Shown here: piece after piece, positions 1 to 58,463 of the stretch
How the letters are laid out: every line of letters starts with the position of its first letter
How positions within the stretch are numbered: the stretch's first letter is position 1
IMG/VR virus record: IMGVR_UViG_3300011400_000098
Coordinates: 1 to 58,463 of that record
From: a virus
DNA: 58,463 nucleotides
Strand: one strand, 5' to 3'
Translations under genes and position numbers: made by a program
Notes under the pieces: model-generated
Database searches by the model: none
What the model was told of the DNA's origin: nothing
Seen by the model: only the letters and a program-made list of their open reading frames with translations

Positions 1-1251
1 CTCGCAGTTGGAGCGAAGGGTCGGCGTGTAACCGATCTAGTCACACTTGAGTACCGTGATCGTCCTGACTCCGTGTCGCACAAGCACAAAGATTGGGAAT
101 GGAATCGCTGGTACTTCTGGACAGGCGGCCGTTACAGATTGGCTGGCGTCGGCGGCCCTATCTTTATCTACGACAAGCCCAAAGTGTCTGTGATTATCCC
201 TGTAGGTGTGGGTCATGAGCGACTTGTTCTAGATGCTATTGATAGCGTGGCTGCACAGTCGTATAGCTTCTACGAGTGGGAATGCCTAGTCGTCAACGAT
301 AGTGGGCGCGAGCTGCATGGGTTGCCGTCGTGGGTGCGTATGGTGCCTGGGGGTCAGAAAGGCGTGTCCCATGCTCGCAACCGCGGTCTAGCTCTAGCTA
401 GGGGCGAGTATGTGATATTCCTCGATGCTGATGACTACCTCCACCCCGAAGCGTTGTATCATCTGTATAATACGGCTACGACGAGTAATTGTAATAACGT
501 TTTTGTGTATAGCGATTGGTTTGAGGCTGAGACAGGTAAACGGCGCGAGAGCGCAGACTTTGACCAAAAGACGGTGTTCGATAAGCTTGCTAATCCTGTG
601 AGTGCGTTGTACAAAAAGTGGGACTTGACGAAGAACGCTGTACGTTGGGATGAATCGTTCGTACACGGTTGGGAGGACTGGGATTTCGCTATTCAAGTCG
701 CGGCGAAGGCGCGCCTCTGCGGCTTGCGGGTGCGCGTGCCTCTTTTGCATTATCGCCTAAAGAGTGGGACTTTAAGGCGAGAGGCCTTCGCCCATCGAGA
801 AGAAATCAAACTCAAGATTCAGCACAAGTGGACTGAATACATCAATGGCGACAGGAGCGAGAGTATGCCTGGATGTGGTGGATGCGGTGGTGGTCGCTAC
901 CCTTCACTCATGGCGGCTGCTGCTAATTCACAAACAGGCCCGTTTGATGGCGTTGATCTGGAAAAAGAAACGACGCTGATTCTGTACACTCCGCCTCCTG
1001 AGTGGTCAGGTACGCGCTCATTCGTGGGGCGTGGGACAGGTAACCGATACCGGTTCTCTCCAGAGCCGCCTGGCAACGTGCGTCGCGTCTACAACGTAGA
1101 TGTGCCGGGGCTTGAAGGTCTAGGCTTCTTCAGGCCTGCAACTACGAGTGGTGCTGATGTGGGGGCCGTCACACCACTCGCTGCGCCTGGGACACCTGAC
1201 GACGAACATGAAGTGGGCGGGGTTGTGGCAGGGGGCGGGACAACGGCGTGA
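1..1251 (+). CDS. Three-domain glycosyltransferase, C-terminal part (continues from 57015-58463)
   Basis: The frame is open from base 1 and joins in frame to the gene that runs off the right edge, so this is residues 484-899 of an 899-residue protein. Visible here is the end of one GT2 domain, then a second GT2 domain starting near base 181 (KVSVIIPV, NDSG, FLDADDY as the nucleotide-sugar/metal site). The tail after base ~865 has a Cys-Gly motif (CGGCGGG) and a small domain with RSFVGRGTGNRYRF, like short domains seen in phage structural proteins. It probably adds sugars to virion proteins, since it lies between the capsid and connector genes. Its stop overlaps the next start (GTGA). Confidence 0.9.
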   Translation, partial: LAVGAKGRRVTDLVTLEYRDRPDSVSHKHKDWEWNRWYFWTGGRYRLAGVGGPIFIYDKPKVSVIIPVGVGHERLVLDAIDSVAAQSYSFYEWECLVVNDSGRELHGLPSWVRMVPGGQKGVSHARNRGLALARGEYVIFLDADDYLHPEALYHLYNTATTSNCNNVFVYSDWFEAETGKRRESADFDQKTVFDKLANPVSALYKKWDLTKNAVRWDESFVHGWEDWDFAIQVAAKARLCGLRVRVPLLHYRLKSGTLRREAFAHREEIKLKIQHKWTEYINGDRSESMPGCGGCGGGRYPSLMAAAANSQTGPFDGVDLEKETTLILYTPPPEWSGTRSFVGRGTGNRYRFSPEPPGNVRRVYNVDVPGLEGLGFFRPATTSGADVGAVTPLAAPGTPDDEHEVGGVVAGGGTTA

Positions 1252-1604
1252 CTTACTTGGATATCCTCGTAGGTGGCGTCGCTACGTGGCGCATTACACG
1301 TATGTTACTGACGGAGAACGGGCCTTACAAGGTATTCAGAAAACTCCGGGAACGATTTGGCGTGGTATACGTGGACGACGAATCTTTAGAAGTCTCGTCT
1401 TTCAAGTACGAGATAACCATGTGTATGTGGTGTATGTCAGTGTGGGTGGGACTGGCATTGACACTATTGCAACGATTTGTTCCTGGGGGCCGGTGGTTTC
1501 TATTACCGTTCACCTACAGTGCGATTAACGTGCTAGTTGGCCGCACGTTGGAACAGAAGCCTCAACCGCCTGTGCGATCGTTCCCGGAATTCGAGGTCAA
1601 GTGA
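1248..1604 (+). CDS. DUF1360-type membrane protein
   Basis: The 118-residue protein opens with LDILVGGVATWRITRMLL and has the central CMWCMSVWVG motif followed by a hydrophobic segment, the hallmark arrangement of DUF1360 proteins found in many phage structural modules. Two membrane segments are likely (around residues 5-20 and 60-85). It is translationally coupled to the glycosyltransferase (GTGA) and to the connector gene (TGATG). The biochemical role of the family is unknown. Confidence 0.8.
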   Translation: MTYLDILVGGVATWRITRMLLTENGPYKVFRKLRERFGVVYVDDESLEVSSFKYEITMCMWCMSVWVGLALTLLQRFVPGGRWFLLPFTYSAINVLVGRTLEQKPQPPVRSFPEFEVK

Positions 1605-2884
1605 TGAGCGCGATTCAAGCCGTCGATTCCTCGCTCGACCGTATGTTCCCGTATACCCACTTGCCTCTGGATCGGTTCGCTAGGATCGTTAGTTATTCAC
1701 CAATCCTGTTCAATCAGGTGGTGATTATGTACAACGAGCTGCAGCGAGACGTGGCGTGCAGCGATCCTGTGCTTCAGTATACCTGGCAGCCTCGCGGTGG
1801 CGGGCGTCCTGGGCGTGAGGAAATCGCACAAGCGATTCAGCAAGCCGAAGATCATATCTATCGTGTATTGAGGTTTAGTCCATCCCCGCGGTGGTTCGAG
1901 GATGAAGTCGATCTAACGCAGGCGCACAAGCTCGGCTATTGGCCTGGCGGTACGTTCGGGTTGCGAGCCAACAACTTTCATGTGATCGAGCCTGGTGTAG
2001 AGCGTTATCAATATTTGGCTAGCCCTCAAGTCGTCTACGAGGACGCAGACGGAGACGGGTACAAAGAGACTGCTGTCTTGTCGTTCGACGCTATGACGAG
2101 CGGCGTGGTCGATGTAAACGAAATTAGTGCGTTTCCTCCTGGTTACGGGCCTGACCCTGCGCTTGAGATTCGTCCTCTACGAGTTGATTTCGATGTTATA
2201 AACGATAAAATTAACGTTACAGTCGCCAGGCATCTCCTTGCGCGTTGGGATTTGCAAGAGCGTCTCGATGCACAGGGGATCGACGGCATGGAGGATACCA
2301 ACTTCTACCCGGAGTTGGATATCTATCGTCACTACAACGACCCAAGCCAAGCCGCGGAAATTATCTGGCCTTGCGGCGGATGCGGGGTGTGCGCGGCGTG
2401 CGCCACGCAAACAGCGACGGGTTGCTTCTGGATCACAGACTCACGTAACGGGTTGATTCGTGTCGGCCCTGCACGATGGGTGGAGGATTCGTACTTTACA
2501 GGCACGGGTGTTGGCGCGTGGGACGTGCTAGGCTGTACGTGGGTGCAAACGCCTGCCAGAGTCAAGCTCAGGTATCGTGCAGGTTTTGTGGAGCCGCGTC
2601 TCAAGCGACCGATGGTTGAGATGGCCCCTGAGCTGGAGAGGGCGGTTGCGTTTCTTGCGTTGAGTTACTTAGATCGGGAGTGGCTGACTTGTGAACAGAT
2701 CAGAAACTTGCAAGCCCATTGGAGGCTCGATCTGGCGACGACTACGAGCAATGCTACTATGAGCAGCTCGCATCGTATTGACCCAGATTTGCTCAAGTGT
2801 CCATTCGGAACAACCCGTGCTGCGCTGTATGCGTGGCGGGTCATCCAACCCCTGATGGTCGGCCAAGCCGTCCTGAACGTGTAG
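1604..2884 (+). CDS. Putative head-tail connector/adaptor
   Basis: The 426-residue protein has no motif I can name with certainty. Its position after capsid genes and immediately before the tail tube, plus mixed alpha/beta content, fits a head completion or adaptor protein. A cysteine cluster (CGGCGVCAAC, about residues 256-265) with a further CF pair close behind could bind metal or form disulfides. The preceding gene stops in TGATG, which favours ATG 1604 over GTG 1601. Function is inferred from position only. Confidence 0.65.
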   Translation: MSAIQAVDSSLDRMFPYTHLPLDRFARIVSYSPILFNQVVIMYNELQRDVACSDPVLQYTWQPRGGGRPGREEIAQAIQQAEDHIYRVLRFSPSPRWFEDEVDLTQAHKLGYWPGGTFGLRANNFHVIEPGVERYQYLASPQVVYEDADGDGYKETAVLSFDAMTSGVVDVNEISAFPPGYGPDPALEIRPLRVDFDVINDKINVTVARHLLARWDLQERLDAQGIDGMEDTNFYPELDIYRHYNDPSQAAEIIWPCGGCGVCAACATQTATGCFWITDSRNGLIRVGPARWVEDSYFTGTGVGAWDVLGCTWVQTPARVKLRYRAGFVEPRLKRPMVEMAPELERAVAFLALSYLDREWLTCEQIRNLQAHWRLDLATTTSNATMSSSHRIDPDLLKCPFGTTRAALYAWRVIQPLMVGQAVLNV

Positions 2885-2899
2885 TAGGAGGGAATCTGC

Positions 2900-4372
2900 G
2901 TGCCAGGTACAGCGTTCACGAATACGTACTCGCGTGTGTGGCTCATCGAAGGTGGGGCGGGGCCGAGTAGGCGGAGAGACTATTTCGGCAACTGGAAGGC
3001 TGGGGCGATCTCGTGGGACTTGGGCGACATCACGACGATTCGTGAGCCTGACCCCAACAACTACAACAAGTTCATCAGGACAGGCCGGTATCGCGGTGAG
3101 CCTGGCGACCCTGAGCTGACGATCACTGCTCGTTACACGTTCCAGCGTTCGCGTCTCCTGAAGATGGCACGCCTCGATTGTGAGCACACGCTGCACGTTC
3201 ACATGGGGCAGTGTGAGAACCCGCAGGACTTCCCTCGCGGGTGGGAAAAGACCCTGATCTTGGAAGGTGCCAGTATTAACTCGTACGGCACCGAAGATTT
3301 GGGCGCGATGTCGCCTGACGAGAACGCACCCGTCAACGAGGAAGTTCCGTTCGTCGGGACTGACCTCTACGAAGTCACACGCCTCACGTTCAGTGAGATG
3401 GCGAGTGCGATGACGACGGGCGCTGTGAACGACGTGTACGTGTGCGACAGCGCACAGTGCGGCGCGTGCGGCGTGGCGTCTGATGGTTGCCAGGTCGTGC
3501 TTGCGTTGGTCGGTGCTGTGGCCGGATCGCCAGGTCTGTCGTCTGGGGTCTTGGTCACTACCAATGGCGGTGGGCTGTGGACGGCGGTCGCAGGGCCTCC
3601 TGTTGCAGGTGATTCTCTCTTCTGCGCAGGCGACGTTGCGGTTGTGCTGTCGGAAGCTGACGGCGCTATGTACTACACCGACCTGAGCGATCTGACCACG
3701 GGCATCGTCAACTGGACGCGCGTTGACAACGGCTTCGCTGTCGGTGAAGGCCCTCTCGCAGCGTGGTCGCTCGGTGCTAGCGAGACGTGGATCGCGGGCG
3801 CAGGTGGTACTATCTACAACTCAAGCGATCCTGCGTTGGGCGTGCAGATCAGCAGCCAGGGTGCGACGGCGAACGACCTCAACGCCATCCACGCCTCTGA
3901 CAGCCTCAACGTCGTCGCGGTGGGTGCTGCGAACACGGTGCTTCGTACCGCCAACGGTGGTGTGTCGTGGGGCGTCGTGCCAGGGCCTGAGCCGGGCACT
4001 GTGCTCACTTCGGTGTGGATGCGTACCTCGCTGGAGTGGATTGTGGGTAGCGCGACTGGACGGTTGTGGTACACGATCAACGGTGGCGGTACGTGGGAGG
4101 AAAAGGGCTTCACCGGAGCCGGGTCGGGCGCGGTGAACGACATCGTGTTCGCCACTCCGTCTGTAGGGTTCCTCGCTCAGAACACCGGCACAGCAGGGCG
4201 TGTGCTGCGTACCATCGACGGCGGCTTCTCATGGTACGTGCTACCGGAGGGCGCAGGCACGATCCCGGCTAACGAGTCCGTGAACCGGCTCGCGGTGTGC
4301 GACGATCCCAACATCTTGTACGCAGCGGGTGTCGGGAGCGGCTCCGACGGTATCTTGCTCAAGGCTGCGTAA
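2900..4372 (+). CDS. Major tail (tube) protein fused to an Asp-box beta-propeller
   Basis: It starts at GTG behind a strong AGGAGGG ribosome site. Residues 1 to ~175 look like a tail-tube domain and the gene occupies the tube position just before the chaperones. A cysteine cluster (CDSAQCGACG, near residue 182) follows. The remaining ~300 residues carry repeated Asp-box motifs (VTTNGGGLW ~218, LRTANGGVSW ~348, WYTINGGGTW ~391, LRTIDGGFSW ~436) typical of BNR/Ycf48-like propellers. If this is the tube subunit, each copy would display a propeller on the tail surface. An alternative is that only a minor tail protein bears the fusion; no second tube candidate is visible. Confidence 0.75.
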   Translation: MPGTAFTNTYSRVWLIEGGAGPSRRRDYFGNWKAGAISWDLGDITTIREPDPNNYNKFIRTGRYRGEPGDPELTITARYTFQRSRLLKMARLDCEHTLHVHMGQCENPQDFPRGWEKTLILEGASINSYGTEDLGAMSPDENAPVNEEVPFVGTDLYEVTRLTFSEMASAMTTGAVNDVYVCDSAQCGACGVASDGCQVVLALVGAVAGSPGLSSGVLVTTNGGGLWTAVAGPPVAGDSLFCAGDVAVVLSEADGAMYYTDLSDLTTGIVNWTRVDNGFAVGEGPLAAWSLGASETWIAGAGGTIYNSSDPALGVQISSQGATANDLNAIHASDSLNVVAVGAANTVLRTANGGVSWGVVPGPEPGTVLTSVWMRTSLEWIVGSATGRLWYTINGGGTWEEKGFTGAGSGAVNDIVFATPSVGFLAQNTGTAGRVLRTIDGGFSWYVLPEGAGTIPANESVNRLAVCDDPNILYAAGVGSGSDGILLKAA

Positions 4373-4392
4373 TACTCGCATAGGGGGCGCTT

Positions 4393-5001
4393 GTGACTAA
4401 CAGTATCCTGCAAGCAATCCCCGAAGATGCGATGGAAGGTCAGGTTGCTGATGCTCAGCGGCCTGACCGTTTCGTCACGTCCAACGGGATCACATTCAAG
4501 CTGAAGCCCGTCGCGCCGCTTCTGGTGTTGGACGCGCAGAAGCAGATCGTCGAGCCCACTCCACCTAAGCTCAAGAACTACGAGAAGGGAGAGGGCGACG
4601 ACGCACCGCTGGAGGAAAACCCCAACGATCCTGCTTTCTTGAGGGCGCACATGGAGTACCGTCAGAGGGTGGGCGAAGTCTCGAACGCCATCTTCCTGAC
4701 GCGCGGTACTGAGGTGCTTTCTGTTCCTGAGGGCATCGAGCACTACGAAGATAAAGAGTGGGCTGAGGAAGTCGAGGAGTTTGCTGGCATCAAGGTGCCA
4801 GCCGTCGGGCGACGACGCTACTATTGTTGGCTGAAATACGTCGCTCTGACGTCGATGGATGACTTCCAGGGTCTACTCAACAAGCTCACCGCATTGGGTG
4901 GTGTCACGTTGGAAAGCGATGTGGCAACTGCGGAGGCCACCTTTCGGCCTGACGAGGGCGGGGATGCCGCTCCAGGACTACCACCTAACCAAGAAGTTTG
5001 A
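4393..5001 (+). CDS. Tail assembly chaperone, upstream frame (gpG-like)
   Basis: This 202-residue acidic protein lies between the tail tube and tape measure genes, where siphophages encode the tail assembly chaperone. It starts at GTG with an AGGGGGCG ribosome site. Its 3' end is overlapped by an open frame in the +1 register that continues to 5248, the classic G/GT layout. A GGGG run at 4960-4963 lets a glycine tRNA re-pair after a +1 slip, so a fused longer product is expected in a minority of ribosomes. Confidence 0.8.
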   Translation: MTNSILQAIPEDAMEGQVADAQRPDRFVTSNGITFKLKPVAPLLVLDAQKQIVEPTPPKLKNYEKGEGDDAPLEENPNDPAFLRAHMEYRQRVGEVSNAIFLTRGTEVLSVPEGIEHYEDKEWAEEVEEFAGIKVPAVGRRRYYCWLKYVALTSMDDFQGLLNKLTALGGVTLESDVATAEATFRPDEGGDAAPGLPPNQEV

Positions 5002-5248
5002 CGCAGACATCAACATCCAGCGTCGTTTCGATGGCGAAGTTCCTGAGTTCGAGTGCCGTGAAGCTGCCGTGTACGTCCATGTGTCCTGGATGACCTGGAT
5101 GCAAGAGATGGACGGATGGGACAGGGCTTGTGCAGTGGCACACTATCGCACGTCGCTCTCGTTAAAAGCGCATGTCGAGGATGCAGCCGAAAAAGCATCC
5201 AAGAGACGTGATGCCAGAAACGCACGGCGTAAATCGCGTTCTCGTTGA
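4964..5248 (+). CDS. Tail assembly chaperone, downstream frame (gpGT extension)
   Basis: This frame is offset +1 from the upstream chaperone and is open well before its stop. The conserved-looking part begins around MPLQDYHLTKKFDAD. Two routes of expression fit: a +1 frameshift at GGGG 4960-4963, where the next codon would be this ATG, or independent initiation at ATG 4964 behind the purine-rich GAGGGCGGGG. The C-terminus is Lys/Arg-rich. The stop overlaps a 22-bp dyad that fills the gap to the tape measure ATG. Confidence 0.7.
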   Translation: MPLQDYHLTKKFDADINIQRRFDGEVPEFECREAAVYVHVSWMTWMQEMDGWDRACAVAHYRTSLSLKAHVEDAAEKASKRRDARNARRKSRSR

Positions 5249-5268
5249 CTTTTTCATAGGTAAGAGTC
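5247..5268. promoter_or_regulatory. 22-bp dyad site a (chaperone/tape-measure junction)
   Basis: The halves are GACTTTTTC and GTAAGAGTC separated by 4 bp. The site overlaps the chaperone stop by two bases and ends exactly before the tape measure ATG. It also contains the AGGTAAG-like ribosome site of that gene. Confidence 0.6.
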
Positions 5269-8200
5269 ATGCCTCCTAACCTACCTCTGGTTGGCGTAGA
5301 AGCAGCCATTATTGGCATGAACGCCTTTAAGGCGAATGCCAATCTGGTTAACGCTATTCTGCAAAATATGGGGCGCGCTGCACGCGCGTTCTCACGCAAC
5401 TATGCGGCGGGTTCCCAGGACGCAGCCAAGTCTGACGCCCAGCGTGCGGCCGCAGCTGAGCGTGCGTCGAAGCAGGTCGCTCGCGCCAAGCAACAGGAGG
5501 CTGCTGCTAATCAGCGCGCGCAGCAGCAGATCGTCGCAGCCGAGAACAACCTAGCCACAGTCACACAAAACGCTGCTGAGAGGCGTACTAGAGCACGGGT
5601 CAACGCTACGACTGCTAGATCGCGTCTTGCCGCTATCGACCGTGCGGCAGACATCCAGGCAGAGGCGCAACAGAATCGTATACTTAGGTCGCAAGAGCGA
5701 CTAACTGCGGCTCAAAACCTGGCTAGTAAAGCTCCGACCGCTGCACGCGTCGCCAACGTCGAGAAAGCAAGAATCTCTCTCGCAGCCGCGACAGATCGCT
5801 TGGCGACCATCGAGCAACAGGCGTACAACAAGACTAGTCAAGCAGCAGCACAGGCAACGGCTGCAAACCAGAAATATGCAGTCACTCAACGAGCTACGGC
5901 TGCGCAGATCACACAAGCACAGGGCAGGCTCGCAGCCGCACAGCAGAACGCTACAACGGTCGCTGCGCAAGGGGCGCAGAAAGTCACGGCTGCCAATCAA
6001 GCGATGGCGGTTGCTTCGACGGTGGCGGCAACTACTGTGTCGATAGGCTTTGTGGCGATGGCGGCTGCAATTGTGGCGGCTGCTATTGGCGTCACAACAG
6101 CATTGGCCGATGTAGTCAGGAGTAGCGCGGCTTATCAGGATCAAATGACGTTCTTGGGTGTTGTGAGTAACACCACGGGTAAGGCGTTGTACGACTTGAG
6201 TATGGCCCAACTCAAGCTTTCACGCGATACTACTACAACTGCTACTGACCTTGCCATCTTGAGTGAGGAATTGCTCAAGGCTGAAGTCTCGTTCCAGCAG
6301 GTCACAGAGGGCGGAGCACTCAGATTCGCCAACGCTCTGGTTATTGCGTCCAACGGAGAACTGGACGCTGCGCGTGCTGCGATCACGATGAAGATCGCGC
6401 ACGATTCGTTCGCTGCGTCGGGTGCAACGTACGAATCGGCAGCCGATGCGATCAACGCGGCCGCTCAGAACTCGACGCTTACTCTAGGGAACATGGCTGA
6501 CGCCATCAAGCAAGGTGGCGCGACGGCAGCACGCTACGGCTTGTCAATCGAGGAGTTTGCTACAGCTGTAGCAATGTTGGGGCAAGTCATCCCGTCTGGT
6601 ACTGAAGCTGGTACTGGTCTGAGAAACATGTTCGTTCAGCTCCAGAAACCCTCCAAAGAGGGCAAGGAGTTGATGAACAAGTACGGGATTTCTTTGCACG
6701 ATGCGACAGGCAAGACACTCCCGTTCGTTGACGTCTTGCACGACTTGGAAGCTGCGTTTGGCCCCGCAGCTGTAGCTGCTAATGAAGTCACTGAGGCCGA
6801 GCGTGACTATGCGCTCGCTACGATTGCTGGAGAGCGCCAGCAAAAGATTCTAAGTACGCTTATCGAACAGGGAGTAGAAGGGTGGCGTAACCTAGCTACA
6901 GAGATATCCAACACAACGGGCGTAATGGACGCTCAGGAGAAGATTACTGCTAGTACAGCATCCTTGATGGAGACGTTGGGGAACAACGTCACGGCTCTTG
7001 GCTTGTCTTTCGGCCAAGGATTAGACCCTTATCTAAATGCAATTGTAGATGGCTTGGTGAGATTTGCCCAATCTGTTGATTCAACTTACGAAACTACTGA
7101 TGCGCTCGGGCAACTCGTTGGCGGGTTCCTGGCTAACGTATTCCTGAACCTGGGCGAGATTATCGGGTCTATCATCATCCCGACAATCATGTTCTTCTTC
7201 GACATGCTTGGTAATTGGATCAACCTGTTCATTGCGGTCGGTACGACCACAGCGCAGGTCGCGGGTCATATCGCTAGCGTGTTCGGGTCGATGGCCCAAA
7301 TCATCATTCAGACCATCGCTGCTATCGTCCAGTCGAAAGTCAGTTGGAGCCAAGCTTTCGCTCAGATCGGTGCGCTCATCGGCCAGAACATGAGCAACCT
7401 GGGCACACAAGCCCAGCAAATGGCTCAGGTGGTTATGGGCGGGTTCCAAGCGATGGCAAACGGGTGGGCCGCTACGGTCAACTCGGTTGCTAGTGGCGTC
7501 TCTGCGTTCGGCCAAAACTTGAACAACCTCGTACAAGGGGCTGTGCAGGCCGCCAACGGTGTCATCAACGCCTTCAATGGGCTGTCTAGCGCCATTGCAC
7601 GTATCTTGGGCGGCGTAGCCAGTGCCATCAACGGCTTCTTGGACGCTGCATCGGCCATTCCTGAAGTTGGTGAGCGCATTGGCGGTGCACGAGTAGCTGT
7701 TGGCCAGTTCGCAGGAGCGACAGCGGGGGCGGTAAGCGCAGCAGGCGTACAGATCGCTGGCGTGACCACAAGTGCCGGTAATGCGATGTCCGCATTGGGC
7801 ACATCTGCGAGTGGTGCAGCCGCTACAATTCAATCAAGTCTAGGTGCAGCAGGCGGGGCGTTCTCTAACTTTGGTACTAACGTAAACGCTTCTGTGGGGA
7901 ACCTTGGGAATTCGTTTGGCAACTTCTCGACTGATTCAATCGCTGCCATTCAGAAATTGGCGGCGAACCTCAAGATGCCCAACATCCAAAACTACGCTGA
8001 GGGCATCGCAGCGAAGATCGACAAAGCACGCAAGACGGTCGCAGAGCCGACACGCAAGCCCATCGCACGCGAGATTGGGGCTGACCCTAGCGACACTCCA
8101 CGCGGTACATTCCCAGGCAGTGGTGGTGACGGAGGCGCTGGAGACGCAGCGAAGAAGGCAGCTAAAGACCTCGCGGAAGCTATGAATGATGCTGCTGAGC

Positions 8201-10482
8201 TTCTGCGTGACTTCTTCGACGATATCGAGAACGCTGCACGCGATACGGCTAGACAGATTGGTGAAGCGTTCGAGAAGGCTGAGCTTGACGTAGCCAAGGC
8301 TGTTGCTTCCGCAGCCAAAGAAATTGATGATGCTATAGCAGACGCCAACAATTCTCTGAGGGAACTTAACAGCGAACGTGCGATCCAAAAAGACGCTGAC
8401 GCACGACGTGAAGCTCTAGAAAACGAACTTGAGTTCGAGCAGCGTCTGCGTGAGGAAAGTCTAGAAGATGCGGAAGTATTGTACCAGCGAGAGCTGGAAG
8501 ATATCGAGGCGATAGAAGATAAAAAGCGCCAAGCACGCGAGCAAGCGTTTGATCGTAACCAGGAACGCGAAGCGCGGGAGCGTGACGAACGACGTGAAGC
8601 AGAAGATCGTGACTATGATCGCAGCTTCGACAAGCTCGCGCGTGAGCTAGACAGCCAACAATCTCTGCGTGAGGACGCGCTTAGCAAGCAACAAAGCGCA
8701 CAAGAGGATTCGCTCGACGCGCAGCTCAAGGCGACTGAGGATACACTAGAACGCCAGCACAAGGCGCTTGAGGATGCACTAGATCGTGACCATGATGCGC
8801 GAGAGGCGGCGCTCGACGCCAGACTAGAGCAGGAAGAACGTGAGCTTGAGGCGTCACAAAAGGTACGCGAGGACGCCCTCAAGTCACAGTTCGAGTTTGA
8901 GGATATCGCACGCGAGCATGGCGAAGCTATTGGCGCAATCGAGCAAGAAGCCTCGTCAGGGCGTGCTAAGGCTCAATCAGAATACGCACAAGAACTTGCG
9001 ATTGGCGTCAAGGGTTCGATTGCACGCGCACGGCTAGAGGAAAAGCTGGCGGCGATCAAGGCCGAAGAAGATACGGCCAAAGAACGCCTCAGGATTAAAG
9101 AGGACGAGAACGCTAAAGAGCGTGTCGTCGAGCAAGATCAGGAACGGCGCCTCCAGGACCTGCAAAAGACATTCGAGGCGGAGAACGCTGCACGCGAGGC
9201 GGCGGCCGACGCGGCAAGGCTCGCACTTAAAGCGCAGATCGAAGCAGAGATTCTGGCGCTTCGTGCTGTCACAGAGGCACAAACTACAGCTCTACAAGTC
9301 CAGTCCGACGCAGCGCGGCGTGCATTGCGTAACCAGCACGAAGTCGAGATGGACGCCCTCCATGCTCGGCATGAGAAGGAGCGTGACGACCTATCAGATC
9401 GCATCGAGAATGATCGACTAAACAGACAAAAGGCGCGTGCGCGAGAAGATCGAGAATTCGCTGAGAAACAAGAGGCTGCCAAGCAAGCTTTCATCGAGGC
9501 AGAGAACAAGCGCCAGCTAGAGGAAACTCGCAAGAAGGAAGATGAGCAGCGCAATCGCAAGAGGGCGCAAGACTACGCTGCGATCTATCAGAAGCAGCTA
9601 GACGAAGCCAAGCGTGCGCGTCTTGCGGAAGAACTGGACGAAGAAGAATATCAGCGTCGCGTCCAGCAGATTCAGGACGAACGCGATAAGAAGATTCAGG
9701 CCACTGGGGTCACGCTGGAAGAACAGCAGCGTATGATCGCGGAGCAGCTTGATCGTGAAGTGCGTGATCTGAACGGCCAGCTTGAGGAGAAGATCACAAC
9801 GATCAAGGAACGCTATATAGACCGCATGGAGGATTTGCTGCGTGATGGCGGCGAAGCCATGCGTCCTATCATAGATAACATCGGTGAGCAGATGGAGAGC
9901 GCGTTCAGTGGCGCGCGTGATCGCGTCAACGAACTAATCACGGTTCTCCAGGCGTCTCTTGCTCAGGCAGCAGCCGTCACAAACGCTATTAACGCAATCC
10001 CGAAGATGCCATCCGCACCCACGACTGGCGGTGGCGGTGGCACAACCGGAGGCGGTGGTGGCGGTGGTGGGGGAAAGTGCGACTGGTACGGTATCTACAA
10101 CGCCTGTCGCGGCAACGGCGGTTCTGACAGTGCGTGTCGATCCAAAGCTGACAGCGAATGTCCACCAGAACGCAGAGCTAGTGGAGGCCCCGTACGTGCA
10201 GGGCGAACATACGTTGTAGGTGAGAACGGGCCGGAGATTTTCACCGCCCCTTACAACGGGACGATCATCCCGAACGGAATGCATATGCCTGGTGATTGTC
10301 CTAGCTGTCCAGGCTCGCCCGCAAGCGTACGTGCGCTAGAATCCATTTCACGCGGTATGAGTTCTAGTAGCTCCAGTACGATCAATAACTCGTACACTGT
10401 CAATGCTGCGTACGGCCGCACACAGCCTGAAGGCAGCCTCAAGATGGACTTGACAGCTTTGATCGCCCTTACTTCCAGGTAA
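5269..10482 (+). CDS. Tail tape measure protein
   Basis: At 1737 residues this is the longest gene and follows the chaperones. The N-terminal ~230 residues are Ala/Gln-rich helical. A hydrophobic stretch follows at ~243-280, then a TIGR01760-like tape measure core (roughly 285-480), and more hydrophobic segments around 640-700. A long charged coiled coil spans roughly 1000-1530. Near the C-terminus are a poly-Gly linker, two cysteine motifs (CDWYGIYNAC, CPSC) and the typical ending GGPVRAGRTYVVGENGPEIF. At about 0.15 nm per residue this predicts a flexible tail near 250 nm (inference). Confidence 0.93.
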   Translation: MPPNLPLVGVEAAIIGMNAFKANANLVNAILQNMGRAARAFSRNYAAGSQDAAKSDAQRAAAAERASKQVARAKQQEAAANQRAQQQIVAAENNLATVTQNAAERRTRARVNATTARSRLAAIDRAADIQAEAQQNRILRSQERLTAAQNLASKAPTAARVANVEKARISLAAATDRLATIEQQAYNKTSQAAAQATAANQKYAVTQRATAAQITQAQGRLAAAQQNATTVAAQGAQKVTAANQAMAVASTVAATTVSIGFVAMAAAIVAAAIGVTTALADVVRSSAAYQDQMTFLGVVSNTTGKALYDLSMAQLKLSRDTTTTATDLAILSEELLKAEVSFQQVTEGGALRFANALVIASNGELDAARAAITMKIAHDSFAASGATYESAADAINAAAQNSTLTLGNMADAIKQGGATAARYGLSIEEFATAVAMLGQVIPSGTEAGTGLRNMFVQLQKPSKEGKELMNKYGISLHDATGKTLPFVDVLHDLEAAFGPAAVAANEVTEAERDYALATIAGERQQKILSTLIEQGVEGWRNLATEISNTTGVMDAQEKITASTASLMETLGNNVTALGLSFGQGLDPYLNAIVDGLVRFAQSVDSTYETTDALGQLVGGFLANVFLNLGEIIGSIIIPTIMFFFDMLGNWINLFIAVGTTTAQVAGHIASVFGSMAQIIIQTIAAIVQSKVSWSQAFAQIGALIGQNMSNLGTQAQQMAQVVMGGFQAMANGWAATVNSVASGVSAFGQNLNNLVQGAVQAANGVINAFNGLSSAIARILGGVASAINGFLDAASAIPEVGERIGGARVAVGQFAGATAGAVSAAGVQIAGVTTSAGNAMSALGTSASGAAATIQSSLGAAGGAFSNFGTNVNASVGNLGNSFGNFSTDSIAAIQKLAANLKMPNIQNYAEGIAAKIDKARKTVAEPTRKPIAREIGADPSDTPRGTFPGSGGDGGAGDAAKKAAKDLAEAMNDAAELLRDFFDDIENAARDTARQIGEAFEKAELDVAKAVASAAKEIDDAIADANNSLRELNSERAIQKDADARREALENELEFEQRLREESLEDAEVLYQRELEDIEAIEDKKRQAREQAFDRNQEREARERDERREAEDRDYDRSFDKLARELDSQQSLREDALSKQQSAQEDSLDAQLKATEDTLERQHKALEDALDRDHDAREAALDARLEQEERELEASQKVREDALKSQFEFEDIAREHGEAIGAIEQEASSGRAKAQSEYAQELAIGVKGSIARARLEEKLAAIKAEEDTAKERLRIKEDENAKERVVEQDQERRLQDLQKTFEAENAAREAAADAARLALKAQIEAEILALRAVTEAQTTALQVQSDAARRALRNQHEVEMDALHARHEKERDDLSDRIENDRLNRQKARAREDREFAEKQEAAKQAFIEAENKRQLEETRKKEDEQRNRKRAQDYAAIYQKQLDEAKRARLAEELDEEEYQRRVQQIQDERDKKIQATGVTLEEQQRMIAEQLDREVRDLNGQLEEKITTIKERYIDRMEDLLRDGGEAMRPIIDNIGEQMESAFSGARDRVNELITVLQASLAQAAAVTNAINAIPKMPSAPTTGGGGGTTGGGGGGGGGKCDWYGIYNACRGNGGSDSACRSKADSECPPERRASGGPVRAGRTYVVGENGPEIFTAPYNGTIIPNGMHMPGDCPSCPGSPASVRALESISRGMSSSSSSTINNSYTVNAAYGRTQPEGSLKMDLTALIALTSR

Positions 10483-10486
10483 AGAC

Positions 10487-11425
10487 ATGGCTATCAATCG
10501 AGGCTATATTCTCCCAAAGAATACATCGGGAGAACGCTTAGTTTATATCCGGCGGGACGGTCAGGTATACCCTCTGCACGCCCCGCCGTGGAGGGCTGTG
10601 CTATCTGAGGAGGGCTTCGGCACGCCTCCTATCGAGTACGTCGCAGACAGGGCACCGTTCCAACACGGTGATACCGTTCGTAGTTTCTTTCTGACACCTA
10701 GAACTATTCAGTTAATCGTCCTGCACAACTTCTGTTCGCGTGCGGACTACTGGACAGGGCGGCAGGAGTTTCTTGATTTAGTAAGACCTGGATTTGGAAC
10801 GAATCCTGTAGAAGCCGGTAAACTGCTATTATATATGCCCGGTCGTCGAAAGCGTCAGATCGACGTACTAATAGATAGTGGGCCGGGTTTCACACCCCAA
10901 GATGGCTGGCGTGAATGGACGTTCACGGAAGCGATCCGGTTCACCGCCCATGATCCTACGTGGTACGATCCTGATGGTTACGCTCAGAGTTTGCTGTACC
11001 ATGCGCCTGCGCTTAATCTGATCTTCCCCATCACCTTTCCTATCGTATTCGACGAGACGGCCGGTATTGCAACGTTCGTTACGTATAAGGGCACATGGAT
11101 TTCATACCCTATCGTTGATGTTGTAGGGCCTGTGACAGGCTTTAATTTGGTCAATCTGGTCACCGGTGCTAACATAGGTTTGAGTGCGCCTGTGCCTGCT
11201 GGTTACACCGTGACGTTCAATCTGCAGGGCATTAAGACCGTGACTGGATCGGATGGCGAGAACTGGCTGAACCGTGTCACACCTGACAGCGATTTAACCG
11301 GGTTTGCGTTGGTGCCTCCGCCGCTTGCACCTGACGGTGTGAACGAGATGAGCTTGAGCGGCACAGGCACATCGGCCGCGTCGAACGTAGTTATCAGATA
11401 TAACGACCGCTATTTTGGCATATGA
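10487..11425 (+). CDS. Distal tail protein (Dit-like)
   Basis: The 312-residue protein directly follows the tape measure gene, the usual Dit position. Its first half resembles the siphovirus tail-family N-terminal ring domain (FFLTPRTIQLIV, REFTFTE-like WREWTFTEAIRFTAHDP), and the second half looks like a galectin-type beta domain. ATG follows AGGTAAAG. It should form the hub connecting tube and fibres. Confidence 0.8.
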   Translation: MAINRGYILPKNTSGERLVYIRRDGQVYPLHAPPWRAVLSEEGFGTPPIEYVADRAPFQHGDTVRSFFLTPRTIQLIVLHNFCSRADYWTGRQEFLDLVRPGFGTNPVEAGKLLLYMPGRRKRQIDVLIDSGPGFTPQDGWREWTFTEAIRFTAHDPTWYDPDGYAQSLLYHAPALNLIFPITFPIVFDETAGIATFVTYKGTWISYPIVDVVGPVTGFNLVNLVTGANIGLSAPVPAGYTVTFNLQGIKTVTGSDGENWLNRVTPDSDLTGFALVPPPLAPDGVNEMSLSGTGTSAASNVVIRYNDRYFGI

Positions 11426-11433
11426 TCGGGGAC

Positions 11434-11925
11434 TTAGGGTTTCCCTCCATTTAATTCCCAAATCTGTTGTATTATTGCTTCTCTACGCTCTACTTCTTCT
11501 CGTGGTATGACGTGTCCTCGTGGCAACAGCTTTCGTGCAGTGTTCTTGGATGTTGTGCTAGATGCTATCACGATAGCGTTATATTCCCTAATGATTGTGT
11601 CTAGTTCAACGGCAAGCTGTACTTGCTTCTTTTTAATCACAAGATGTGGCAGTAACGTTGATACGAATAATATGGCGTTAGCGCCGTTAGCGTACCAGAC
11701 ATGAGTTTTTCTCCAATAATTTGGATTTCTTTTGTCAACGAAATGGCTGCCGTAGGGGAATTGTTCAGTGAGCATGACAATTATTGGTTCGTACGTGTTC
11801 GTGATTTGAGCACGCATAGGGTATCGGTAGCTGAATGTCCCTTCCGTGTTCACGTACCATTGACGTTGTACAGTGATGCACCCTTCACCGTCGAACAAAC
11901 CTGCGACGTACTCTAGAGTTAACAT
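11434..11925 (-). CDS. LAGLIDADG homing endonuclease
   Basis: The 163-residue protein begins with YVAGLFDGEGCI, a clear LAGLIDADG helix with its acidic residue. A single motif means it should work as a homodimer. It lies antisense between two plus-strand tail genes, is free-standing rather than in an intron, and has its own consensus promoter at 11943-11971 with a GGGAGA ribosome site. It is most simply read as a selfish insertion between tail genes. Confidence 0.88.
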   Translation of the reverse strand: MLTLEYVAGLFDGEGCITVQRQWYVNTEGTFSYRYPMRAQITNTYEPIIVMLTEQFPYGSHFVDKRNPNYWRKTHVWYANGANAILFVSTLLPHLVIKKKQVQLAVELDTIIREYNAIVIASSTTSKNTARKLLPRGHVIPREEVERREAIIQQIWELNGGKP

Positions 11926-11942
11926 GTTCGTCTCCCAACTCT

Positions 11943-11971
11943 AGTATACCAGATCGTTAGGGTTTTGTCAA
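11943..11971 (-). promoter_or_regulatory. Sigma70-type promoter for the homing endonuclease
   Basis: On the minus strand there is TTGACA (11971-11966), a 17-bp spacer and TGG-TATACT (-10 at 11948-11943), an extended -10. Transcription would start near 11936, eleven bases before the ATG at 11925. Confidence 0.85.
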
Positions 11972-12006
11972 GCAGAGCAAAAGACGTTCATAGCGAGGCT
12001 AAAGAC

Positions 12007-13551
12007 ATGGCTCAACGCAGCAGGTTTTGGGACGGGACTTCTGTTGGCGATGCTGTCGTCGCTCCGTACGATGCTGGCACCGAGTTCAGCGAAGTCATGA
12101 CGGCCGTTGCGGGTCTGGCTTCTGACCCTAACAAGGGAGGCTTGGTCAGCTCGATTTCCGTGTCGATGTTCGCACCAGGTACAATGCGTATCGGTGCATT
12201 CGAAGCACTCGTCTACGGTGCATGGTACCAGAACGACGCTAATGTTGATTTTGTGGTTGCCACGCCAGCAGCAGCAACACGTATTGATACAGTCGTACTA
12301 CGTAAGGACTGGGCGGCACAGACTGTACGTATGTTTGTGCTTCCGGGCACAGAGGGTGGCTCGGCTCCTCCGCTGGTGCAGACGCCTGGTGTGACGTGGG
12401 ACGTTCCTATTGCTAGTCTCAGCACAACCACTGGCGGTGTGACTACAATCACTGGCACCTCATCGCGTGCAGATTTCTGGTATCGTACTGCACCCGACGC
12501 TATCCGTACAGACAATGGTTTTGTAGGTATTGGGTACTCTACGCCTTCTGCTATTGGGCCTGCGGGTCATTCTACTCTTGCTATTGGTTATGGTGGAACT
12601 ATCGTAGTCCAACAAGCTTCAGGCGTGAACCCAAACTTCATGCTCACCAACAACACACAGTGGGTGGGCGGCAATGCACAGCCTCTTGTTGGAGGCTATC
12701 CGGCTATGCGTGTTAGCATGTATAACGGCGCTCTGGAGTATAGCTTCGCCCCTGCGGTCGCCCTCGGAGTAAACCAGACGTACTTTACTATTCTCCATAT
12801 GTCACAGGCGGGGGGCTTGCAGCTAGGTGCTTGGCAGGCCGCTGATGCCTCGATTCTATTCAGGACAGGTAGCGCCGTAAACGAAGCACGTTATGTAATG
12901 GGTGTGCAGTATCAGCAAGACCTTACGATCCAAGATATTGTACGCAACGGCCCGGTAGTGTTACGTATCGGTCGTACTACAAATACTATGACGCTTGCGC
13001 CTAATAGCGGTCAGCCAGCTTTGGCGTGGGCACAAGGTGCGTTAGGTGGTGAGAGTAACCCGCGGCTTTATTCTACTGGTGCACAGAATGTAGAATTGTA
13101 CGGCAATGGAGGCTACGTCCACCCTAGTGTTGATGGATTGATTCACCTTGGCGCCGGTTCTCTGCGCTGGCAAACAGTCTTTGCTACAACGCCTGCTATT
13201 AATACATCATCTAGAGAGGTGAAGCAGAATATCGTGCCTCTTGATACACAGGTAGCGATGGATGCTGTGCGGGCTACAGAAGCAGTTACATTTGAATACA
13301 TCACTCCTAATCCTGTGCGGGGAGCGTTTGAGCTGCCTGAAGATATCGAACAGGCAGAGCAAGTATTGTTGTTTAGGATGCGTGAAGCTAAACTAATCAG
13401 TGATTCTAGAAAGCAATCAGGCTTCATTGCAGAGCAAGCTGATCCACTATTCTTGGTGGGTGAAGGCCAAGCTTCAGCAGGTAACTCGGTTGGTGTGCTG
13501 CTCGCAGCCATGCAGAACATAGATGCGCGCCTACGTGCGAACGGCATGTAG
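12007..13551 (+). CDS. Tail fibre/spike with C-terminal S74 intramolecular chaperone
   Basis: The ATG at 12007 follows GAGGCTAAAGAC, almost the same leader as the Dit gene, so I prefer it to the upstream TTG. The N-terminal ~170 residues resemble a baseplate-attachment region, the middle is a beta-rich shaft, and the last ~115 residues form a Peptidase_S74-type domain (SSREVKQNI, SGFIAEQ, AMQNIDARL). The Ser and the Lys five residues later match the self-cleavage dyad, so the fibre probably trimerises and sheds its chaperone. It is a candidate receptor-binding protein. Confidence 0.85.
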   Translation: MAQRSRFWDGTSVGDAVVAPYDAGTEFSEVMTAVAGLASDPNKGGLVSSISVSMFAPGTMRIGAFEALVYGAWYQNDANVDFVVATPAAATRIDTVVLRKDWAAQTVRMFVLPGTEGGSAPPLVQTPGVTWDVPIASLSTTTGGVTTITGTSSRADFWYRTAPDAIRTDNGFVGIGYSTPSAIGPAGHSTLAIGYGGTIVVQQASGVNPNFMLTNNTQWVGGNAQPLVGGYPAMRVSMYNGALEYSFAPAVALGVNQTYFTILHMSQAGGLQLGAWQAADASILFRTGSAVNEARYVMGVQYQQDLTIQDIVRNGPVVLRIGRTTNTMTLAPNSGQPALAWAQGALGGESNPRLYSTGAQNVELYGNGGYVHPSVDGLIHLGAGSLRWQTVFATTPAINTSSREVKQNIVPLDTQVAMDAVRATEAVTFEYITPNPVRGAFELPEDIEQAEQVLLFRMREAKLISDSRKQSGFIAEQADPLFLVGEGQASAGNSVGVLLAAMQNIDARLRANGM

Positions 13552-13569
13552 AGTAACGGAAGTGGAGTA

Positions 13570-13848
13570 ATGATGTCAACGGTAACGGTTCCGAACGCGG
13601 GTGTTCCTCTCGATCAGGCAAGCATCAATGCTGCGCTAGGTGCGGGTAGTAAGGGACTGCGTGACAGCACACTGAAGCTGGTACAACTTCAGGAGCGTCT
13701 TGCAGGCTACACCGACCAGCAGTTGGTAGATGCCTTCGGGTTTGATCTTCCAACCGCTACGTTGATTAAGTCAGCGTTGGGCGAAGTAGCTCCGTTCAAG
13801 AGCGCCCTCGACGCACTACAATTCCTGAATCAGTGCTGGGGAGTGTAA
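13570..13848 (+). CDS. Hypothetical protein near the tail fibre gene
   Basis: This small 92-residue protein has no domain I recognise. ATG 13570 and ATG 13573 are both possible; GGAG at 13564 is better spaced for the second. It follows the fibre gene by 18 bases and is immediately followed by another small gene, so it may be a fibre accessory or a late protein. Confidence 0.7.
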   Translation: MMSTVTVPNAGVPLDQASINAALGAGSKGLRDSTLKLVQLQERLAGYTDQQLVDAFGFDLPTATLIKSALGEVAPFKSALDALQFLNQCWGV

Positions 13849-14142
13849 GTGACAGAAGCCAATACGAAAAGCGTCGAACATAAACTGCCCGACGCCATAG
13901 TGCGTAAGTTGATGATCGAGTACAACCGCGGTATGGTGGCTGCCGAAATCGCCAACTCGATCCGGCAGGTATCAGAGGGTTACTTCAGCGCGTATCAGCA
14001 GCGCCTCGCAAGTTGCCTGGAGATGCTAGGCTTAGATGCTACAGCGAAGTGGTATGTAGATTTCGATAGAAGCATTGTGACTGACAAAGCTCCCGATCAG
14101 CCACAGCAGACGAATGGGGTCAGCCAGCCGCCCGGAAGCTGA
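13849..14142 (+). CDS. Hypothetical protein, last gene of the rightward arm
   Basis: The GTG start abuts the stop of the preceding gene. The 97-residue product is helical and unrecognised. Its 3' end overlaps the 3' end of a minus-strand tail gene by 23 bases (14120-14142), so the two arms converge with no room for a dedicated terminator. Confidence 0.7.
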   Translation: MTEANTKSVEHKLPDAIVRKLMIEYNRGMVAAEIANSIRQVSEGYFSAYQQRLASCLEMLGLDATAKWYVDFDRSIVTDKAPDQPQQTNGVSQPPGS

Positions 14143-14518
14143 TCCCGTCGAGTGTCACAGCCCCACTACCGGACACGGTTCTTACTTGTCCGTTTGATAG
14201 CACTTCGACGACGTTACCGATCTGCTGGAACTGTAACGTGCCGGGTGGACGGAAACCTTCGGGGAGCGTCAGAATAACACTCGGAAATGCTCCGCCGATG
14301 GCGCGTCCTTGTAGGTTCACTGTGCCCGCGAGGTCTTTCCAGTAACCAACCAGAGCGTACGGCGCACCAGCATTAGACCAGCCTGCTTCGGGCGTAGGAG
14401 CGGTTGTAGCACCAGCCGTAATCTCTCGGTTCTCTACAATGCGTAGCCGCCTGTCGAGATTCTGAATCGCCGTCGAGAGCTGGCGTATAATAAACGCAGG
14501 GTCATTCTGAAGCGTCAT
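14120..14518 (-). CDS. Putative tail tip/fibre protein with N-terminal coiled coil
   Basis: The 132-residue protein starts with a short helical region (residues 5-35, likely trimeric coiled coil). It continues with a beta-rich domain (GWSNAG, VGYWKDLAGTVNLQG, TLPEGFRPPG) of the kind seen in phage tail appendages. GGAG lies six bases before the ATG, inside the end of thyX. It is a structural-type gene on the replication strand and the last gene of that arm. Confidence 0.7.
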   Translation of the reverse strand: MTLQNDPAFIIRQLSTAIQNLDRRLRIVENREITAGATTAPTPEAGWSNAGAPYALVGYWKDLAGTVNLQGRAIGGAFPSVILTLPEGFRPPGTLQFQQIGNVVEVLSNGQVRTVSGSGAVTLDGISFRAAG

Positions 14519-15329
14519 CGCGTTCTCCGAGCGGGTCGTGTTCGTAAGGGATGAGCTTGCGATATTGTTTCCAGCCTATGAAGTTACCCCACCGCGCCGG
14601 GACATACAATGACTGTGCTGGATGCTCGAACGGCGACATGTGGCCGCTTCTTAATAAACGATCAGCCAGCTCAACGTCTTTGGCGGTGTCGCGCTTTCCT
14701 TCGTGAGTTAGATAGCTTACCCTAGCGCAACGGGCTGCCGCTACTATGGCTGCTGTGAAAGTCCCCAATTGGCTCCGTTCTTCGATTGATATATAAGGCA
14801 GGTGCCACTGTTCCGGCCCTAGACGCTTTGGTTCTGAATTGGCCAGGGCGTCTTGCATTAATAGCGCAACCGTTCTGAACTCTGGCTGTACATCGTCGCG
14901 TGTTCGCAAGTTAAAAAAGTTCTCCCAGTTGGTCGCCGTCACAACCACCGTCGTCCACAAGAAGGGTTCCAGCAAACGATTCGCTAGCTGCTTGTGAACG
15001 CCCAACGAAAACAACTCAGACGCTGCACGCATGGCAGCATCACGAGCCTCTAGCCAAACGGCGGAGGCTCTTTGTGTGTCCTCTATATCAGCGCCAGCCC
15101 GCATACCACGCTGATTAGAACCCCATCGGGAGGGTGTGAAAGGCGATGTCACAACAGCTTCTATCTGCTTGCCTATGGGTATGGCACGCGAAGAAGCAGC
15201 GTTGCGTGACAGTATCCTATGGGTGTTGAACTCAGCCAGGATGAATCTGGGGAGTGTGACTGCTAGCGTTGTTATTCTGATGCCGTGCGCGGTTCCTACA
15301 GAATCCGCTATAACCTGTGCGCTGTACAT
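14502..15329 (-). CDS. thyX: Flavin-dependent thymidylate synthase
   Basis: The 275-residue protein carries the ThyX signature region (NTHRILSRNAASSRA, a variant of RHRxxSxNxxSxR) and the C-terminal SPFEHPAQ motif. ThyX makes dTMP from dUMP using FAD, methylene-tetrahydrofolate and NADPH, supplying thymidine for phage replication. The ATG at 15329 overlaps the upstream stop in TGATG, so it is coupled to the tail gene before it. Confidence 0.93.
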   Translation of the reverse strand: MYSAQVIADSVGTAHGIRITTLAVTLPRFILAEFNTHRILSRNAASSRAIPIGKQIEAVVTSPFTPSRWGSNQRGMRAGADIEDTQRASAVWLEARDAAMRAASELFSLGVHKQLANRLLEPFLWTTVVVTATNWENFFNLRTRDDVQPEFRTVALLMQDALANSEPKRLGPEQWHLPYISIEERSQLGTFTAAIVAAARCARVSYLTHEGKRDTAKDVELADRLLRSGHMSPFEHPAQSLYVPARWGNFIGWKQYRKLIPYEHDPLGERDDASE

Positions 15330-16456
15330 CAAGGCACCCCCGCGAATTGGTCAGTCTCTTCTTCAAGCTGGAATGTGATGCGTTCCTCTCCTGTCTCAGA
15401 GAGGTTTATTGTGATTGACACAATCTTGACATTGAATGACGCACCCTGGAACATAGCCGTCACGATATCGCCCAAGAAATAGTGACGCCCGTACGCAGAA
15501 TACTGTGTCTGGATCGGGTCAAACGTGAAGCTCAACGCAGCTCTCTTCTCGTATAACACTTCGTTGCCAACGGCGATCAGCGCGTTGAGCCTATCTTCTG
15601 ATGAGGCATTCTGATCTTGTTCGATGATGTTGAATGGGCTGTCTATTGTGTTGGGGCTTGTGACAAGCGTAGTGTCTCTGAGCGGCCCCTCGCCCGGACC
15701 TAGCACAAGCACAGAAGTAACTTCGTCTGTACGTGATATCGTGTGTGATGGGTTAGAGAAGTTCCCTTGTGCCACACCAAAGACTACGGCTTCTGGTTGG
15801 CCTGCACTTCGATCTGTACCCTTCTGCGGCCAGTACGTTCTGAATTCGAATGAGGCACCGCCTAGCCAGGCTACGTCATAGTCCACGTTGTGCGGTTCAC
15901 CGATGTCTTTACATGCTTCAAGTAGGTTCTTCCAAGCGTGTGCGCCTTCGTAGACAGAAGCCTGCCCTAAGTTGGGCGCTATGCCCAAACCCGGTGTCAC
16001 ACCGTTTGTCAGCCGTCCGTTCGCAGTCGTAGCCAAAGAACCCGCATTCTCTCTGACGTACTGCTTAATAACATCGTCAGCTGGGCCTGGGCCTTTAGCC
16101 GAACCTTCTGTATCGGCATAATATCTCACAGAACGACGATTAATCAGATCAAGCAGGCCCCGAGAATAGCTAGTGAAGATTCGAGTGTCTGTGCTTGTGA
16201 TCTGGTGCTGCGGTGTGCGATGGAACCCAATATACTCAGTATACCAATCGAGGCCGGCTTCTGGATACTGACGCCGGACTTCGATCAGATAATCTAGTTG
16301 GAAATACTGAGTATTTGGATCGAGGTCGTACATCGAGAGCGTCATGCTAGACGCGATGTTCGTGTAATGTTCGATGGTCAGCGATCTGAACCTGTCGATC
16401 ACAGATACGAGCTGGCCGCTCGTGTCATAAATACGGACTTGATATCCCAAAGGCAC
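15329..16456 (-). CDS. Tail protein, ReqiPepy6 Gp37-like (tail tip/Tal-type)
   Basis: The 375-residue protein has the pattern of the siphovirus Gp37-like family: YQVRIYDTSGQLVSVIDRFRSL, a YxxxASSMTLSMYD segment, an IEVRRQYP strand, and a C-terminal GDIVTA/VKIVSITINLSE region. These proteins sit below Dit at the tail tip. It starts at GTG behind AGAGGA. Its location on the minus arm, away from Dit and the fibre, is unusual. Confidence 0.75.
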   Translation of the reverse strand: MPLGYQVRIYDTSGQLVSVIDRFRSLTIEHYTNIASSMTLSMYDLDPNTQYFQLDYLIEVRRQYPEAGLDWYTEYIGFHRTPQHQITSTDTRIFTSYSRGLLDLINRRSVRYYADTEGSAKGPGPADDVIKQYVRENAGSLATTANGRLTNGVTPGLGIAPNLGQASVYEGAHAWKNLLEACKDIGEPHNVDYDVAWLGGASFEFRTYWPQKGTDRSAGQPEAVVFGVAQGNFSNPSHTISRTDEVTSVLVLGPGEGPLRDTTLVTSPNTIDSPFNIIEQDQNASSEDRLNALIAVGNEVLYEKRAALSFTFDPIQTQYSAYGRHYFLGDIVTAMFQGASFNVKIVSITINLSETGEERITFQLEEETDQFAGVP

Positions 16457-16460
16457 TTTG

Positions 16461-16835
16461 TTAGTCCTCTATCTGCTTAGTTGCATAGGGCACAGGAGGC
16501 ATGTCTGTTCTGTACTGCCAGAAAGCGTCGTGCAGTTTGGTAATCTCCTGCATTAATATTTTGTTTACTTCTCTGTCAGCCATCCCACGTACGCCGTACT
16601 TGCGGCGATACTTCTCCATAGAACGCATAGCAAGATTGTGTTTGGCTTTGGGGTCTATGTAGTTGTCGTATTGGTGTATAAACGCTGCACACGTTGAACA
16701 GGCGAGCCACGCCCCTTTGAATCCTAGTGAAAGGGGCGCACCCGTACCAAAGTCTCGCGCGTCGTAGATCACCGCAGATGAATCGCCCGCGCGTACAGGA
16801 TCGCCGCAGAAATCGCAATGATGTGTGTCGTTCAT
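16461..16835 (-). CDS. Small zinc-binding protein (CxxC...CxxC)
   Basis: The frame could begin at a TTG at 16859, but the ATG at 16835 directly follows a 22-bp dyad and is preferred. The 124-residue product has CDFCGDP near the N-terminus and CSTC about 40 residues later, a likely zinc ribbon, followed by a helical basic region. Function is unknown. It follows the ABC/GNAT gene in the same operon. Confidence 0.75.
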   Translation of the reverse strand: MNDTHHCDFCGDPVRAGDSSAVIYDARDFGTGAPLSLGFKGAWLACSTCAAFIHQYDNYIDPKAKHNLAMRSMEKYRRKYGVRGMADREVNKILMQEITKLHDAFWQYRTDMPPVPYATKQIED

Positions 16836-16857
16836 GACTTTTACTTTTGAAAAAGTC
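16836..16857. promoter_or_regulatory. 22-bp dyad site b (ABC-GNAT / zinc-protein junction)
   Basis: The halves GACTTTTAC and GAAAAAGTC flank a 4-bp centre. As in site a, the dyad fills the whole gap between an upstream stop codon (16858-16856 on the minus strand) and the next ATG (16835). Confidence 0.65.
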
Positions 16858-17995
16858 AAGCCCTATCGTCATGCAACTGTCTAGCCAATCCGCGCTCCAT
16901 CACCGGCCCTACGTACTCGAACCCGGCCGTCAATCTATCAATCGCAATCGTGGCCCCTAGGGCGTCCCTATCCATCATGCCCCCACCCCTATTGCGCGAT
17001 GCTTCCCTATGATTGTTCCACTTGGCAGAGCGCGTGCAATGTCCTACAACGGCGGGATGTGACGTGGTAATCATGGCGCGATACCCGAGCGCACGCCACA
17101 TCGAAGCCACCAGTTCGTTGAGTGTGTTGCCGATCCCTACACCTTGGTAGTCAGGGAGCGTGACGATTCTTGAACTGCGCTTTAGATTCGGTATGCTACG
17201 ATGAGGCTGTGTGAGCCATCCGTTGAACGCGATAGGTCGATCCTTAATGAATGCTGCGAAGCACACCGCGGCCTCATTCATGGTGGCGCTCAGATAGTGA
17301 TGTCGAGCGAAACTCGGCCAGAGCGAATGATGGACCCGTTTGACGGTGAGGTGTATGTCCGGGCGTCGTTGAAGAAACCTCCAGGACATTAATGACGTTT
17401 GAGTGTCGAACACCCAGTCCGGCTGCAACCAGTCCAACACGTCGTAATGACACGTTGCTGCGATGAGCTGCAAGCCTCTTTTCCTGACCGTCCTGGCGAT
17501 GGCACTCGACCCCACCTGTGCAACTGTACGATCCACGACAGAAGTAAACTCGTCTACTATGTATGGCATGGCGCCTGTGGCAATCGTCTCTGCCAGCCCG
17601 CGCGCAATCGAAACGCGAAACTGCTCGCCCATGCTCAGTACATAGTACGGCCGCATCCACGCAGGAGGCGACGAGAACCCCACACTACACAGCAACTCTA
17701 CGATCTGCGTGACAGGCATCCCCTTCGGGAACATGTCGAGTACACTTTTGTCGTAAGACCACTCGTACCCAGGGTCGCTATACCCAAACACCTGACGTAA
17801 GATCGAGCTCTTACCTGAGCCCGATGGCCCTACGATCAAGCCGATATTCCATTGCCTGTCGGTCAAGTCGATATTATATGGGATTTCGACCGATGAAATC
17901 TCCATCGGCGGTACGTCGAACATACCCGACATTTGTAGCGTACGTGCAGATCTGACGATAGGTGAGCTGAGCTTGATTACGCCGGACTTGTTCAA
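16856..17995 (-). CDS. ABC-type ATPase fused to a GNAT acyltransferase domain
   Basis: The N-terminal half has a Walker A (GPSGSGKSS), an ABC signature-like LSMGEQFRVSIARGL, Walker B (MPYIVDEFT) and a switch His (ATCHYDV). There are no membrane segments, so it is not a transporter. The C-terminal half is GNAT-like, with the acetyl-CoA loop VTLPDYQGVGIGNTL. TTG 17995 overlaps the previous stop (TTGA) behind AAAGG, though a longer TTG frame from 18052 exists. With the Mom-like and ParB-like neighbours it may belong to a DNA base-modification module (inference). Confidence 0.8.
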   Translation of the reverse strand: MNKSGVIKLSSPIVRSARTLQMSGMFDVPPMEISSVEIPYNIDLTDRQWNIGLIVGPSGSGKSSILRQVFGYSDPGYEWSYDKSVLDMFPKGMPVTQIVELLCSVGFSSPPAWMRPYYVLSMGEQFRVSIARGLAETIATGAMPYIVDEFTSVVDRTVAQVGSSAIARTVRKRGLQLIAATCHYDVLDWLQPDWVFDTQTSLMSWRFLQRRPDIHLTVKRVHHSLWPSFARHHYLSATMNEAAVCFAAFIKDRPIAFNGWLTQPHRSIPNLKRSSRIVTLPDYQGVGIGNTLNELVASMWRALGYRAMITTSHPAVVGHCTRSAKWNNHREASRNRGGGMMDRDALGATIAIDRLTAGFEYVGPVMERGLARQLHDDRA

Positions 17996-18615
17996 CGGAG
18001 AGCCTTTCTTATCTGAGCTGCCAGTTCGGAGGGGCTGTTTTGGGACATCCAATTTATATCCTGTGGTTTAGATGGTTCCGGGTAAAGATCGGGCGTTAGT
18101 ATGAAAGCAGGCAGACCTAATTCAGTAAACCCGTCGGCGATGAACCCGGCCTTGATGAAGCACCGCCCCGGGCGGCTGCTGTGCGCCTGGGACGGACGGC
18201 CGTAGCTGCGTTTAGGGCGTACATGTGCCGGGTCGATGAACGTGACCATACAAAACGGTTCGGGCGCACGCCATGTGGGGTTGTCCCCGTGCAAGCAATA
18301 CCATCGTGTTGCAGCGACGGCTGATTTGATTAGATCAGACGCCAAGTGTGGGCAATTCGGCTCTCTACGAAAAGCCGTACATACCCACGCGCTGTTCAAT
18401 CCGTCTGTCCAGCGATGCTTGACATACTCGCCATACGGCCATGATGTGATCCAAAACGCGCCGAGAGTCTTAAGAACCAGCGTGCGTCCGGGTGGAGCAA
18501 ACTGGCGACTGTCAGGATTGTGCCGGTTGTAGTGCCGATTGGCATAGACGCGAGCGTTGTCGTCGGCTTTGTTGGCCATCTGCCAGGGACTGTCACAAGA
18601 CCATTGCACGGACAT
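17992..18615 (-). CDS. Mom-like/GNAT-fold acyltransferase candidate
   Basis: The 207-residue protein has ANRHYNRHNPDSRQF, PPGRTLVLKT, SAWVCTAFRREP, ASDLIKSAVAATRW, VTFIDPAHVRPKR and PGRCFIKAGFI. The last is a GNAT-like acyl-CoA segment found in phage proteins related to the Mu Mom DNA-modification enzyme. I recognise the pattern rather than a proven homology. It overlaps the ParB-like gene and is coupled to the ABC-GNAT gene, which supports a joint role. Confidence 0.55.
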   Translation of the reverse strand: MSVQWSCDSPWQMANKADDNARVYANRHYNRHNPDSRQFAPPGRTLVLKTLGAFWITSWPYGEYVKHRWTDGLNSAWVCTAFRREPNCPHLASDLIKSAVAATRWYCLHGDNPTWRAPEPFCMVTFIDPAHVRPKRSYGRPSQAHSSRPGRCFIKAGFIADGFTELGLPAFILTPDLYPEPSKPQDINWMSQNSPSELAAQIRKALR

Positions 18616-19294
18616 TATACCCTTCTTCGACCAGACGCTCTAGCAAATCAGCTTGTGTGGTTTCGTCAGGACAGTCCACCAGGATAGCGTATCGCGTGAC
18701 TTTCTCCTGCTGCGATTGGGTACCGTTGGCCTGTGACGCTGCTTTAGCTTCGCCCTGATCTTGCGCCATTTGCTCGCGCATTTGGGTATTTCCAGTATAG
18801 AAGGCCCTGGCAGCGTAGTTGGCTGTGTATTGCCGGCCATCTGCACCCGTAGTTGTAAGGGCTTTAAGCTCGGCTTTCTCGGCGTCGGATAGGTCGTCGA
18901 TATCGCGTGACACAGTGGCGATACTTATTGATAAGAGAGAAGCGATCTTGCTCATCGTGTAGCTGTAGGGCGGCTTGCGTAGCGTCACTATTAGCTGCTG
19001 TCGCTGCTCTGCGTTCAAGTGGCGACGCTTGAGATTAAGCGACAACACGTAGGCGACTTTTTCTTCCTCGCTGCTGAACCTACGAGTGATCTTGTCGAAC
19101 ATAGGCAGATCGACGCCTTCTTCGATTAGTTCTGAAAACACCTCGAACCTGTGGTGGCCGTCGATGATTGCGCCGTTTTCGTCGAATTCGAGTGGTACGA
19201 TGATACCTTTCTCTCGAATGTCCTGCTTGAGTTGAGCGCGTTCTTCTGCTGTCATGGCAGGCATGAGCTGATATCTGTAATCAGTCGATGTCAT
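18593..19294 (-). CDS. ParB/Srx-like protein with helix-turn-helix
   Basis: The 233-residue protein has the ParB N-terminal fold (IREKGIIVPLEF, AIIDGHHRFEV). This is followed by an HTH region (LNAEQRQQLIVTL, MSKIASLLSISIATVSRDI), a polar linker and a small C-terminal domain. No ParA partner is present, so plasmid partition is unlikely. Phage ParB-like proteins are often nucleases, ATPases or DNA-binding factors. Its ATGA overlap links it to the RuvC-like gene. Confidence 0.85.
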   Translation of the reverse strand: MTSTDYRYQLMPAMTAEERAQLKQDIREKGIIVPLEFDENGAIIDGHHRFEVFSELIEEGVDLPMFDKITRRFSSEEEKVAYVLSLNLKRRHLNAEQRQQLIVTLRKPPYSYTMSKIASLLSISIATVSRDIDDLSDAEKAELKALTTTGADGRQYTANYAARAFYTGNTQMREQMAQDQGEAKAASQANGTQSQQEKVTRYAILVDCPDETTQADLLERLVEEGYNVRAMVL

Positions 19295-19680
19295 AGCAGT
19301 CCTTTTTCTAGGCGATGTTCGAGTAGCAACAAGTGAGCTAGTGCGTCTGTCTCATGCTTAGTCGCTCCACTTTGACCTGACAACAACCTCTGTGCTTCGA
19401 GGATGAACGAACGTCGAGCTTGCGGTTGTTGCCCGTGAAACGGAATGTCCAACACATAGCAGATACCGTGGATGCTGCCGACTAGCTCGATGGTGTGCAA
19501 CATGTTGCGATCTACTTGGCCGCCAGTAGCAAACGTTTCAAACCCTACACGATCAGGCTTGAAGTTCTTAATCAAGTCCCACAGCTCTTTAGGGTCTGTG
19601 ATCGTACACGTATGGTAGTTGTCGTCGATCTTGAACGCTACCCCCGTACTACCGCCAGGGTCTACTGCCATGAGAATCAT
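19291..19680 (-). CDS. RuvC-like RNase H-fold nuclease
   Basis: The 129-residue protein has the first catalytic strand MILMAVDPGGSTGVA, a second acidic strand (VGFETFATG) and a C-terminal acidic motif (KHETDALAHLLL), the RuvC layout. It likely resolves Holliday junctions or branched DNA before packaging. It overlaps genes on both sides by ATGA. Confidence 0.8.
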   Translation of the reverse strand: MILMAVDPGGSTGVAFKIDDNYHTCTITDPKELWDLIKNFKPDRVGFETFATGGQVDRNMLHTIELVGSIHGICYVLDIPFHGQQPQARRSFILEAQRLLSGQSGATKHETDALAHLLLLEHRLEKGLL

Positions 19681-20054
19681 GCGTACCTACATCTAGGCCA
19701 ATGACTTGCGTAGCCGTTAGCAAACCCCCACGCAGCAACTTGTGCAGCAGCTTCGGGGTTGTAGGGCGACCAACCTTGATACCCTGCTTGCGCAGACATC
19801 CAATACCAGGTACGCCATGCAAATTGAAATAAGCCATGGTACAGACCATTCTTACTAACAATTTGTGGATTAAGGCGGCTCTCACACTTGGCTACTCGTA
19901 CGAGATAGTCGCCATTGAGATTGTATATAAACGCCGCACGGTAGATGTGGTCTGTGACTGATTCGGCGCGCACAGCGGATGGCTGAGCCGTAAGGGCGAG
20001 TAGAACCGCCAGGCCGATCAACACACTAGTCGCGCGTCTTGGCGAGCTACGCAC
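19677..20054 (-). CDS. Exported lysozyme/transglycosylase-like protein
   Basis: The N-terminus is a signal peptide (SVLIGLAVLLALTAQPSAVRA before ES). The mature part has AKCESRLNP with a probable catalytic Glu, GLYHGLFQF and YNPEAAAQVAAWGF, the order seen in SLT/lysozyme-like domains. It would cut peptidoglycan after export by the host Sec system, so it is an endolysin candidate. GTG 20054 has GGGG upstream; a TTG at 20066 is an alternative start. Confidence 0.78.
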   Translation of the reverse strand: MRSSPRRATSVLIGLAVLLALTAQPSAVRAESVTDHIYRAAFIYNLNGDYLVRVAKCESRLNPQIVSKNGLYHGLFQFAWRTWYWMSAQAGYQGWSPYNPEAAAQVAAWGFANGYASHWPRCRYA

Positions 20055-20295
20055 GTCCTGCCCCAACGGCTGCGACGAAGTTATCCAGCTCTGCCTTGAG
20101 GTTATCCATCATGGCTAGATCGGTTTCTTGTACTTCATCACCTGCCGACATGTTCTCCAAGATGATCGTCATAAGAGCTGACGCGCCCGCGTAGAAGGCG
20201 CGTCGCGTCTCTTGGCGTTGTATCGCGTCGGCACGTATCGGGTCAAGCACTCTAGACGAGTACGTGCGCCAACGTTTCCCTACGTGATCTGTCAC
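20047..20295 (-). CDS. Hypothetical helical protein
   Basis: This 82-residue helical, mildly acidic protein is unrecognised. The GTG start overlaps the polymerase stop (GTGA). It lies between the polymerase and the lysozyme-like gene. Confidence 0.7.
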   Translation of the reverse strand: MTDHVGKRWRTYSSRVLDPIRADAIQRQETRRAFYAGASALMTIILENMSAGDEVQETDLAMMDNLKAELDNFVAAVGAGRA

Positions 20296-22697
20296 TTCAC
20301 AGCCCCCAAGTTGTCACCAACTTTCATTTCGATCCCGATAGATGGGCCGCCGAAGCGTGGTTTCTCCATGATTTCTTTTATCAAAGAGCAGACCTCAGCT
20401 CGCCGGTTACGCGGGCTCTCGACAACGAGCGCATCGTGGATCATGAGCAGGATATGAGCATCCAGTCGCTTGAGGCGTGGCGCTAGCTCGATCATGGCGT
20501 CCAAGCAGTAGTCAGAGGCGTTGGCTTGGATTGGGAAGTTGGCTGCTTGACGTAGCGCCTTGTGATCCATGACGACTGGGAAGCGCATCACTCGGCCCGA
20601 CGGTACACGGATATATCCCTGATCCGCAATCGTCCGCTGGATGTCAAAGACCCACTTCCGATGGACGGGATACGTGCGCCAGAAGTTATCAATAAACTTG
20701 CGAGCTTCAGGAACAGTACACCCAAGCCCCACAGGAGCAGGACTAGAGAGCTTCTCAGCACCTTCTCCGTACTGTAGCCCGAACCTGATCTTCTTAGCAC
20801 GCTGGCGGTACTCGCTCCATTCGAGCTTGGAGAAATCTTGCCTGCGAACATTGAACGCTCTCTCGGCGGTTGCACTATGCACGTCTCCTGAGAGTAGGTG
20901 CTGGTGCAGCGTAGGATCACCTGAAGCTGCCCACGCGAGCCACACTTCGATCTGATTGTAGTCAGCTTCGATGATCTCATGCGTGTCGCGGTTGTGAGGG
21001 ACGATGATTTCACGCAGCTTGGCGTAGTCGGCCCCTACGGTATAGTCCTTCGGGATCGTCTGCATGGCCGGGTCTCTGTATGATGTACGTCCGGTGCGTG
21101 TCGTGGTGACGAATGCACTGGGATGCAGGAGCCCATCATATTTCATGTGGTTGTACACGGCCAATACGTAGTCTATCATGGTGTCGAGCGTACGATAGGC
21201 CCTCACCTTGGCTGCGAATGGGTGGTCGAGACGATCCAGGGTTTCTTTGTCGAGAGACGGGGCGCCCGTCCTAGGGCTATACTTGATTGGATCGGCACCG
21301 ATGATGGTGAAGAACAGCTTTCTCATTTGTGGGGATGAGCTGAGCTTCAAATCATCTGTGGGCCAACCAATCTCCATCGCTTCGAGTTGCAAGTCACGGT
21401 ACAAATCGACGTATCGTGGGAACCAACTGTCGTATGCCAATTCCTGTAGCTTAGATTGATCGACTGCGATACCTCGTGCCTGCATGGCGATAAATGTGTT
21501 CATTGCAGGCAAAAGCAAGTTCTGATAGAGGGCGCGCGTGCCGTCCTCATCCATGCGACGTCCGTGGATATCTACGAGGCGTCGTGTGTACGCTGCGTCC
21601 TTGGCGTTGTACTGGTGTAGGGCGTCGGGTGGAAGCTGATTCATCTTGCCCTTGTAGAAGGGTTTTACACGTTCTTCGTACCACCCTGCGCCGAGCCACT
21701 CACGCGCGTTCTGCTTGAGGCCATGATAGCCTGGGCGTTCGTCCGCACAGGCCGACATCAACATGGTGTCGTCCCTGAGTGGCAATAACACATCGAAGTA
21801 GACATGGAGTCCGTGGATATCGTACTGACCGGCCTGGAACGTCCACCTAACGTTCATCGGCCAATTCAGCACGGTGCGCGGCAGCGAGCAATGCGGGCAG
21901 CGCCCCTCCAGCCTGTGCGCCCGGACGTGAGTTCCACTACGCACGCAGTCGGGGAACAAGGTTTGTGGGAATACGAATGTTCTTTCGAGATTGGCGTTGT
22001 CGAGATAGCTGATTCCAAAGCACAGGAGCTGATCCGTGTAGGCGTCGATGATTTCCACGTCAGGTGACGACGTTTCGATATCGAGCGCAATTGGACGGTC
22101 TTTGGGGAGGCCGCTGAGGATTTGCTGTGCGTGGTCGAGTGAGCGTACGGTGTGATACGTAACGTCTGCGATGGCACCGTCGGCAGGCCATTCGATGACA
22201 GCAGGAATCTTGGACAAATCACGGATGATGTCCTGCACAGCCGTCATGGATTGGGCTTGCAACGCGAAGCTCGGATGGTGAGTGTCCAAGACATACGCAT
22301 TCCAGCGGTCGCTCCATGTGACGGAGCCACGCGAGCCTTTACGTCGCTTGAACCCGTTGACAGTCTCATTGGCAATCGCGCCACACGTCACGATGAGCTT
22401 GGGCTTGGCGTCTGTGAGTTCTCTCTGGAAGCGCGGAGAGCACGCATCAATCTCGACCTGGGTGGGTGCATTGTTCCACCAACAGATCGCATTAGTGGCG
22501 TAGACTTTGCTACGCGACCACTGAGCGAATTTCAATAGATCATCTAGCATACGCCCGGACGGACCTGTGAACGGACGCTTGGTGCGCTCTGCTTCGTCAC
22601 GGCCAGGGCCGATGCCGACTACGACGACACCATAACTAGGGTCACCGTAGCCTCGTATCCCGTGGTCGTGACAGATTGGGCCTTGTTTGTCGGACAA
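20292..22697 (-). CDS. Uracil-DNA glycosylase / 3'-5' exonuclease / family A DNA polymerase fusion
   Basis: Residues ~20-165 resemble a family 4/5-type uracil-DNA glycosylase (GIGPGRDEAERTKRPFTG, HHPS). Residues ~190-380 are a DnaQ-like exonuclease (ALDIETSS; AGQYDIHGL; YNAKDAAY) with a CxxC insertion (RCPHC). The C-terminal half is a polymerase A domain with motif A (EADYNQIEVWLAW), motif B (KKIRFGLQYGE) and motif C (MIHDALVVE). It is the likely replicative polymerase, carrying its own uracil-scanning head. TTG start behind AGAGGA. Confidence 0.95.
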   Translation of the reverse strand: MSDKQGPICHDHGIRGYGDPSYGVVVVGIGPGRDEAERTKRPFTGPSGRMLDDLLKFAQWSRSKVYATNAICWWNNAPTQVEIDACSPRFQRELTDAKPKLIVTCGAIANETVNGFKRRKGSRGSVTWSDRWNAYVLDTHHPSFALQAQSMTAVQDIIRDLSKIPAVIEWPADGAIADVTYHTVRSLDHAQQILSGLPKDRPIALDIETSSPDVEIIDAYTDQLLCFGISYLDNANLERTFVFPQTLFPDCVRSGTHVRAHRLEGRCPHCSLPRTVLNWPMNVRWTFQAGQYDIHGLHVYFDVLLPLRDDTMLMSACADERPGYHGLKQNAREWLGAGWYEERVKPFYKGKMNQLPPDALHQYNAKDAAYTRRLVDIHGRRMDEDGTRALYQNLLLPAMNTFIAMQARGIAVDQSKLQELAYDSWFPRYVDLYRDLQLEAMEIGWPTDDLKLSSSPQMRKLFFTIIGADPIKYSPRTGAPSLDKETLDRLDHPFAAKVRAYRTLDTMIDYVLAVYNHMKYDGLLHPSAFVTTTRTGRTSYRDPAMQTIPKDYTVGADYAKLREIIVPHNRDTHEIIEADYNQIEVWLAWAASGDPTLHQHLLSGDVHSATAERAFNVRRQDFSKLEWSEYRQRAKKIRFGLQYGEGAEKLSSPAPVGLGCTVPEARKFIDNFWRTYPVHRKWVFDIQRTIADQGYIRVPSGRVMRFPVVMDHKALRQAANFPIQANASDYCLDAMIELAPRLKRLDAHILLMIHDALVVESPRNRRAEVCSLIKEIMEKPRFGGPSIGIEMKVGDNLGAVK

Positions 22698-22698
22698 T

Positions 22699-22977
22699 TC
22701 AGTTCCTCTCTGCGATGTTCTTGAGCCGGTCGCGTATTAGGTCAGTGAAGAATTCTTCGACGAGCGAATCAGCCAGTTCGTCGGCGTAGTTGGCGAGTAG
22801 GATTTGAAACTCAGTCTCAGTGATGTCTCCTTCCTTGAGTTGACACCTCGGACACTTGCGTGTGTTGAAGAATTCAACGTCGCGGTCTAGGCGTTCTTTG
22901 TTGTGCGAGACGAGTGTGCCTCTCGCTCCGCATGTGTACTCGACGAGACGTTCATACTTAGTCCGTTGGTGGCTCAC
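22699..22977 (-). CDS. Small CPRC zinc-ribbon-like protein
   Basis: The GTG at 22977 has a well-spaced GGGAG site and is preferred to ATG 23001, which has none. The product has one early Cys (YTCGARG) and CPRC later, then a helical acidic tail. It lies directly upstream of the polymerase; the role is unknown. Confidence 0.65.
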   Translation of the reverse strand: MSHQRTKYERLVEYTCGARGTLVSHNKERLDRDVEFFNTRKCPRCQLKEGDITETEFQILLANYADELADSLVEEFFTDLIRDRLKNIAERN

Positions 22978-23239
22978 GGGGCGTCTCCCTATCCAGGGCA
23001 TTCTGCAGCGTCACGATCAACTCAGCAATCAGGTGCTGTTGTGTGAGATAGTGTTGCCGCGTCTCTGGCGTCATGTTAGTGTCGCGTGCGTTGGTCATGA
23101 CGACACGTAGGTTGTCCGTGATGCGCTTGATGATGTACTTGACCTGGCTGACCTTCAGATCGACGCTTACGGTGGCGAGTAGGTGGGGATGGGCTACCAC
23201 TTCGGTAGGTGTGGGGGATTGTACAATAGGTGTAGACAT
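22958..23239 (-). CDS. Hypothetical helical protein
   Basis: ATG 23239 lies behind AAGGA and is preferred to an upstream start at 23266. The 93-residue product has a Pro-rich N-terminus and two long helices, and is not recognised. Confidence 0.65.
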   Translation of the reverse strand: MSTPIVQSPTPTEVVAHPHLLATVSVDLKVSQVKYIIKRITDNLRVVMTNARDTNMTPETRQHYLTQQHLIAELIVTLQNALDRETPREPPTD

Positions 23240-23451
23240 CTGTTCCTTCCTATGAATAGTGTACACTCAGGACAAATCAAGCGGCCGCACACCGGGCATA
23301 GATACGGGTCGTATGAGTGGCACAACACGCACGTTGGGAATGCGATGCGAGCTATTTGGGCGCGAGTTAGCCGGACGCTAGCTTTATCAAAATCTCCTGC
23401 GGAACTTCCCCCCGTGAGATTAGCTCCTTGAGAATTAGCTTGCGTAGCCAC
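23194..23451 (-). CDS. Small zinc-finger protein (CVLC...CPVC...CPEC)
   Basis: Three CxxC knuckles (CVLC, CPVC, CPEC) in about 30 residues make a convincing zinc-binding domain in the C-terminal half. The start is uncertain because the GTG at 23451 lies 85 bases inside the preceding ribbon-helix-helix gene. A shorter form may be made. Confidence 0.55.
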   Translation of the reverse strand: MATQANSQGANLTGGSSAGDFDKASVRLTRAQIARIAFPTCVLCHSYDPYLCPVCGRLICPECTLFIGRNRCLHLLYNPPHLPKW

Positions 23452-23567
23452 GGTGACAGAGATTCCTTGTCCTTGTCTGCTACCCTCTGTACGATACCGT
23501 ACAAGTCCGGTTCAAGGTAGACTTTCGCGTGGAAGATTTTGTCATTGGTAGCAGAACTAACTGCCAT
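23367..23567 (-). CDS. Ribbon-helix-helix-type DNA-binding protein
   Basis: The 66-residue protein has a short strand (HAKVYLEPDLY) followed by two helices (IVQRVADKDKE, LSPWLRKLILKELIS), the ribbon-helix-helix pattern. AGGAG precedes the ATG. Proteins of this kind bind palindromic operators as dimers. It overlaps the end of the primase-helicase gene. Confidence 0.6.
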   Translation of the reverse strand: MAVSSATNDKIFHAKVYLEPDLYGIVQRVADKDKESLSPWLRKLILKELISRGEVPQEILIKLASG

Positions 23568-25971
23568 TTTGCCTCTCCTTCAAGTGGATACGCCACACTC
23601 GCGCACCTGCATCATTTAGTGTTTGCGTTATGTTGACAACCTTCTTGAGCGCGGGTTGTAGCGCATTGAGTTTCTTGGAGAGCAACACGCTGTTCCTGTA
23701 AATACCCTGGAACGATCTGGTGTCGTCTGCACAACCCTCAAGCATAGACCACATTTGACCTGCTGTGTAGTGGCGCGTCGGGTCTTTGGCTTGTGCAGCG
23801 AACTTCATGATTGCTGCTACCAGCAACCCATCTTCTTCGAGACTGAAAGATTGTTGCGCGGACTTCACATCTTCGATAGCAGCTTTGAAGTCGATGTCGC
23901 AGCCAAGTGCTTTGGCGATCCACAATCCATAGCGTGCGAAATCCTCAATTCGGAACTGAGGTACGCCCTCTTGCGGAATGGGGGTTTGCAAGACTTTTTG
24001 TGCGTCTCTGATGATCGCGCCCCAAATTGCGTTACGCTTGGCGTAGATATCAGATAAGATCAATTCCTCAGAGAAGAACGTCTCGAACCGCTTGAACGTG
24101 AACAGCAAGAACCTGTCGGCCACATCCTCACGCCCAAACTTCGGATTGTGCGCCGTTACGCCTACGATGGCTTGACGCCGTAGCGTAATCACGTCGAGGT
24201 CTGTGTAAAGCTTTCGCTTGACAACATCCGAGGTCGATGCAGAGAGGGCGATACGATCCGGGAGCCACTTCTCCCAGGTATCTACGTTGTCGAGGACAAC
24301 TAGCGGGTCACTGGCGGTCGCGTGGTCGAAGTCATCCATCGTGGTCACAGCGCCGATGCTACGATGGCGGCCGTACAAGAGCGTATAGACTTTCTTGAAC
24401 AACGTGGTCTTGCCTGAACCTGGTTGGCCAAAGCTCGCTATGATCGGACGTGTGTTGGCTGCGTTACGGAATAATAAGAAGATCAACCACACCTTCATGA
24501 GCGCCATCGCTTGTGGCGGCGTCATGTTGGTGATATTGTCTGTGCTAGTTCCAAATCCTCTAGAGCCCGTGCCGAACAGCTCTTTGCCCCAGTCGATCTG
24601 GTTGGATTGGCTCAGGATTGGAGTGAACGCTTCGACAGATTGTATCCAGGGGAATACGATGTTGTACGCCCCATCGACGATTTGTTCGATTGATGAAGCG
24701 GTTACTTTCAGTACTACCCTACGCCCTGTGTGGATCAACAGATGGCGCTGCGTGGTGTCGTAGTATGCGAGGGCTGATTGTAGTGCGTTGTCAGGTAGGT
24801 TGTGGACGTGCGCCTTGAGGCCGTGGATGACGAACCTCGCCTCTGGCTCCGTCGCATTCAAGCCGAATTGCACATCGAGTAGCGCCTGCAACGCTTCGGA
24901 GCCTGCAGTGATCGAGATGGGGCGGCCTATGTCCTTGCGAATGTACCACCCCAAGCCACCCTGCGTGTGCAGGAACACGCCTTGCTTCTTCAACTCCTCG
25001 ATGACAATAGTGTAGATAGAGCGTTTCTTATCGAGGACGGGTGCGCTGGACTTGAGTACGTTGTACACAAGCGAGCGAGCATCTTGTTGGTCGGAGCGTA
25101 CAGCGTGTTCCGCGCGCAATACGTCCTTCGCCAGGTCTTGATCGGCTCTGTACCTGAGGTCTGCGAATTTGTTGTTTGCGGACGCACGCGCGAGGACGAA
25201 AACTTCTTGTCGATTGAGGCCTGCACGGAAGCCCCACAACATGAGCGCCCACAACGCTTCACTTCTATCGTCCTGTCGCGTCGTGTACTGCACATAAATC
25301 CTGACAGGCACATCGTTCTTGATGCGCTCCAGGATTTCCAGCGGGTGCTCTTTGGTGTCAGTGCTGGTGGCGTCCTCGATAAACGACGGATCAAAGTGTT
25401 CGACCGTGTAGTTGGGGACTTCCGGCAGCGCCTCGAATTCCTCAGGGTTGTACTTGGCTGCTGGATTGTCTGTAATGATCTTGACAAGCTTAGGACCGTC
25501 TAGATATTTGTGGTTGAATGTGTAAGGGACACGTACCTTACGCCCGAGCGGCCACCCTGAGCGATCACACTTGGGGATAGAGTAAGTGAGCTTCTTGGAC
25601 AGTTCCTCGTGCTGTTCTGACGACAGCTCTTGATCGAGTACCCAATACCCTTGATGACGACCAGGCGAAGTCTCGACCAGGACCGTCGGCGCTTTCGGAA
25701 GATTGCTTACGTCAGCGTCATCGAGGTCTGCCTGGATTGTGCGTGTTGGTAAAACGTTCTCTTTCTTGCTTTGTGGTGCTTTGAAAAGATACGTTGAGAA
25801 GTATACGTTAGCAGCGTCCTTAGCGCGGTCGGCTCGTTCTATGATCTTGTCGATTTCTTCCGGGTATCTGTGCCATTCTTCGAGCCAACCTGTACCATTG
25901 CTGACGGCCAAGCAGAAATAACCCGCCGTTGGGCAAGTTACGACCGTGTTTAAGAAATCACGAGTTAGCAT
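23557..25971 (-). CDS. Primase-helicase (AEP/RepB-like primase plus P-loop ATPase)
   Basis: In the 804-residue protein, the N-terminal part matches RepB-like archaeo-eukaryotic primases (NVYFSTYLF, QADLDDAD as the acidic site, PGRHQGYWVL). A P-loop ATPase follows at about residues 510-650 (GQPGSGKTTLF, PLVVLDNVD). It probably both primes and unwinds DNA at the phage fork. Dyad site c lies ~45 bases upstream of the ATG. Confidence 0.85.
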   Translation of the reverse strand: MLTRDFLNTVVTCPTAGYFCLAVSNGTGWLEEWHRYPEEIDKIIERADRAKDAANVYFSTYLFKAPQSKKENVLPTRTIQADLDDADVSNLPKAPTVLVETSPGRHQGYWVLDQELSSEQHEELSKKLTYSIPKCDRSGWPLGRKVRVPYTFNHKYLDGPKLVKIITDNPAAKYNPEEFEALPEVPNYTVEHFDPSFIEDATSTDTKEHPLEILERIKNDVPVRIYVQYTTRQDDRSEALWALMLWGFRAGLNRQEVFVLARASANNKFADLRYRADQDLAKDVLRAEHAVRSDQQDARSLVYNVLKSSAPVLDKKRSIYTIVIEELKKQGVFLHTQGGLGWYIRKDIGRPISITAGSEALQALLDVQFGLNATEPEARFVIHGLKAHVHNLPDNALQSALAYYDTTQRHLLIHTGRRVVLKVTASSIEQIVDGAYNIVFPWIQSVEAFTPILSQSNQIDWGKELFGTGSRGFGTSTDNITNMTPPQAMALMKVWLIFLLFRNAANTRPIIASFGQPGSGKTTLFKKVYTLLYGRHRSIGAVTTMDDFDHATASDPLVVLDNVDTWEKWLPDRIALSASTSDVVKRKLYTDLDVITLRRQAIVGVTAHNPKFGREDVADRFLLFTFKRFETFFSEELILSDIYAKRNAIWGAIIRDAQKVLQTPIPQEGVPQFRIEDFARYGLWIAKALGCDIDFKAAIEDVKSAQQSFSLEEDGLLVAAIMKFAAQAKDPTRHYTAGQMWSMLEGCADDTRSFQGIYRNSVLLSKKLNALQPALKKVVNITQTLNDAGARVWRIHLKERQNGS

Positions 25972-26015
25972 CGTTGGTGGGTTCCCTCACACCACCACAC
26001 CCCATATCGCAGAAC

Positions 26016-26037
26016 GACCTTTACAATGGTAAAAGTC
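26016..26037. promoter_or_regulatory. 22-bp dyad site c (upstream of primase-helicase)
   Basis: The halves GACCTTTAC and GTAAAAGTC are separated by AATG. It lies in the 76-bp gap between the 26048-26287 gene and the primase-helicase start at 25971. Confidence 0.7.
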
Positions 26038-26047
26038 ACGCGAGCGA

Positions 26048-26287
26048 TCACGCAGCGTATACGGATTGTGTGTTAGCGTTAAGTGAGGCTCTTAGCTCTA
26101 TTATGACAAGCCGCAACGGTGCCCAGGAAGGCACATGGCAGTAACAATCCTGGGCACCGTCCTCCACCACGTAGCACACGCGACATGCGCGGGGCATGAC
26201 GGGCTCACCTGCACTCTGGTATAGAAGATTCTCCAGTATGTGCAGGCGCATTCGCTGATGGTAATCATCGCGTGTGCAGTGGCTCAT
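26048..26287 (-). CDS. Small Cys-rich hypothetical protein
   Basis: The 79-residue product has CRVC and CYC about 12 residues apart, possibly a zinc knuckle. No ribosome site is obvious. It is downstream of the DUF669 gene. Confidence 0.55.
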   Translation of the reverse strand: MSHCTRDDYHQRMRLHILENLLYQSAGEPVMPRACRVCYVVEDGAQDCYCHVPSWAPLRLVIIELRASLNANTQSVYAA

Positions 26288-26299
26288 GGATGTGTGTAG

Positions 26300-26725
26300 C
26301 TAGACGCGCTTGACGACCTTCGTGATGTTGTTGGTCATGCGGGGCTCACCGCCTTCAGGAGTGTAGGCGCGCTGCTCCAGCGTGACCGTCACGGGCGTCG
26401 GGATCGGCCCGAACAGATCGTTGAGGATGCCTTCGATGTCCACGTCGTTGCTCTCGAAGGTAGACGGGTCAGCACCCATCGAGATCAAGTCACGCTTGAT
26501 CCGCCACAGAGCCGTCGGCTTGAGGTTCCAGCGGGCCACGACGGTACGAGTGCGGTCGTTGCCCTGCTCGTCCTGGTGGTTCAGGACGAACTTCGCCTCG
26601 ATATTGGTACTGTCGTTGTTGTTGGTCGGCTTGGCTTCCCAACTACCCGTCTGTCCCTCGTACTCGCCTGCTGGAAGCGGCTCGTAAGCCGGGGCGCTGC
26701 TGAAATCTATACGACCTAGAGGCAC
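26300..26725 (-). CDS. DUF669-family protein (probable ssDNA-binding partner)
   Basis: The recognisable domain begins with IDFSSAPAYEPLPAGEYEGQ and includes IEAKFVLNHQDEQGN and LWRIKRDLISMG, matching DUF669, a family found beside phage recombinases and thought to bind single-stranded DNA. GTG 26725 has AAAGGA upstream. ATG 26794 is an alternative, only about ten bases from the predicted transcript start. Confidence 0.75.
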   Translation of the reverse strand: MPLGRIDFSSAPAYEPLPAGEYEGQTGSWEAKPTNNNDSTNIEAKFVLNHQDEQGNDRTRTVVARWNLKPTALWRIKRDLISMGADPSTFESNDVDIEGILNDLFGPIPTPVTVTLEQRAYTPEGGEPRMTNNITKVVKRV

Positions 26726-26810
26726 TGTGCTTGTCCTTTCGTGTTGGTGGTTGATTTCGTCTCGTGCTGCATTTTGTGTCTTGCCTTGTGACATAGCCTC
26801 CCACACCCAT

Positions 26811-26839
26811 ATTATACCATACTGACAGGGCGGTGTCAA
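26811..26839 (-). promoter_or_regulatory. Sigma70-type promoter upstream of the DUF669 gene
   Basis: The minus strand reads TTGACA (26839-26834), 17-bp spacer, TGG-TATAAT (26816-26811). This is a perfect -35 and -10 with extended -10. The spacer is nearly identical to those of the promoters at 30998 and 35996. Confidence 0.92.
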
Positions 26840-26875
26840 GTCTTAAGACCCAACCCCAGGGAAGCCAGGCTACAG

Positions 26876-27694
26876 CTACCGGCCTGGCTTCGCGTGTTTG
26901 GCGGTGGGCCACGATTGCTGCCCCCGCATGGTATCAAGTACAGACGCCAAGCTAGGATTGTAGATTTCCAGTGGGATTTGCTTGGCGTACTCGTCGTCCG
27001 GGTCGATCTGAAACTTAGATTGCTGCACCGTCTCCACTGGCCTGAGGTCAAACAGTCGAGTGTAGGGCGGCTCGTCGCTGACCTGATACACGCGCCCTAA
27101 GAAGTTCACCAGCGTCGGGACGTGTGATTGCAGAGCCTTGTTGAACGCGACTTCGCTCCGCGTGACTTCCCTATTGCGGATCGTGCGCTGCTCAGGCGTC
27201 TCCTGAAACACGAAGATGACGTTGAGCTTTGGCCCAACCTGTGCGAGGTCGATCCAGTTACGCACGAGCTGAACCACGTCTGACGTTGTGGCTGCGTGCT
27301 TCGTCCAATCCACAGCGCCTACAGGACCGTAACGGTCACGCAGAGCTATCGACCACATCTCCGTCACGTTGTCGAGGATGACGGTCTTGAATGGCATCTC
27401 CCTGTCTTTGAGCAAGTCCTGCCTGACCTTCTCGACATCACCGAATCTGGCGATGGGCAGCACCTGGATGCGCTCGGCGTACGAGGCGATCACATGAGGG
27501 TTCCCGCGTGCGTCCAGGTACAGAGCGGGTGTGCCGTAGTCGGAGTTTGTGATCGTAGCAGCGAGCGTGGTTTTTCCCACTCCACCGGGTCCGTAGATAC
27601 CGAGCGTCAAGCCACGATCTTCTCTCGTCGTACTCACAGGCTTAGTTTCGATCCCGCCGTACTTGCGTGCGTTGGCTGGCGTCAGTACGACCAT
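26876..27694 (-). CDS. Sak4-like RecA-fold ATPase (recombination)
   Basis: Of 272 residues, the region near residue 32 has Walker A (IYGPGGVGKTTLA) and the region near 105 has Walker B (KTVILDNVTEM). The overall pattern fits the phage Sak4/RAD51-like annealing ATPases, which usually sit beside an SSB-like gene; here the DUF669 gene is immediately downstream. Confidence 0.8.
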   Translation of the reverse strand: MVVLTPANARKYGGIETKPVSTTREDRGLTLGIYGPGGVGKTTLAATITNSDYGTPALYLDARGNPHVIASYAERIQVLPIARFGDVEKVRQDLLKDREMPFKTVILDNVTEMWSIALRDRYGPVGAVDWTKHAATTSDVVQLVRNWIDLAQVGPKLNVIFVFQETPEQRTIRNREVTRSEVAFNKALQSHVPTLVNFLGRVYQVSDEPPYTRLFDLRPVETVQQSKFQIDPDDEYAKQIPLEIYNPSLASVLDTMRGQQSWPTAKHAKPGR

Positions 27695-28047
27695 TACTTG
27701 ACTGCCCTCACCTTGGGAGTTGTTGTGCGCGGCCGCACAGTCGTGTGGTTGCGTAGGCTAGCCACGCCTTCGTCCACCCATGTCATAGTGAACTTGCGTG
27801 ACGTGTCATTCGCCATGTGTACGAACCCAATCTCTTGGTGCGGTACGTTCGCATCGTGCTTCTCAAGCTGGCACACGAACACAGCTTCCCGTCCTGCCGT
27901 GGTCGCAGGCACGCGCAGCCGTGCACCGCACTTTCTCACGCGAACCTTTTTCCCGAGGAGTGTGTTGGCAGGGAGAGGCAGAGCCTTCGCTGTGCGTTGC
28001 GCCTCGTTGAACGCATCGTTGACTGTGGGGCTAACGGGCATCGCCAT
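27694..28047 (-). CDS. Hypothetical protein
   Basis: The product has a beta-rich centre (KKVRVRKCGARLRVP, EAVFVCQLEKHD) with two cysteines and a basic C-terminus. The start is uncertain among several ATGs that overlap the upstream gene. It directly precedes the Sak4-like ATPase with a one-base overlap, so a recombination accessory role is possible. Confidence 0.6.
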   Translation of the reverse strand: MAMPVSPTVNDAFNEAQRTAKALPLPANTLLGKKVRVRKCGARLRVPATTAGREAVFVCQLEKHDANVPHQEIGFVHMANDTSRKFTMTWVDEGVASLRNHTTVRPRTTTPKVRAVK

Positions 28048-28357
28048 CACCATCATCCACATTATCACGAACTGGCGCATCGTCAGACGTGGCATGGTGG
28101 TTGAGCCTCCACAGCACTTTGTCGTTTAGCTCGTTAGCCAAGCCGATCTTGTCGAACGCTTGCAAGTCTTTCATGTGGAAGCTGTTGGTGTTGGAGAGCC
28201 ACTGCAGCGTGTCGCACATCGCTTGCAGCACGGCGATGAGAGACGCAGGGCCAGTGCCCGGATTGGGCGAGACTTGATGGCTCTCGTGATGCAGTTGCTC
28301 GATCAAGCTGTGCATCTTGTCGAAGTAGTTGAGCAGGGCTAGATTACTCTGTGTCAC
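28031..28357 (-). CDS. Hypothetical helical protein
   Basis: GTG 28357 lies inside the end of the nuclease gene with GAGGA six bases upstream. The 108-residue product is helical with an acidic tail. Not recognised. Confidence 0.65.
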   Translation of the reverse strand: MTQSNLALLNYFDKMHSLIEQLHHESHQVSPNPGTGPASLIAVLQAMCDTLQWLSNTNSFHMKDLQAFDKIGLANELNDKVLWRLNHHATSDDAPVRDNVDDGDGDAR

Positions 28358-29270
28358 CGTTTTCCTCGCTATCGTCATCGCTGTCGTCTGTTCGCTTCGT
28401 GAATTGTGATTGTATAATGCTGTTGGCGTCCTCTCCTCTCGTCATCGCATCGCAGATTTTGCTCACGCGACAGTCCCAACACCCAGTCCATGCGCGATTG
28501 GGGTAAGCGTGGAGCGCAGGATTGATATACGTCATCGCCATGTCGTTGGCTTCGCGAGCTAAGTAAGCTTCGAACTGCTTTAGCTCGTACGGTGTGCGTA
28601 TGAGGATGTATCTGGCGAACAGATCGTTGATCGTGCGACCCTTGGGGATCGCTGCACGCCTCCACATGCCGTCGTATGCAATATAGGGAGTAGCGTCAGA
28701 CAGGCCGAGTTGGGTGAGTAGCCAGATGTACGCGATGAACTGGTCATTGTATTGTAGATCAGCCAGCTTGGGCCTGTTCTTGTAAGTCTTGTGTTCGAGA
28801 ATGTCGTACCGGCCAGTGGGGATGTGTTGGATCAGACCGTCGAGCTTGCCTTCGAGATGGTGCGGTGTGCCTGGAATGGGTACGCGCACCTTTTGCTCGG
28901 GCTTGAATAATCTGTAATCCTCAGGCAGTGGTGAGCGGTACTTGACGTAGTACAGTTCACACATCTGCAACGCCATGTCGATGCTCTCGTGCAGCTCTAG
29001 CATCTCAGGGTCAGAGGGATCGGTGCCCACGGCCTTTCTGTACGTGCCGCGCGTGGCTTCTTGCGCCTCTAGAGAAGCCGTCATGGCGTGATCCATGAGT
29101 GTCTGCGTTGGGTCGATCAGCCAGAGTTGATGGGCGCGATGTACGATGCTGCCCACGTTGAGGCTGAGCGGACTGAAGATAGGCGTGAGGTGTTGGCCGT
29201 TCTTTGATGTAAGAACGGCCTGACGCCTGCACCTGCGAAACACCCCACGCTCAGTGACGGTGACGATCAC
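28344..29270 (-). CDS. Cas4/RecB-like PD-(D/E)XK exonuclease with probable Fe-S cluster
   Basis: GTG 29270 overlaps the previous stop (GTGA) behind GAGGA, giving 308 residues. The nuclease motif is LEGKLDGLI...DILEHKT. One N-terminal Cys (RRCRRQ) and a C-terminal trio (CWDCRVSKIC) match the four-cysteine cluster of Cas4/AddB-type nucleases. It likely resects DNA ends for the Sak4/DUF669 pair. Confidence 0.85.
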   Translation of the reverse strand: MIVTVTERGVFRRCRRQAVLTSKNGQHLTPIFSPLSLNVGSIVHRAHQLWLIDPTQTLMDHAMTASLEAQEATRGTYRKAVGTDPSDPEMLELHESIDMALQMCELYYVKYRSPLPEDYRLFKPEQKVRVPIPGTPHHLEGKLDGLIQHIPTGRYDILEHKTYKNRPKLADLQYNDQFIAYIWLLTQLGLSDATPYIAYDGMWRRAAIPKGRTINDLFARYILIRTPYELKQFEAYLAREANDMAMTYINPALHAYPNRAWTGCWDCRVSKICDAMTRGEDANSIIQSQFTKRTDDSDDDSEENGDTE

Positions 29271-29470
29271 TTCGGTTCCTCGATGGGTTGCATGATGTGT
29301 TGTAGCTGGTGTGCGAGCATACAGTCTTTGTTGCAGAACACATGCAACATGCGGCCGTACGCGAAGTAGGTACGATGGGTGCGACTGTAGCAGTAAACGC
29401 AGCCGCGCGGTCGTTCTCTGATCGAGAACGCTATGCGTACTGTGCTGATCGCGCCGACACGAACGTTCAT
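29267..29470 (-). CDS. Small zinc-finger protein
   Basis: The 67-residue protein has CVYC and, 24 residues later, CNKDC followed by two His residues, typical of a treble-clef or FCS-like finger. It is coupled to the nuclease downstream. Confidence 0.7.
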   Translation of the reverse strand: MNVRVGAISTVRIAFSIRERPRGCVYCYSRTHRTYFAYGRMLHVFCNKDCMLAHQLQHIMQPIEEPK

Positions 29471-29805
29471 TTGCGTGGGTAACGATTCGCGCCTGTCCTG
29501 GCGTCACGCGGGTCGTTGCGCGGCTTGCCGTACACGAAAGGCATGTCGTCTGAGACGTTCCTAGCGGGCGTCTCGCTGGATTGGATCGCACGCTCGGGGA
29601 CAGCGTGGTATCGCGCTTCTTCAAGGACTTCGATGGCTTTATTCAGCCGTGCCATCTCGGCTATGACAGCACGGTGTTGCGGACTGGTTCTCCCATATCG
29701 TACTTGAAGGCTCGCGCCGTATGCTGCCCTGTGCACACAGGCGGAACGCAGGGCTTCTAGTAGCAGCTCGTAGTCTGGACTTGGTATGTCAATCGTATAT
29801 CGCAT
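29467..29805 (-). CDS. Hypothetical protein with helical hairpin
   Basis: The first ~70 residues form two helices (YELLLEALRSA, HRAVIAEMARLNKAIEVLEEA) and the tail is polar and Pro/Arg-rich. TAATG overlap with the upstream stop. Function unknown. Confidence 0.65.
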   Translation of the reverse strand: MRYTIDIPSPDYELLLEALRSACVHRAAYGASLQVRYGRTSPQHRAVIAEMARLNKAIEVLEEARYHAVPERAIQSSETPARNVSDDMPFVYGKPRNDPRDARTGANRYPRK

Positions 29806-29972
29806 TAGTGCCAGCGGTTCTCCTTGTCCTCTAATAAATATTGGATTCTGGTTTGATGCTTAAGGAACCATTTGAAGCGTGCATAACAAGATTTACAGAT
29901 CAGGAAGTCGCGTGTTGCGACGAGGGCTGTATGCCGCTCGTCGCAAATCGCGCATTCGTACTTGGGTTTCAA
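29805..29972 (-). CDS. Small zinc-ribbon protein
   Basis: CAIC and CKSC, 19 residues apart, make a zinc ribbon followed by a basic helix. TTG 29972 is my choice because an ATG at 30074 would overlap the preceding gene by 90 bases. The start remains uncertain. Confidence 0.55.
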   Translation of the reverse strand: MKPKYECAICDERHTALVATRDFLICKSCYARFKWFLKHQTRIQYLLEDKENRWH

Positions 29973-29982
29973 GTTAGGTGCG

Positions 29983-30225
29983 TCACATCTCTCTCTTGAC
30001 GGTGATGGTGAGGTATGTCCATGCGCCGTGTGCGTCGTCAGAGGGGCGGGCTTTGACTTGCACGTTGCCGTCATTGATACGCATTACGACCTGCATTGAC
30101 ACGCCTTTGTACTGTGGACGCGACAAGAACGAGCCAGCCAGTGCATCGGTCACGATCTTGCGTATGTCGGTTGATGAGAGTGAAGGCTTGTGTCCCGGCC
30201 GGTAGGTGTACTCAGTATCGGTCAT
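29983..30225 (-). CDS. Hypothetical protein
   Basis: This 80-residue alpha/beta protein (DIRKIVTDALAG, VVMRINDGNVQVKA) is unrecognised. ATGA overlap with the upstream gene. Confidence 0.65.
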   Translation of the reverse strand: MTDTEYTYRPGHKPSLSSTDIRKIVTDALAGSFLSRPQYKGVSMQVVMRINDGNVQVKARPSDDAHGAWTYLTITVKREM

Positions 30226-30605
30226 GCGCTCTCGCTCTCGCTTTCGTCGATGGTTTCTTGCAGATACTTCTCAAGTCTGTGCAACCCGGCGTAGTCGCCG
30301 TACAGAGTGAAGCTCAGCAGTGCGTGGATTTCGTTGTCTCCGGGCAGGTACCCGAACGCTACAGGATCGACCCTGATGTGTATGCCGACCGTCTCGCAGA
30401 TCAGGCGCATGTCGATCAATGCGTCCCATCCGTGGGTGTCGCGGTCGAACTCTACCAGGATCATCCAGTTGTTGTAAGGTACGTGGATGCGCCCTCGCTT
30501 GCCGCGATGCCCCCCGCAGCTCGCGACAGTACGCATACCTGGCTCTAGGTTAAGTAGCTCAACGGCCAGGCGTATGTTGGGGTCGATGTCTGTGTAGTCG
30601 ATCAT
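30222..30605 (-). CDS. Hypothetical conserved-looking phage protein
   Basis: The 127-residue protein has MRTVASCGGHRGKRG followed by a beta-rich domain (NWMILVEFD, HIRVDPVAFG) and an acidic tail. The SCGGH segment could be a metal or nucleotide site, but I cannot assign a family. ATGA overlaps on both sides. Confidence 0.65.
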   Translation of the reverse strand: MIDYTDIDPNIRLAVELLNLEPGMRTVASCGGHRGKRGRIHVPYNNWMILVEFDRDTHGWDALIDMRLICETVGIHIRVDPVAFGYLPGDNEIHALLSFTLYGDYAGLHRLEKYLQETIDESESESA

Positions 30606-30991
30606 GCGGTCTTGCCTCCGTGGCGGTATGGGCGATGTTTGTTGTACTCCAGCTTCTCGGCCAGGACTTTCAGGAACGGCTCAGTCAGGTCGTACCTCCC
30701 TAGTGTGTCGCCAACTCGAATAAGTAGATCGGCCATCTCAGAAAGAAACCCCTCAGGCTTTTCGAGATGGCCGTCGGGGATCAAGACTGTGCGTGCTTGG
30801 TTGTAGTAAGTCTCATCGAGAAGGTGGCCCGAGCGTACTTCTTCAGCCGCCTCGGCTAGCTCAGTCACCATGAGCATGAGCTGTTCCAGGACGGGCCTAT
30901 CTTTGTCCTGCCACCATCCCTTCTCGACTGCAGTTGCGTGCGATTCTTGGATCAGGTCTCGGATCGTGCGGTCAGGGCGTGGGTTCTCCAT
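30602..30991 (-). CDS. MazG-like nucleotide pyrophosphohydrolase
   Basis: The 129-residue protein shows the all-helical MazG pattern: MLMVTELAEAAEEVR with its ExxEE metal ligands, then EMADLLIRVGDTLG with the second ED-type pair, ending LEYNKHRPYRHGGK. It would hydrolyse (d)NTPs or alarmones. The start codon coincides with the predicted transcription start of the promoter at 30998-31026, so the mRNA may be leaderless. Confidence 0.8.
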   Translation of the reverse strand: MENPRPDRTIRDLIQESHATAVEKGWWQDKDRPVLEQLMLMVTELAEAAEEVRSGHLLDETYYNQARTVLIPDGHLEKPEGFLSEMADLLIRVGDTLGRYDLTEPFLKVLAEKLEYNKHRPYRHGGKTA

Positions 30992-30997
30992 GTCTAT

Positions 30998-31026
30998 AGT
31001 ATACCATACTGCCGGGGCGGTGTCAA
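30998..31026 (-). promoter_or_regulatory. Sigma70-type promoter before the MazG-like gene
   Basis: The minus strand reads TTGACA (31026-31021), 17-bp spacer, TGG-TATACT (31003-30998). Only six bases separate the -10 from the ATG at 30991, placing +1 at the start codon. Spacer shared with the promoters at 26811 and 35996. Confidence 0.9.
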
Positions 31027-31062
31027 GTGTTAAAGGTAATCCCAGGATTGTCAGGGGCCTTA

Positions 31063-31356
31063 CTAGGGGCGTATGCCCATGATCCGGTTGAACTGTTCGA
31101 CAGCAGACTCACCGCGCCTACGCTTTTTGGAGCGCGTTTCGCCTACAAGTCTGTTGTGGTGTGCGCCCTCATGGCAGGGTTTGCACAGTGCTGCGACTAC
31201 GAGGGCGTTACGTCCTGTGTAGCCGCTTGGATGGTGATACTCTTTGGCTCGCACTTTGCATACTTCACACGGTAAGCTGGTCGGGGCAGGTATTTGCCCC
31301 GACTTGATTGCTTGTGCTACGAGTGCGTATGCGCGTTGTTGCGATTTGGAAGGCAT
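31063..31356 (-). CDS. HNH-like endonuclease
   Basis: The 97-residue protein has the zinc-supported HNH layout: PCEVC, EYHHPSGY, then CKPCHEGAHH. It is free-standing and small, like HNH proteins in many phages that assist packaging or act as mobile nicking enzymes. TAATG overlap with the helicase stop. Confidence 0.8.
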   Translation of the reverse strand: MPSKSQQRAYALVAQAIKSGQIPAPTSLPCEVCKVRAKEYHHPSGYTGRNALVVAALCKPCHEGAHHNRLVGETRSKKRRRGESAVEQFNRIMGIRP

Positions 31357-32759
31357 TACAACAGAGCCTCGCGCAGTACGGTCATGGCGTTGCCGTCGAT
31401 GCGAGAGCGTGCGGTGTCGTGAACCACGGCGTCCACAGTCTGCTTGTAGCGCACCCAGTACACCACGACGGGTGTGCTCTCGCCCTCAGATGTACGATGA
31501 CGAATTACTCTCGACATCGACTGGTATTGCTGACCTGGAACGTACGTTTCTTCGACGTACACGACTGTGCGAAAGTCGGACAGGTCAACGCCTTCGGACA
31601 AGCTCTCCATCGTGGCTACACGCACGCGCTGGCCCTCTGCACCTCGCGCCAGATCGCGGCGATCCTCAGGCTTAAGAGCGCCTGTGATTTCGGCTGCGTC
31701 GAGAGCTTTCGCCACGATTTGTGCGGTCGCGCGATACCAGCAGAACACGATCACAGGCTCGTCACCGGGCGTATCGTCGATGATCTGCTTGACCGCCTCG
31801 ATCTTCTCTTTGGTGACGGTGAGCTGCCTGAGAGCGTGGAGGACGGCCCCAGCGTTGAAGTAGTTTTTGGCCTCGCCAGTCTCGTCGTTCTCCAGTTCCA
31901 GACGATAGTAGTCACGCAACATGTCGTACCGCTTGCGTGCTTCAGGTTCGAGGGTCAGGACCACCTGCTTGTCGATGCGCTGTGGCAGTTCCAGTCCCAC
32001 GTCTTTGTACGTTCTTGCGAGCATGAACTCTTGCGTGTCGCGTTCGAGCTTGGCAGGTGATTTCGCACGCACGATCTTCGTCCCGTAGCGAGACTGGTCG
32101 GTCACCGCGTACGTTTCAAGGAAGCTCCAGTAGCTGCCCCACTTGGCGCTGTCCAAGACGTGCAGGAGATGGTAGATGTCACCAACGTCCTTGAAGATCG
32201 GCGTCGCAGTCAGGCCGAACACGTTGGGTGTGCGCGCTGCAAGACGCTTGAAGCCGATGCTGCGCTTGGCCTCGCGGTTCCTAAAATGGTGCATCTCGTC
32301 TGCGATGACGGTCTGCACGTCGGGCAGAAAGAACGTACGCAGCGCGTCGTGGTTGACGATCAAGACTTTCTCGTCGTTGGTGTCTGCCTTGAACGTTTCC
32401 ATCGCTTCGTGGCGCTTGATGACATCGCCATACGCAGCAACGTGAACGCTCCACGTCGGGTACTGATCTTCGATGAACTCAGCCCACTGGCCTACGAGAG
32501 ATAGTGGGCAGGTGATAGCCGCAGGCAGCGTAGCGGCCTCTAGAGCCTGGAACGTCTTACCCAAGCCCGGTGCATCGCCTAGGATCGCCTTCTTGTGCTC
32601 TCGCAGGTACGTCACGCCATTGATCTGGTATGGACGCAATCGCAGAGAACGTGCTTTCGTTGGGATCAGCGTGATGTTGCTGGTGTCGTCACGAATCTCT
32701 CGCAGAGCTGCTGCGAGCTTTCCTCGTGAACGGAACTGGTCTAGGATCGAAGCGGGCAT
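31356..32759 (-). CDS. SNF2/superfamily 2 helicase
   Basis: The 467-residue protein has all main SF2 motifs: LRPYQINGV (Q-like), GDAPGLGKTF (I), ADEMHHFRN (II), GLTATP (III), GVDLSDFRTVVY (V) and QSMSRVIRHR (VI). It resembles phage SNF2-type helicases thought to remodel protein-DNA complexes or branched DNA. It is coupled to a tiny membrane protein gene upstream. Confidence 0.9.
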   Translation of the reverse strand: MPASILDQFRSRGKLAAALREIRDDTSNITLIPTKARSLRLRPYQINGVTYLREHKKAILGDAPGLGKTFQALEAATLPAAITCPLSLVGQWAEFIEDQYPTWSVHVAAYGDVIKRHEAMETFKADTNDEKVLIVNHDALRTFFLPDVQTVIADEMHHFRNREAKRSIGFKRLAARTPNVFGLTATPIFKDVGDIYHLLHVLDSAKWGSYWSFLETYAVTDQSRYGTKIVRAKSPAKLERDTQEFMLARTYKDVGLELPQRIDKQVVLTLEPEARKRYDMLRDYYRLELENDETGEAKNYFNAGAVLHALRQLTVTKEKIEAVKQIIDDTPGDEPVIVFCWYRATAQIVAKALDAAEITGALKPEDRRDLARGAEGQRVRVATMESLSEGVDLSDFRTVVYVEETYVPGQQYQSMSRVIRHRTSEGESTPVVVYWVRYKQTVDAVVHDTARSRIDGNAMTVLREALL

Positions 32760-32760
32760 T

Positions 32761-32871
32761 TCAGTTGCGGTTCCTCCTGCTCCAGTCGTATAGGATAGCC
32801 ATGATGAGCATTACTGCGAACACCAACAACACATGTGACGCAGCAAGCACATCAAACCCATTATCAGTCAT
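32761..32871 (-). CDS. Tiny single-pass membrane protein (36 residues)
   Basis: The frame starts at ATG 32871 about 14 bases after the predicted transcript start, with GGAG upstream. It encodes a short polar N-terminus, one hydrophobic segment (VLLVFAVMLIMAILY) and a basic tail (DWSRRNRN). It stops one base before the helicase ATG. Being the first gene under a perfect promoter argues that it is expressed. Confidence 0.6.
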   Translation of the reverse strand: MTDNGFDVLAASHVLLVFAVMLIMAILYDWSRRNRN

Positions 32872-32891
32872 GAGATGGCTTCTCCATTTAG

Positions 32892-32920
32892 ATTATACAT
32901 TAAGATCTTACAATTGTCAA
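32892..32920 (-). promoter_or_regulatory. Sigma70-type promoter before the small membrane protein/helicase genes
   Basis: The minus strand reads TTGACA (32920-32915), 17-bp AT-rich spacer, TATAAT (32897-32892). Both hexamers are perfect. The spacer differs from the three related promoters. Confidence 0.9.
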
Positions 32921-32933
32921 GTCTGAGTTTTGT

Positions 32934-32960
32934 GGCGGGCGCTTGGTCTGTGAGCCCGCC
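32934..32960. other. Intercistronic hairpin
   Basis: GGCGGGC and GCCCGCC can pair around a 13-base loop just after the 32968 gene stop (minus strand). No T-tract follows, so it is not a standard intrinsic terminator. Confidence 0.5.
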
Positions 32961-32967
32961 GACTTTG

Positions 32968-33390
32968 TTAGTTAGACTTGTGAAGCGTGACGCTGACCGG
33001 GTAGCTGTTGGAGCGAACGCCGGTGTTGCAAGGCTTGTTCTGGTAGTCGAACAAGTGGAGAAACACAGGTGAGATTACGAATGCGACCTCGCCGTGCTTC
33101 GAGCCAGGTGTGTGAATGAACCTGAACTCTTTGGTGGAGAAGTCAGCAACCACCTCGTCACCGCAACGCGGGCACACCCACTTGATGACCATGCGTGTGA
33201 ACTTCGTACGTATGAGCTGGGTTTCGGTGTACTGCTTCTTGAGAGTGTCGATGATCGGCGCGTGGTCAGGTTCAGGCAGCCAGTCGCCAGGTATGGGACG
33301 CTCGCGCAACACTGATCCGAGCGGCATATGCTGGAGTAGCGAGGCGGTGGACATGGTGGCGTGTACTTCGACTTGAGGTTTGCGTGGCAC
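32968..33390 (-). CDS. Hypothetical protein with zinc-ribbon CPRC
   Basis: GTG 33390 with an upstream AGAAAG is my chosen start; ATG 33354 is possible. The ~140-residue product has CPRCGDEVVADFST in the middle and a His/Phe-rich C-terminal strand region. Function unknown. Confidence 0.65.
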   Translation of the reverse strand: MPRKPQVEVHATMSTASLLQHMPLGSVLRERPIPGDWLPEPDHAPIIDTLKKQYTETQLIRTKFTRMVIKWVCPRCGDEVVADFSTKEFRFIHTPGSKHGEVAFVISPVFLHLFDYQNKPCNTGVRSNSYPVSVTLHKSN

Positions 33391-33476
33391 GGTACTTCTT
33401 TCTAGATGTAAAGTCGGGTAAAAGTTAAGTAAGATTTTTGTATTTTTCAGGCGGGCGCACAGCCGGAAGGGAGGGC

Positions 33477-33510
33477 GTAGCCCGGGCATTGTGAGCGCCG
33501 CGGGCTACGT
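33477..33510. other. Intercistronic hairpin
   Basis: A 9-bp stem (CGTAGCCCG / CGGGCTACG) lies between the 33528 stop and the 33390 start. Without a T-tract it may act as an attenuator or processing site. The same 137-bp gap has two isolated dyad-like half-sites near 33410. Confidence 0.5.
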
Positions 33511-33527
33511 TGTGCGAGAGGCCAGGC

Positions 33528-33734
33528 CTAGCTGGCGGGCGAAGCGGCCTCGATGGGGATGGGATGGCCTTTCGCGATGGCGTGCAGGAGCGTGTTGAGC
33601 GTTGTGAGGTTGTCACGGACGGGGCCGGTTGGCGTGCCCGCGATCACCAGATCAAGCTCAGGCAGAACCTTGTGCTTGAGCCGATGCATCGCATCTGCAG
33701 CGGCCTTGGCGCGGAGTGCGTCGATGTCGGACAT
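33528..33734 (-). CDS. Hypothetical helical protein
   Basis: This 68-residue helical protein overlaps the upstream gene in TAATG. Not recognised. Confidence 0.65.
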   Translation of the reverse strand: MSDIDALRAKAAADAMHRLKHKVLPELDLVIAGTPTGPVRDNLTTLNTLLHAIAKGHPIPIEAASPAS

Positions 33735-34018
33735 TAGTCAGCGATGTCCAAGACTACGTTCTCGTCGATCAGCTCCGCGTCAGCCTCGTCCAGGCCTTCC
33801 CACTCGCCCGAGGCGATGTAGGCAGTCATGGCCTTGTCGAGATGCTCGTTGAAGAACTCTGCGAGCTTCTCAGCGATTGTTTCTTGATCTTCGTCGTCCA
33901 CGACGGGGGCGACCATGACCTTCACCATGAAGCTCGTCACCAGGACAGTCGCCTGCAGCTCCTCAGGCAGGTCCTCACCACCGTTCTCGGGATTGGGATT
34001 GCTCGTGCTGGATACCAT
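33734..34018 (-). CDS. Hypothetical acidic protein
   Basis: The 94-residue strongly acidic protein has AAAGG eight bases before the ATG. A central beta strand (ATVLVTSFMVKVMV) is followed by an acidic helix. Such acidity can indicate a DNA mimic, but nothing else supports that. Confidence 0.65.
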   Translation of the reverse strand: MVSSTSNPNPENGGEDLPEELQATVLVTSFMVKVMVAPVVDDEDQETIAEKLAEFFNEHLDKAMTAYIASGEWEGLDEADAELIDENVVLDIAD

Positions 34019-34036
34019 TGTAGTGCCTTTCTTGTG

Positions 34037-34717
34037 TCAGTCGTAGACTTTGGCATAAATGCCAGTGGACACGCGGGTAGCCTCACCGATCTTGACCAGG
34101 TTGCTCAGTATGCTCGACACGTTCTGCAGCATGCGCTTGGGGTTTGTTCCTAGGATTGAGGCTAGCTCATCACCGAGGTCTTTGCAGCGCACCTGCGGAT
34201 TGTCTGCGAGCTTCCCACGCACCCAGTCGAATTGGGTCTGGTTGCCAGGCAGCTTGTGTGGCTTGCCCTGCTTGCGCTTGGTTGGCGCGAGCGGGGCGTT
34301 GGGCAACAGTTCCACATCGAGTACGCTCACGACTTCGAGTGCCTTCTCTATTGTGGCGCGCTGTGCGGTGAGCGTCTGTACGTGGGTGTCGGATTGCTCT
34401 GCTAGAGCCATGTAGCGGTCGCGTTCCTCCTTGTGTTTGACGATCTGATCGCCGAGGTGGGCGAGGAGCCTGGTTGACGCCTCACCGAACATGTCTACTG
34501 CGCCGGCATTGCCTGACTGGCTGATGAACATACGCCAGTGGTCGGCATTGTGAATGAGTGTGGTGTAGCCAGTCTCGTTGTCCTGAACTTCGACCACGGC
34601 CTCGGTGTCGTGTGCTACCATTACTCGCTTGACTGAGTATGGCGCGTGCGATTTGTCGATAGTGGCGGCCAGGCAGGTCGCCTCATCGGAGGTCATGTGT
34701 GTGCGTGTGAGAGCCAT
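34037..34717 (-). CDS. Putative DNA-binding protein with winged-helix-like C-terminus
   Basis: The 226-residue protein has a central coiled coil (LGDQIVKHKEERDRYMALAEQ). Its C-terminal domain (FDWVRGKLADNP, CKDLGDELASILGTNP, NVSSILSNLVKIGEATRV) reads like a winged helix. It is one of the better candidates for a phage-encoded transcription or replication regulator. Confidence 0.65.
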   Translation of the reverse strand: MALTRTHMTSDEATCLAATIDKSHAPYSVKRVMVAHDTEAVVEVQDNETGYTTLIHNADHWRMFISQSGNAGAVDMFGEASTRLLAHLGDQIVKHKEERDRYMALAEQSDTHVQTLTAQRATIEKALEVVSVLDVELLPNAPLAPTKRKQGKPHKLPGNQTQFDWVRGKLADNPQVRCKDLGDELASILGTNPKRMLQNVSSILSNLVKIGEATRVSTGIYAKVYD

Positions 34718-34784
34718 TTCTCGGATGCTGTCCCTTCGGTATATTGATAGAAGTTAAGGTTTAGTTTGTGGTTTAGTAGGGGGT

Positions 34785-34807
34785 GGGGCCTGTGGTTAGC
34801 AGGCCCC
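34785..34807. other. Intercistronic hairpin
   Basis: An 8-bp GC stem (GGGGCCTG / CAGGCCCC) with a 7-base loop lies in the 104-bp gap after the 34822 gene stop. It has no T-tract. Confidence 0.5.
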
Positions 34808-34821
34808 GGATGGTCGTACGA

Positions 34822-35349
34822 CTAGGCGGAGGGGTTGTTGCGCTTGGCGGCTCGCAGCTCGCGACGACGTGCGCGCTGTGCCTCCTTGCGCTCGTCGGGT
34901 GTGGCGTACTGCGAGCGGTTGATGGGCTTGCGCGGAGTGGGCAGGAGTGTGATGTTGGAGGGCGTAGTTGCTTGTGCTTGCGCGGTGCGGTGCTCGTCCA
35001 GGAGCCGACGGATCATCTCGTTGCGTGCCTTGCGCTGCTCGCGCTTGGCGGCCTCCCTAGCGAGCTGCGCGTGCGACTTGGCGGGCGGTACGAGGATGTC
35101 GAGCTTGAGCTGATCGTGGTCGAGGGCGAAGTCCAGGTCTTTGTCCTCGGCGCACTCGATACTGGCGCACCAGTTCGTGAACCCGTCCTGGATGTCCTCG
35201 TTGAGCTGCCCTTGCATGTAGGACTTGACCAGTTCCTCGACCTGGCTCGCGGCTTGTGGCGTCGCGTCGAGGGACAGGTTGAACGTGATCGTGACGGTGG
35301 TTGAGTAGATCGGTTCGTGCGTCGGTTCCGGCGGGAGTGTGTCGTGCAT
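34822..35349 (-). CDS. 'YAT'-tail basic protein (paralogue of 36414 and 43127 genes)
   Basis: The N-terminal half is alpha/beta (STTVTITFNLSL, AASQVEELVKSYM) and the C-terminal half is highly basic, with KARNEMIRRLLDEHR, NRSQYATPDERKEAQRARRRELRAAK. The YATPxE-EAQxA-R segment recurs in two other genes of this window. It probably binds DNA or RNA through the tail. Dyad site d lies 59 bases upstream. Confidence 0.7.
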   Translation of the reverse strand: MHDTLPPEPTHEPIYSTTVTITFNLSLDATPQAASQVEELVKSYMQGQLNEDIQDGFTNWCASIECAEDKDLDFALDHDQLKLDILVPPAKSHAQLAREAAKREQRKARNEMIRRLLDEHRTAQAQATTPSNITLLPTPRKPINRSQYATPDERKEAQRARRRELRAAKRNNPSA

Positions 35350-35407
35350 GGGCGGTTCGGTCTTTCTGTGCGTTTTTGGGAGTTATGAGTTAGATTTGCT
35401 GCGGGCC

Positions 35408-35429
35408 GACATTTACGTTTGCAAAAGTC
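35408..35429. promoter_or_regulatory. 22-bp dyad site d (upstream of the 34822-35349 gene)
   Basis: The halves GACATTTAC and GCAAAAGTC flank GTTT. The symmetry extends outward by GGCC on the left and GGCC on the right, making this the longest inverted repeat of the set. It sits in a 90-bp intergenic gap. Confidence 0.7.
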
Positions 35430-35439
35430 GGCCCCCTGG

Positions 35440-35682
35440 TTACTTGTTGGGCAGGACACCTGTGCCGCGAATGTTCACGTAGTTATTGGTACGCATCTCT
35501 GCGGCTGTGTCGTGGAAGCAATCGACGCACAGGTTGAGCACGACGTCTGCTTCGGTGATGGGATAGAACGGATTGCTGTTGCGCTCGGCGTTGAGGCCGA
35601 TGATAGGTTTGCCAGGGTTGTGGGCGTACAGCGCCATGATTGCTCGGGCGCCGCACACCTCACAGTTAGTCTGCGGCATCAA
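35440..35682 (-). CDS. Small zinc-ribbon protein
   Basis: CEVC at residue 7 and CVDC about 45 residues later suggest a split zinc site. The 80-residue product is otherwise unrecognised and overlaps the end of the gene upstream. Confidence 0.65.
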   Translation of the reverse strand: MMPQTNCEVCGARAIMALYAHNPGKPIIGLNAERNSNPFYPITEADVVLNLCVDCFHDTAAEMRTNNYVNIRGTGVLPNK

Positions 35683-35980
35683 TGACGACGAGTGCGCCGG
35701 ACAGCACCTCGTTCCCGACCTCGTTGAGCTTGCCCGCCTGGTAGCCGACAGCGTGTGCGACCGCGTAGCGAGTGAAGTAGGGTAGGTTGTGCTTGTCGGC
35801 GTAGGGCCCGCCCTTGCTGTCGGCGTTGAGGATCATGCACAGGACCGCCCGCTGGTCGTCTGTGAACACAAGGCCTTCGAGTGATCTGGTGTCGCCCTTG
35901 CCTTTGTGCGCTTCGAGCTTCGCTTTGATGAACTCGTTGCGCTCGGTGTCTGACTTGTATGTGCGTCTTGGTTGTGACAT
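35666..35980 (-). CDS. Hypothetical protein, first gene after a strong promoter
   Basis: The 104-residue protein has a basic N-terminus and alpha/beta core. GGAGG lies four bases before the ATG and the leader is only about nine bases. Confidence 0.7.
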   Translation of the reverse strand: MSQPRRTYKSDTERNEFIKAKLEAHKGKGDTRSLEGLVFTDDQRAVLCMILNADSKGGPYADKHNLPYFTRYAVAHAVGYQAGKLNEVGNEVLSGALVVIDAAD

Positions 35981-35995
35981 ACTACCTCCACCTCT

Positions 35996-36024
35996 AGTAT
36001 ACCATACTGCCAGGGCGGTGTCAA
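35996..36024 (-). promoter_or_regulatory. Sigma70-type promoter before the 35666-35980 gene
   Basis: The minus strand reads TTGACA (36024-36019), 17-bp spacer, TGG-TATACT (36001-35996). Spacer nearly identical to those at 26811 and 30998. Confidence 0.92.
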
Positions 36025-36062
36025 GCCTGCAGTATGTGAGCCAGGAAAGCCAGGTTTCAGCA

Positions 36063-36290
36063 TCAGTTCGGGTGTGTGGTGAGCAGCACGCTCTCTGGTG
36101 CAGTGACAGTGATCCCTACGTAGCGAGTGTGGCGCATCTCCTGCGTGAGCTGATAGACACAATGCCTGCACACTCTGATCGTGACTGGCCTATCCCTGTT
36201 GGGCGGGAAGGCGCTCACAGCTAGCCGACCTGGCTCATGGCTTGGGTCAACCTCACACGATGGGGCAAGTAGGGCGGGGGAGCCTTGCAT
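36063..36290 (-). CDS. Small Cys-containing hypothetical protein
   Basis: ATG 36290 lies behind AGGAGG. The 75-residue product has CRHC and an upstream single Cys, a possible metal site, with a beta-rich C-terminus. Confidence 0.6.
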   Translation of the reverse strand: MQGSPALLAPSCEVDPSHEPGRLAVSAFPPNRDRPVTIRVCRHCVYQLTQEMRHTRYVGITVTAPESVLLTTHPN

Positions 36291-36330
36291 GGGAGTGCCT
36301 CCTGGGTTTTGGGATTGGGTCGGGTAGGAC

Positions 36331-36359
36331 TTGCGCTTGGGCGCGTGGGGTGGTATATT
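36331..36359 (+). promoter_or_regulatory. Plus-strand promoter of the isolated gene 36414-36815
   Basis: TTGCGC, a 17-bp spacer and TGG-TATATT (extended -10). The -10 region is nearly symmetric and reads TATAAT on the other strand, so weak leftward activity is possible, though that strand has only a poor -35 (TTAGGG). Confidence 0.65.
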
Positions 36360-36413
36360 ATAGGTGTGGGGGCGAGCGCCCCTAACCAAAGCTCAGATCG
36401 AGAGGATCAAGAA

Positions 36414-36815
36414 ATGTCTGACACGGCACAGGTCGAAGCTCCGGCGGAGGGCGCGGCAACCGCGGCGCCTGCTGGAGAAAACGGGCAGGCTGCGCCCGAG
36501 GCTGCAGCTACTGAGAAGGAGAAGCGCCCGCAGGCCGGGATGTATGTGAGTACGCCTGAGCCGCTGAAGTCTCGTATCGAGCAGGAGGCGGCTGCGGCTG
36601 GCGTCGCGCCTCGCGTGTTCGTGCGTGACTTCCTCGCTAAGACGTGGGGCCTCACTCTGGAGCCCGCTCGCACGCGCAGCACCTACGCCACGCCGGAGCT
36701 GAAGGCGGAAGCGCAGAAGGCGAAGCGCCTGGAGCGCCAGGACCTCATCAAGAAGCTGCTCTCCGCTCACCGCGAGGCGCAGAAGGAGGGGAAGCCCGTC
36801 GTCATCGAGGGGTAG
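36414..36815 (+). CDS. Putative ribbon-helix-helix regulator with basic 'YAT' tail
   Basis: This is the only plus-strand gene between 14.1 and 43.8 kb, with its own promoter and intrinsic terminator. The first ~45 residues are an Ala/Glu-rich disordered arm. Residues ~48-85 look like ribbon-helix-helix (MYVSTPEPLKSRIEQEAAAAG, RVFVRDFLAKTWG). The tail carries RSTYATPELKAEAQKAKR and LIKKLLSAHREAQ, shared with the 34822 and 43127 genes. Such an isolated autonomous cassette is typical of a regulator. GAGAGG precedes the ATG. Confidence 0.75.
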   Translation: MSDTAQVEAPAEGAATAAPAGENGQAAPEAAATEKEKRPQAGMYVSTPEPLKSRIEQEAAAAGVAPRVFVRDFLAKTWGLTLEPARTRSTYATPELKAEAQKAKRLERQDLIKKLLSAHREAQKEGKPVVIEG

Positions 36816-36846
36816 ACACTCGCAGACAACTGAATAGGTGGCGGAA

Positions 36847-36875
36847 CGCCCTACGTGAAAGCGTAGGGCGTTTTT
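36847..36875 (+). terminator. Intrinsic terminator
   Basis: A perfect 9-bp stem (CGCCCTACG / CGTAGGGCG) with a TGAAAG loop is followed by TTTTTG. It lies 31 bases after the stop of the plus-strand gene and before the 3' end of a minus-strand gene. Confidence 0.92.
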
Positions 36876-36882
36876 GTTTGTG

Positions 36883-37725
36883 TTAGAGTGCGAGGCCACT
36901 GGGGTTGTTCCTGGAGGGGCGACGCTGTGGCTTGGCCTGTAGTGAGCTTGGCATGTTGGGCGGAGCGTAGACTGGGGTGAGATAACCCATGCCGATAGCC
37001 TCTAGCATCGCAGCTACTCGGGTGTGCGGTGCGATAGCCCCGTTCCTGTAGGGTGCGATCAAGAAGTGGTCTGCGACTGGCAAGGCCTGACTTACTATAA
37101 CGGCGAAGTCTTTGGCGTTCAGGTTGCGCTGTTGCCTACGCCTGTGCCCCGCGGGGTGGTTAGCTGTGTCGAGGTAGGCGAAGCTCCAGATGGGGAGCCT
37201 GCTGTGGCTGATTTGAGCTGTGTCCATGATGCGTAGGTCGTGCGGGCGAGTGTCGCGCCAGTGTTCGTGGGTGGGGTTGGCAGCGATGAGTGCGAGCAGA
37301 TACTTCGTCATACCTTGCCAGGCAGCTTTGCCCTTGTACCCGTAGTGGTCACGATCTTTGCACAGTTGGTTCCACGCACGCTCGCTGATGTAAATGCGCG
37401 TGTTGTCGTAGGTCAGGATCGTGCGCGTGCTTGACCGTGATGCTGTCGTAGGGATGGCTGTAGGGTCGAGGGCGATCAGCGTGACCTGCATCGACGGATC
37501 GAGCGTAGCGCCATTACACACGTACAGAAAGGCGTGCGCTCGGTCGAATGCCTGCTGCCAAGAGAGGCAGTAGTCGATGACGGCTGGCTGATTGATGCGC
37601 GTGGTCGCACCGTGCTTGGTCTGAAACGGGTGATCTGTGGCGATGATCGTGAAAGTCGTCTCAGACTCTACGATGGTAAGTGTGGGTAGGTTAGGCGGCG
37701 TCGTTGTCGTTGGTTGCGTAGTCAA
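36883..37725 (-). CDS. Hypothetical protein
   Basis: The 280-residue protein has a Thr/Pro-rich start, a mixed alpha/beta body and a basic C-terminus with RRRQQR and QRRPSR. TTG 37725 overlaps the upstream gene by 35 bases behind GAAAGG. No family recognised. Confidence 0.65.
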   Translation of the reverse strand: MTTQPTTTTPPNLPTLTIVESETTFTIIATDHPFQTKHGATTRINQPAVIDYCLSWQQAFDRAHAFLYVCNGATLDPSMQVTLIALDPTAIPTTASRSSTRTILTYDNTRIYISERAWNQLCKDRDHYGYKGKAAWQGMTKYLLALIAANPTHEHWRDTRPHDLRIMDTAQISHSRLPIWSFAYLDTANHPAGHRRRQQRNLNAKDFAVIVSQALPVADHFLIAPYRNGAIAPHTRVAAMLEAIGMGYLTPVYAPPNMPSSLQAKPQRRPSRNNPSGLAL

Positions 37726-38149
37726 GGGCTGCTAGCCTTTCTGCACGACGTTGGCGTGTTGCGCGGAGCTTGTCGATGGGCTTGACCAGTTCGCGGATGG
37801 CTGCTACGATCCTGTTCGGGTGTACGTGGTACGGGCCTACAGTACCCCTCGGAGTGTGCAACGCGGCCTGGAGATGTCGGTACTTTTTGGGGGCTGCACG
37901 CCAGCCGTATACGCCCGCGGCGGGGTCATTTGTGACGAAGATACTGACTCCGCGCGACCACGGCAGGGCGAACAGATAGATTGGTGTGTGTCGAGGGTCA
38001 GCAGGGACATAAGGGATGACGATGCCATCGCCTGCTTTTTGTACGTGGTGGACGAGGGAGCTGTCCGGATCGTTGGACAGCTCCTGTACGACTTTGGTGA
38101 ACAGCTCGTCAGTTCTTCGCTTGCTGGTAGCAATTTCGTCTGCGGTCAC
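37691..38149 (-). CDS. Hypothetical protein
   Basis: The 152-residue alpha/beta protein starts at GTG behind AAAGG. It has IYLFALPWSRGVSIFV and a basic helical C-terminus. Not recognised. Confidence 0.65.
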   Translation of the reverse strand: MTADEIATSKRRTDELFTKVVQELSNDPDSSLVHHVQKAGDGIVIPYVPADPRHTPIYLFALPWSRGVSIFVTNDPAAGVYGWRAAPKKYRHLQAALHTPRGTVGPYHVHPNRIVAAIRELVKPIDKLRATRQRRAERLAALDYATNDNDAA

Positions 38150-38185
38150 GGCTACTGGCCTTTCTTGTGAGCTAATCTCACACTT

Positions 38186-38209
38186 GAGCGTACCGAGATG
38201 GGTACGCTC
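38186..38209. other. Intercistronic hairpin with GAGCGTAC arms
   Basis: GAGCGTACC pairs with GGTACGCTC around a 6-base loop. A second hairpin with the same GAGCGTAC arms lies at 38548-38578. Confidence 0.55.
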
Positions 38210-38228
38210 TGGTGTGGTATTAAGAGAA

Positions 38229-38495
38229 CTAGAACAGGTCGATGCCGTCGTCTGTAGACATGAGGCGGAGCGTAGCGTAGGTAGTCCAGTCCGAGCGCGA
38301 GATGATGTAGGACAGGGACATCTCGTGGAACGTAGCAGTGTAGCCCTTGCCGTCGATGATGCGCTGAGCCTCTTTCATCATGGACAGAATGCTATCGTCC
38401 TGGTCGTAGCTGTGGCTCTCGTCTACGATGTAAGAGAAGCCGTCGTGTGCGAGTGTGACCCGAGCGTGGTACAGGGTTCGCGGTTGGCGCGTCAT
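38229..38495 (-). CDS. Hypothetical protein
   Basis: The 88-residue protein with AGGAG six bases before the ATG has a beta-alpha-beta pattern (HARVTLAHDGFSYIV, ILSMMKEAQRIIDG, ATFHEMSLSYII). Possibly nucleic-acid binding, not recognised. Confidence 0.65.
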   Translation of the reverse strand: MTRQPRTLYHARVTLAHDGFSYIVDESHSYDQDDSILSMMKEAQRIIDGKGYTATFHEMSLSYIISRSDWTTYATLRLMSTDDGIDLF

Positions 38496-38547
38496 ATGTG
38501 GCTCCTAGCCTAGCAGTGATTTGTGCGTTGTGCATCTACGCACAGTT

Positions 38548-38578
38548 GAGCGTACGGCCTTTGGGGGTGCGTACGCTC
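38548..38578. other. Intercistronic hairpin with GAGCGTAC arms
   Basis: GAGCGTACG pairs with CGTACGCTC around a 13-base loop, between the 38587 stop and the 38495 start. Confidence 0.55.
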
Positions 38579-38586
38579 TGCTGTAT

Positions 38587-38808
38587 TTAGATGCGCTCGT
38601 CGGCGGTCAGGTCGAGGGCGGCGGGGCAGTCGTCCTCGTACTGCACCTGAATGTCGCCCGCCATGACTTGCGGGACGTACTCGAACGTGAACCCGGCAGG
38701 AGCGTGGATGTTCCGTCGGCAAACCCAGGCGTCTCCGGGCTCGAAGTCTTGCATGGCGAGGACGGCGAACAACTTGCCTGCGAGGAAGAACATTTTCATG
38801 GACAGCAT
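38587..38808 (-). CDS. Hypothetical small protein
   Basis: ATG 38808 has AAAGG about ten bases upstream. The N-terminus is hydrophobic (MKMFFLAGKLFAVLAM) and the rest is acidic and beta-rich. The hydrophobic start might be a signal or anchor, but it is short. Confidence 0.6.
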   Translation of the reverse strand: MLSMKMFFLAGKLFAVLAMQDFEPGDAWVCRRNIHAPAGFTFEYVPQVMAGDIQVQYEDDCPAALDLTADERI

Positions 38809-38833
38809 GGTGGTGTGCCTTTCTTGGGTTGGT

Positions 38834-39691
38834 TTAGCGGCTGCGGTTGTAGCGTCGGCTGGAGCTTGAGCGGTACCTGCGCTCGAACGGGTCTTGGTAG
38901 ATGTAGGTATCGGGGTCGAACGCTGGGGACTTGTCGGGGTCGTTGTACAGTTCGATCTTCTCCTTGAGCCAGGTTTCGGGTTCTTCGAGCATCGGATCAT
39001 ACAAGAAGATGGAGGGGAGGAACAGGTCTTGCGGGTTCGCCCCCAGATGCTCGCGCATCTTCTTCTCGTTGTATGCGTCGGGGTGCCACGCACCAGTCAC
39101 GCCGGGGTTGTCGAGCCTACAGGCGTCGATCCCTACGTGCCTGACCACATCGGGCTCGCTGAGTGAGGCCATGATCGTGGACAGGTTTATGGGGGATGTA
39201 GTGATGTCCCAACTGATGATTGACCCATCGCGGCGGTAGCTGCCCAGGTTCACGTAGGGGGTGATCAGTACTTGGCGCTTCTTGCTCATCATGATCGCGA
39301 ACGCGGCCAGAACTGCACCACGCTTGACGAGTTGCGCTTCGCTGATACCGCCGGATGAAGTCACGCCCACCCAGATTCGCAGAGGAGCCTTGTCGCTCAT
39401 GTCAGGTAGGAGGTTCCACATGCAGTCGGGCTGGCCCGCGAGGAACGTGGGTACGTCGGGGAAGGCACCTGCTACGTCATGCTCCCATGTGAGAGAGGGG
39501 ACTTCGACGGCCTGCTCGAAGCTCTCCAGGAACTTGTCAGCGAGCTTGGCGTTCTTGTCGTTGCCATCCTCTAGGTCCCGCAGACCTTGCAGGGTCTTGT
39601 CGCGGGACCAGCCAGAGGACTGATCGTCGTTGTTGCGGAACCACTTAGCGAATTCGCGTGGGGAGCTGAAGTGCTTGCTTGTGAATGTCAT
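38834..39691 (-). CDS. VWA-like protein (DUF7192-type), partner of the MoxR ATPase
   Basis: ATG 39691 overlaps the ATPase stop (ATGA) with GGAGG upstream. The 285-residue protein has RIWVGVTSSGGISEAQLVKRGAVLAAFAIMM and later VNLG and PDVVRHVGID, matching phage VWA-like proteins with a degenerate metal site (VTSSG in place of DxSxS). AAA+ plus VWA pairs act as chaperones that remodel or load partners. Confidence 0.7.
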   Translation of the reverse strand: MTFTSKHFSSPREFAKWFRNNDDQSSGWSRDKTLQGLRDLEDGNDKNAKLADKFLESFEQAVEVPSLTWEHDVAGAFPDVPTFLAGQPDCMWNLLPDMSDKAPLRIWVGVTSSGGISEAQLVKRGAVLAAFAIMMSKKRQVLITPYVNLGSYRRDGSIISWDITTSPINLSTIMASLSEPDVVRHVGIDACRLDNPGVTGAWHPDAYNEKKMREHLGANPQDLFLPSIFLYDPMLEEPETWLKEKIELYNDPDKSPAFDPDTYIYQDPFERRYRSSSSRRYNRSR

Positions 39692-41157
39692 CGTGTGCCT
39701 CCGAAGTCGATGTGCTTCGGGTCTTGAGGCAGAGTGGGCGTGGCGAGCGTGGTGGGTGCGATTGATGTGGCGGAGTCTGGCTTGTAGTTGCGGAGCCAAG
39801 TGTCGATCTGACGCAGCGGCTCGGGCCACGATCCGTCGCGCTCGCGGAACTTACCAAAGATCGCCTCGACCACCAGAGCTGGGCGCACGCCCCGGCTGAG
39901 CAGGGCTCCGCCTCGGCTGGTCGCGCGTGGGCTAATCACGATCTTCAGCTCTTTGGTGTTGCACGCGGCCCTACAGGCCTGGACTAGGCGCGTCCAATCA
40001 GGCACCTTGCCGAACGCCATCTCCAGATCGTTGTCGTAGCCCCAGGACAGAGTAAAGAACCGGTCGAGGGTCGCGTCGTCGAGCTTGTTCCGCCCCATGT
40101 AGTTGGCGTCACCGCCGAACCCCCAGGTGTTGGCCGCTGCGATGATGTAGCAGTCCTTGTGGCGGGGGACGAGCTTGTCAGGGAAGTCGTGGAACCCGTT
40201 GGCAGTTGCAGCGTTGATTTCGAGGAGAGCGTTGGCAGAGGAGCCATCCATCTCGTCGAGCAGGATCACGCCACCGTTCTCGTAGATGTGGCGGAACCCA
40301 GTCCCTACATAGTCGCCCTTGGCGTCCATGTAACCTGAGATTTGGAACGGAGTAGCGACTGCACCCCTCGCGCGGAAGTGGGTGGTCTTCGCTTTCTCCT
40401 CCCCGAACAACGCCACAGCGACGAGGAACGCGCCGGTCGTCTTACCAGAACCCGCCGGCCCGGCCAGATAGCCGTTTCTATCTGGGGCGTCCAGGTTCAT
40501 CATCAGCTCGATCAGATCGAGTTGGCGGAAGTGCTTCAGACCCTTGAGTTGGGTCGTGGTGCCATCTGCGGCCTTGACGGTGAGCGTCTTGCCTGTGTCG
40601 GCTTGCTTTTCGAGCTGCTCGATGCGGAGCTTGGCACCAGCGAACTGGGACTTCAGCTCGTCGTACTGCTTGATGATCTGGTCGGTTCTGGCGCGCTCTT
40701 GCGCGACGTTGGTTTTGGCGTCTTGCGCGGTCGTTAGGGAGGCCAGCGCGGCGTCCTCAACGTCATTGAGGCGACCCGCGATAGCAGTGAGCACTTCCTC
40801 GCCCAGGTTGCTGTTGGTAGCGCCGTTGGCCGAGGGCAGTTCGACGGGCTTCGTCTCGTGGGAGTGCAGAAGCTCTTGGCTGGGCGTGGCGGTCGTGGTC
40901 TTGGGCAGATCAACGCCCTTGTCGTGCGCGACGTGCGCGTTTGCGATGAGCTGCTCGCGCTCGCTTTGCGGCTTCCAGACAGAGCGCCCGCTCCACTCGT
41001 TCTGGATGTTCCAGGCGTCGTGGCGGTCGTGCGCGGTGGGGTCGTCCCTGTGGTAGATCGTGGCTTTGTGCCACTGAACGATGGTAGGCGAACCAATGGT
41101 CGTGTGACCGTGGTTCAACTGCCCATCGTCCTTGAGCAGATACTTCGTGCTGGTCAT
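39688..41157 (-). CDS. MoxR-type AAA+ ATPase
   Basis: In the 489-residue protein, residues ~140-190 form a coiled coil. Then comes the AAA+ core: YLAGPAGSGKTT (Walker A), GVILLDEMDGS (Walker B), IIAAANTWG (sensor 1) and LDDATLDRFFTL (arginine finger region). This fits the CbbQ/NorQ/MoxR group. Its VWA-like partner is the next gene. The transcript begins with a 9-bp hairpin. Confidence 0.88.
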   Translation of the reverse strand: MTSTKYLLKDDGQLNHGHTTIGSPTIVQWHKATIYHRDDPTAHDRHDAWNIQNEWSGRSVWKPQSEREQLIANAHVAHDKGVDLPKTTTATPSQELLHSHETKPVELPSANGATNSNLGEEVLTAIAGRLNDVEDAALASLTTAQDAKTNVAQERARTDQIIKQYDELKSQFAGAKLRIEQLEKQADTGKTLTVKAADGTTTQLKGLKHFRQLDLIELMMNLDAPDRNGYLAGPAGSGKTTGAFLVAVALFGEEKAKTTHFRARGAVATPFQISGYMDAKGDYVGTGFRHIYENGGVILLDEMDGSSANALLEINAATANGFHDFPDKLVPRHKDCYIIAAANTWGFGGDANYMGRNKLDDATLDRFFTLSWGYDNDLEMAFGKVPDWTRLVQACRAACNTKELKIVISPRATSRGGALLSRGVRPALVVEAIFGKFRERDGSWPEPLRQIDTWLRNYKPDSATSIAPTTLATPTLPQDPKHIDFGGTR

Positions 41158-41214
41158 TGCTTTGGCTGCTAGCCCCTCCGTTGAGTTCAGATCAGTGATT
41201 GCGCGCTAGTGTGG

Positions 41215-41237
41215 GGTGGAGGGCAGAACCCTCCACC
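41215..41237. other. Hairpin at the 5' end of the MoxR transcript
   Basis: A perfect 9-bp stem (GGTGGAGGG / CCCTCCACC, 5-base loop) begins within about two bases of the predicted transcript start of the promoter at 41241-41269. It could protect the 5' end or hide a GGAGG sequence. Confidence 0.6.
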
Positions 41238-41240
41238 TAT

Positions 41241-41269
41241 AGTATACACGCAGAACGTGCGGAAGTCAA
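41241..41269 (-). promoter_or_regulatory. Sigma70-type promoter for the MoxR/VWA operon
   Basis: The minus strand reads TTGACT (41269-41264), 17-bp spacer, TATACT (41246-41241). Confidence 0.82.
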
Positions 41270-41305
41270 TAGGCAGAACCAGGACTGGCACATACTGCTA
41301 AGTAT

Positions 41306-41506
41306 TCAGTCCTGCGTCTGGTCGGCGACGTACGCGCTGAGCAGGCGGCCGTTGATCGTGATCTGGCTCGCGCCCATCGCGTCGCCTTCCATGAGCATCC
41401 GCGCTTTCAGCTTCGTGGCCTGGCGCAGACGTGAGGGTCGCGTGCCGCGTGCGTGGACTGGTAGGCGGTGCGGTGGTGGGTTCGGCGGGCAAGTGACTGT
41501 GTACAT
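41306..41506 (-). CDS. Small basic hypothetical protein
   Basis: ATG 41506 lies behind AAAGGAG. The 66-residue product has a Pro/Arg-rich N-terminal half and a C-terminal strand-turn segment (SQITINGRLLSAYVA). Not recognised. Confidence 0.6.
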   Translation of the reverse strand: MYTVTCPPNPPPHRLPVHARGTRPSRLRQATKLKARMLMEGDAMGASQITINGRLLSAYVADQTQD

Positions 41507-41538
41507 GGCATGGCAGCTCCTTTCTCTGTAATGGTAGC

Positions 41539-41560
41539 GACTTTTACAGTTGAAAAAGTG
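41539..41560. promoter_or_regulatory. 22-bp dyad site e
   Basis: The halves GACTTTTAC and GAAAAAGTG flank AGTT. It lies about 32 bases upstream of ATG 41506 on the minus strand. Confidence 0.7.
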
Positions 41561-41736
41561 GTTTTTTGTAGTCTGGGGCGCGGGCCATTGGATTACAAAC
41601 CTACATGGCACTACCTCCCTACCTACTGAAGCATACAATTGTACATACCCGTCCTGTATGTTTGTATCCTCCGTCATCATCTCAAGGGTATGGAGTAGGT
41701 ATGTAATCAAGTGCAGGAAAATTCAGCGCGGTCGAC

Positions 41737-41758
41737 GACTTTTGCATTTGTAAATGTC
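41737..41758. promoter_or_regulatory. 22-bp dyad site f
   Basis: The halves GACTTTTGC and GTAAATGTC flank ATTT. It is 177 bp from site e in the same gene-free region. Confidence 0.68.
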
Positions 41759-41778
41759 CCGAAAATCGCTTCAGAGGT

Positions 41779-41790
41779 CGGCGGGAGCTC
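41779..41790 (-). repeat. GGAGCTCCCGCC element (orphan copy)
   Basis: One of four exact 12-bp copies (also 42529-42540, 43007-43018, 43451-43462). At 43007 and 43451 a start codon follows at once; here none does. Confidence 0.6.
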
Positions 41791-41839
41791 CACTGTGAAG
41801 CCCCCGCGCTCCCTGAATAGCTCGGCCCGCCCCCTAGCG

Positions 41840-42085
41840 TCAGACGGCCTCGCCTGGAGCCTGTGCACCGCGCGTCCCGGCGGCCTCGATGACTGTGAAA
41901 TCGGGATGCCGCGGGACAGACACCCCCAATCGCGCGCACTCGAGCTGCAGGGCCTCGGCGGAAGTCAGAGACCAGGCGCGAACGCGGGAGATCGCGAACT
42001 GCCAGGAACACGGGCGCGTCATCTGCAGACCCGACTCCGAAACGACGGTCCAACGACCGGCGGCGACTTCAACCACGGTGTACAT
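41840..42085 (-). CDS. Hypothetical protein
   Basis: The 81-residue protein starts at ATG 42085 behind GAAAGG. It reads as a small beta protein (YTVVEVAAGRWTVV) followed by a helix. Not recognised. Confidence 0.6.
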   Translation of the reverse strand: MYTVVEVAAGRWTVVSESGLQMTRPCSWQFAISRVRAWSLTSAEALQLECARLGVSVPRHPDFTVIEAAGTRGAQAPGEAV

Positions 42086-42183
42086 TGCAGTAAAACCTTT
42101 CGGGCTCCGTTAGACGCTGGCACCGCGCACCACGAGCAGGTGGAGCCTTGCGCGGCATGGTGGGGCCCGCAGGCCCCGTAGTG

Positions 42184-42504
42184 TCAGACCTCCTCGTCGC
42201 CCGCGCCGGCGATCTGCGCCTCGACGTAGCTCAGGAAGCTCAGGTGCCCGTCGTGGTCTGTGCGCCACACGCCATACAACAGACCTACGAGCTGCGGGTC
42301 GATTCCTGCGAAGCACGCGCCCTTGAGCTGCTCGTCGACGGTGGACTTCACAGAGCGGAGCTTCTCCGCGCCGCACCAGGGGCAGAACCGCGGGCGCACT
42401 AGCTGCGTGGGCAGCTCGACGCGCAGAGTGATGAGTTGGCTGCAAGCGTCGCAGAGCCAAAGCATGTCGCCGGTCAGATGAGGATTCAGGTTCAGGTCAG
42501 GCAT
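42184..42504 (-). CDS. Zinc-ribbon protein (CDAC...CPWC)
   Basis: CDAC near residue 19 and CPWCGAEKL near residue 41 are a clear zinc ribbon, followed by a helical region and acidic end. AAGGG precedes the ATG. Possibly binds nucleic acid. Confidence 0.7.
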   Translation of the reverse strand: MPDLNLNPHLTGDMLWLCDACSQLITLRVELPTQLVRPRFCPWCGAEKLRSVKSTVDEQLKGACFAGIDPQLVGLLYGVWRTDHDGHLSFLSYVEAQIAGAGDEEV

Positions 42505-42528
42505 GGATGCTATCCCTTCTCAGATGTA

Positions 42529-42540
42529 GGCGGGAGCTCC
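42529..42540 (-). repeat. GGAGCTCCCGCC element
   Basis: The copy lies 24 bases before ATG 42504 and overlaps a GC hairpin (GGCGGG / CCCGCC, with an alternative GGGGG-AAA-CCCCC). Confidence 0.55.
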
Positions 42541-42567
42541 CTCAGGGGGAAACCCCCGCCGGCGGTC

Positions 42568-42798
42568 TCAGTAGATCTCGTACGGGTGGTAGTAGACCAG
42601 GTAGGGCGGGTTCAGATCGTAGTCGGCGGGGAGGCGCACCCACAGCTCGTTGCGCCCGTAGTAGGGGTAGTCCAGATCGGCGCGGCGGATGGCGCAGCCG
42701 TCCTCGTCCAGGCGAATGTCAGTGATGGTGAACATGACATCCAGTTCCGGGTCGTGGCAGATGCAGCCCACCACGTAGTCGTCGCTCAGAGATTGCAT
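42568..42798 (-). CDS. Hypothetical acidic protein
   Basis: The 76-residue, Asp/Tyr-rich protein has AAGGA before the ATG. It has CIC near the N-terminus and ends in PPYLVYYHPYEIY. Not recognised. Confidence 0.62.
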   Translation of the reverse strand: MQSLSDDYVVGCICHDPELDVMFTITDIRLDEDGCAIRRADLDYPYYGRNELWVRLPADYDLNPPYLVYYHPYEIY

Positions 42799-42817
42799 GG
42801 CTCAGGTTCCTTTCAGG

Positions 42818-43006
42818 CTAGAAGTAGCGGCTACTCTCGGAGTACAGTTCGCGCTCGATCTTGGTATGCATCTCCGGGTTGTACATCTGCACGAGGCGGA
42901 GGGCGGTGCGCGCGTCCTTGGGTGTGCAGTACCAGTTAACGCGGGTCCACTCGGTATCGGCGGCGCGCTTCTTGAACACGACATAGGTGTAGCGCATGGC
43001 AGACAT
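42818..43006 (-). CDS. Hypothetical small protein
   Basis: The 62-residue protein starts with RYTYVVFKKRAADTEW and then a helical region. Its ATG directly follows the GGAGCTCCCGCC element, which supplies the ribosome site. Confidence 0.65.
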   Translation of the reverse strand: MSAMRYTYVVFKKRAADTEWTRVNWYCTPKDARTALRLVQMYNPEMHTKIERELYSESSRYF

Positions 43007-43018
43007 GGCGGGAGCTCC
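43007..43018 (-). repeat. GGAGCTCCCGCC ribosome-site element
   Basis: Ends exactly at the ATG of the 42818-43006 gene; AAGGAG is spaced about eight bases from the start. Confidence 0.7.
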
Positions 43019-43093
43019 TTCAGGTCTCGTTGAATGCCGGCGACAGAGCCGGTGTGGCGCGCACCACGTACAGGTGAGACATCGCGCGCCATG

Positions 43094-43117
43094 TGTGGGG
43101 AGCTTCCGCCCCCCACA
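43094..43117. other. Intercistronic hairpin
   Basis: TGTGGGG pairs with CCCCACA around a 10-base interior just after the 43127 gene stop. A short T-run (ATTTT) lies on the plus side only. Confidence 0.45.
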
Positions 43118-43126
43118 GATTTTCGC

Positions 43127-43534
43127 TTAGGCGATAGCGGCGCGCTCCTCCTCCGTGAGCTTCGTCGCGTCCCCACCAGCGGCGTGGAGCTTCAGAAGAG
43201 CGCGGATCTTGGCGTTGCGCGAGGCGGTTTGCGCTTTCTTGGCTTGAGCGGCCTCCTCTTTGGTCGCGTACTTGGCGCGGGGCTTGGCAGACGCGACCTC
43301 GATCCCGAAGTGGGAGCAGACGATTTGCTTGAGTAGGCCACCACGCGACGCGCCGGACGTGGCGCACTCGGCATCAATCGCGGCGAGTAGCTCGGGCGTC
43401 ATGGTCACGGCGATGTAGCGCAGATCGGCGGACTTTTCGGTCTCAGACACGGCGGGAGCTCCCTCATTCTTTCCATCAACGGCGGTCATCTCGGCAATCA
43501 TGGCGGCTTCGGTGTTGGTCATCTCGGCGGTCAT
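43127..43534 (-). CDS. Ribbon-helix-helix protein with basic 'YAT' tail
   Basis: The core (YIAVTMTPELLAAIDAECA, SRGGLLKQIVCSHFG) reads as ribbon-helix-helix. The tail has KYATKEEAAQAKKAQTASRNAKIRALLKLH, shared with the 36414 and 34822 genes. Two starts have good ribosome sites: ATG 43534 (AAGGA) and GTG 43450, which directly follows the 12-bp element at 43451. Both a 135- and a 107-residue form are possible. It is the first gene of the leftward arm, a natural place for a regulator. Confidence 0.78.
   Translation of the reverse strand: MTAEMTNTEAAMIAEMTAVDGKNEGAPAVSETEKSADLRYIAVTMTPELLAAIDAECATSGASRGGLLKQIVCSHFGIEVASAKPRAKYATKEEAAQAKKAQTASRNAKIRALLKLHAAGGDATKLTEEERAAIA
43451..43462 (-). repeat. 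GGAGCTCCCGCC element preceding GTG 43450
   Basis: Identical to the copy at 43007, again immediately followed by a start codon, here internal to the longer reading frame. Confidence 0.65.
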
Positions 43535-43693
43535 CTTGGTTTTTCCTTGTAGGTTCGAGCTTTGTCAGATTTTGGTTCCCGCTCGCCCTACATCTATATA
43601 CTACTCCCAATCTGGGGCCGGCACAACGGGGCCAACCTCTCCTGTCGGGAGCACCGTAAAATAACGTAAGGCTGCAAACCAGCCTGCACACAC

Positions 43694-43722
43694 TTGACAA
43701 GCCAACAGACATCGCGTATACT
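43694..43722 (+). promoter_or_regulatory. Rightward late-arm promoter
   Basis: TTGACA (43694-43699), 17-bp spacer, TATACT (43717-43722). Transcription should start near 43729, about 80 bases before the first structural-arm gene. No extended -10. Confidence 0.9.
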
Positions 43723-43786
43723 AACCACAATAGGGCCTCTCCACCCAACCCGCCCACCACCCTGCAGCGCGCCCTGACACACCCCT

Positions 43787-43815
43787 ATTATATCATAACC
43801 CCACGCCTATGTCAA
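43787..43815 (-). promoter_or_regulatory. Leftward arm promoter, overlapping the rightward leader
   Basis: The minus strand reads TTGACA (43815-43810), 17-bp spacer, TGA-TATAAT (43792-43787), a perfect promoter with extended -10. Its -35 box includes bases of the 43809 start codon, and its transcript (from ~43780) runs back through the rightward promoter. Confidence 0.9.
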
Positions 43816-44318
43816 CTTCACCGCCGACATTTACAGACGAAAAAGTCATCTCACCCAACGACGCCATTGGCTTCTTAATCCAAGCCAAAGGCAACGCCAG
43901 CCTAGCAGCTGTCTACGCCTCCAAAGAACTAAACTCCCCCACGCCAATCAGCGAAGCCCAACTAATCGCAGCAATCACCAACTCAGACGACCCCCAAGCT
44001 GTAGCACGCAACCTCTCCAGCCTAACCGCCCAACTACGCATTCTACTCGTACTCAACACCGTCGAAGCCTTTCGTATCACCCACACAGCCTACCTACAAA
44101 TGATCCCCCACCTATCAGCAAAAGAAACAGCCAACACCTATACCAAACTCCTTGACGCACTAACCGTCCTGGCTACCCCTCCCCCACCTGCCCAAACCAA
44201 CTCCCCCTCACCCTCATCGCAACTCACCGCAGAAACCCTTCGCGCACTCATGCCTCCCGAAGTCCAAGCTGCCCTCGACCAACTCACCCCACCAACAAGC
44301 CCTACCCCCACACCATGA
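43809..44318 (+). CDS. Putative terminase small subunit-like protein
   Basis: This 169-residue helical protein is the first gene of the packaging/structural arm. It has an acidic-polar N-terminus, helices (SEAQLIAAITNSDDPQAVARNLSSL, QLRILLVLNTVEAF) and a Pro-rich tail. TerS identity is inferred from position; no HTH is certain. There is no ribosome site before ATG 43809. The strand is extremely C-rich. Confidence 0.55.
   Translation: MSTSPPTFTDEKVISPNDAIGFLIQAKGNASLAAVYASKELNSPTPISEAQLIAAITNSDDPQAVARNLSSLTAQLRILLVLNTVEAFRITHTAYLQMIPHLSAKETANTYTKLLDALTVLATPPPPAQTNSPSPSSQLTAETLRALMPPEVQAALDQLTPPTSPTPTP
43826..43847. promoter_or_regulatory. 22-bp dyad site g (divergent control region)
   Basis: The halves GACATTTAC and GAAAAAGTC flank AGAC. 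It lies 11 bp beyond the -35 box of the leftward promoter and inside the first codons of the 43809 gene, an operator-like position. Confidence 0.7.
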
Positions 44319-44746
44319 TAGCCCCCGCCCCCTACGTCGCTAACGCCCCCGCAGTCAGGGCAGCCACGATAGAAGACTACCCCGCCATAGTCACCCTAGT
44401 ACGCAGTACGCGCCTTTTTGGTTTCGTAAACAGAACTGTTATTAGACAATCTATCGAAAAAAGCGAACTCAACATCGTAGACCACAAGCAAATCATAGCA
44501 GGCTTCATACGCTACCACAGGCGCAAAGACAATAAACACACCATCTACGATCTGTACGTCGTCCCGCAATACCGGCGTCGAGGCTACGCTACTGCTCTGT
44601 TCGATTCAATACCTACCCCCAAGCAGTTACGTTGTCCTAACTACCTCCCCTACGCAGCGGCCCACGCCTTCTACACACGCCTAGCACCCACCCACCACAT
44701 AGCTGCCTACGACATGACGCTGTACGTATGGGACACCCCGACCTAA
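44315..44746 (+). CDS. GNAT acetyltransferase
   Basis: The 143-residue protein has the acetyl-CoA loop YVVPQYRRRGYATALF and an N-terminal VRAATIEDYPAIVTL, the standard GNAT arrangement. It overlaps its neighbours (ATGA upstream). The substrate is unknown. Confidence 0.8.
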   Translation: MIAPAPYVANAPAVRAATIEDYPAIVTLVRSTRLFGFVNRTVIRQSIEKSELNIVDHKQIIAGFIRYHRRKDNKHTIYDLYVVPQYRRRGYATALFDSIPTPKQLRCPNYLPYAAAHAFYTRLAPTHHIAAYDMTLYVWDTPT

Positions 44747-45438
44747 TATTCTGCTTCAACAACTCTCCCGCTCTCACCACTCTAGCACTCAACTACGGGT
44801 TCCTCTACGGCCACCGCACATCACAAGCTCCCCTGCCATCTCCGCCCTTCCCGCCTCCAGCGTTCCTCGACCTAGACCATCGTACGCCCGACAAACACTT
44901 CCCACGACACCTCGCTCTCGCAGCCCAACACCAACCCAAATACGCTATCGCAGGCGACGCCACTACCCCCGACGAGCTGAACAAAGCCCTGCAACGTGCT
45001 GAACAGCTCGCCCTGGTTGCACCCCACACCTACATCATCATCGTCCCAAAGACAGTAGACCTCATCAACAACACACCAACCGAATTCCCCTATATGACAG
45101 GCTATAGCCTCCCTACAGAATTCGGCGCTACCCTTGCGCCGCCTGCGGCCTATGGGGCGGCTGTGCAACCCCCACGAAAAATTCACATTCTAGGCGGCTC
45201 TCCGAAAGCCCAAATCCAGGCCGCATTGCTGATAGACCCTACTCTGGATAATATCGCAAGCGTGGATACCAACGCACACGTCAAGGCAGCCCAGGTAGGA
45301 ACGTATTGGGACGCGTTTAGTAACAAATGGAAACGAATGCAGCGCAATACAAGTCGCGTCCAACAAGACCACCTTATCCCAGCGTTCTGTAGGTCGAGTA
45401 GGTCTATCCAACAAGCCTGGAAGATATGGTCACCTTAA
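44728..45438 (+). CDS. DUF6610-like protein, possible TIM-barrel/DpdA-like fold
   Basis: In the 236-residue protein the segments FLDLDHRTPDKHF, TYIIIVPKTVDLI, GYSLPTEFGATL, KIHILGGSPKAQI and NIASVDTNAH occur in order. This matches a phage family I recall as DUF6610 and recalls transglycosylase-type TIM barrels (HLLGGSP motif) such as DpdA. If so it could touch DNA base modification, but this is inference. Confidence 0.55.
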   Translation: MGHPDLIFCFNNSPALTTLALNYGFLYGHRTSQAPLPSPPFPPPAFLDLDHRTPDKHFPRHLALAAQHQPKYAIAGDATTPDELNKALQRAEQLALVAPHTYIIIVPKTVDLINNTPTEFPYMTGYSLPTEFGATLAPPAAYGAAVQPPRKIHILGGSPKAQIQAALLIDPTLDNIASVDTNAHVKAAQVGTYWDAFSNKWKRMQRNTSRVQQDHLIPAFCRSSRSIQQAWKIWSP

Positions 45439-46994
45439 CCCCCGACAACGCAGCCCTTATTATTAATAAGTGGCTGCAAAGCTACGACCCTAATCGCGTC
45501 CCCTCATACGCAGAGAACAACCCTGTCGATTGGGGCGAGAAGAACTTTTACATCCCGTCTGACGCAGACAAGCCCACACTCATTAAGTTTCTGCCCCATC
45601 AAAAGACAATCATGCGATTGTTCTTCGACCCCACTATTGCACAAAAACTCGCTAACGCCCCCAGTTTCCAAACTCTAGTTTACTCAACTATTAAGAAGTC
45701 TGGCAAGACGGCTATTGCAGCTCTCATCGCCAGATGGATCACCGAGACGTGGGGTTCGCACAGCGAAGTCTTTAGTCTCGCCAACGACCTAGAGCAAGCC
45801 AGAGGTCGTATCTACCAAGCTGCCATCAACTCAGTAGAACTCGATCCTCGATACCATCGAGCTGACCGTGGTATCGCGCAATTGTGGCGTATCATCGAAC
45901 GCCAGGCCATGCACCTGCCATCGCACAGCATCCTAAAAGCGGTCTCGTCTGACTATAAGGGTGAAGCAGGGTCTAATCCTAGTGCTACGTTCTGGTCGGA
46001 GCTATGGGGCTACGAGACTGAAGCGAGCTTGAGGCTGTGGGAAGAACTCACGCCCGTCCCCACCCGCCCACGCTCGATTAGGTACGTAGAAACCTACGCA
46101 GGCTACGAAGGCGAATCCTCGATCCTGAACGACCTCGAAGATCGTATCAAGAAAGAAGGCGTGCGTCTTACCCTCGATCAGCTATACGCCCTCGGCTTCA
46201 CACAAGACGATTGGCCCTTCCCACCAGACGAGCCGTTGCCATTCTACGTCCACGCCCCCACGCGCACGTTCGCGTACTGGGATATGGGCGTTGAAGCGCG
46301 TAGAATGCCGTGGCAGACGCCACAATACTATCTCACGCAACAAGGCGAGCTACGCCCCTCCGCGTTTGATAGGCTGCACCTAAACATCAGAGTCTCCAAC
46401 GCTGATGAATTCGTACCCGACGAATGGTGGTCTAGGCTCGCAATCCCCTCCCTCGCCAACCCTCCAGGCCCCAACACGCCGCTCGTTGTTGGGGCTGATG
46501 CTAGCGTTACCGGCGACTGCACAGCGTTGGTCGCTGTTTCGCGCCACCCCGATCACCCCGATCAAGTGGCACAACGTCTATGCCGTGTCTGGCAACCTAC
46601 TCCTGGGCACCCCCTCGACTACTCACAAACTATCGAGCCTACACTACGCGAGTGGGCCGCCCAATACAACATTGTACAAATCGCGTACGATGAATTCCAG
46701 CTCCACGATTTGATGTCGCGGCTACGCAACGACGCGGTCGCATGGACGCGCAAGTTTGGTCAGACGCAAGATCGCCTCGTTGCAGACAAAGCTCTGTACG
46801 ACATGATCCGCGACCAGCGTATCCATCACACAGGCGACCCCACTCTGGCAGAGCACTTGCTTAACTGCGCAGCCAAAGTCCCACACGACGACAACACGCG
46901 CCTACGCCTAGTCAAGAAGTCGCGTCGATCTAAGATTGACGCTGCTGTAGCCCTATCAATGGCAGCCTCTGAGTGTTTGAGGTTGAACCTCTAA
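45426..46994 (+). CDS. terL: Terminase large subunit
   Basis: The 522-residue protein has the ATPase Walker A variant STIKKSGKTA near residue 86 and a Walker B-like strand ATFWSELWGYE. The RNase H-type nuclease shows VVGADASVTGD, IAYDEFQ and KIDAAVALSMA as its acidic residues. It powers DNA packaging and cuts the concatemer. Portal lies 4.2 kb downstream, an unusually long gap. Confidence 0.93.
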   Translation: MVTLTPDNAALIINKWLQSYDPNRVPSYAENNPVDWGEKNFYIPSDADKPTLIKFLPHQKTIMRLFFDPTIAQKLANAPSFQTLVYSTIKKSGKTAIAALIARWITETWGSHSEVFSLANDLEQARGRIYQAAINSVELDPRYHRADRGIAQLWRIIERQAMHLPSHSILKAVSSDYKGEAGSNPSATFWSELWGYETEASLRLWEELTPVPTRPRSIRYVETYAGYEGESSILNDLEDRIKKEGVRLTLDQLYALGFTQDDWPFPPDEPLPFYVHAPTRTFAYWDMGVEARRMPWQTPQYYLTQQGELRPSAFDRLHLNIRVSNADEFVPDEWWSRLAIPSLANPPGPNTPLVVGADASVTGDCTALVAVSRHPDHPDQVAQRLCRVWQPTPGHPLDYSQTIEPTLREWAAQYNIVQIAYDEFQLHDLMSRLRNDAVAWTRKFGQTQDRLVADKALYDMIRDQRIHHTGDPTLAEHLLNCAAKVPHDDNTRLRLVKKSRRSKIDAAVALSMAASECLRLNL

Positions 46995-47082
46995 TGACAG
47001 CAAGCGACGACCATAGCACACTAAACCCACGCGGACCCCGTTGCTCGGCCTGGACTAACGGGCCAAGCCCAAGAGGGCGGCT

Positions 47083-47343
47083 GTGCGGTTGAGCCAAGCA
47101 ACTCCCCCCATCGCTAGGGGCGAAGAATACAGGAATCGCTTGCAGAAGTTCCTCACGCAAGGAACTCTGTATATACAGTCAACGAATCATGTGATAATCC
47201 GACGTCTGGTTCTAGAAGGTAATCAAAACTCTTTCGCTTACGGGATTTGCTGTTTTAGATGTAGCACAATCTCATGGACGCCTGATGATGTCAACGGAAG
47301 ATATTGCCCCAGTTGCAGAATCTACCACGGCGGTATCCAGTAA
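47083..47343 (+). CDS. Zinc-ribbon protein, copy 1 of a tandem pair
   Basis: GTG start behind GAGGG. The C-terminal region YGICCFRCSTISWTPDDVN...CPSC is clearly related to the next gene (YGIGCFSCGKISWNINDVN...CTIC), as is the KFLxxG...VIIRR strand. The pair looks like a local duplication that has diverged. Confidence 0.65.
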   Translation: MRLSQATPPIARGEEYRNRLQKFLTQGTLYIQSTNHVIIRRLVLEGNQNSFAYGICCFRCSTISWTPDDVNGRYCPSCRIYHGGIQ

Positions 47344-47551
47344 GTTCCTAGAATGGGGCGATATTATATATCAAAACCAAGACTACGCCATTATAAGGCG
47401 CTATTATATCAGCAACCTCTCGCACCCCTTCGCGCATCACTCAATGTACACCCTAGGCACACACGAGTACGGGATTGGTTGCTTCTCCTGCGGAAAAATA
47501 TCGTGGAACATCAACGACGTGAACGCCAGAAGTTGCACGATCTGTGAGTGA
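47285..47551 (+). CDS. Zinc-ribbon protein, copy 2 of a tandem pair
   Basis: Paralogue of the preceding gene, overlapping it by 59 bases in another frame. ATG 47285 or 47288. Carries CFSC and CTIC with the shared DVNxR linker. Confidence 0.65.
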   Translation: MMSTEDIAPVAESTTAVSSKFLEWGDIIYQNQDYAIIRRYYISNLSHPFAHHSMYTLGTHEYGIGCFSCGKISWNINDVNARSCTICE

Positions 47552-47669
47552 CTGGAACTGGTTTTCGTTCGTGCTAGGAGGCGTTGTAGGTCTGTCTGCA
47601 ATGTGGCTAGCTACAGTGCTTTCTCAAGCGCAACACACAGAAGAAACCGACCGTCGTTTTAGACCATGA
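47544..47669 (+). CDS. Tiny membrane protein (41 residues), holin-like candidate
   Basis: GTG 47544 overlaps the preceding gene and the stop overlaps the next start (ATGA). One hydrophobic segment (FVLGGVVGLSAMWLATVL) is followed by a charged tail (EETDRRFRP). It lies directly before a peptidase gene, as small holin or pinholin genes often do. Confidence 0.5.
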   Translation: MSDWNWFSFVLGGVVGLSAMWLATVLSQAQHTEETDRRFRP

Positions 47670-48487
47670 CTAGGCTCGACGTTCCTTATATATCCCAACT
47701 CATCAACGGATCAGGCGGCAACAACTGTGGCCCGGCCTGTCTGGCAATGACGCTGGCTGATAGGGGTGTGATACCCCCCACCCAAAGCGCCATGCTGCAA
47801 GTAGCCGACATCGCCCGCGACGGATCACTCAACAACGTAGGTCTAACGGGTGGCTACGTCAACTTCCAGCAGCTTGCAATGGCGGCCGGTTGGTACGGAC
47901 AGTCGGTTACTTGGATTTACTCTTGGGAATCTGTTGACCGCTCTATTCAAAACGAAGAAGCCGTAATAATCTTACTGGATAACATACCTCTCCAGCCACG
48001 TCAGTATCCAGTCTCCCCCTCATGGAACGCACATCATTTTATCTTACTTACTTCAACCAACATAGATAATAATCGCTATTCCAGTGACCCTCTCTCTTAC
48101 TACATCCAGGCTCCGTACTTCTATACCGAAGCCTCCACCAGACAGGGCGTAGCGAACCTCGGTGCTGTGCAGGCGATGGCGCTACAGCCTTTAGATCGTC
48201 CGCCCCCACCTCAGCCAGACCCGGAGATTATCATGTTGATGGAAGATTGGCAAATCAGACTGTGGGTGCTGGCTGACTTATATAGTTGGGCGGGAATCCC
48301 ATACAACCCTGACGATCCTACATCACAAGGTTGGGTCAATGCGCTCAGGTCTGGACATTATCTCGGCAGACCTCGTACGACTGGTCGCTCGTACGGGGAG
48401 GGCGATCAAGCTGGAGTTTGGGCCGAATTCGATTACGGCGTACTGTGGGCGCGAGCCTCAGACGGCGCTACAAGTTGGACAGGATAA
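47666..48487 (+). CDS. C39/papain-like cysteine peptidase domain protein
   Basis: The 273-residue protein starts LDVPYISQL and has the catalytic Cys context NNCGPACLAM and a His segment (WNAHHFILLTS) about 100 residues on, the C39-like layout. The C-terminal part has an unassigned helical domain. It could be a lysis amidase/peptidase or a virion peptidoglycan enzyme. Small membrane protein genes lie on both sides. Confidence 0.75.
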   Translation: MTRLDVPYISQLINGSGGNNCGPACLAMTLADRGVIPPTQSAMLQVADIARDGSLNNVGLTGGYVNFQQLAMAAGWYGQSVTWIYSWESVDRSIQNEEAVIILLDNIPLQPRQYPVSPSWNAHHFILLTSTNIDNNRYSSDPLSYYIQAPYFYTEASTRQGVANLGAVQAMALQPLDRPPPPQPDPEIIMLMEDWQIRLWVLADLYSWAGIPYNPDDPTSQGWVNALRSGHYLGRPRTTGRSYGEGDQAGVWAEFDYGVLWARASDGATSWTG

Positions 48488-48494
48488 TAATCAA

Positions 48495-48692
48495 GTGACA
48501 CTAACTGCAGAGCGTATGCCTGATGCTCCCACGCCTGTGCGTCCTGGGCCAGACAAGCCCGAAGTCGTAGAGCCGCGCAAGGCTCCTGACGACACCAAGA
48601 AGCCCACAAAGACACCTGAAGTCGTAGAGCCGCCTAAAGAACCTGCCGTCGCCCCCGAACCTCAGTATGTGCCTAGGCGTCAGCCAAGGTAA
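48495..48692 (+). CDS. Pro/Lys/Glu-rich low-complexity protein
   Basis: GTG 48495 with AGGA upstream is the preferred start. The ~65-residue product contains two copies of a PEVVEPxK repeat. It is probably extended and unstructured. A start at 48339 would overlap the peptidase gene by 149 bases. Confidence 0.5.
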   Translation: MTLTAERMPDAPTPVRPGPDKPEVVEPRKAPDDTKKPTKTPEVVEPPKEPAVAPEPQYVPRRQPR

Positions 48693-48694
48693 AT

Positions 48695-50032
48695 GTGCGA
48701 CCCTGGCATATCGCAGGCTTCACTATCGGTGTGCTCGTCGTATTACTGCTGTTCCGATATTGTGAGCAGGCGGCGTATGGTCAACCGCTTCCTAGCCCGA
48801 TTACGCTATGCCACCTAAATCCAGATAACACCTACACAGAGCTTACTTTTGCTAATCCGAACTCAGCAGCAGCTCAAATACACATACAAAACCCAAACGA
48901 TCTAGTACCAGCGCCAGCAGGAGGCTGCCCATCAACACGCCAAACGAGAACACCAACGCCCCTCCCGCAGACACCGACACCGACGCAGACACCGACGTTA
49001 ACCGCATCCGCCACCTTTTCACCTACGGCGGTCGCATCATCGTCCCCGACCGCGGCACCGTTACCTTCACCATCACCGTCGATAGCTCCACTCCCGGCTA
49101 CCCCTTCGCCGTCCACGACGCCGACAATAATCTCCTCGGTGACGGCGTTATCACCGACCTCGGTTTCAACATCGAATCCTTCCACATCAACGCCCAACCC
49201 GACGTCCCCGCCAAACCAGAACCAGAACAACCAGCCAGCCAGTAACGACGGCACACAAAATCTGCTCGTCTGTGAAAGCTTGCCTGGCGGACTACGTGAA
49301 ATACGGATCAAAGAGAGAGAATGGCCGCAGTACCGCAGCCGAAGCACACAAGGGCCTTGTCGTACGCCAACTCCCTCACCTACCGCCTCAGCGACGCCCT
49401 CCTCGACAGCGCCATCGCCAGCTTCGAGCGCGACGAGCGAAGCGTCCCCAACGACGATAATCACGATCCAAGCAGACCCAGACCCTTCCAGCACAGCCAC
49501 GAACACACCCACTACGCCAGAATTAACACCACCCACAAACATTCCCACTGGCACGGAGACAACAGAACCACCAGAAACCATCACGCCGGCCCCGGCCCAA
49601 GAAACCGCTCCATTACCCGTACCAGTACCAGTACCGACTCCGCTGCTTAGCCCTACACAAACTCCTGTCATAGTCACATTGCCGCCATTGCTGGTTCCAG
49701 CCATACAAACCGTGATTGTACGAGAGATCGAAACGCAGCTCGTCGAGGTCACAGTTGTCGTACCGGCCGCAGCCACGCCAACGCCAACGCCTAGCATCAC
49801 CCCTACTTCGCTTCCAAATCCGAGCGGGCCTGTGGTTAATGGAACACGTACTAGTGTGGTCGGAACTCAACGTCCAACGGACACTAACGTTCTGCCTGAC
49901 AGTAATCGTTCTAATCTTAGTCTTTTTCTTAATTATGGCCCAGCCGATCCCATCATCCGGGCCTTAGTTCTCGCTTCCAGCGTAGGGATGGGTGTGACAC
50001 TTGGCTTCATCGTCGCCAGGCTCAGGCCCTAA
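48695..50032 (+). CDS. Large Thr/Pro/Ser-rich protein with membrane segments at both ends
   Basis: The 445-residue protein has an N-terminal membrane segment (AGFTIGVLVVLLLF) and another at the C-terminus (LVLASSVGMGVTLGFIVA). Between them are long TPTP/TATPS tracts, two Cys-bounded modules (LCHLNPDNTYTEL..., VCESLPGGLREI...) and a PVPVPVPTP repeat. Such stalks are common in bacterial surface proteins, especially Chloroflexota. It may be host-derived and span the envelope. Confidence 0.75.
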   Translation: MRPWHIAGFTIGVLVVLLLFRYCEQAAYGQPLPSPITLCHLNPDNTYTELTFANPNSAAAQIHIQNPNDLVPAPAGGCPSTRQTRTPTPLPQTPTPTQTPTLTASATFSPTAVASSSPTAAPLPSPSPSIAPLPATPSPSTTPTIISSVTALSPTSVSTSNPSTSTPNPTSPPNQNQNNQPASNDGTQNLLVCESLPGGLREIRIKEREWPQYRSRSTQGPCRTPTPSPTASATPSSTAPSPASSATSEASPTTIITIQADPDPSSTATNTPTTPELTPPTNIPTGTETTEPPETITPAPAQETAPLPVPVPVPTPLLSPTQTPVIVTLPPLLVPAIQTVIVREIETQLVEVTVVVPAAATPTPTPSITPTSLPNPSGPVVNGTRTSVVGTQRPTDTNVLPDSNRSNLSLFLNYGPADPIIRALVLASSVGMGVTLGFIVARLRP

Positions 50033-50048
50033 TGTCCCGCCAGCTCAG

Positions 50049-50336
50049 ATGGCGACGGCGGTGTTTGTCTTCAGACAAATCATCTGCTTGCTCTTTATCG
50101 TCGGCTGGCTGGTCATGTTCTGTTTCGATACCTTCTTCGATACAGGCGAGGCATTACTTCCATTTTGGTTTAACTGTATTGGTATGGGTGTGCTAGCGTT
50201 CTCGCTCGGAGTGAACGTTGAAAGCCTCATGTCATTTAGAGGCATCAGCATTGTCCCCACTACCGCAGAGCAGCCTCAACCACAATACACTACACCGCGA
50301 CCGCAGCCCTATGTGCCCCCGGATGCCAAAAGATGA
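50049..50336 (+). CDS. Two-pass membrane protein, holin-like candidate
   Basis: ATG 50049 gives 95 residues with two hydrophobic segments (IICLLFIVGWLVMFCF, FNCIGMGVLAFSLGV) and a Pro-rich tail. A TTG at 50001 would add 16 residues. It has holin-like topology next to another two-pass gene. Confidence 0.6.
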   Translation: MATAVFVFRQIICLLFIVGWLVMFCFDTFFDTGEALLPFWFNCIGMGVLAFSLGVNVESLMSFRGISIVPTTAEQPQPQYTTPRPQPYVPPDAKR

Positions 50337-50488
50337 GCGTATTTGATATCGTCCTCATCATCCTCGCGTGCGTGTTCTTCTTCATTGCTGCCGTTAGCCC
50401 CCACCTACGTAACAACCCGCAGCCTTCGATCAACTGGCTTGCGTGGGGACTTTTCTGCTGGGCGCTCAGCGTGCTACCTTGGTTCTAA
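50333..50488 (+). CDS. Tiny two-segment membrane protein (51 residues), holin-like candidate
   Basis: ATG 50333 overlaps the previous stop (ATGA). Two hydrophobic stretches (IVLIILACVFFFIAAV, WLAWGLFCWALSVLPWF) are joined by a short polar loop. The clean overlap and composition make it a plausible gene. Confidence 0.6.
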   Translation: MSVFDIVLIILACVFFFIAAVSPHLRNNPQPSINWLAWGLFCWALSVLPWF

Positions 50489-50498
50489 GCTCAGCAAC

Positions 50499-51215
50499 GT
50501 GACGACTATTACGCAGGAAAAAGTCGGGGAGAGCCCGTTGCTTGGCCCGGATTGCGTTACGGCCTTGCCACCACGGCGTGCGCCCGCTCCGAAATTGTTG
50601 GACTTGTTCTGTGGCGAGGGCGGGGCTGGACACGGCTACTCATTGGTAGGGTTCGATGTGACGGGGGTGGATATCAGGGTACAGGAGCGATACCCGCACA
50701 GGTTCGTTTGCGATGATGCGCTAGAGCATCTTCGGCGTCATTGGCGCGAGTTTGACGTGATCCATGCGTCTCCGCCGTGTAGAGCGCATTCCCTTATGAA
50801 ATATGTGACACAAGAAGCCTACTTTGACTTCATTCCCGTGTTGCGAGACATTTTGTTACAAATCAGAAAGCCTTATATTATCGAAAACGTCGAAACGGCC
50901 CCTTTGCGCGACCCAATATTGCTATGCGGTGGAATGTTCGGCCTCAGGACGTATCGCCATCGTATCTTCGAGACGAATATGGTCATTCCTAGGCTCAGAC
51001 ACCACACACACGAACATCAAACGGCTCCGGTTGGGCGCTCTGCGTGTGCGAATGAGTATCTGAACCTTGTAGGGCACTTCCCCGACGTAGAGCTGGCTAG
51101 ACGTGTAATGTCGATGCCTTGGGCGTCCAGAGATGGGATCGCTGATGCTGTACCGCCTGCATACACACAGTATCTCGGTGAGTACGCTATGGCGTTCGTG
51201 GAGGCTTTCCGATGA
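50499..51215 (+). CDS. Cytosine-C5-type DNA methyltransferase, compact
   Basis: The motifs are LLDLFCGEGGAGHGY (I, SAM binding), HASPPCRAHS (IV, catalytic Cys), IIENVETA (VI), FGLRTYRHRIFE (VIII) and PPAYTQYLGEY (X-like). At ~240 residues it almost lacks a target recognition domain. GTG 50499 or TTG 50538 (GGGGAGAG upstream) may be the start; dyad site h overlaps this region. Confidence 0.85.
   Translation: MTTITQEKVGESPLLGPDCVTALPPRRAPAPKLLDLFCGEGGAGHGYSLVGFDVTGVDIRVQERYPHRFVCDDALEHLRRHWREFDVIHASPPCRAHSLMKYVTQEAYFDFIPVLRDILLQIRKPYIIENVETAPLRDPILLCGGMFGLRTYRHRIFETNMVIPRLRHHTHEHQTAPVGRSACANEYLNLVGHFPDVELARRVMSMPWASRDGIADAVPPAYTQYLGEYAMAFVEAFR
50504..50525. promoter_or_regulatory. 22-bp dyad site h (methyltransferase start)
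   Basis: The halves GACTATTAC and GAAAAAGTC flank GCAG. It lies between the 50333 gene and the likely translated core of the methyltransferase, where GC skew flips back to G-rich. Confidence 0.65.
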
Positions 51216-52705
51216 CAACATCTAACGTCAGATTGCCTCAGCCTGCGTCGAATGTCATCGAGGAGCCTGCTGTTGGCATAGTTCCTGGCCTCGGTGTCGG
51301 AAATCTGATTATTTCTGTTGCTTCTGCGGCAGATTCGATCACGCCGTGGGGCAACAACGTCAAGCAGCGCGACAACCAGCTCAGGCAGTTTTGGCCGACG
51401 GAACCCATCTTCGCTTCCGGACTTTTCACGACAGTATCGCAATATGTTGCGTTTGGATGGACGTTGACTGGCCCTCCCCGCTCGGTGGGCATTAGTCAAG
51501 AAGTATTAAGCAACTGTCAATTTGGGGCTGGTTGGGAAGGTCTTGTAGAGCCGTTTTTGATCGACTATTTCACACAGGATAACGGCGCGTTCATGGAAAT
51601 CGTCAGGACGGACGATGATCCTCGTGCGCCTGTGATAAGCTTAAATCACCTTGATTCTAAGTTGTGCGACCGCACGGGGCGCCATGACGAACCGGTGATC
51701 TACACGGATAATGTAGGCAATCGGCATTACCTCAAGTGGTACAACGTTGTTGCGTTGTCTGAGTTCCCGTCGCCCATCGAGGAAGCGTATGGGGTTGGAT
51801 ATTGCGCCTTGACGCGGTTGCTGCGCAGCGTCCAGACTATGCGCGATATTGGCATTCTGAAGCAAGAAAAAGCGAGTGGACGGTTCACTAGGCAAGTCCA
51901 CTTGGTCAGTGGAGTACAAACCAAGATCATCGAGGATGCCGTCGCGCAGAAACAGGCTGCAGCGGACGCCCAGGGCTTCCTACGATACATCCAACCTTTG
52001 ATCGTGGCGTCTCTTGATCCTACGTCGCGTGTATCGAAAGAAACTATCGACTTGGCTTCGATTCCTGAAGATTACGATGAGGTCAAGGCGCTGCAGACGT
52101 ACATTACGATCATGGCAATGGCGTTCGGTGGCGATTATCAATCTTATGCTCCGCTTCCTGGTGGCGGCCTCGGATCGGGCTCACAAAGTAAAATCCTCAA
52201 CATGAAGTCTCGGGGCAAAGGCCCTGGGCTGTTCATGAAGAAAATCGAACGCTTATTTAACTTTCATGGCGTCTTGCCTCGCACGGTTACGTTTAGCTTC
52301 GGAGAGCACGATTCTGCCGAGCAGATCGAGAAAACGGAGCTGCGCCGTTCACGCGCTCTCGAACGGGAAATCAGGATTAGATCGGGCGAAATCACGACTG
52401 AAGTTGCTCGTCAGCTCGCTGTTGATTGCGGTGATCTTGATGAGCGTTACTTGATTATGATGCGTGAGGAAAACGCCACTCACGAACACGTTGTAGACGA
52501 CACAGTGCCGTTCAATGAGCCGCAACTGGGCGATGTAGAGCCCGGTATGCCTGGCCCGAAAGAGCCTCCGAAAGCCACGCCCGGAGCGGTAAATCAACCT
52601 GCTAATCATAACGAGCGACGCCCACGCTCGCCTGCAACGTCACAAGGGCAGAACCCTGGTGGGCCTCCTGAGCCGCGTAGAGCGGGAGGTCAGCAAAATG
52701 GCTAA
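51212..52705 (+). CDS. Portal protein
   Basis: The 497-residue protein has the portal pattern: N-terminal crown, mid-region DNGAFMEIVR, GVGYCALTRLLRSVQTM, and QTYITIMAMAFGGDY before a Pro-rich disordered tail. It overlaps the methyltransferase (ATGA) and precedes capsid genes. It forms the dodecameric DNA channel. Confidence 0.85.
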   Translation: MTTSNVRLPQPASNVIEEPAVGIVPGLGVGNLIISVASAADSITPWGNNVKQRDNQLRQFWPTEPIFASGLFTTVSQYVAFGWTLTGPPRSVGISQEVLSNCQFGAGWEGLVEPFLIDYFTQDNGAFMEIVRTDDDPRAPVISLNHLDSKLCDRTGRHDEPVIYTDNVGNRHYLKWYNVVALSEFPSPIEEAYGVGYCALTRLLRSVQTMRDIGILKQEKASGRFTRQVHLVSGVQTKIIEDAVAQKQAAADAQGFLRYIQPLIVASLDPTSRVSKETIDLASIPEDYDEVKALQTYITIMAMAFGGDYQSYAPLPGGGLGSGSQSKILNMKSRGKGPGLFMKKIERLFNFHGVLPRTVTFSFGEHDSAEQIEKTELRRSRALEREIRIRSGEITTEVARQLAVDCGDLDERYLIMMREENATHEHVVDDTVPFNEPQLGDVEPGMPGPKEPPKATPGAVNQPANHNERRPRSPATSQGQNPGGPPEPRRAGGQQNG

Positions 52706-53153
52706 ATGGGCTAGCTCGTTAAGAGTCTCGTTCACGCCTGTCACGGCACGTATGCGGTTCTTGCGTACCGCTGCGTTGATGCGCGACCTTGACGGTTCGA
52801 CGAAAGATTACGTTGAGGAATTGGTTGAGGTGTGGGCGAGCGACGAGAACATGCCGCCTCCGATCATCGGCCAGGACTACATTCGTACACATCGTATGCA
52901 AGATTCTTGGCGCGTCGTCCAGAAATCGACGATGAACAGAATCAGCTATACGTATGCCAACTACGTCACAGATCGTCGAGGCAAATACTACGCTCGTATC
53001 GTACATGGTTTTCGTGGCAAGCCCGAGGAGCAAGCAGAAATCCACGCAGGGCGTTGGAAAACCATTGACGATGCGTATGAGGAAGTCGGGTCGCACGAGG
53101 AATTCCGCGAGCGTACGCAGCGAATGATTGAAAAGTCGATGGGGGTACGTTGA
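52698..53153 (+). CDS. Head-tail joining/minor head protein (HK97 gp10-like)
   Basis: ATG 52698 follows GGGAGG and lies inside the end of the portal gene. The 151-residue basic alpha/beta protein (SWRVVQKSTMNRISYTYANYV, YYARIVHGF) resembles gp10-type joining proteins. Identity is moderate. Confidence 0.6.
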   Translation: MAKWASSLRVSFTPVTARMRFLRTAALMRDLDGSTKDYVEELVEVWASDENMPPPIIGQDYIRTHRMQDSWRVVQKSTMNRISYTYANYVTDRRGKYYARIVHGFRGKPEEQAEIHAGRWKTIDDAYEEVGSHEEFRERTQRMIEKSMGVR

Positions 53154-54943
53154 TGCCTTACGCAGCTAATGCTGATTTGCCAGCGTACGTGCGGAAACTG
53201 CCTGAGGGCAAACAAAGTCAATGGAGACACGTTTTCAACTCTTGCTTGAAAGATGGCAAGGAAGAAGGACGTTGCTTTCGTATGGCGAATGGTGTTGTCG
53301 CCAAGAAAGCTGTGGCGGAGAACTTCGAGTGGCTTCCTGAAGGCGAAATCGAAGATGGTCCTGAAGTGGATGCCGCTGAGAAGGACTATCAGTACGTCGA
53401 ATCGTACGAGTACGAAAGCAGGAAACTTCCTCAGGATCATGCGGGCTACAATCCTGTGGGCGGCGATAACGAGAAAGCTTGCTCCAACTGCATGTTCTTC
53501 GTTTCCCCCGCACGGTGTACGATTGTTAGCGGGGAGATTGCTCCCAACGGACTATCTAATGAGTGGCGCGCTGTTCCGGGGGCAGTAGCGCCTGAACCCA
53601 TCCCTGTCGTCATCGTAGGCGAGCAGAAGTTGCGTCGGTCTGAGATGAACGCTTCGTCGTTCGCGTACATCACTCCTGATGGCGTGCGTAAGCTCCCGAT
53701 CCACAACGCAGCGCACGTACGCAACGCGCTTGCACGATTCAACCAAACACAGTTTCATTCTGCGGCTGCGCGGCGGACTGCACGCAGGCGTATCGTAGCG
53801 GCTGCACGGAGGTTTGGGGTCGAGGTGTCTGACGCATCGAAGAATGCTGGCGAGCGGCTGCTGACGATGTTGGGTCTTGCAGCCCCTGACTTTGTGGCGC
53901 CTGAGGTCGATCTATCGGTCGCACAAGACGAATCAGTCTGGTTTGCGAAGCAAGCTGATGGCAGACTGCGTTGGTTTGGGAGGTATTCAAACGCTTGGCT
54001 AGATAGAGACGGCGAAATCTTAACCGAAGAGGCTCACAAAGAGTATCAGAAGTGGGCGTACGATAACGGAACGTTGCCCGAACTGTGGTTGTGGCATGTC
54101 CCGGGGTCTCGTGTCGGGGAAGCTGACTGGCTGGACTTCAGCAACGGCTTCGCTCATGCGAGCGGCTTGATCGACGGTGGCAAGGAATCTGCTGTCGAAG
54201 CAATCAAGTCACAAGACTTGGGAATGAGTCACGGTTTCCTGGCCTTGCAGCAGGGCAAGTGGGTTCGCCGTTACCGTAGCTATGAGCTTAGCATCCTTCC
54301 ACGGGAGCGAGCGGCGGTCGAAACGTCCGGATTTAACCTCCTGGACGCTGCGAAGGGAGCAGAAGTAATGGCCTTCACGGAGGAGCGCCGCAAGTTTCTC
54401 GTCGAGGCGCTAGGCGAGGATGCGGTGGGTGCTCTCGAAAAGAGCACCGAAAGCATGGCGACACAGCTCAAGGAACTGGGCGTTGAGTACAAGGAGGCGG
54501 AAGCCGAGGCCGCCAAAACTGACGAGACGACCGCCCAGAGTGAGGGGATCAAGGCGCTAGCAGCGTCGGTCGCTGAGCTGACGACCTCGATGCAGACGCT
54601 CATAGGCGCCGTCGCTGCACAGCAGAAGGAAATCGTTGCTGTCAAGACCGCGCAGGGCAAGACCACTGATGAGAACGTCGAGGATGCGTTCTTGGCTCGC
54701 GTCGCTAAGGCGTTCGGTCAGAACGGCGGCGTGACACGCCCCACGCAAGACACGAAGAACGTCAAGGAAGCGGGGTCTGCAGGTGAGCCTCCCGCTGGAC
54801 AGGCCGACTTCTTCAGCACGATGATCGGTGAGCAGCTCGGAATGCTCGCCAAGGGAGATGCACCGTCTGTCGGCACCCCGGCGATGGCTGCTGTGACTGT
54901 CGATGCCTCATCTCAGGGGCCGACGGAAGTGAGAGGGGAGTAA
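53153..54943 (+). CDS. Fused ChaB-like / Cys-motif / DUF6582-like / prohead protease / scaffold
   Basis: The order of parts is: residues ~5-50, ChaB-like (ADLPAYVRKLPEGKQSQW, FRMANGVV); ~110-140, a cysteine module (ACSNCMFF, ARCTIVSG); ~165-225, DUF6582-like (LPIHNAAHVRNALARF); ~260-400, a prohead protease (WLWHVPGSR with His, LGMSHGF with Ser); then a helical Ala/Glu-rich scaffold (~420-530) and linker. Protease and scaffold are one chain, so self-cleavage would release the scaffold during maturation. TGATG overlap sets the start. Confidence 0.82.
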   Translation: MPYAANADLPAYVRKLPEGKQSQWRHVFNSCLKDGKEEGRCFRMANGVVAKKAVAENFEWLPEGEIEDGPEVDAAEKDYQYVESYEYESRKLPQDHAGYNPVGGDNEKACSNCMFFVSPARCTIVSGEIAPNGLSNEWRAVPGAVAPEPIPVVIVGEQKLRRSEMNASSFAYITPDGVRKLPIHNAAHVRNALARFNQTQFHSAAARRTARRRIVAAARRFGVEVSDASKNAGERLLTMLGLAAPDFVAPEVDLSVAQDESVWFAKQADGRLRWFGRYSNAWLDRDGEILTEEAHKEYQKWAYDNGTLPELWLWHVPGSRVGEADWLDFSNGFAHASGLIDGGKESAVEAIKSQDLGMSHGFLALQQGKWVRRYRSYELSILPRERAAVETSGFNLLDAAKGAEVMAFTEERRKFLVEALGEDAVGALEKSTESMATQLKELGVEYKEAEAEAAKTDETTAQSEGIKALAASVAELTTSMQTLIGAVAAQQKEIVAVKTAQGKTTDENVEDAFLARVAKAFGQNGGVTRPTQDTKNVKEAGSAGEPPAGQADFFSTMIGEQLGMLAKGDAPSVGTPAMAAVTVDASSQGPTEVRGE

Positions 54944-54944
54944 C

Positions 54945-56387
54945 ATGCCTCCTGGGGTGATGGACAAGTCCAGCGTTCTCGATCAGCTCCTGATCGAACT
55001 GCAGCAACGCGGTGGTACGAAGGCAACTTCGATGCCTCCTGTCGGGCCGTACATGCATGGGCCTGACGGGTTGTGGTCGCAGATGGGCCTGGAGCGCGCG
55101 GTCATCTCTACGCGCGTGCGACCGCGCGGGTTGGCGGGTGCTCTGCCGTCGCGTGCTAACAACAGCATGAACCCGCTGTACCCGTATCTGACTGGGTTCG
55201 TAGAAGGAACGGGAACGCAGCCCGACGCATCGTGCGACGACTGCCCTACTCCCGGCCCGATGAAAAACTGCTTTCAGACGAGTGTGTTCGGGCGGTACTG
55301 CTACCAGACCCGTACGCTCGACATCACTCGCATGGGGCAGATCATCAATCGTGGTGAGTTCACCGATCTGATGATTTGGAACGATCCCATCGGCGGGCCT
55401 GCGAACGCGCCCGGCGCTGCGGGCCTCGTTTACCCGAACAGCACGCCTGGCAACATCAACCTCAACAACGAGGTGTCTGTCCGGTTCGCTGAGGTGGGTG
55501 TCGCTTTCCAGACCAAGCTCATGCGCCAGGTGTGGGAAGGCAACCCTACGAACAACAGCGCCGGTGGCGGCTATCGCGAGTTCCCCGGTCTGGATATCCT
55601 GGTCGGAACAGGCAAGCGTGACGCCGTGACGGGGACAGCGTGTCCCTCTCTGGATTCTACTATCGTCAACGCGGCTGGTCAGGACACAGGGCAGCTCGTA
55701 GACACGCTCACGTACACGATGCGCTATCTGAAGTCGCTCGCTACTTCGACTGGCCTCGGCCCTGCGACGTGGGCGCTGGTGATGCGTGAGGAGCTGTTCT
55801 TCGAGTTGACGGCTGCGTGGCCGTGCAACTACCTTACGTACCGCTGTGTGTTCGAGACGGCCAACAACAACATCCAGGGCAGCTTCGACATGGGTGACGC
55901 TATCGCAATGCGTGACGCCATGCGCTCTGGCCAGTACCTCGTCGTTGACGGCGTTCGGTGGAACGTGATCGTGGACGACGCGCTGCCGATGAACGGTTCC
56001 GGCGGCAACTTCACGAGCGACATCTACGTGCTTCCCATGACTGTGCAGGGCAACAAGTCCGTCCTGTTCTGGGAATACTTCGCGTGGAACGGCCCGAACG
56101 CCGCGTTGGCTGCTGAGACGCTGCGTGTCGCTCCTATCATGGGCAACTACTACTGGTCGGACGGCGGCCAGTACATGTGGCACATGAAGCCTCCGGTGAA
56201 CTGGTGCGTGCAGTGGATCGGCCTTATCGAGCTGAGACTGATCTTGCTCACGCCTCATCTGGCGGCACGCATCGAGAACGTCGCGTACTCGGCTCCGATG
56301 ATCCCGCGTCAGCCGTTCCACGATGATCCCTACTTCGTGAACGGTGGTGTGACCGACCGCGACACGGCCCCTTCGTTCTACCGCTAA
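54945..56387 (+). CDS. Major capsid protein
   Basis: This 480-residue protein follows the protease-scaffold by one base and is followed by a strong hairpin. It has the HK97-fold feel (SVRFAEVGVAFQTKLMRQVW, MRYLKSLATS, IYVLPMTVQGNKSVLFWEYF) and a Cys cluster near residue 95 (CDDCPTPGPMKNCF...YC). GGGGAG precedes the ATG. Confidence 0.85.
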   Translation: MPPGVMDKSSVLDQLLIELQQRGGTKATSMPPVGPYMHGPDGLWSQMGLERAVISTRVRPRGLAGALPSRANNSMNPLYPYLTGFVEGTGTQPDASCDDCPTPGPMKNCFQTSVFGRYCYQTRTLDITRMGQIINRGEFTDLMIWNDPIGGPANAPGAAGLVYPNSTPGNINLNNEVSVRFAEVGVAFQTKLMRQVWEGNPTNNSAGGGYREFPGLDILVGTGKRDAVTGTACPSLDSTIVNAAGQDTGQLVDTLTYTMRYLKSLATSTGLGPATWALVMREELFFELTAAWPCNYLTYRCVFETANNNIQGSFDMGDAIAMRDAMRSGQYLVVDGVRWNVIVDDALPMNGSGGNFTSDIYVLPMTVQGNKSVLFWEYFAWNGPNAALAAETLRVAPIMGNYYWSDGGQYMWHMKPPVNWCVQWIGLIELRLILLTPHLAARIENVAYSAPMIPRQPFHDDPYFVNGGVTDRDTAPSFYR

Positions 56388-56397
56388 CTTCAGGAAG

Positions 56398-56438
56398 CCT
56401 GGTGTGCGCTGTGTCGCCCCCGATCAGCGCACGCCAGG
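56398..56438 (+). other. Strong hairpin after the capsid gene
   Basis: A 14-bp stem (CCTGGTGTGCGCTG / CAGCGCACGCCAGG, one G-U pair) with a 13-base loop starts 11 bases after the capsid stop. There is no T-tract, so partial termination or mRNA stabilisation that raises capsid yield is likelier than full termination. Confidence 0.7.
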
Positions 56439-56451
56439 TGAGGTTGTGTGA

Positions 56452-57018
56452 GTGGCGTACGAACGCGAATGGTACGAAGGGCTTGCAGGATTGCGGCCCT
56501 ATAACGAGAGGGCACTCTGGGGCGTGTTCGCACACCTCGGTAGACCTGGCTCGTACCTCGACGCTGGGTGCGGTGACGGTTGGCTGGTGTACACGGCTCG
56601 CACGGCGGGTGTCCCGGTCTCTGTTGGTGTGGAAGTCTCTCCTGATGCTGCGCAAGTAGCGCCGGCTGGAACAGAAATCATCACGCACGATCTAGGCCAA
56701 ACTCTAAATCTAGGGCGCAAGTTCGATTTGGTGACGTCGTGGGAAGTAGGAGAGCATCTTGAGCAATCCTGCGCTGATGAGTTTGTGGGTAACCTGGTTC
56801 GCCACACTGGGCGTTATCTGGTTTTTACTGCAGCCGTTATAGGCCAAGGCGGCTATCATCACGTCAATTGTCAACCCGTAGAGTATTGGCGTCTCAAGCT
56901 AATATCTGGCGGATTGAAATACTTAGAGCAAGAAACGGAAGCCCTGCGATTGACGTGGCGATGGACAGTTGGCCCGCTGGTGTGGCTCCCTAACAACATT
57001 CAGGTGTTCGGTGTATGA
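56452..57018 (+). CDS. SAM-dependent methyltransferase
   Basis: The 188-residue class I methyltransferase has motif I YLDAGCGDGWL and DLVTSWEVGEHLE. GTG start behind GAGG. Coupled by ATGA to the glycosyltransferase, so it probably methylates a sugar or the glycan-bearing virion protein rather than DNA. Confidence 0.82.
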   Translation: MAYEREWYEGLAGLRPYNERALWGVFAHLGRPGSYLDAGCGDGWLVYTARTAGVPVSVGVEVSPDAAQVAPAGTEIITHDLGQTLNLGRKFDLVTSWEVGEHLEQSCADEFVGNLVRHTGRYLVFTAAVIGQGGYHHVNCQPVEYWRLKLISGGLKYLEQETEALRLTWRWTVGPLVWLPNNIQVFGV

Positions 57019-58463
57019 ATGTATTTATCGCTCCGTCTTTTCCAAGCGTAGACAAGGGCGAAGGCGGTATCAGGCGTGTCGTCGAAGCACAGCGTCGTTG
57101 GTTGCCTAAGTTCGGATACGATGTTGTTGCGGATATCAAAGAAGCCGACATCATAGCACTCCACGCAGGGGAGTGGATTGACCCACCCAAAGACGTGCCA
57201 GTGGTGGGGCATTGTCACGGTCTAATGTGGTCAGAGTATGATTGGCCTGGCTGGGCTGATAGCGTAAACAAAGCTGTAATCAAAAACCTAAAGCAATCTG
57301 ATCGTGTCACAGCCCCCTCGGAGTGGGTGGCGACAGCGATAAAACGCAATACTTGGCTCAACCCCGACGTGCTTTATCACGGGATCGAGCCTGACGAGTG
57401 GCCTGATGTGGGGGAGAGCCACGGTTACGTTCTTTGGAACAAAACGCGGCCTGACGCGGTGTGTGACCCTACGCCCGTCTCTGAGCTGGCTGTGCGTCGG
57501 CCTAACGTGAGTTTCACTACGACGTTCGTGAACAAGGGTGTTGACCTAAAAAACATATCAGTCATAGGCGTCGAACCGTACAACCAGGCTAAGTATCGTG
57601 TCAGGCACGCGGGAGTATATCTTGCGACGACTAGAGAGACTTTCGGTATCGGCACGCTGGAAGCTATGGCTGCTGGCGTACCTGTGTTGGGATATAAGTG
57701 GGGTGGTAACTCTGAGATTGTTGTTCACAAGGAGCATGGGTACCTGGCGGAGCCTGGCGACCTCGACGATCTTGCGATGGGCCTTGATTATTGCCGTGAA
57801 CATCGGGCCTATCTTAGCCAAAGAGCGCGAGCGCACGTCCTTGATGAATTCACTTGGGAAAAGTGGATCGAGCAATACGCTAAGCTATACTCGACGGTTC
57901 TGGCCGAGCATCGTGGCCCCAAAGTCAGCGTCGTCATAACAAACTACAATCTGGGCGAGTTTCTCCCTGAAGCTGTCAGCAGTGCCAAGAAAGAGCTTGT
58001 CGGGAAGCCTTACACATCTGAGATAATATTAATCGACGACGCTAGCACGGAGCCACTACCCGATGCAGTCTCAAGTGATCCCTCTCTGCATATTATTAAA
58101 AATCCAAAGAACCTCTATCTCGCCGGTGCTCTTAATGTCGGCGTCCGGGCCGCGAGAGGTCAATACGTTCTACTACTTGATGCCGACAATCGCGTTAAAA
58201 ATCTTGATGTACTGATCGACGCTCTTGATAACGATAGATCGTTAGATATCGCATATGGAAAAATGCAAGTCTTCGGTGGTAACTATAAGAATCCGCTCGT
58301 CTCAGATTGGCCGCCGAAAGAAGCGGATCATACTCGTCAACTCCAGCACCATAACCAGATCACATCTACAGCGTTATATCGCCGCCGCCTGTTTGCGTGG
58401 GTGGGTGATTACCGTGAACGCTGCCGTCTCGGTGAAGATGCTGACTTCTGGACGCGGGCACTC
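57015..58463 (+). CDS. Three-domain glycosyltransferase, N-terminal part (continues at base 1)
   Basis: The ATG at 57015 overlaps the previous stop and the frame is open for exactly 483 codons to the window edge. Residues 1-~300 are a GT4-type domain (FIAPSFPSVDKGEGG, TAPSEWVATAI, TRETFGIGTLEAMAAGVPVLG with its ExE motif). From ~304 a GT2 domain follows (VSVVITNYNLGEFL, LIDDAST, LLLDADN, EDADFW). The second GT2 domain is at the left end of the window. A single chain could start and extend a glycan. Confidence 0.92.
   Translation, partial: MNVFIAPSFPSVDKGEGGIRRVVEAQRRWLPKFGYDVVADIKEADIIALHAGEWIDPPKDVPVVGHCHGLMWSEYDWPGWADSVNKAVIKNLKQSDRVTAPSEWVATAIKRNTWLNPDVLYHGIEPDEWPDVGESHGYVLWNKTRPDAVCDPTPVSELAVRRPNVSFTTTFVNKGVDLKNISVIGVEPYNQAKYRVRHAGVYLATTRETFGIGTLEAMAAGVPVLGYKWGGNSEIVVHKEHGYLAEPGDLDDLAMGLDYCREHRAYLSQRARAHVLDEFTWEKWIEQYAKLYSTVLAEHRGPKVSVVITNYNLGEFLPEAVSSAKKELVGKPYTSEIILIDDASTEPLPDAVSSDPSLHIIKNPKNLYLAGALNVGVRAARGQYVLLLDADNRVKNLDVLIDALDNDRSLDIAYGKMQVFGGNYKNPLVSDWPPKEADHTRQLQHHNQITSTALYRRRLFAWVGDYRERCRLGEDADFWTRAL

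Follow-up and report, generated by a model that had tools for sequence, protein, structure and literature searches.

We found that the circular genome of a tailed phage (IMGVR_UViG_3300011400_000098; the window, that is, the whole 58,463-bp stretch of DNA analysed) carries eight copies of a 22-bp palindromic dyad spread around its 58 kb. In our judgement they probably (roughly 60%) serve as parS/NBS-like loading sites, dispersed over the genome, for a ParB-family protein that the phage itself encodes at 18593–19294 on the minus strand and that would act at a distance in the way that KorB and Noc do. Proteins of this family are better known from bacterial chromosomes and plasmids, which they move and organise. 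The genome is a closed circle, as the contig ends join in frame within one 899-codon gene.

All eight dyads listed in the initial annotation, at 5247, 16836, 26016, 35408, 41539, 41737, 43826 and 50504, were recovered. The pattern GACWTTTACNNNNGWAAAAGTC with up to three mismatches has 16 matches in the window, corresponding to the eight places read on both strands; shuffled sequence was expected to give 0.06, and none of 100 shuffles gave more than one. An unguided search of the window for 9-4-9 dyad families returned exactly the same eight sites. With a weight matrix the dyads score 26.7–33.6 and the runner-up place in the window only 7.5. The base counts along the half-site (n = 16) are G 15, A 16, C 16, T 12, T 14, T 16, T 16, A 9/T 5/G 2 and C 16; the central 4 bp are free in sequence and A+T-rich. 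Positions 8 and 15 of the two arms pair in two of the eight sites, and positions 4 and 19 in four. Because the arms fail to covary, the dyad is a DNA site and not an RNA hairpin, and an intrinsic terminator was ruled out on the same grounds. The spacing of the dyads is slightly more even than random when the close pair is merged (p 0.02–0.05; 0.10 with all eight). The dyads, located by pattern and weight matrix and given without strand, and two related features are as follows.

5247..5268: dyad S1, GACTTTTTCATAGGTAAGAGTC
16836..16857: dyad S2, on the minus strand GACTTTTTCAAAAGTAAAAGTC
26016..26037: dyad S3, 44 bp upstream of the primase gene 23557–25971 (minus strand)
35408..35429: dyad S4, in the gap upstream of 34822–35349 (minus strand)
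41539..41560: dyad S5, in the region upstream of the AAA-ATPase gene 39688–41157 (minus strand)
41737..41758: dyad S6, in the same AAA-ATPase upstream region, 198 bp from S5
43826..43847: dyad S7, over codons 6–13 of the first late gene (ATG 43809)
50504..50525: dyad S8, over codons 2–9 of the C5-methyltransferase gene (probable GTG 50499)
43787..43815, minus strand: strong sigma-70-like early promoter TTGACA-17-TATAAT beside S7 (promoter-match scan)
18593..19294, minus strand: ParB-family protein, the putative dyad binder (PHROG, AlphaFold, Foldseek and Noc HMM match)

The initial annotation placed all sites in gaps or at gene starts, which is mostly correct, except that S7 and S8 lie within open reading frames, where they cover the opening codons; S8 is also upstream of the portal-like gene at 51212. 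S1 and S2 had been described as exactly filling the space between a stop codon and the next ATG. In both cases the ATG does follow directly, but the first two bases of the dyad overlap the TGA: S1 supplies bases 2–3 of the stop of 4859–5248 and abuts the ATG at 5269 of the tape-measure gene, and S2 lies between the stop of the ABC-GNAT gene (TGA 16858–16856) and the ATG at 16835. No dyad is deep in a gene in the window, but this does not extend to its relatives, where a site at 14196 of the distant relative G001 and the copy in phage G008 (see below) are intragenic.

The weight-matrix scan of the window and its relatives bears out conservation of position. The sister phage G002 has five dyads at syntenic places, two close fragments (L008 and L065) keep two further ones, and G001 has seven copies of a diverged dyad, ASCTTTTCCAWWTGGAAAAGST, part of them at the same places as in the window. 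S1 has its counterpart at 27717 of G002; S2 at L008 2463, L155 7445, G001 58803, G011 21778 and G012 2184; S3 at L065 4073 and G002 48252; and the S5 region at G002 6684. For S8, the sites at G002 15063 and G001 29869 are just upstream of the orthologue of 51212, and G002 56817 is, from the sequence comparison, the probable counterpart of S4. A scan of viral contigs with a broad pattern returned 117 stretches, most of them by chance; L008 and L065 proved to be true relatives. Searches of a phage collection with the window DNA and the portal-like protein gave no match, and clustering dyads from many loci without weights yielded mainly GC-rich noise.

The protein encoded at 18593–19294 consists of a ParB/Srx-like N domain, a helix-turn-helix and a short C-terminal domain, and matches PHROG ParB-like families at about 1e-8. 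Foldseek matched its AlphaFold model (pLDDT 84) to 1vz0, 7ol9, 7bm8 and 8qa9 at probability 1.0, folds that comprise Spo0J, NBS-bound Noc, ParB and KorB (8qa9). Among solved structures the best HMM match is Noc (7ng0; E 1.8e-9), over both domains. These structure matches span the N domain and the helix-turn-helix only; the C-terminal part of the model is a helix (169–190) with a short terminal segment, and no canonical C-terminal dimerisation domain was recognised in the model or the structure matches. At the positions of the ParB motifs GERR and ENLQR (ENxQR), the protein reads GHHR and LNLKR, and a CTP clamp therefore cannot be assumed. R49 and N87 are invariant across 40 homologues, and the remaining motif residues vary. 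These two residues appear to correspond to R89 and N121 of Noc, which are required for CTP binding.

Among recognisable helix-turn-helix proteins, the ParB-like one alone proved to be conserved across the window phage, G002 (61%) and G001 (37%), and its recognition helix and the site type change together in the sequences compared, a correlation that rests on about five types. The helix SIAT[VA]SR of the window phage and G002 pairs with the site GAC-TTTT-[ATG]-C, GVGTIWR of L155 with GAC-ATTT-CC-A, and both GVGTVWR (G001, G011 and G012) and GVGTAYR (G008) with A[GC]C-TTTT-CC-A. The last of these, G008, is an unrelated phage found only by its G001-type dyad, which lies inside its own ParB-HTH-Dam gene together with the matching helix. 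The ParB-like protein is the only one that G008 has in common with the window phage (E<0.01) or with G001 (E<0.001), and a scan for close relatives of the G008 ParB returned itself alone. On this sequence evidence the ParB-like protein is the likely dyad binder. The dyads might instead bind a host DNA-binding protein exploited by the phage, and the different motif of G001 could mean a different host; we consider this highly improbable, since the dyad type follows the phage ParB helix, in the unrelated G008 as well. Six more distant phages with similar ParB-like proteins (G017, G018, G019, G020, G025 and G026) showed no comparable dyad family, so this clade may be the only one in which dyad and ParB are paired. 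The G001-type dyad also has exact matches in L216, L217, L221 and L227; the DNA read around these sites contains no ParB-like gene, and they may be chance matches.

A ribbon-helix-helix (RHH) and a winged-helix-like protein had been named along with the ParB-like protein as candidate binders, of which the latter now stands out as the best. Neither of the other two has a tblastn match at 1e-5 in the sister genomes and neither is common to the dyad-bearing G008, and both were set aside as weakened candidates. RHH relatives occur in all three genomes only at phmmer E 1e-5 to 1e-8, and the predicted contact strands of the RHH protein differ between the window phage and G002, though the sites agree.

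The position of most dyads in gaps or at gene starts, and the presence of RHH relatives at phmmer level, would also suit local operators or stoperator-like roadblocks, at each of which transcription would be blocked, without loading or sliding, by the ParB-like protein or by some other phage regulator such as the RHH protein (43127–43534). A promoter match of 10/12 or better comes no nearer than about 300 bp for seven of the eight window dyads. S7 alone has a strong one within 100 bp; four others have one at roughly 300–600 bp. Together with the two sites in 20-bp stop-to-start gaps, this distance fits loading sites better than promoter operators. Two sites do adjoin strong promoters and sit less easily with loading: S7 is 10 bp upstream of the -35 element of the minus-strand promoter, a 12/12 consensus match, and G002 56817 precedes an 11/12 match by about 50 bp. 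The RHH protein is also poorly conserved, and G008 has the dyad yet shares only the ParB-like protein. The analogy to stoperators drawn in the initial annotation was not borne out. Those of cluster A mycobacteriophages are likewise many short sites across a phage genome, often intergenic, but each is asymmetric and has an immunity repressor as its binding protein (PMC9283540), whereas the window sites are palindromic and accompanied by a ParB-family protein, and a family search for phage integrase or serine recombinase gave no match. We regard local operators as unlikely.

The alternative idea of organisation sites fits the ParB assignment. Close parallels to the proposed loading sites come from Noc and KorB. 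The parS half-site is G1TTTCAC and that of NBS is A1TTTCCC; T2, T3 and C5 of these two recur in the window, G001 and L155 sites with their distance from the dyad axis unchanged. The parS and NBS half-sites differ from each other at positions 1 and 6 (numbering from PMC7383237). Noc of Bacillus likewise has dispersed palindromic sites with this core in the same register. The phage dyads differ from NBS in being extended to 22 bp with an outer GAC or ASC, in having T at position 1, and at positions 4, 6 and 7, and no membrane-targeting helix was assigned in the window protein.

The operators of KorB (OB, TTTAGCSGCTAAA) are dispersed over RK2, a circular element of about 60 kb, a layout much like the eight sites on the 58 kb circle of the window phage. 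KorB is a ParB-family protein, as here, and affects promoters that lie away from its operators (PMC11790492). Unlike in the KorB/OB system, the site sequence is another, the CTP motifs are altered, and no KorA partner or ParA was identified in the window phage. By analogy, we infer that a dimer of the phage protein binds the dyad, each subunit on one half-site (the outer GAC and the core TTTT-x-C), is loaded there and then acts over kilobases of flanking DNA. Once loaded, the protein would coat the circular genome or organise it and keep distant promoters silent, and would not sit at each promoter as on a local operator.

A ParB-family protein with many parS-like sites around a closed circle might also indicate a plasmid-like phage partitioned through dispersed centromeres. 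The linear plasmid-prophage N15 has several dispersed inverted repeats, its centromeres, bound by the ParB-family protein SopB, together with a ParA (SopA). The two phages are alike in their dispersed inverted repeats and ParB-family protein; papers on N15 segregation are listed in PMC5016525. The ParA families AAA_31 and CbiA had no match in the window phage, G001, G002 or G008, whereas the same search was positive in 14 of 14 control genomes, and no lysogeny module was seen, which makes partition improbable.

In sister phages the same ParB-HTH module forms part of fusion proteins with DNA adenine methyltransferases, and the loaded protein may thus also serve as a platform for DNA modification. 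A reading in which the dyads serve primarily to bring a methyltransferase to the phage genome, fused in the sisters and separate in the window phage, would accommodate the four methyltransferase families joined to the module (D12 in G002, N6_N4_Mtase in L155, Dam in G008 and MT-A70 in L172) and the position of S8 at the start of the C5-methyltransferase gene. We regard it as quite improbable, as the window and G001 versions have no methyltransferase domain and keep the sites all the same. Known phage fusions such as B. cereus Bce_0392 (cited in PMC5512222) have the same ParB/Srx-like and methyltransferase architecture as the sister proteins, unlike the window protein; in the excerpt of PMC5512222, a published ParB-methylase is credited with nicking activity and not site targeting, and DNA sites of the dyad kind are not mentioned. 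More speculatively, lineage-specific sites might load a ParB-family clamp onto the phage genome only, and the clamp or its fused methyltransferase would mark, protect or silence phage DNA along its whole length, setting it apart from host DNA; we hold this extension of the loading-site model to be rather unlikely.

Many phages encode ParB-like proteins, often as fusions with DNA methyltransferases, and no paper that we found attributes DNA sites to these proteins. The window phage offers a defined protein with defined sites. Natural variants exist for both, and the same pairing occurs in an independent phage, which makes function and specificity directly testable. If the loading-site model is true, the parS/NBS/OB family of loading sites would reach into a tailed phage that has no ParA, and the site and helix changes would form a natural series in which to study the evolution of ParB specificity.

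A weight matrix built from the eight 22-bp dyads described in the initial annotation scores them at 26.7–33.6 and the next-best place in the window at 7.5, and all eight were confirmed at the coordinates claimed. In this tailed phage they are best read as dispersed loading sites for a ParB-family protein, and as a new variant of such sites. Allowing up to three mismatches, a search of both strands with the pattern hits the eight dyads and nowhere else (0.06 expected from shuffles), and an unguided search for any 9-4-9 dyad family in the window returned exactly the same eight. Across the 16 half-sites there is almost no change at positions 1–3 (GAC), 6–7 (TT) and 9 (C); variation falls at positions 4, 5 and 8, and the central four bases are free. 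The arms are complementary at position 8/15 in just 2/8 sites and at 4/19 in 4/8, which rules out an RNA hairpin and suggests that each half-site is read alone as double-stranded DNA.

In the window, an IMG/VR virus record of 58,463 bases, the reading frame of one glycosyltransferase-like gene (57015–58463 plus 1–1251, 899 codons) runs across the joined ends, indicating a closed or circularly permuted genome; the record carries no end repeats. Early and replication genes run leftward from ~43.8 kb to 14.1 kb, and late genes point rightward, starting at 43.8 kb, crossing the join and ending at 14.1 kb, with gene roles assigned from PHROG matches. Within this layout the dyads lie as follows:

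5247 and 16836: stop-to-start gaps
26016: 44 bp upstream of the primase gene
35408: intergenic gap
41539 and 41737: region upstream of the AAA ATPase gene
43826: over codons 6–13 of the first late gene
50504: over codons 2–9 of the C5-methyltransferase gene, which precedes the portal-like gene

The dyads at 5247 and 16836 do exactly fill the space between stop codon and ATG, as had been proposed: the first two dyad bases complete the upstream gene's TGA, and the ATG directly follows the last base. Spacing around the circle is slightly more even than random (p 0.02–0.05 in the three genomes when the close pair counts as one site; p 0.10 for all eight window sites), which is weak evidence.

Strong sigma-70-like promoters (TTGACA-17-TATAAT) occur on the minus strand at, for example, 43815, 32920 and 26839. 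Only the dyad at 43826 has a promoter scoring ≥10/12 within 100 bp; the others are ~300 bp to several kb off. At the early/late boundary, near-perfect sigma-70 promoters at 43694–43722 (+) and 43815–43787 (−) face head-on, not apart, with their −10 boxes ~65 bp apart. A LAGLIDADG-type homing endonuclease gene (11434–11925, −) is inserted between tail genes, in the orientation opposite to the late genes; a promoter of its own, an 11/12 match, lies at 11971.

Several dyad positions are conserved in relatives. The sister phage G002 (IMGVR_UViG_3300027743_000032; 94% identity to the window in capsid, 68% in DNA polymerase) has five window-type sites at corresponding places, scoring 17–24.5 against 7.7 for the next place:

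27717: tape-measure start, the same stop-to-start position as window 5247
48252: primase start
6684: upstream of the AAA ATPase gene
15063: just upstream of the portal-like gene
56817: probable counterpart of window 35408

Two fragments keep one site each, L065 the primase site and L008 the 16836 site. At homologous places the half-sites are retained and the centre drifts. The distant relative G001 (IMGVR_UViG_3300018083_000446, 65 kb, ~35–55% identity) yielded no window-type site; there the same unguided search found ASCWTTTCCAWWTGGAAAAGST in seven copies. Two of these correspond to window sites: the copy directly upstream of the portal-like gene to 50504, and the copy at the ABC-GNAT gene's end to 16836. 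G011 and G012, close relatives of G001, retain the dyad copies within their range. The diverged dyad at some shared places thus points to one family whose sequence changed while some places stayed. No comparable family was found in any distant ParB-like phage examined, and exact G001-type matches in L216, L217, L221 and L227 are unexplained or chance.

The ABC-GNAT gene (window 16856–18052, −), which G001 has and G002 lacks, joins an ABC-type ATPase to a GNAT-like acetyltransferase domain (phrog_11143). Several virion or late proteins (window 1–1251, 1601–2884, 2900–4372 and 54945–56387) contain short segments rich in Cys, CGGCGVCAACATQTATGC and CDSAQCGACGVASDGC among them, and related small Cys-rich genes stand in tandem at 47083–47343 and 47285–47551, paired in G002 too. 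Each genome also has one or two members of a rapidly evolving family of small proteins, which share a basic C-terminal motif like YATxEEREAAQ and of which several contain an RHH domain:

window: 43127–43534, 34822–35349
G002: 7862–8509, 56899–57297
G001: 34343–34804, 40924–41514

The candidate binder is encoded as follows:

18593–19294 (−): ParB-like gene; 233-residue protein with ParB-like PHROG matches

Of the recognisable helix-turn-helix proteins, its product alone was found to be conserved across the window phage and its relatives G002 and G001. The AlphaFold model (mean pLDDT 84) matches structures of Spo0J, Noc bound to NBS, ParB and KorB with probability 1.0, and a profile match to Noc spans the N domain and helix-turn-helix (E 1.8e-9). 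The recognition helix SIATVSR or SIATASR (window, G002) pairs with GAC-TTTT-[ATG]-C, GVGTVWR (G001, G011, G012) with A[GC]C-TTTT-CC-A, and GVGTIWR (L155) with GACATTTCCACATGGAAAAGTG, which combines window-type outer bases with G001-type inner bases. Site type is thus associated with helix type, a correlation that, with about five types, is suggestive and not statistical proof. The unrelated phage G008 (IMGVR_UViG_3300037424_000492), found solely by scanning for the G001-type dyad, encodes a ParB-HTH-Dam methyltransferase, and a perfect dyad lies within that gene, shortly after the part for the helix GVGTAYR. At the thresholds used, G008 has no protein in common with the window phage or G001 apart from the ParB-like one. 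G008 is the strongest single piece of evidence, drawn from sequence, that the ParB-like protein probably binds the dyads.

The known sites read G1 T2 T3 T4 C5 A6 C7 (parS) and A1 T2 T3 T4 C5 C6 C7 (NBS). Counted likewise from the dyad axis, window sites read T1 T2 T3 [A/T/G]4 C5 N6 N7, with few exceptions at position 1, and G001 sites T1 T2 T3 C4 C5 A6 W7. T2, T3 and C5 are common to all four; the phage sites reach further outwards than parS and NBS, to GAC or ASC. The numbering is that of Jalal et al. (PMC7383237), who report a difference between parS and NBS at positions 1 and 6.

The ParB-like protein, possibly a CTP clamp, has GHHR in place of GERR and LNLKR in place of ENLQR, and retains R49 and N87, invariant in 40 homologues. 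Noc R89 and N121 are required for CTP binding, and we infer that R49 and N87 are their equivalents. The initial reading of the dyads as phage stoperators or organisation sites holds in part: the sites are dispersed and kept in relatives, with a probable ParB-like binder, but classical lysogeny control is less likely because no integrase was found. Classical partition is likewise less likely, as no ParA-type ATPase was found in the window phage, G001, G002 or G008. A role of the ParB-HTH module in DNA modification is possible, since its counterparts in sister phages carry a fused methyltransferase of the D12, N6_N4, Dam or MT-A70 family; the window and G001 proteins have no methyltransferase domain. 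Fusions to these four families are found in different phages at:

L151: 9995–11563
L155: 5403–6806
L219: 11209–12312
L172: 9995–11053

A literature search of partial coverage found no paper on dispersed sites for phage ParB-methyltransferase proteins.

As loading sites, each dyad would be bound by a dimer, one half-site per subunit, and the ParB-like protein loaded there would act at a distance. Such action is favoured because most dyads are away from recognisable promoters, because two fill 20-bp gaps too short for a promoter, and because the sites are scattered over early and late transcription units alike. A precedent for the action at a distance proposed for the phage protein is KorB of plasmid RK2: this CTP clamp of the ParB family leaves its operators by sliding and reaches promoters up to 1.5 kb off (PMC11790492).

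Follow-up and report, generated by a model that had tools for sequence, protein, structure and literature searches.

Between about 43.5 and 50.4 kb of the virus genome analysed here, the plus strand turns from G-rich to strongly C-rich and back again, and we put at roughly 0.5 the probability that the stretch from 43.8 to ~47.5 kb carries the footprint of strand-specific mutation, with ~43.5 kb as a replication terminus or genome end. The C-rich block of inverted skew is itself a matter of observation: the 60-base counts given in an earlier note on this DNA are exact (26 G and 10 C in 38881-38940, 5 G and 34 C in 44161-44220, 23 G and 11 C in 50641-50700), and the cumulative GC skew, the check for which that note asked, has its peak at 43458 and the following minimum at 50434. 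A likelihood analysis of G versus C places changepoints at 43459, 45124 and 50437, the outer two delimiting the block (43459-50437), and none of 1000 shuffles of 1-kb blocks gave a drop as large as the 815 of the C-excess segment (43578-50434), the largest being 682. Measured over 1.5 kb, the skew of -0.45 exceeds in size that of every other genome or locus in a comparison of 20 from phages: a relative with 75% identical terminase large subunit reaches -0.35 and all others stay at or below 0.28 in size.

The phage genome and its relatives

The window is the whole virus record of 58,463 bases, which is very probably a complete circular map because the frame of the last ORF (57015-58463) runs on into the first (1-1251) and the two halves, both with glycosyltransferase-like matches, form a single 893-codon ORF (21039-23717) in a relative, IMGVR_UViG_3300027743_000032. 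The virus is a tailed phage, in which the packaging, portal, capsid and tail genes point rightward and extend from 43.8 kb past the record end to 14.1 kb, and replication and early genes run leftward from 43.8 down to 14.1 kb. No close DNA relative was found among 50,697 phage records, and matches of the terminase large subunit (TerL) to isolated phages lie below 30% identity; among bacterial assemblies TerL relatives were found only in Chloroflexota metagenome-assembled genomes (seven loci, 37-39% identity), which makes a Chloroflexota bacterium the probable host. The relative named above (59,750 bp) shares the gene order, with 75% identity in TerL, 73% in the portal, 94% in a capsid-region protein and 68% in the DNA polymerase. 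Searches of the genome found no tRNAs and no structured RNAs at gathering thresholds, and G-quadruplex motifs are few, with four starts on the minus strand in or beside the block.

Two components of the block

The flip in skew adjoins an intergenic region (43535-43808) with two overlapping sigma-70-like promoters placed face to face, a rightward one on the plus strand (43694-43722, consensus match 11/12) and a leftward one on the minus strand (43815-43787, 12/12 with TG), both being consensus matches only. The label of a divergent promoter region, given earlier to the left switch, is therefore somewhat inaccurate: the arrangement of these promoters is facing and overlapping, not back-to-back. 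A family of leftward sigma-70-like promoters (TTGACA, 17 nt, TATA-T), 63-88% identical to its reference copy, is found at 11936-11975, 26804-26843, 30991-31030, 35989-36028 and 43780-43819. At the left edge of the block lies a ribbon-helix-helix (RHH)-like gene on the minus strand (43127-43534; PF01402 at 18.4 bits, below cut-off). On the right, the plus-strand operon opens with a gene placed like a terminase small subunit (43809-44318) and named by position only, whose product has no family match and whose 43% identical homolog adjoins TerL in the relative. There follow on the same strand a GNAT acetyltransferase-like gene (44315-44746; PF13508 and PF00583 above cut-off), a DUF6610 protein (44728-45438; PF20314, E 8e-37), TerL (45426-46994; phrog_9, E 2e-39, and PF20441), two overlapping small Cys-rich, zinc-ribbon-like ORFs with homologs in the relative (47083-47551, namely 47083-47343 and 47285-47551), a C39-like peptidase (47666-48487; PF13529, E 9e-9) and a Pro/Thr/Ser-rich protein (48695-50032) whose homolog in the relative has the same feature. 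The two Cys-rich ORFs resemble tandemly duplicated copies of a zinc-ribbon protein, and both are present in the relative. The C39-like gene has a further relative at 65-66% identity, which lies in an unrelated neighbourhood without this block.

The first component of the block is a strand bias at fourfold-degenerate sites, with a core from 43809 to 47550 on the plus strand. Fourfold skew is -0.57 at 43.6-45.6 kb and -0.26 at 45.6-47.6 kb, then +0.05, and in 700-bp steps from the left edge it runs -0.82, -0.39, -0.46, -0.23, -0.18, -0.31, -0.16 and +0.20; the bias thus peaks at the left edge and declines across 4-5 kb, having come down to about -0.2 at 4.2 kb. Fourfold sites in the first 700 bp are 5% G, 51% C, 31% A and 13% T, and those of the first gene (43809-44318) are 5% G and 50% C. 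The trend of G versus C with distance is significant both in this phage, at p=2.5e-5, and in its relative, at p=1.9e-3, is weak once the first gene is left out (p=0.026), and is accompanied by a weaker gradient of T and A (p=0.009 with the first gene, 0.48 without). Set against the other late genes, the plus strand of the block is depleted in G and T and enriched in C and A at fourfold and twofold sites, A making up 0.67 of A/G at twofold sites (0.41 in the other late genes) and C 0.79 of C/T (0.62). This paired shift of G to A and T to C, with its gradient, is the pattern by which single-strand deamination would be recognised, just as the sharp change of sign at synonymous sites is that of a replication-terminus-type skew.

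The second component is of another kind. In the gene at 48695-50032, whose protein is 18% P, 16% T and 11% S, codon positions 1 and 2 carry the skew, the third-position skew being -0.04, and at 48.7-50.0 kb the skew is what a protein rich in Pro, Thr and Ser ordinarily produces. The two edges which the earlier note had drawn are therefore not alike: the left one is sharp and lies in synonymous sites, and the right one is mostly a coding effect, as the fourfold skew stays close to 0 from 47.6 kb onward and third positions in 48695-50032 are near neutral, so that the edge near the palindromic site called dyad h (see below) mostly marks the end of this protein and its small membrane-protein neighbours. 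On present evidence the turn at ~50.4 kb should not be read as an origin; a search for origin-like iterons at 43.4-43.9, 46.95-47.7 and 50.25-50.65 kb found only short two-copy repeats.

An account of the whole block from amino-acid composition alone, in which proteins rich in Pro, Thr, Ser and Ala impose codons starting with C or A, holds for 48695-50032 and contributes part of the effect in 43809-44318, where the position-2 skew is -0.75. As a cause for 43.8-47.5 kb it is refuted, since the strongest bias there sits at fourfold third positions, which are protein-neutral, and we regard composition as a quite improbable explanation of the block as a whole.

A horizontally transferred module, the other origin that the earlier note had raised, with breakpoints at its dyads g and h, would account for the strand-specific tetranucleotides that make 43.5 kb the most deviant place in the genome (z 3.8-4.05, the maximum) and for changepoints lying 367 and 67 bp from those dyads. 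Once tetranucleotides are symmetrised between strands, however, z falls to 1.6-1.9, higher values occur elsewhere in the genome, and the block is not singled out. Gene order and divergence in the 75% relative match the rest of the genome, the skew being present there as well and the region being neither absent nor different; moreover, the skew fades gradually with no breakpoint at its end, and six further dyads lack a comparable change. What sets the block apart is asymmetry between strands, not foreign composition, and a transferred module is most improbable.

Skew by position in homologous genes

The 75% relative also has the block, with a drop of 909 and fourfold skews of -0.70 in the gene like the terminase small subunit (TerS) and -0.61 in TerL. 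At the fourfold codons shared by the two TerL genes identity is 0.38, compared with 0.29 expected from composition alone; these sites are therefore near saturation, and the common bias must have been kept up, not left over from a recent event. The two genomes differ in where the skew flips, at 43459 in this phage and at 6567 in the relative, 2.2 kb to the left of its TerS-like gene. The leftward RHH-like gene has a plus-strand fourfold skew of +0.37 here and -0.52 in the relative (Fisher p=2.3e-6), a comparison made over the aligned parts only, the relative's ORF being only 32% identical over about 100 residues. The neighbouring leftward CxxC gene differs in the same direction (+0.18 here, -0.33 in the relative; p=0.07 at fourfold sites, p=0.03 at third positions), and genes further left and right have the same sign in both phages or no significant difference. 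Independence of the skew from gene orientation and identity is thus strong for one gene and weak for a second. Because homologous genes in the same orientation carry opposite skew in the two phages, the sequences indicate that the skew is set by position, not by gene or by direction of transcription. Such pairs of genomes offer a natural test of position against transcription and protein composition.

The same comparison weighs on transcription itself as the source of the bias, by deamination or repair of the exposed non-template strand. The flip does lie near the junction of the leftward and rightward operons, but the sign is wrong: in phages and bacteria it is usually purines that are in excess on coding strands (Szybalski's observation; PMC3269016), and here both arms next to the flip have C-rich ones. 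Farther along the rightward run, the portal and capsid genes lack such C-rich coding strands, and same-orientation homologs differ in sign; a transcriptional strand bias is accordingly very unlikely.

Selection on the RNA fares somewhat better, though it too is unlikely as the explanation. Here the 5' part of the rightward late transcript would be kept G-poor, C/A-rich and unstructured, for example as a long Rho-loading (rut-like) zone that would shut off the late operon until it is antiterminated or well translated. The bias peaks at the start of the transcript, the RNA of 43809-45438 is predicted to fold at -18.5 kcal/mol per 120 nt compared with about -33 for its antisense or for typical other genes, and C-over-G bubbles occupy 41% of 78-nt windows at 43.6-45.5 kb and 0% in other late genes; as a sequence prediction, the C-rich, G-poor, unstructured RNA of a Rho-utilisation zone is therefore present. 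However, these C-over-G windows end at 45.5 kb while the fourfold bias goes on, and in the relative the plus-strand bias extends 2.2 kb to the left into leftward genes, making their coding strand G-rich, which selection on the late RNA cannot explain because it cannot act there. Such selection could nonetheless add to the skew.

More distant relatives define how far the pattern extends. A cumulative-skew maximum 1-3 kb before TerL is shared by this phage, the 75% relative and a relative with 48% TerL identity; the dip after the flip is 290 in the last of these, 19-112 in three others (43-49% TerL identity), or absent. The strong form of the skew characterises the clade that this phage forms with its 75% relative, since distant relatives have a shallow dip or none. 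The refuting condition set in the earlier note, the same block with unrelated boundaries in all relatives, thus has a mixed outcome: the left boundary is kept in three phages (1-3 kb before TerL), and it is the block that becomes shallow or absent in distant ones. Two further candidates were set aside: a conserved cos-like sequence at the flip, as the intergenic regions of this phage and the relative have no meaningful alignment, and the points at which the relatives' contigs start, as pointers to physical ends, these being too few and too biased.

A possible role of replication or genome ends, and comparison with known systems

Replication polarity, which the earlier note had also offered, survives as the best class of explanation, because neither transcription nor gene content can give opposite skew in same-orientation homologs. 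Loss of G and T with gain of C and A on the plus strand would correspond to C to T and A to G on the minus strand, so the minus strand to the right of ~43.5 kb would have been single-stranded for longer, and the plus strand to the left of it likewise, to a lesser degree. This exposure would be expected if replication forks end at 43.5 kb; alternatively, the linear packaged molecule may end there, where the terminase genes start, with 3' single-stranded tails. The signs of skew either side of 43.5 kb fit both 3' single-stranded tails at a genome end and forks that end, and when the circle is opened at 43.6 kb the late genes run from the left end and the leftward early genes lie at the right end, a common phage layout, which agrees with an end at this point. 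Some results weigh against this interpretation, which is plausible. Eight reference phages (lambda, HK97, T7, phiC31, D29, Muddy, Shambre1 and SteamedHams), whose records start at or near defined ends and which were intended as a positive control for an end signal, have no such signal at their ends, and ends alone are therefore insufficient. The left arm of leftward early genes (33137-43534, minus strand), in turn, is G-rich on the plus strand at fourfold sites (skew +0.24 to +0.44 in most 2-kb bins) and is no clean mirror of the block, being GC-rich and favouring G at twofold purine sites (A among A/G 0.29); a comparable opposite bias on both sides out to an origin was not found, the fourfold skew being near zero over much of the genome. 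These left-arm genes, with a GC content of about 0.60, are mostly poorly conserved in the relative and form a separate compositional region.

The dyads g and h by which the block had been said to be bounded do lie near its turns, but they belong to a larger set. A matrix built from the seven first-listed sites has eight 22-bp matches in the genome, compared with 0.25 in shuffles, at 5247-5268, 16836-16857, 26016-26037, 35408-35429, 41539-41560, 41737-41758, 43826-43847 (dyad g, GACATTTACAGACGAAAAAGTC) and 50504-50525 (dyad h, GACTATTACGCAGGAAAAAGTC, just inside the start of a probable methyltransferase, GTG 50499). They are imperfect palindromes with a consensus of roughly GACTTTTAC-N4-G-N-AAAAGTC, most of them lying at a gene start or immediately ahead of one; the site at 5247 is new and directly precedes the longest gene of the tail region. 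The relative has five weaker dyad-like sites, of which two correspond in position, preceding the homologs of the longest tail-region gene and of the primase. The dyads are probably operators for a phage DNA-binding protein; six of the eight are away from skew turns, and as a class they therefore do not bound skew blocks. A candidate binder is encoded at 18593-19294, where a ParB-like N-terminal domain is followed by a helix-turn-helix region.

A different role, in which dyads would be fork-stop or DNA-cutting sites and the one nearest the terminase would set the flip of strand exposure, is in our judgement quite improbable. In this phage the dyad at 43826 lies 367 bp from the flip, and in the relative the flip is 117 bp from a dyad-like site at 6684, the equivalent intergenic region there having no dyad-like site. 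With two genomes only, and with the relative's sites scoring lower, this proximity may be coincidence. If the role were real, the position of the flip would follow the dyad nearest the terminase. Separately, the interval 41158-42183, about 1 kb long, lacks any convincing gene and contains two dyads as well as a leftward promoter-like site; its equivalent in the relative (about 6177-7304 in that record) is where the relative's skew flips.

To return to a terminus or genome end at ~43.5 kb, if strand composition does record single-strandedness, one could predict from sequence alone where replication stops and where packaging ends lie in uncultured phages. Several known systems bear on this. The sharp cumulative-skew maximum resembles that at the terminus of bacterial chromosomes, where leading and lagging strands differ in GC skew (reviewed in PMC3269016); unlike in those chromosomes, the minimum and maximum here are separated by only 7 kb, amino-acid composition accounts for part of the minimum and the fourfold skew is near 0 widely. 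Siphophages of the L5/D29 type are not closely related to this phage and D29 has no such skew at its ends, but their gene order and orientations are similar to those obtained when the circle is opened at 43.6 kb. For phage ICP1, sequencing coverage puts the pac site near a predicted rolling-circle origin (PMC7145576), and although that case has measured coverage and PhageTerm ends and this phage is known from sequence alone, both suggest a tie between a packaging site and a special point of replication. A parallel in the type of substitution comes from organelles: strand-displacement replication of mitochondrial DNA leaves the same pair of transitions with a gradient by position (PMC8565317), and adenine-to-guanine gradients have been used in modelling chloroplast replication (PMC2695485). 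Those systems have known replication modes and origins, and they differ from the present phage, whose zone is only 4-5 kb long and whose other arm is no clean mirror; what they have in common with it is a paired G to A and T to C shift, on one strand and at synonymous sites, that fades from a fixed point.
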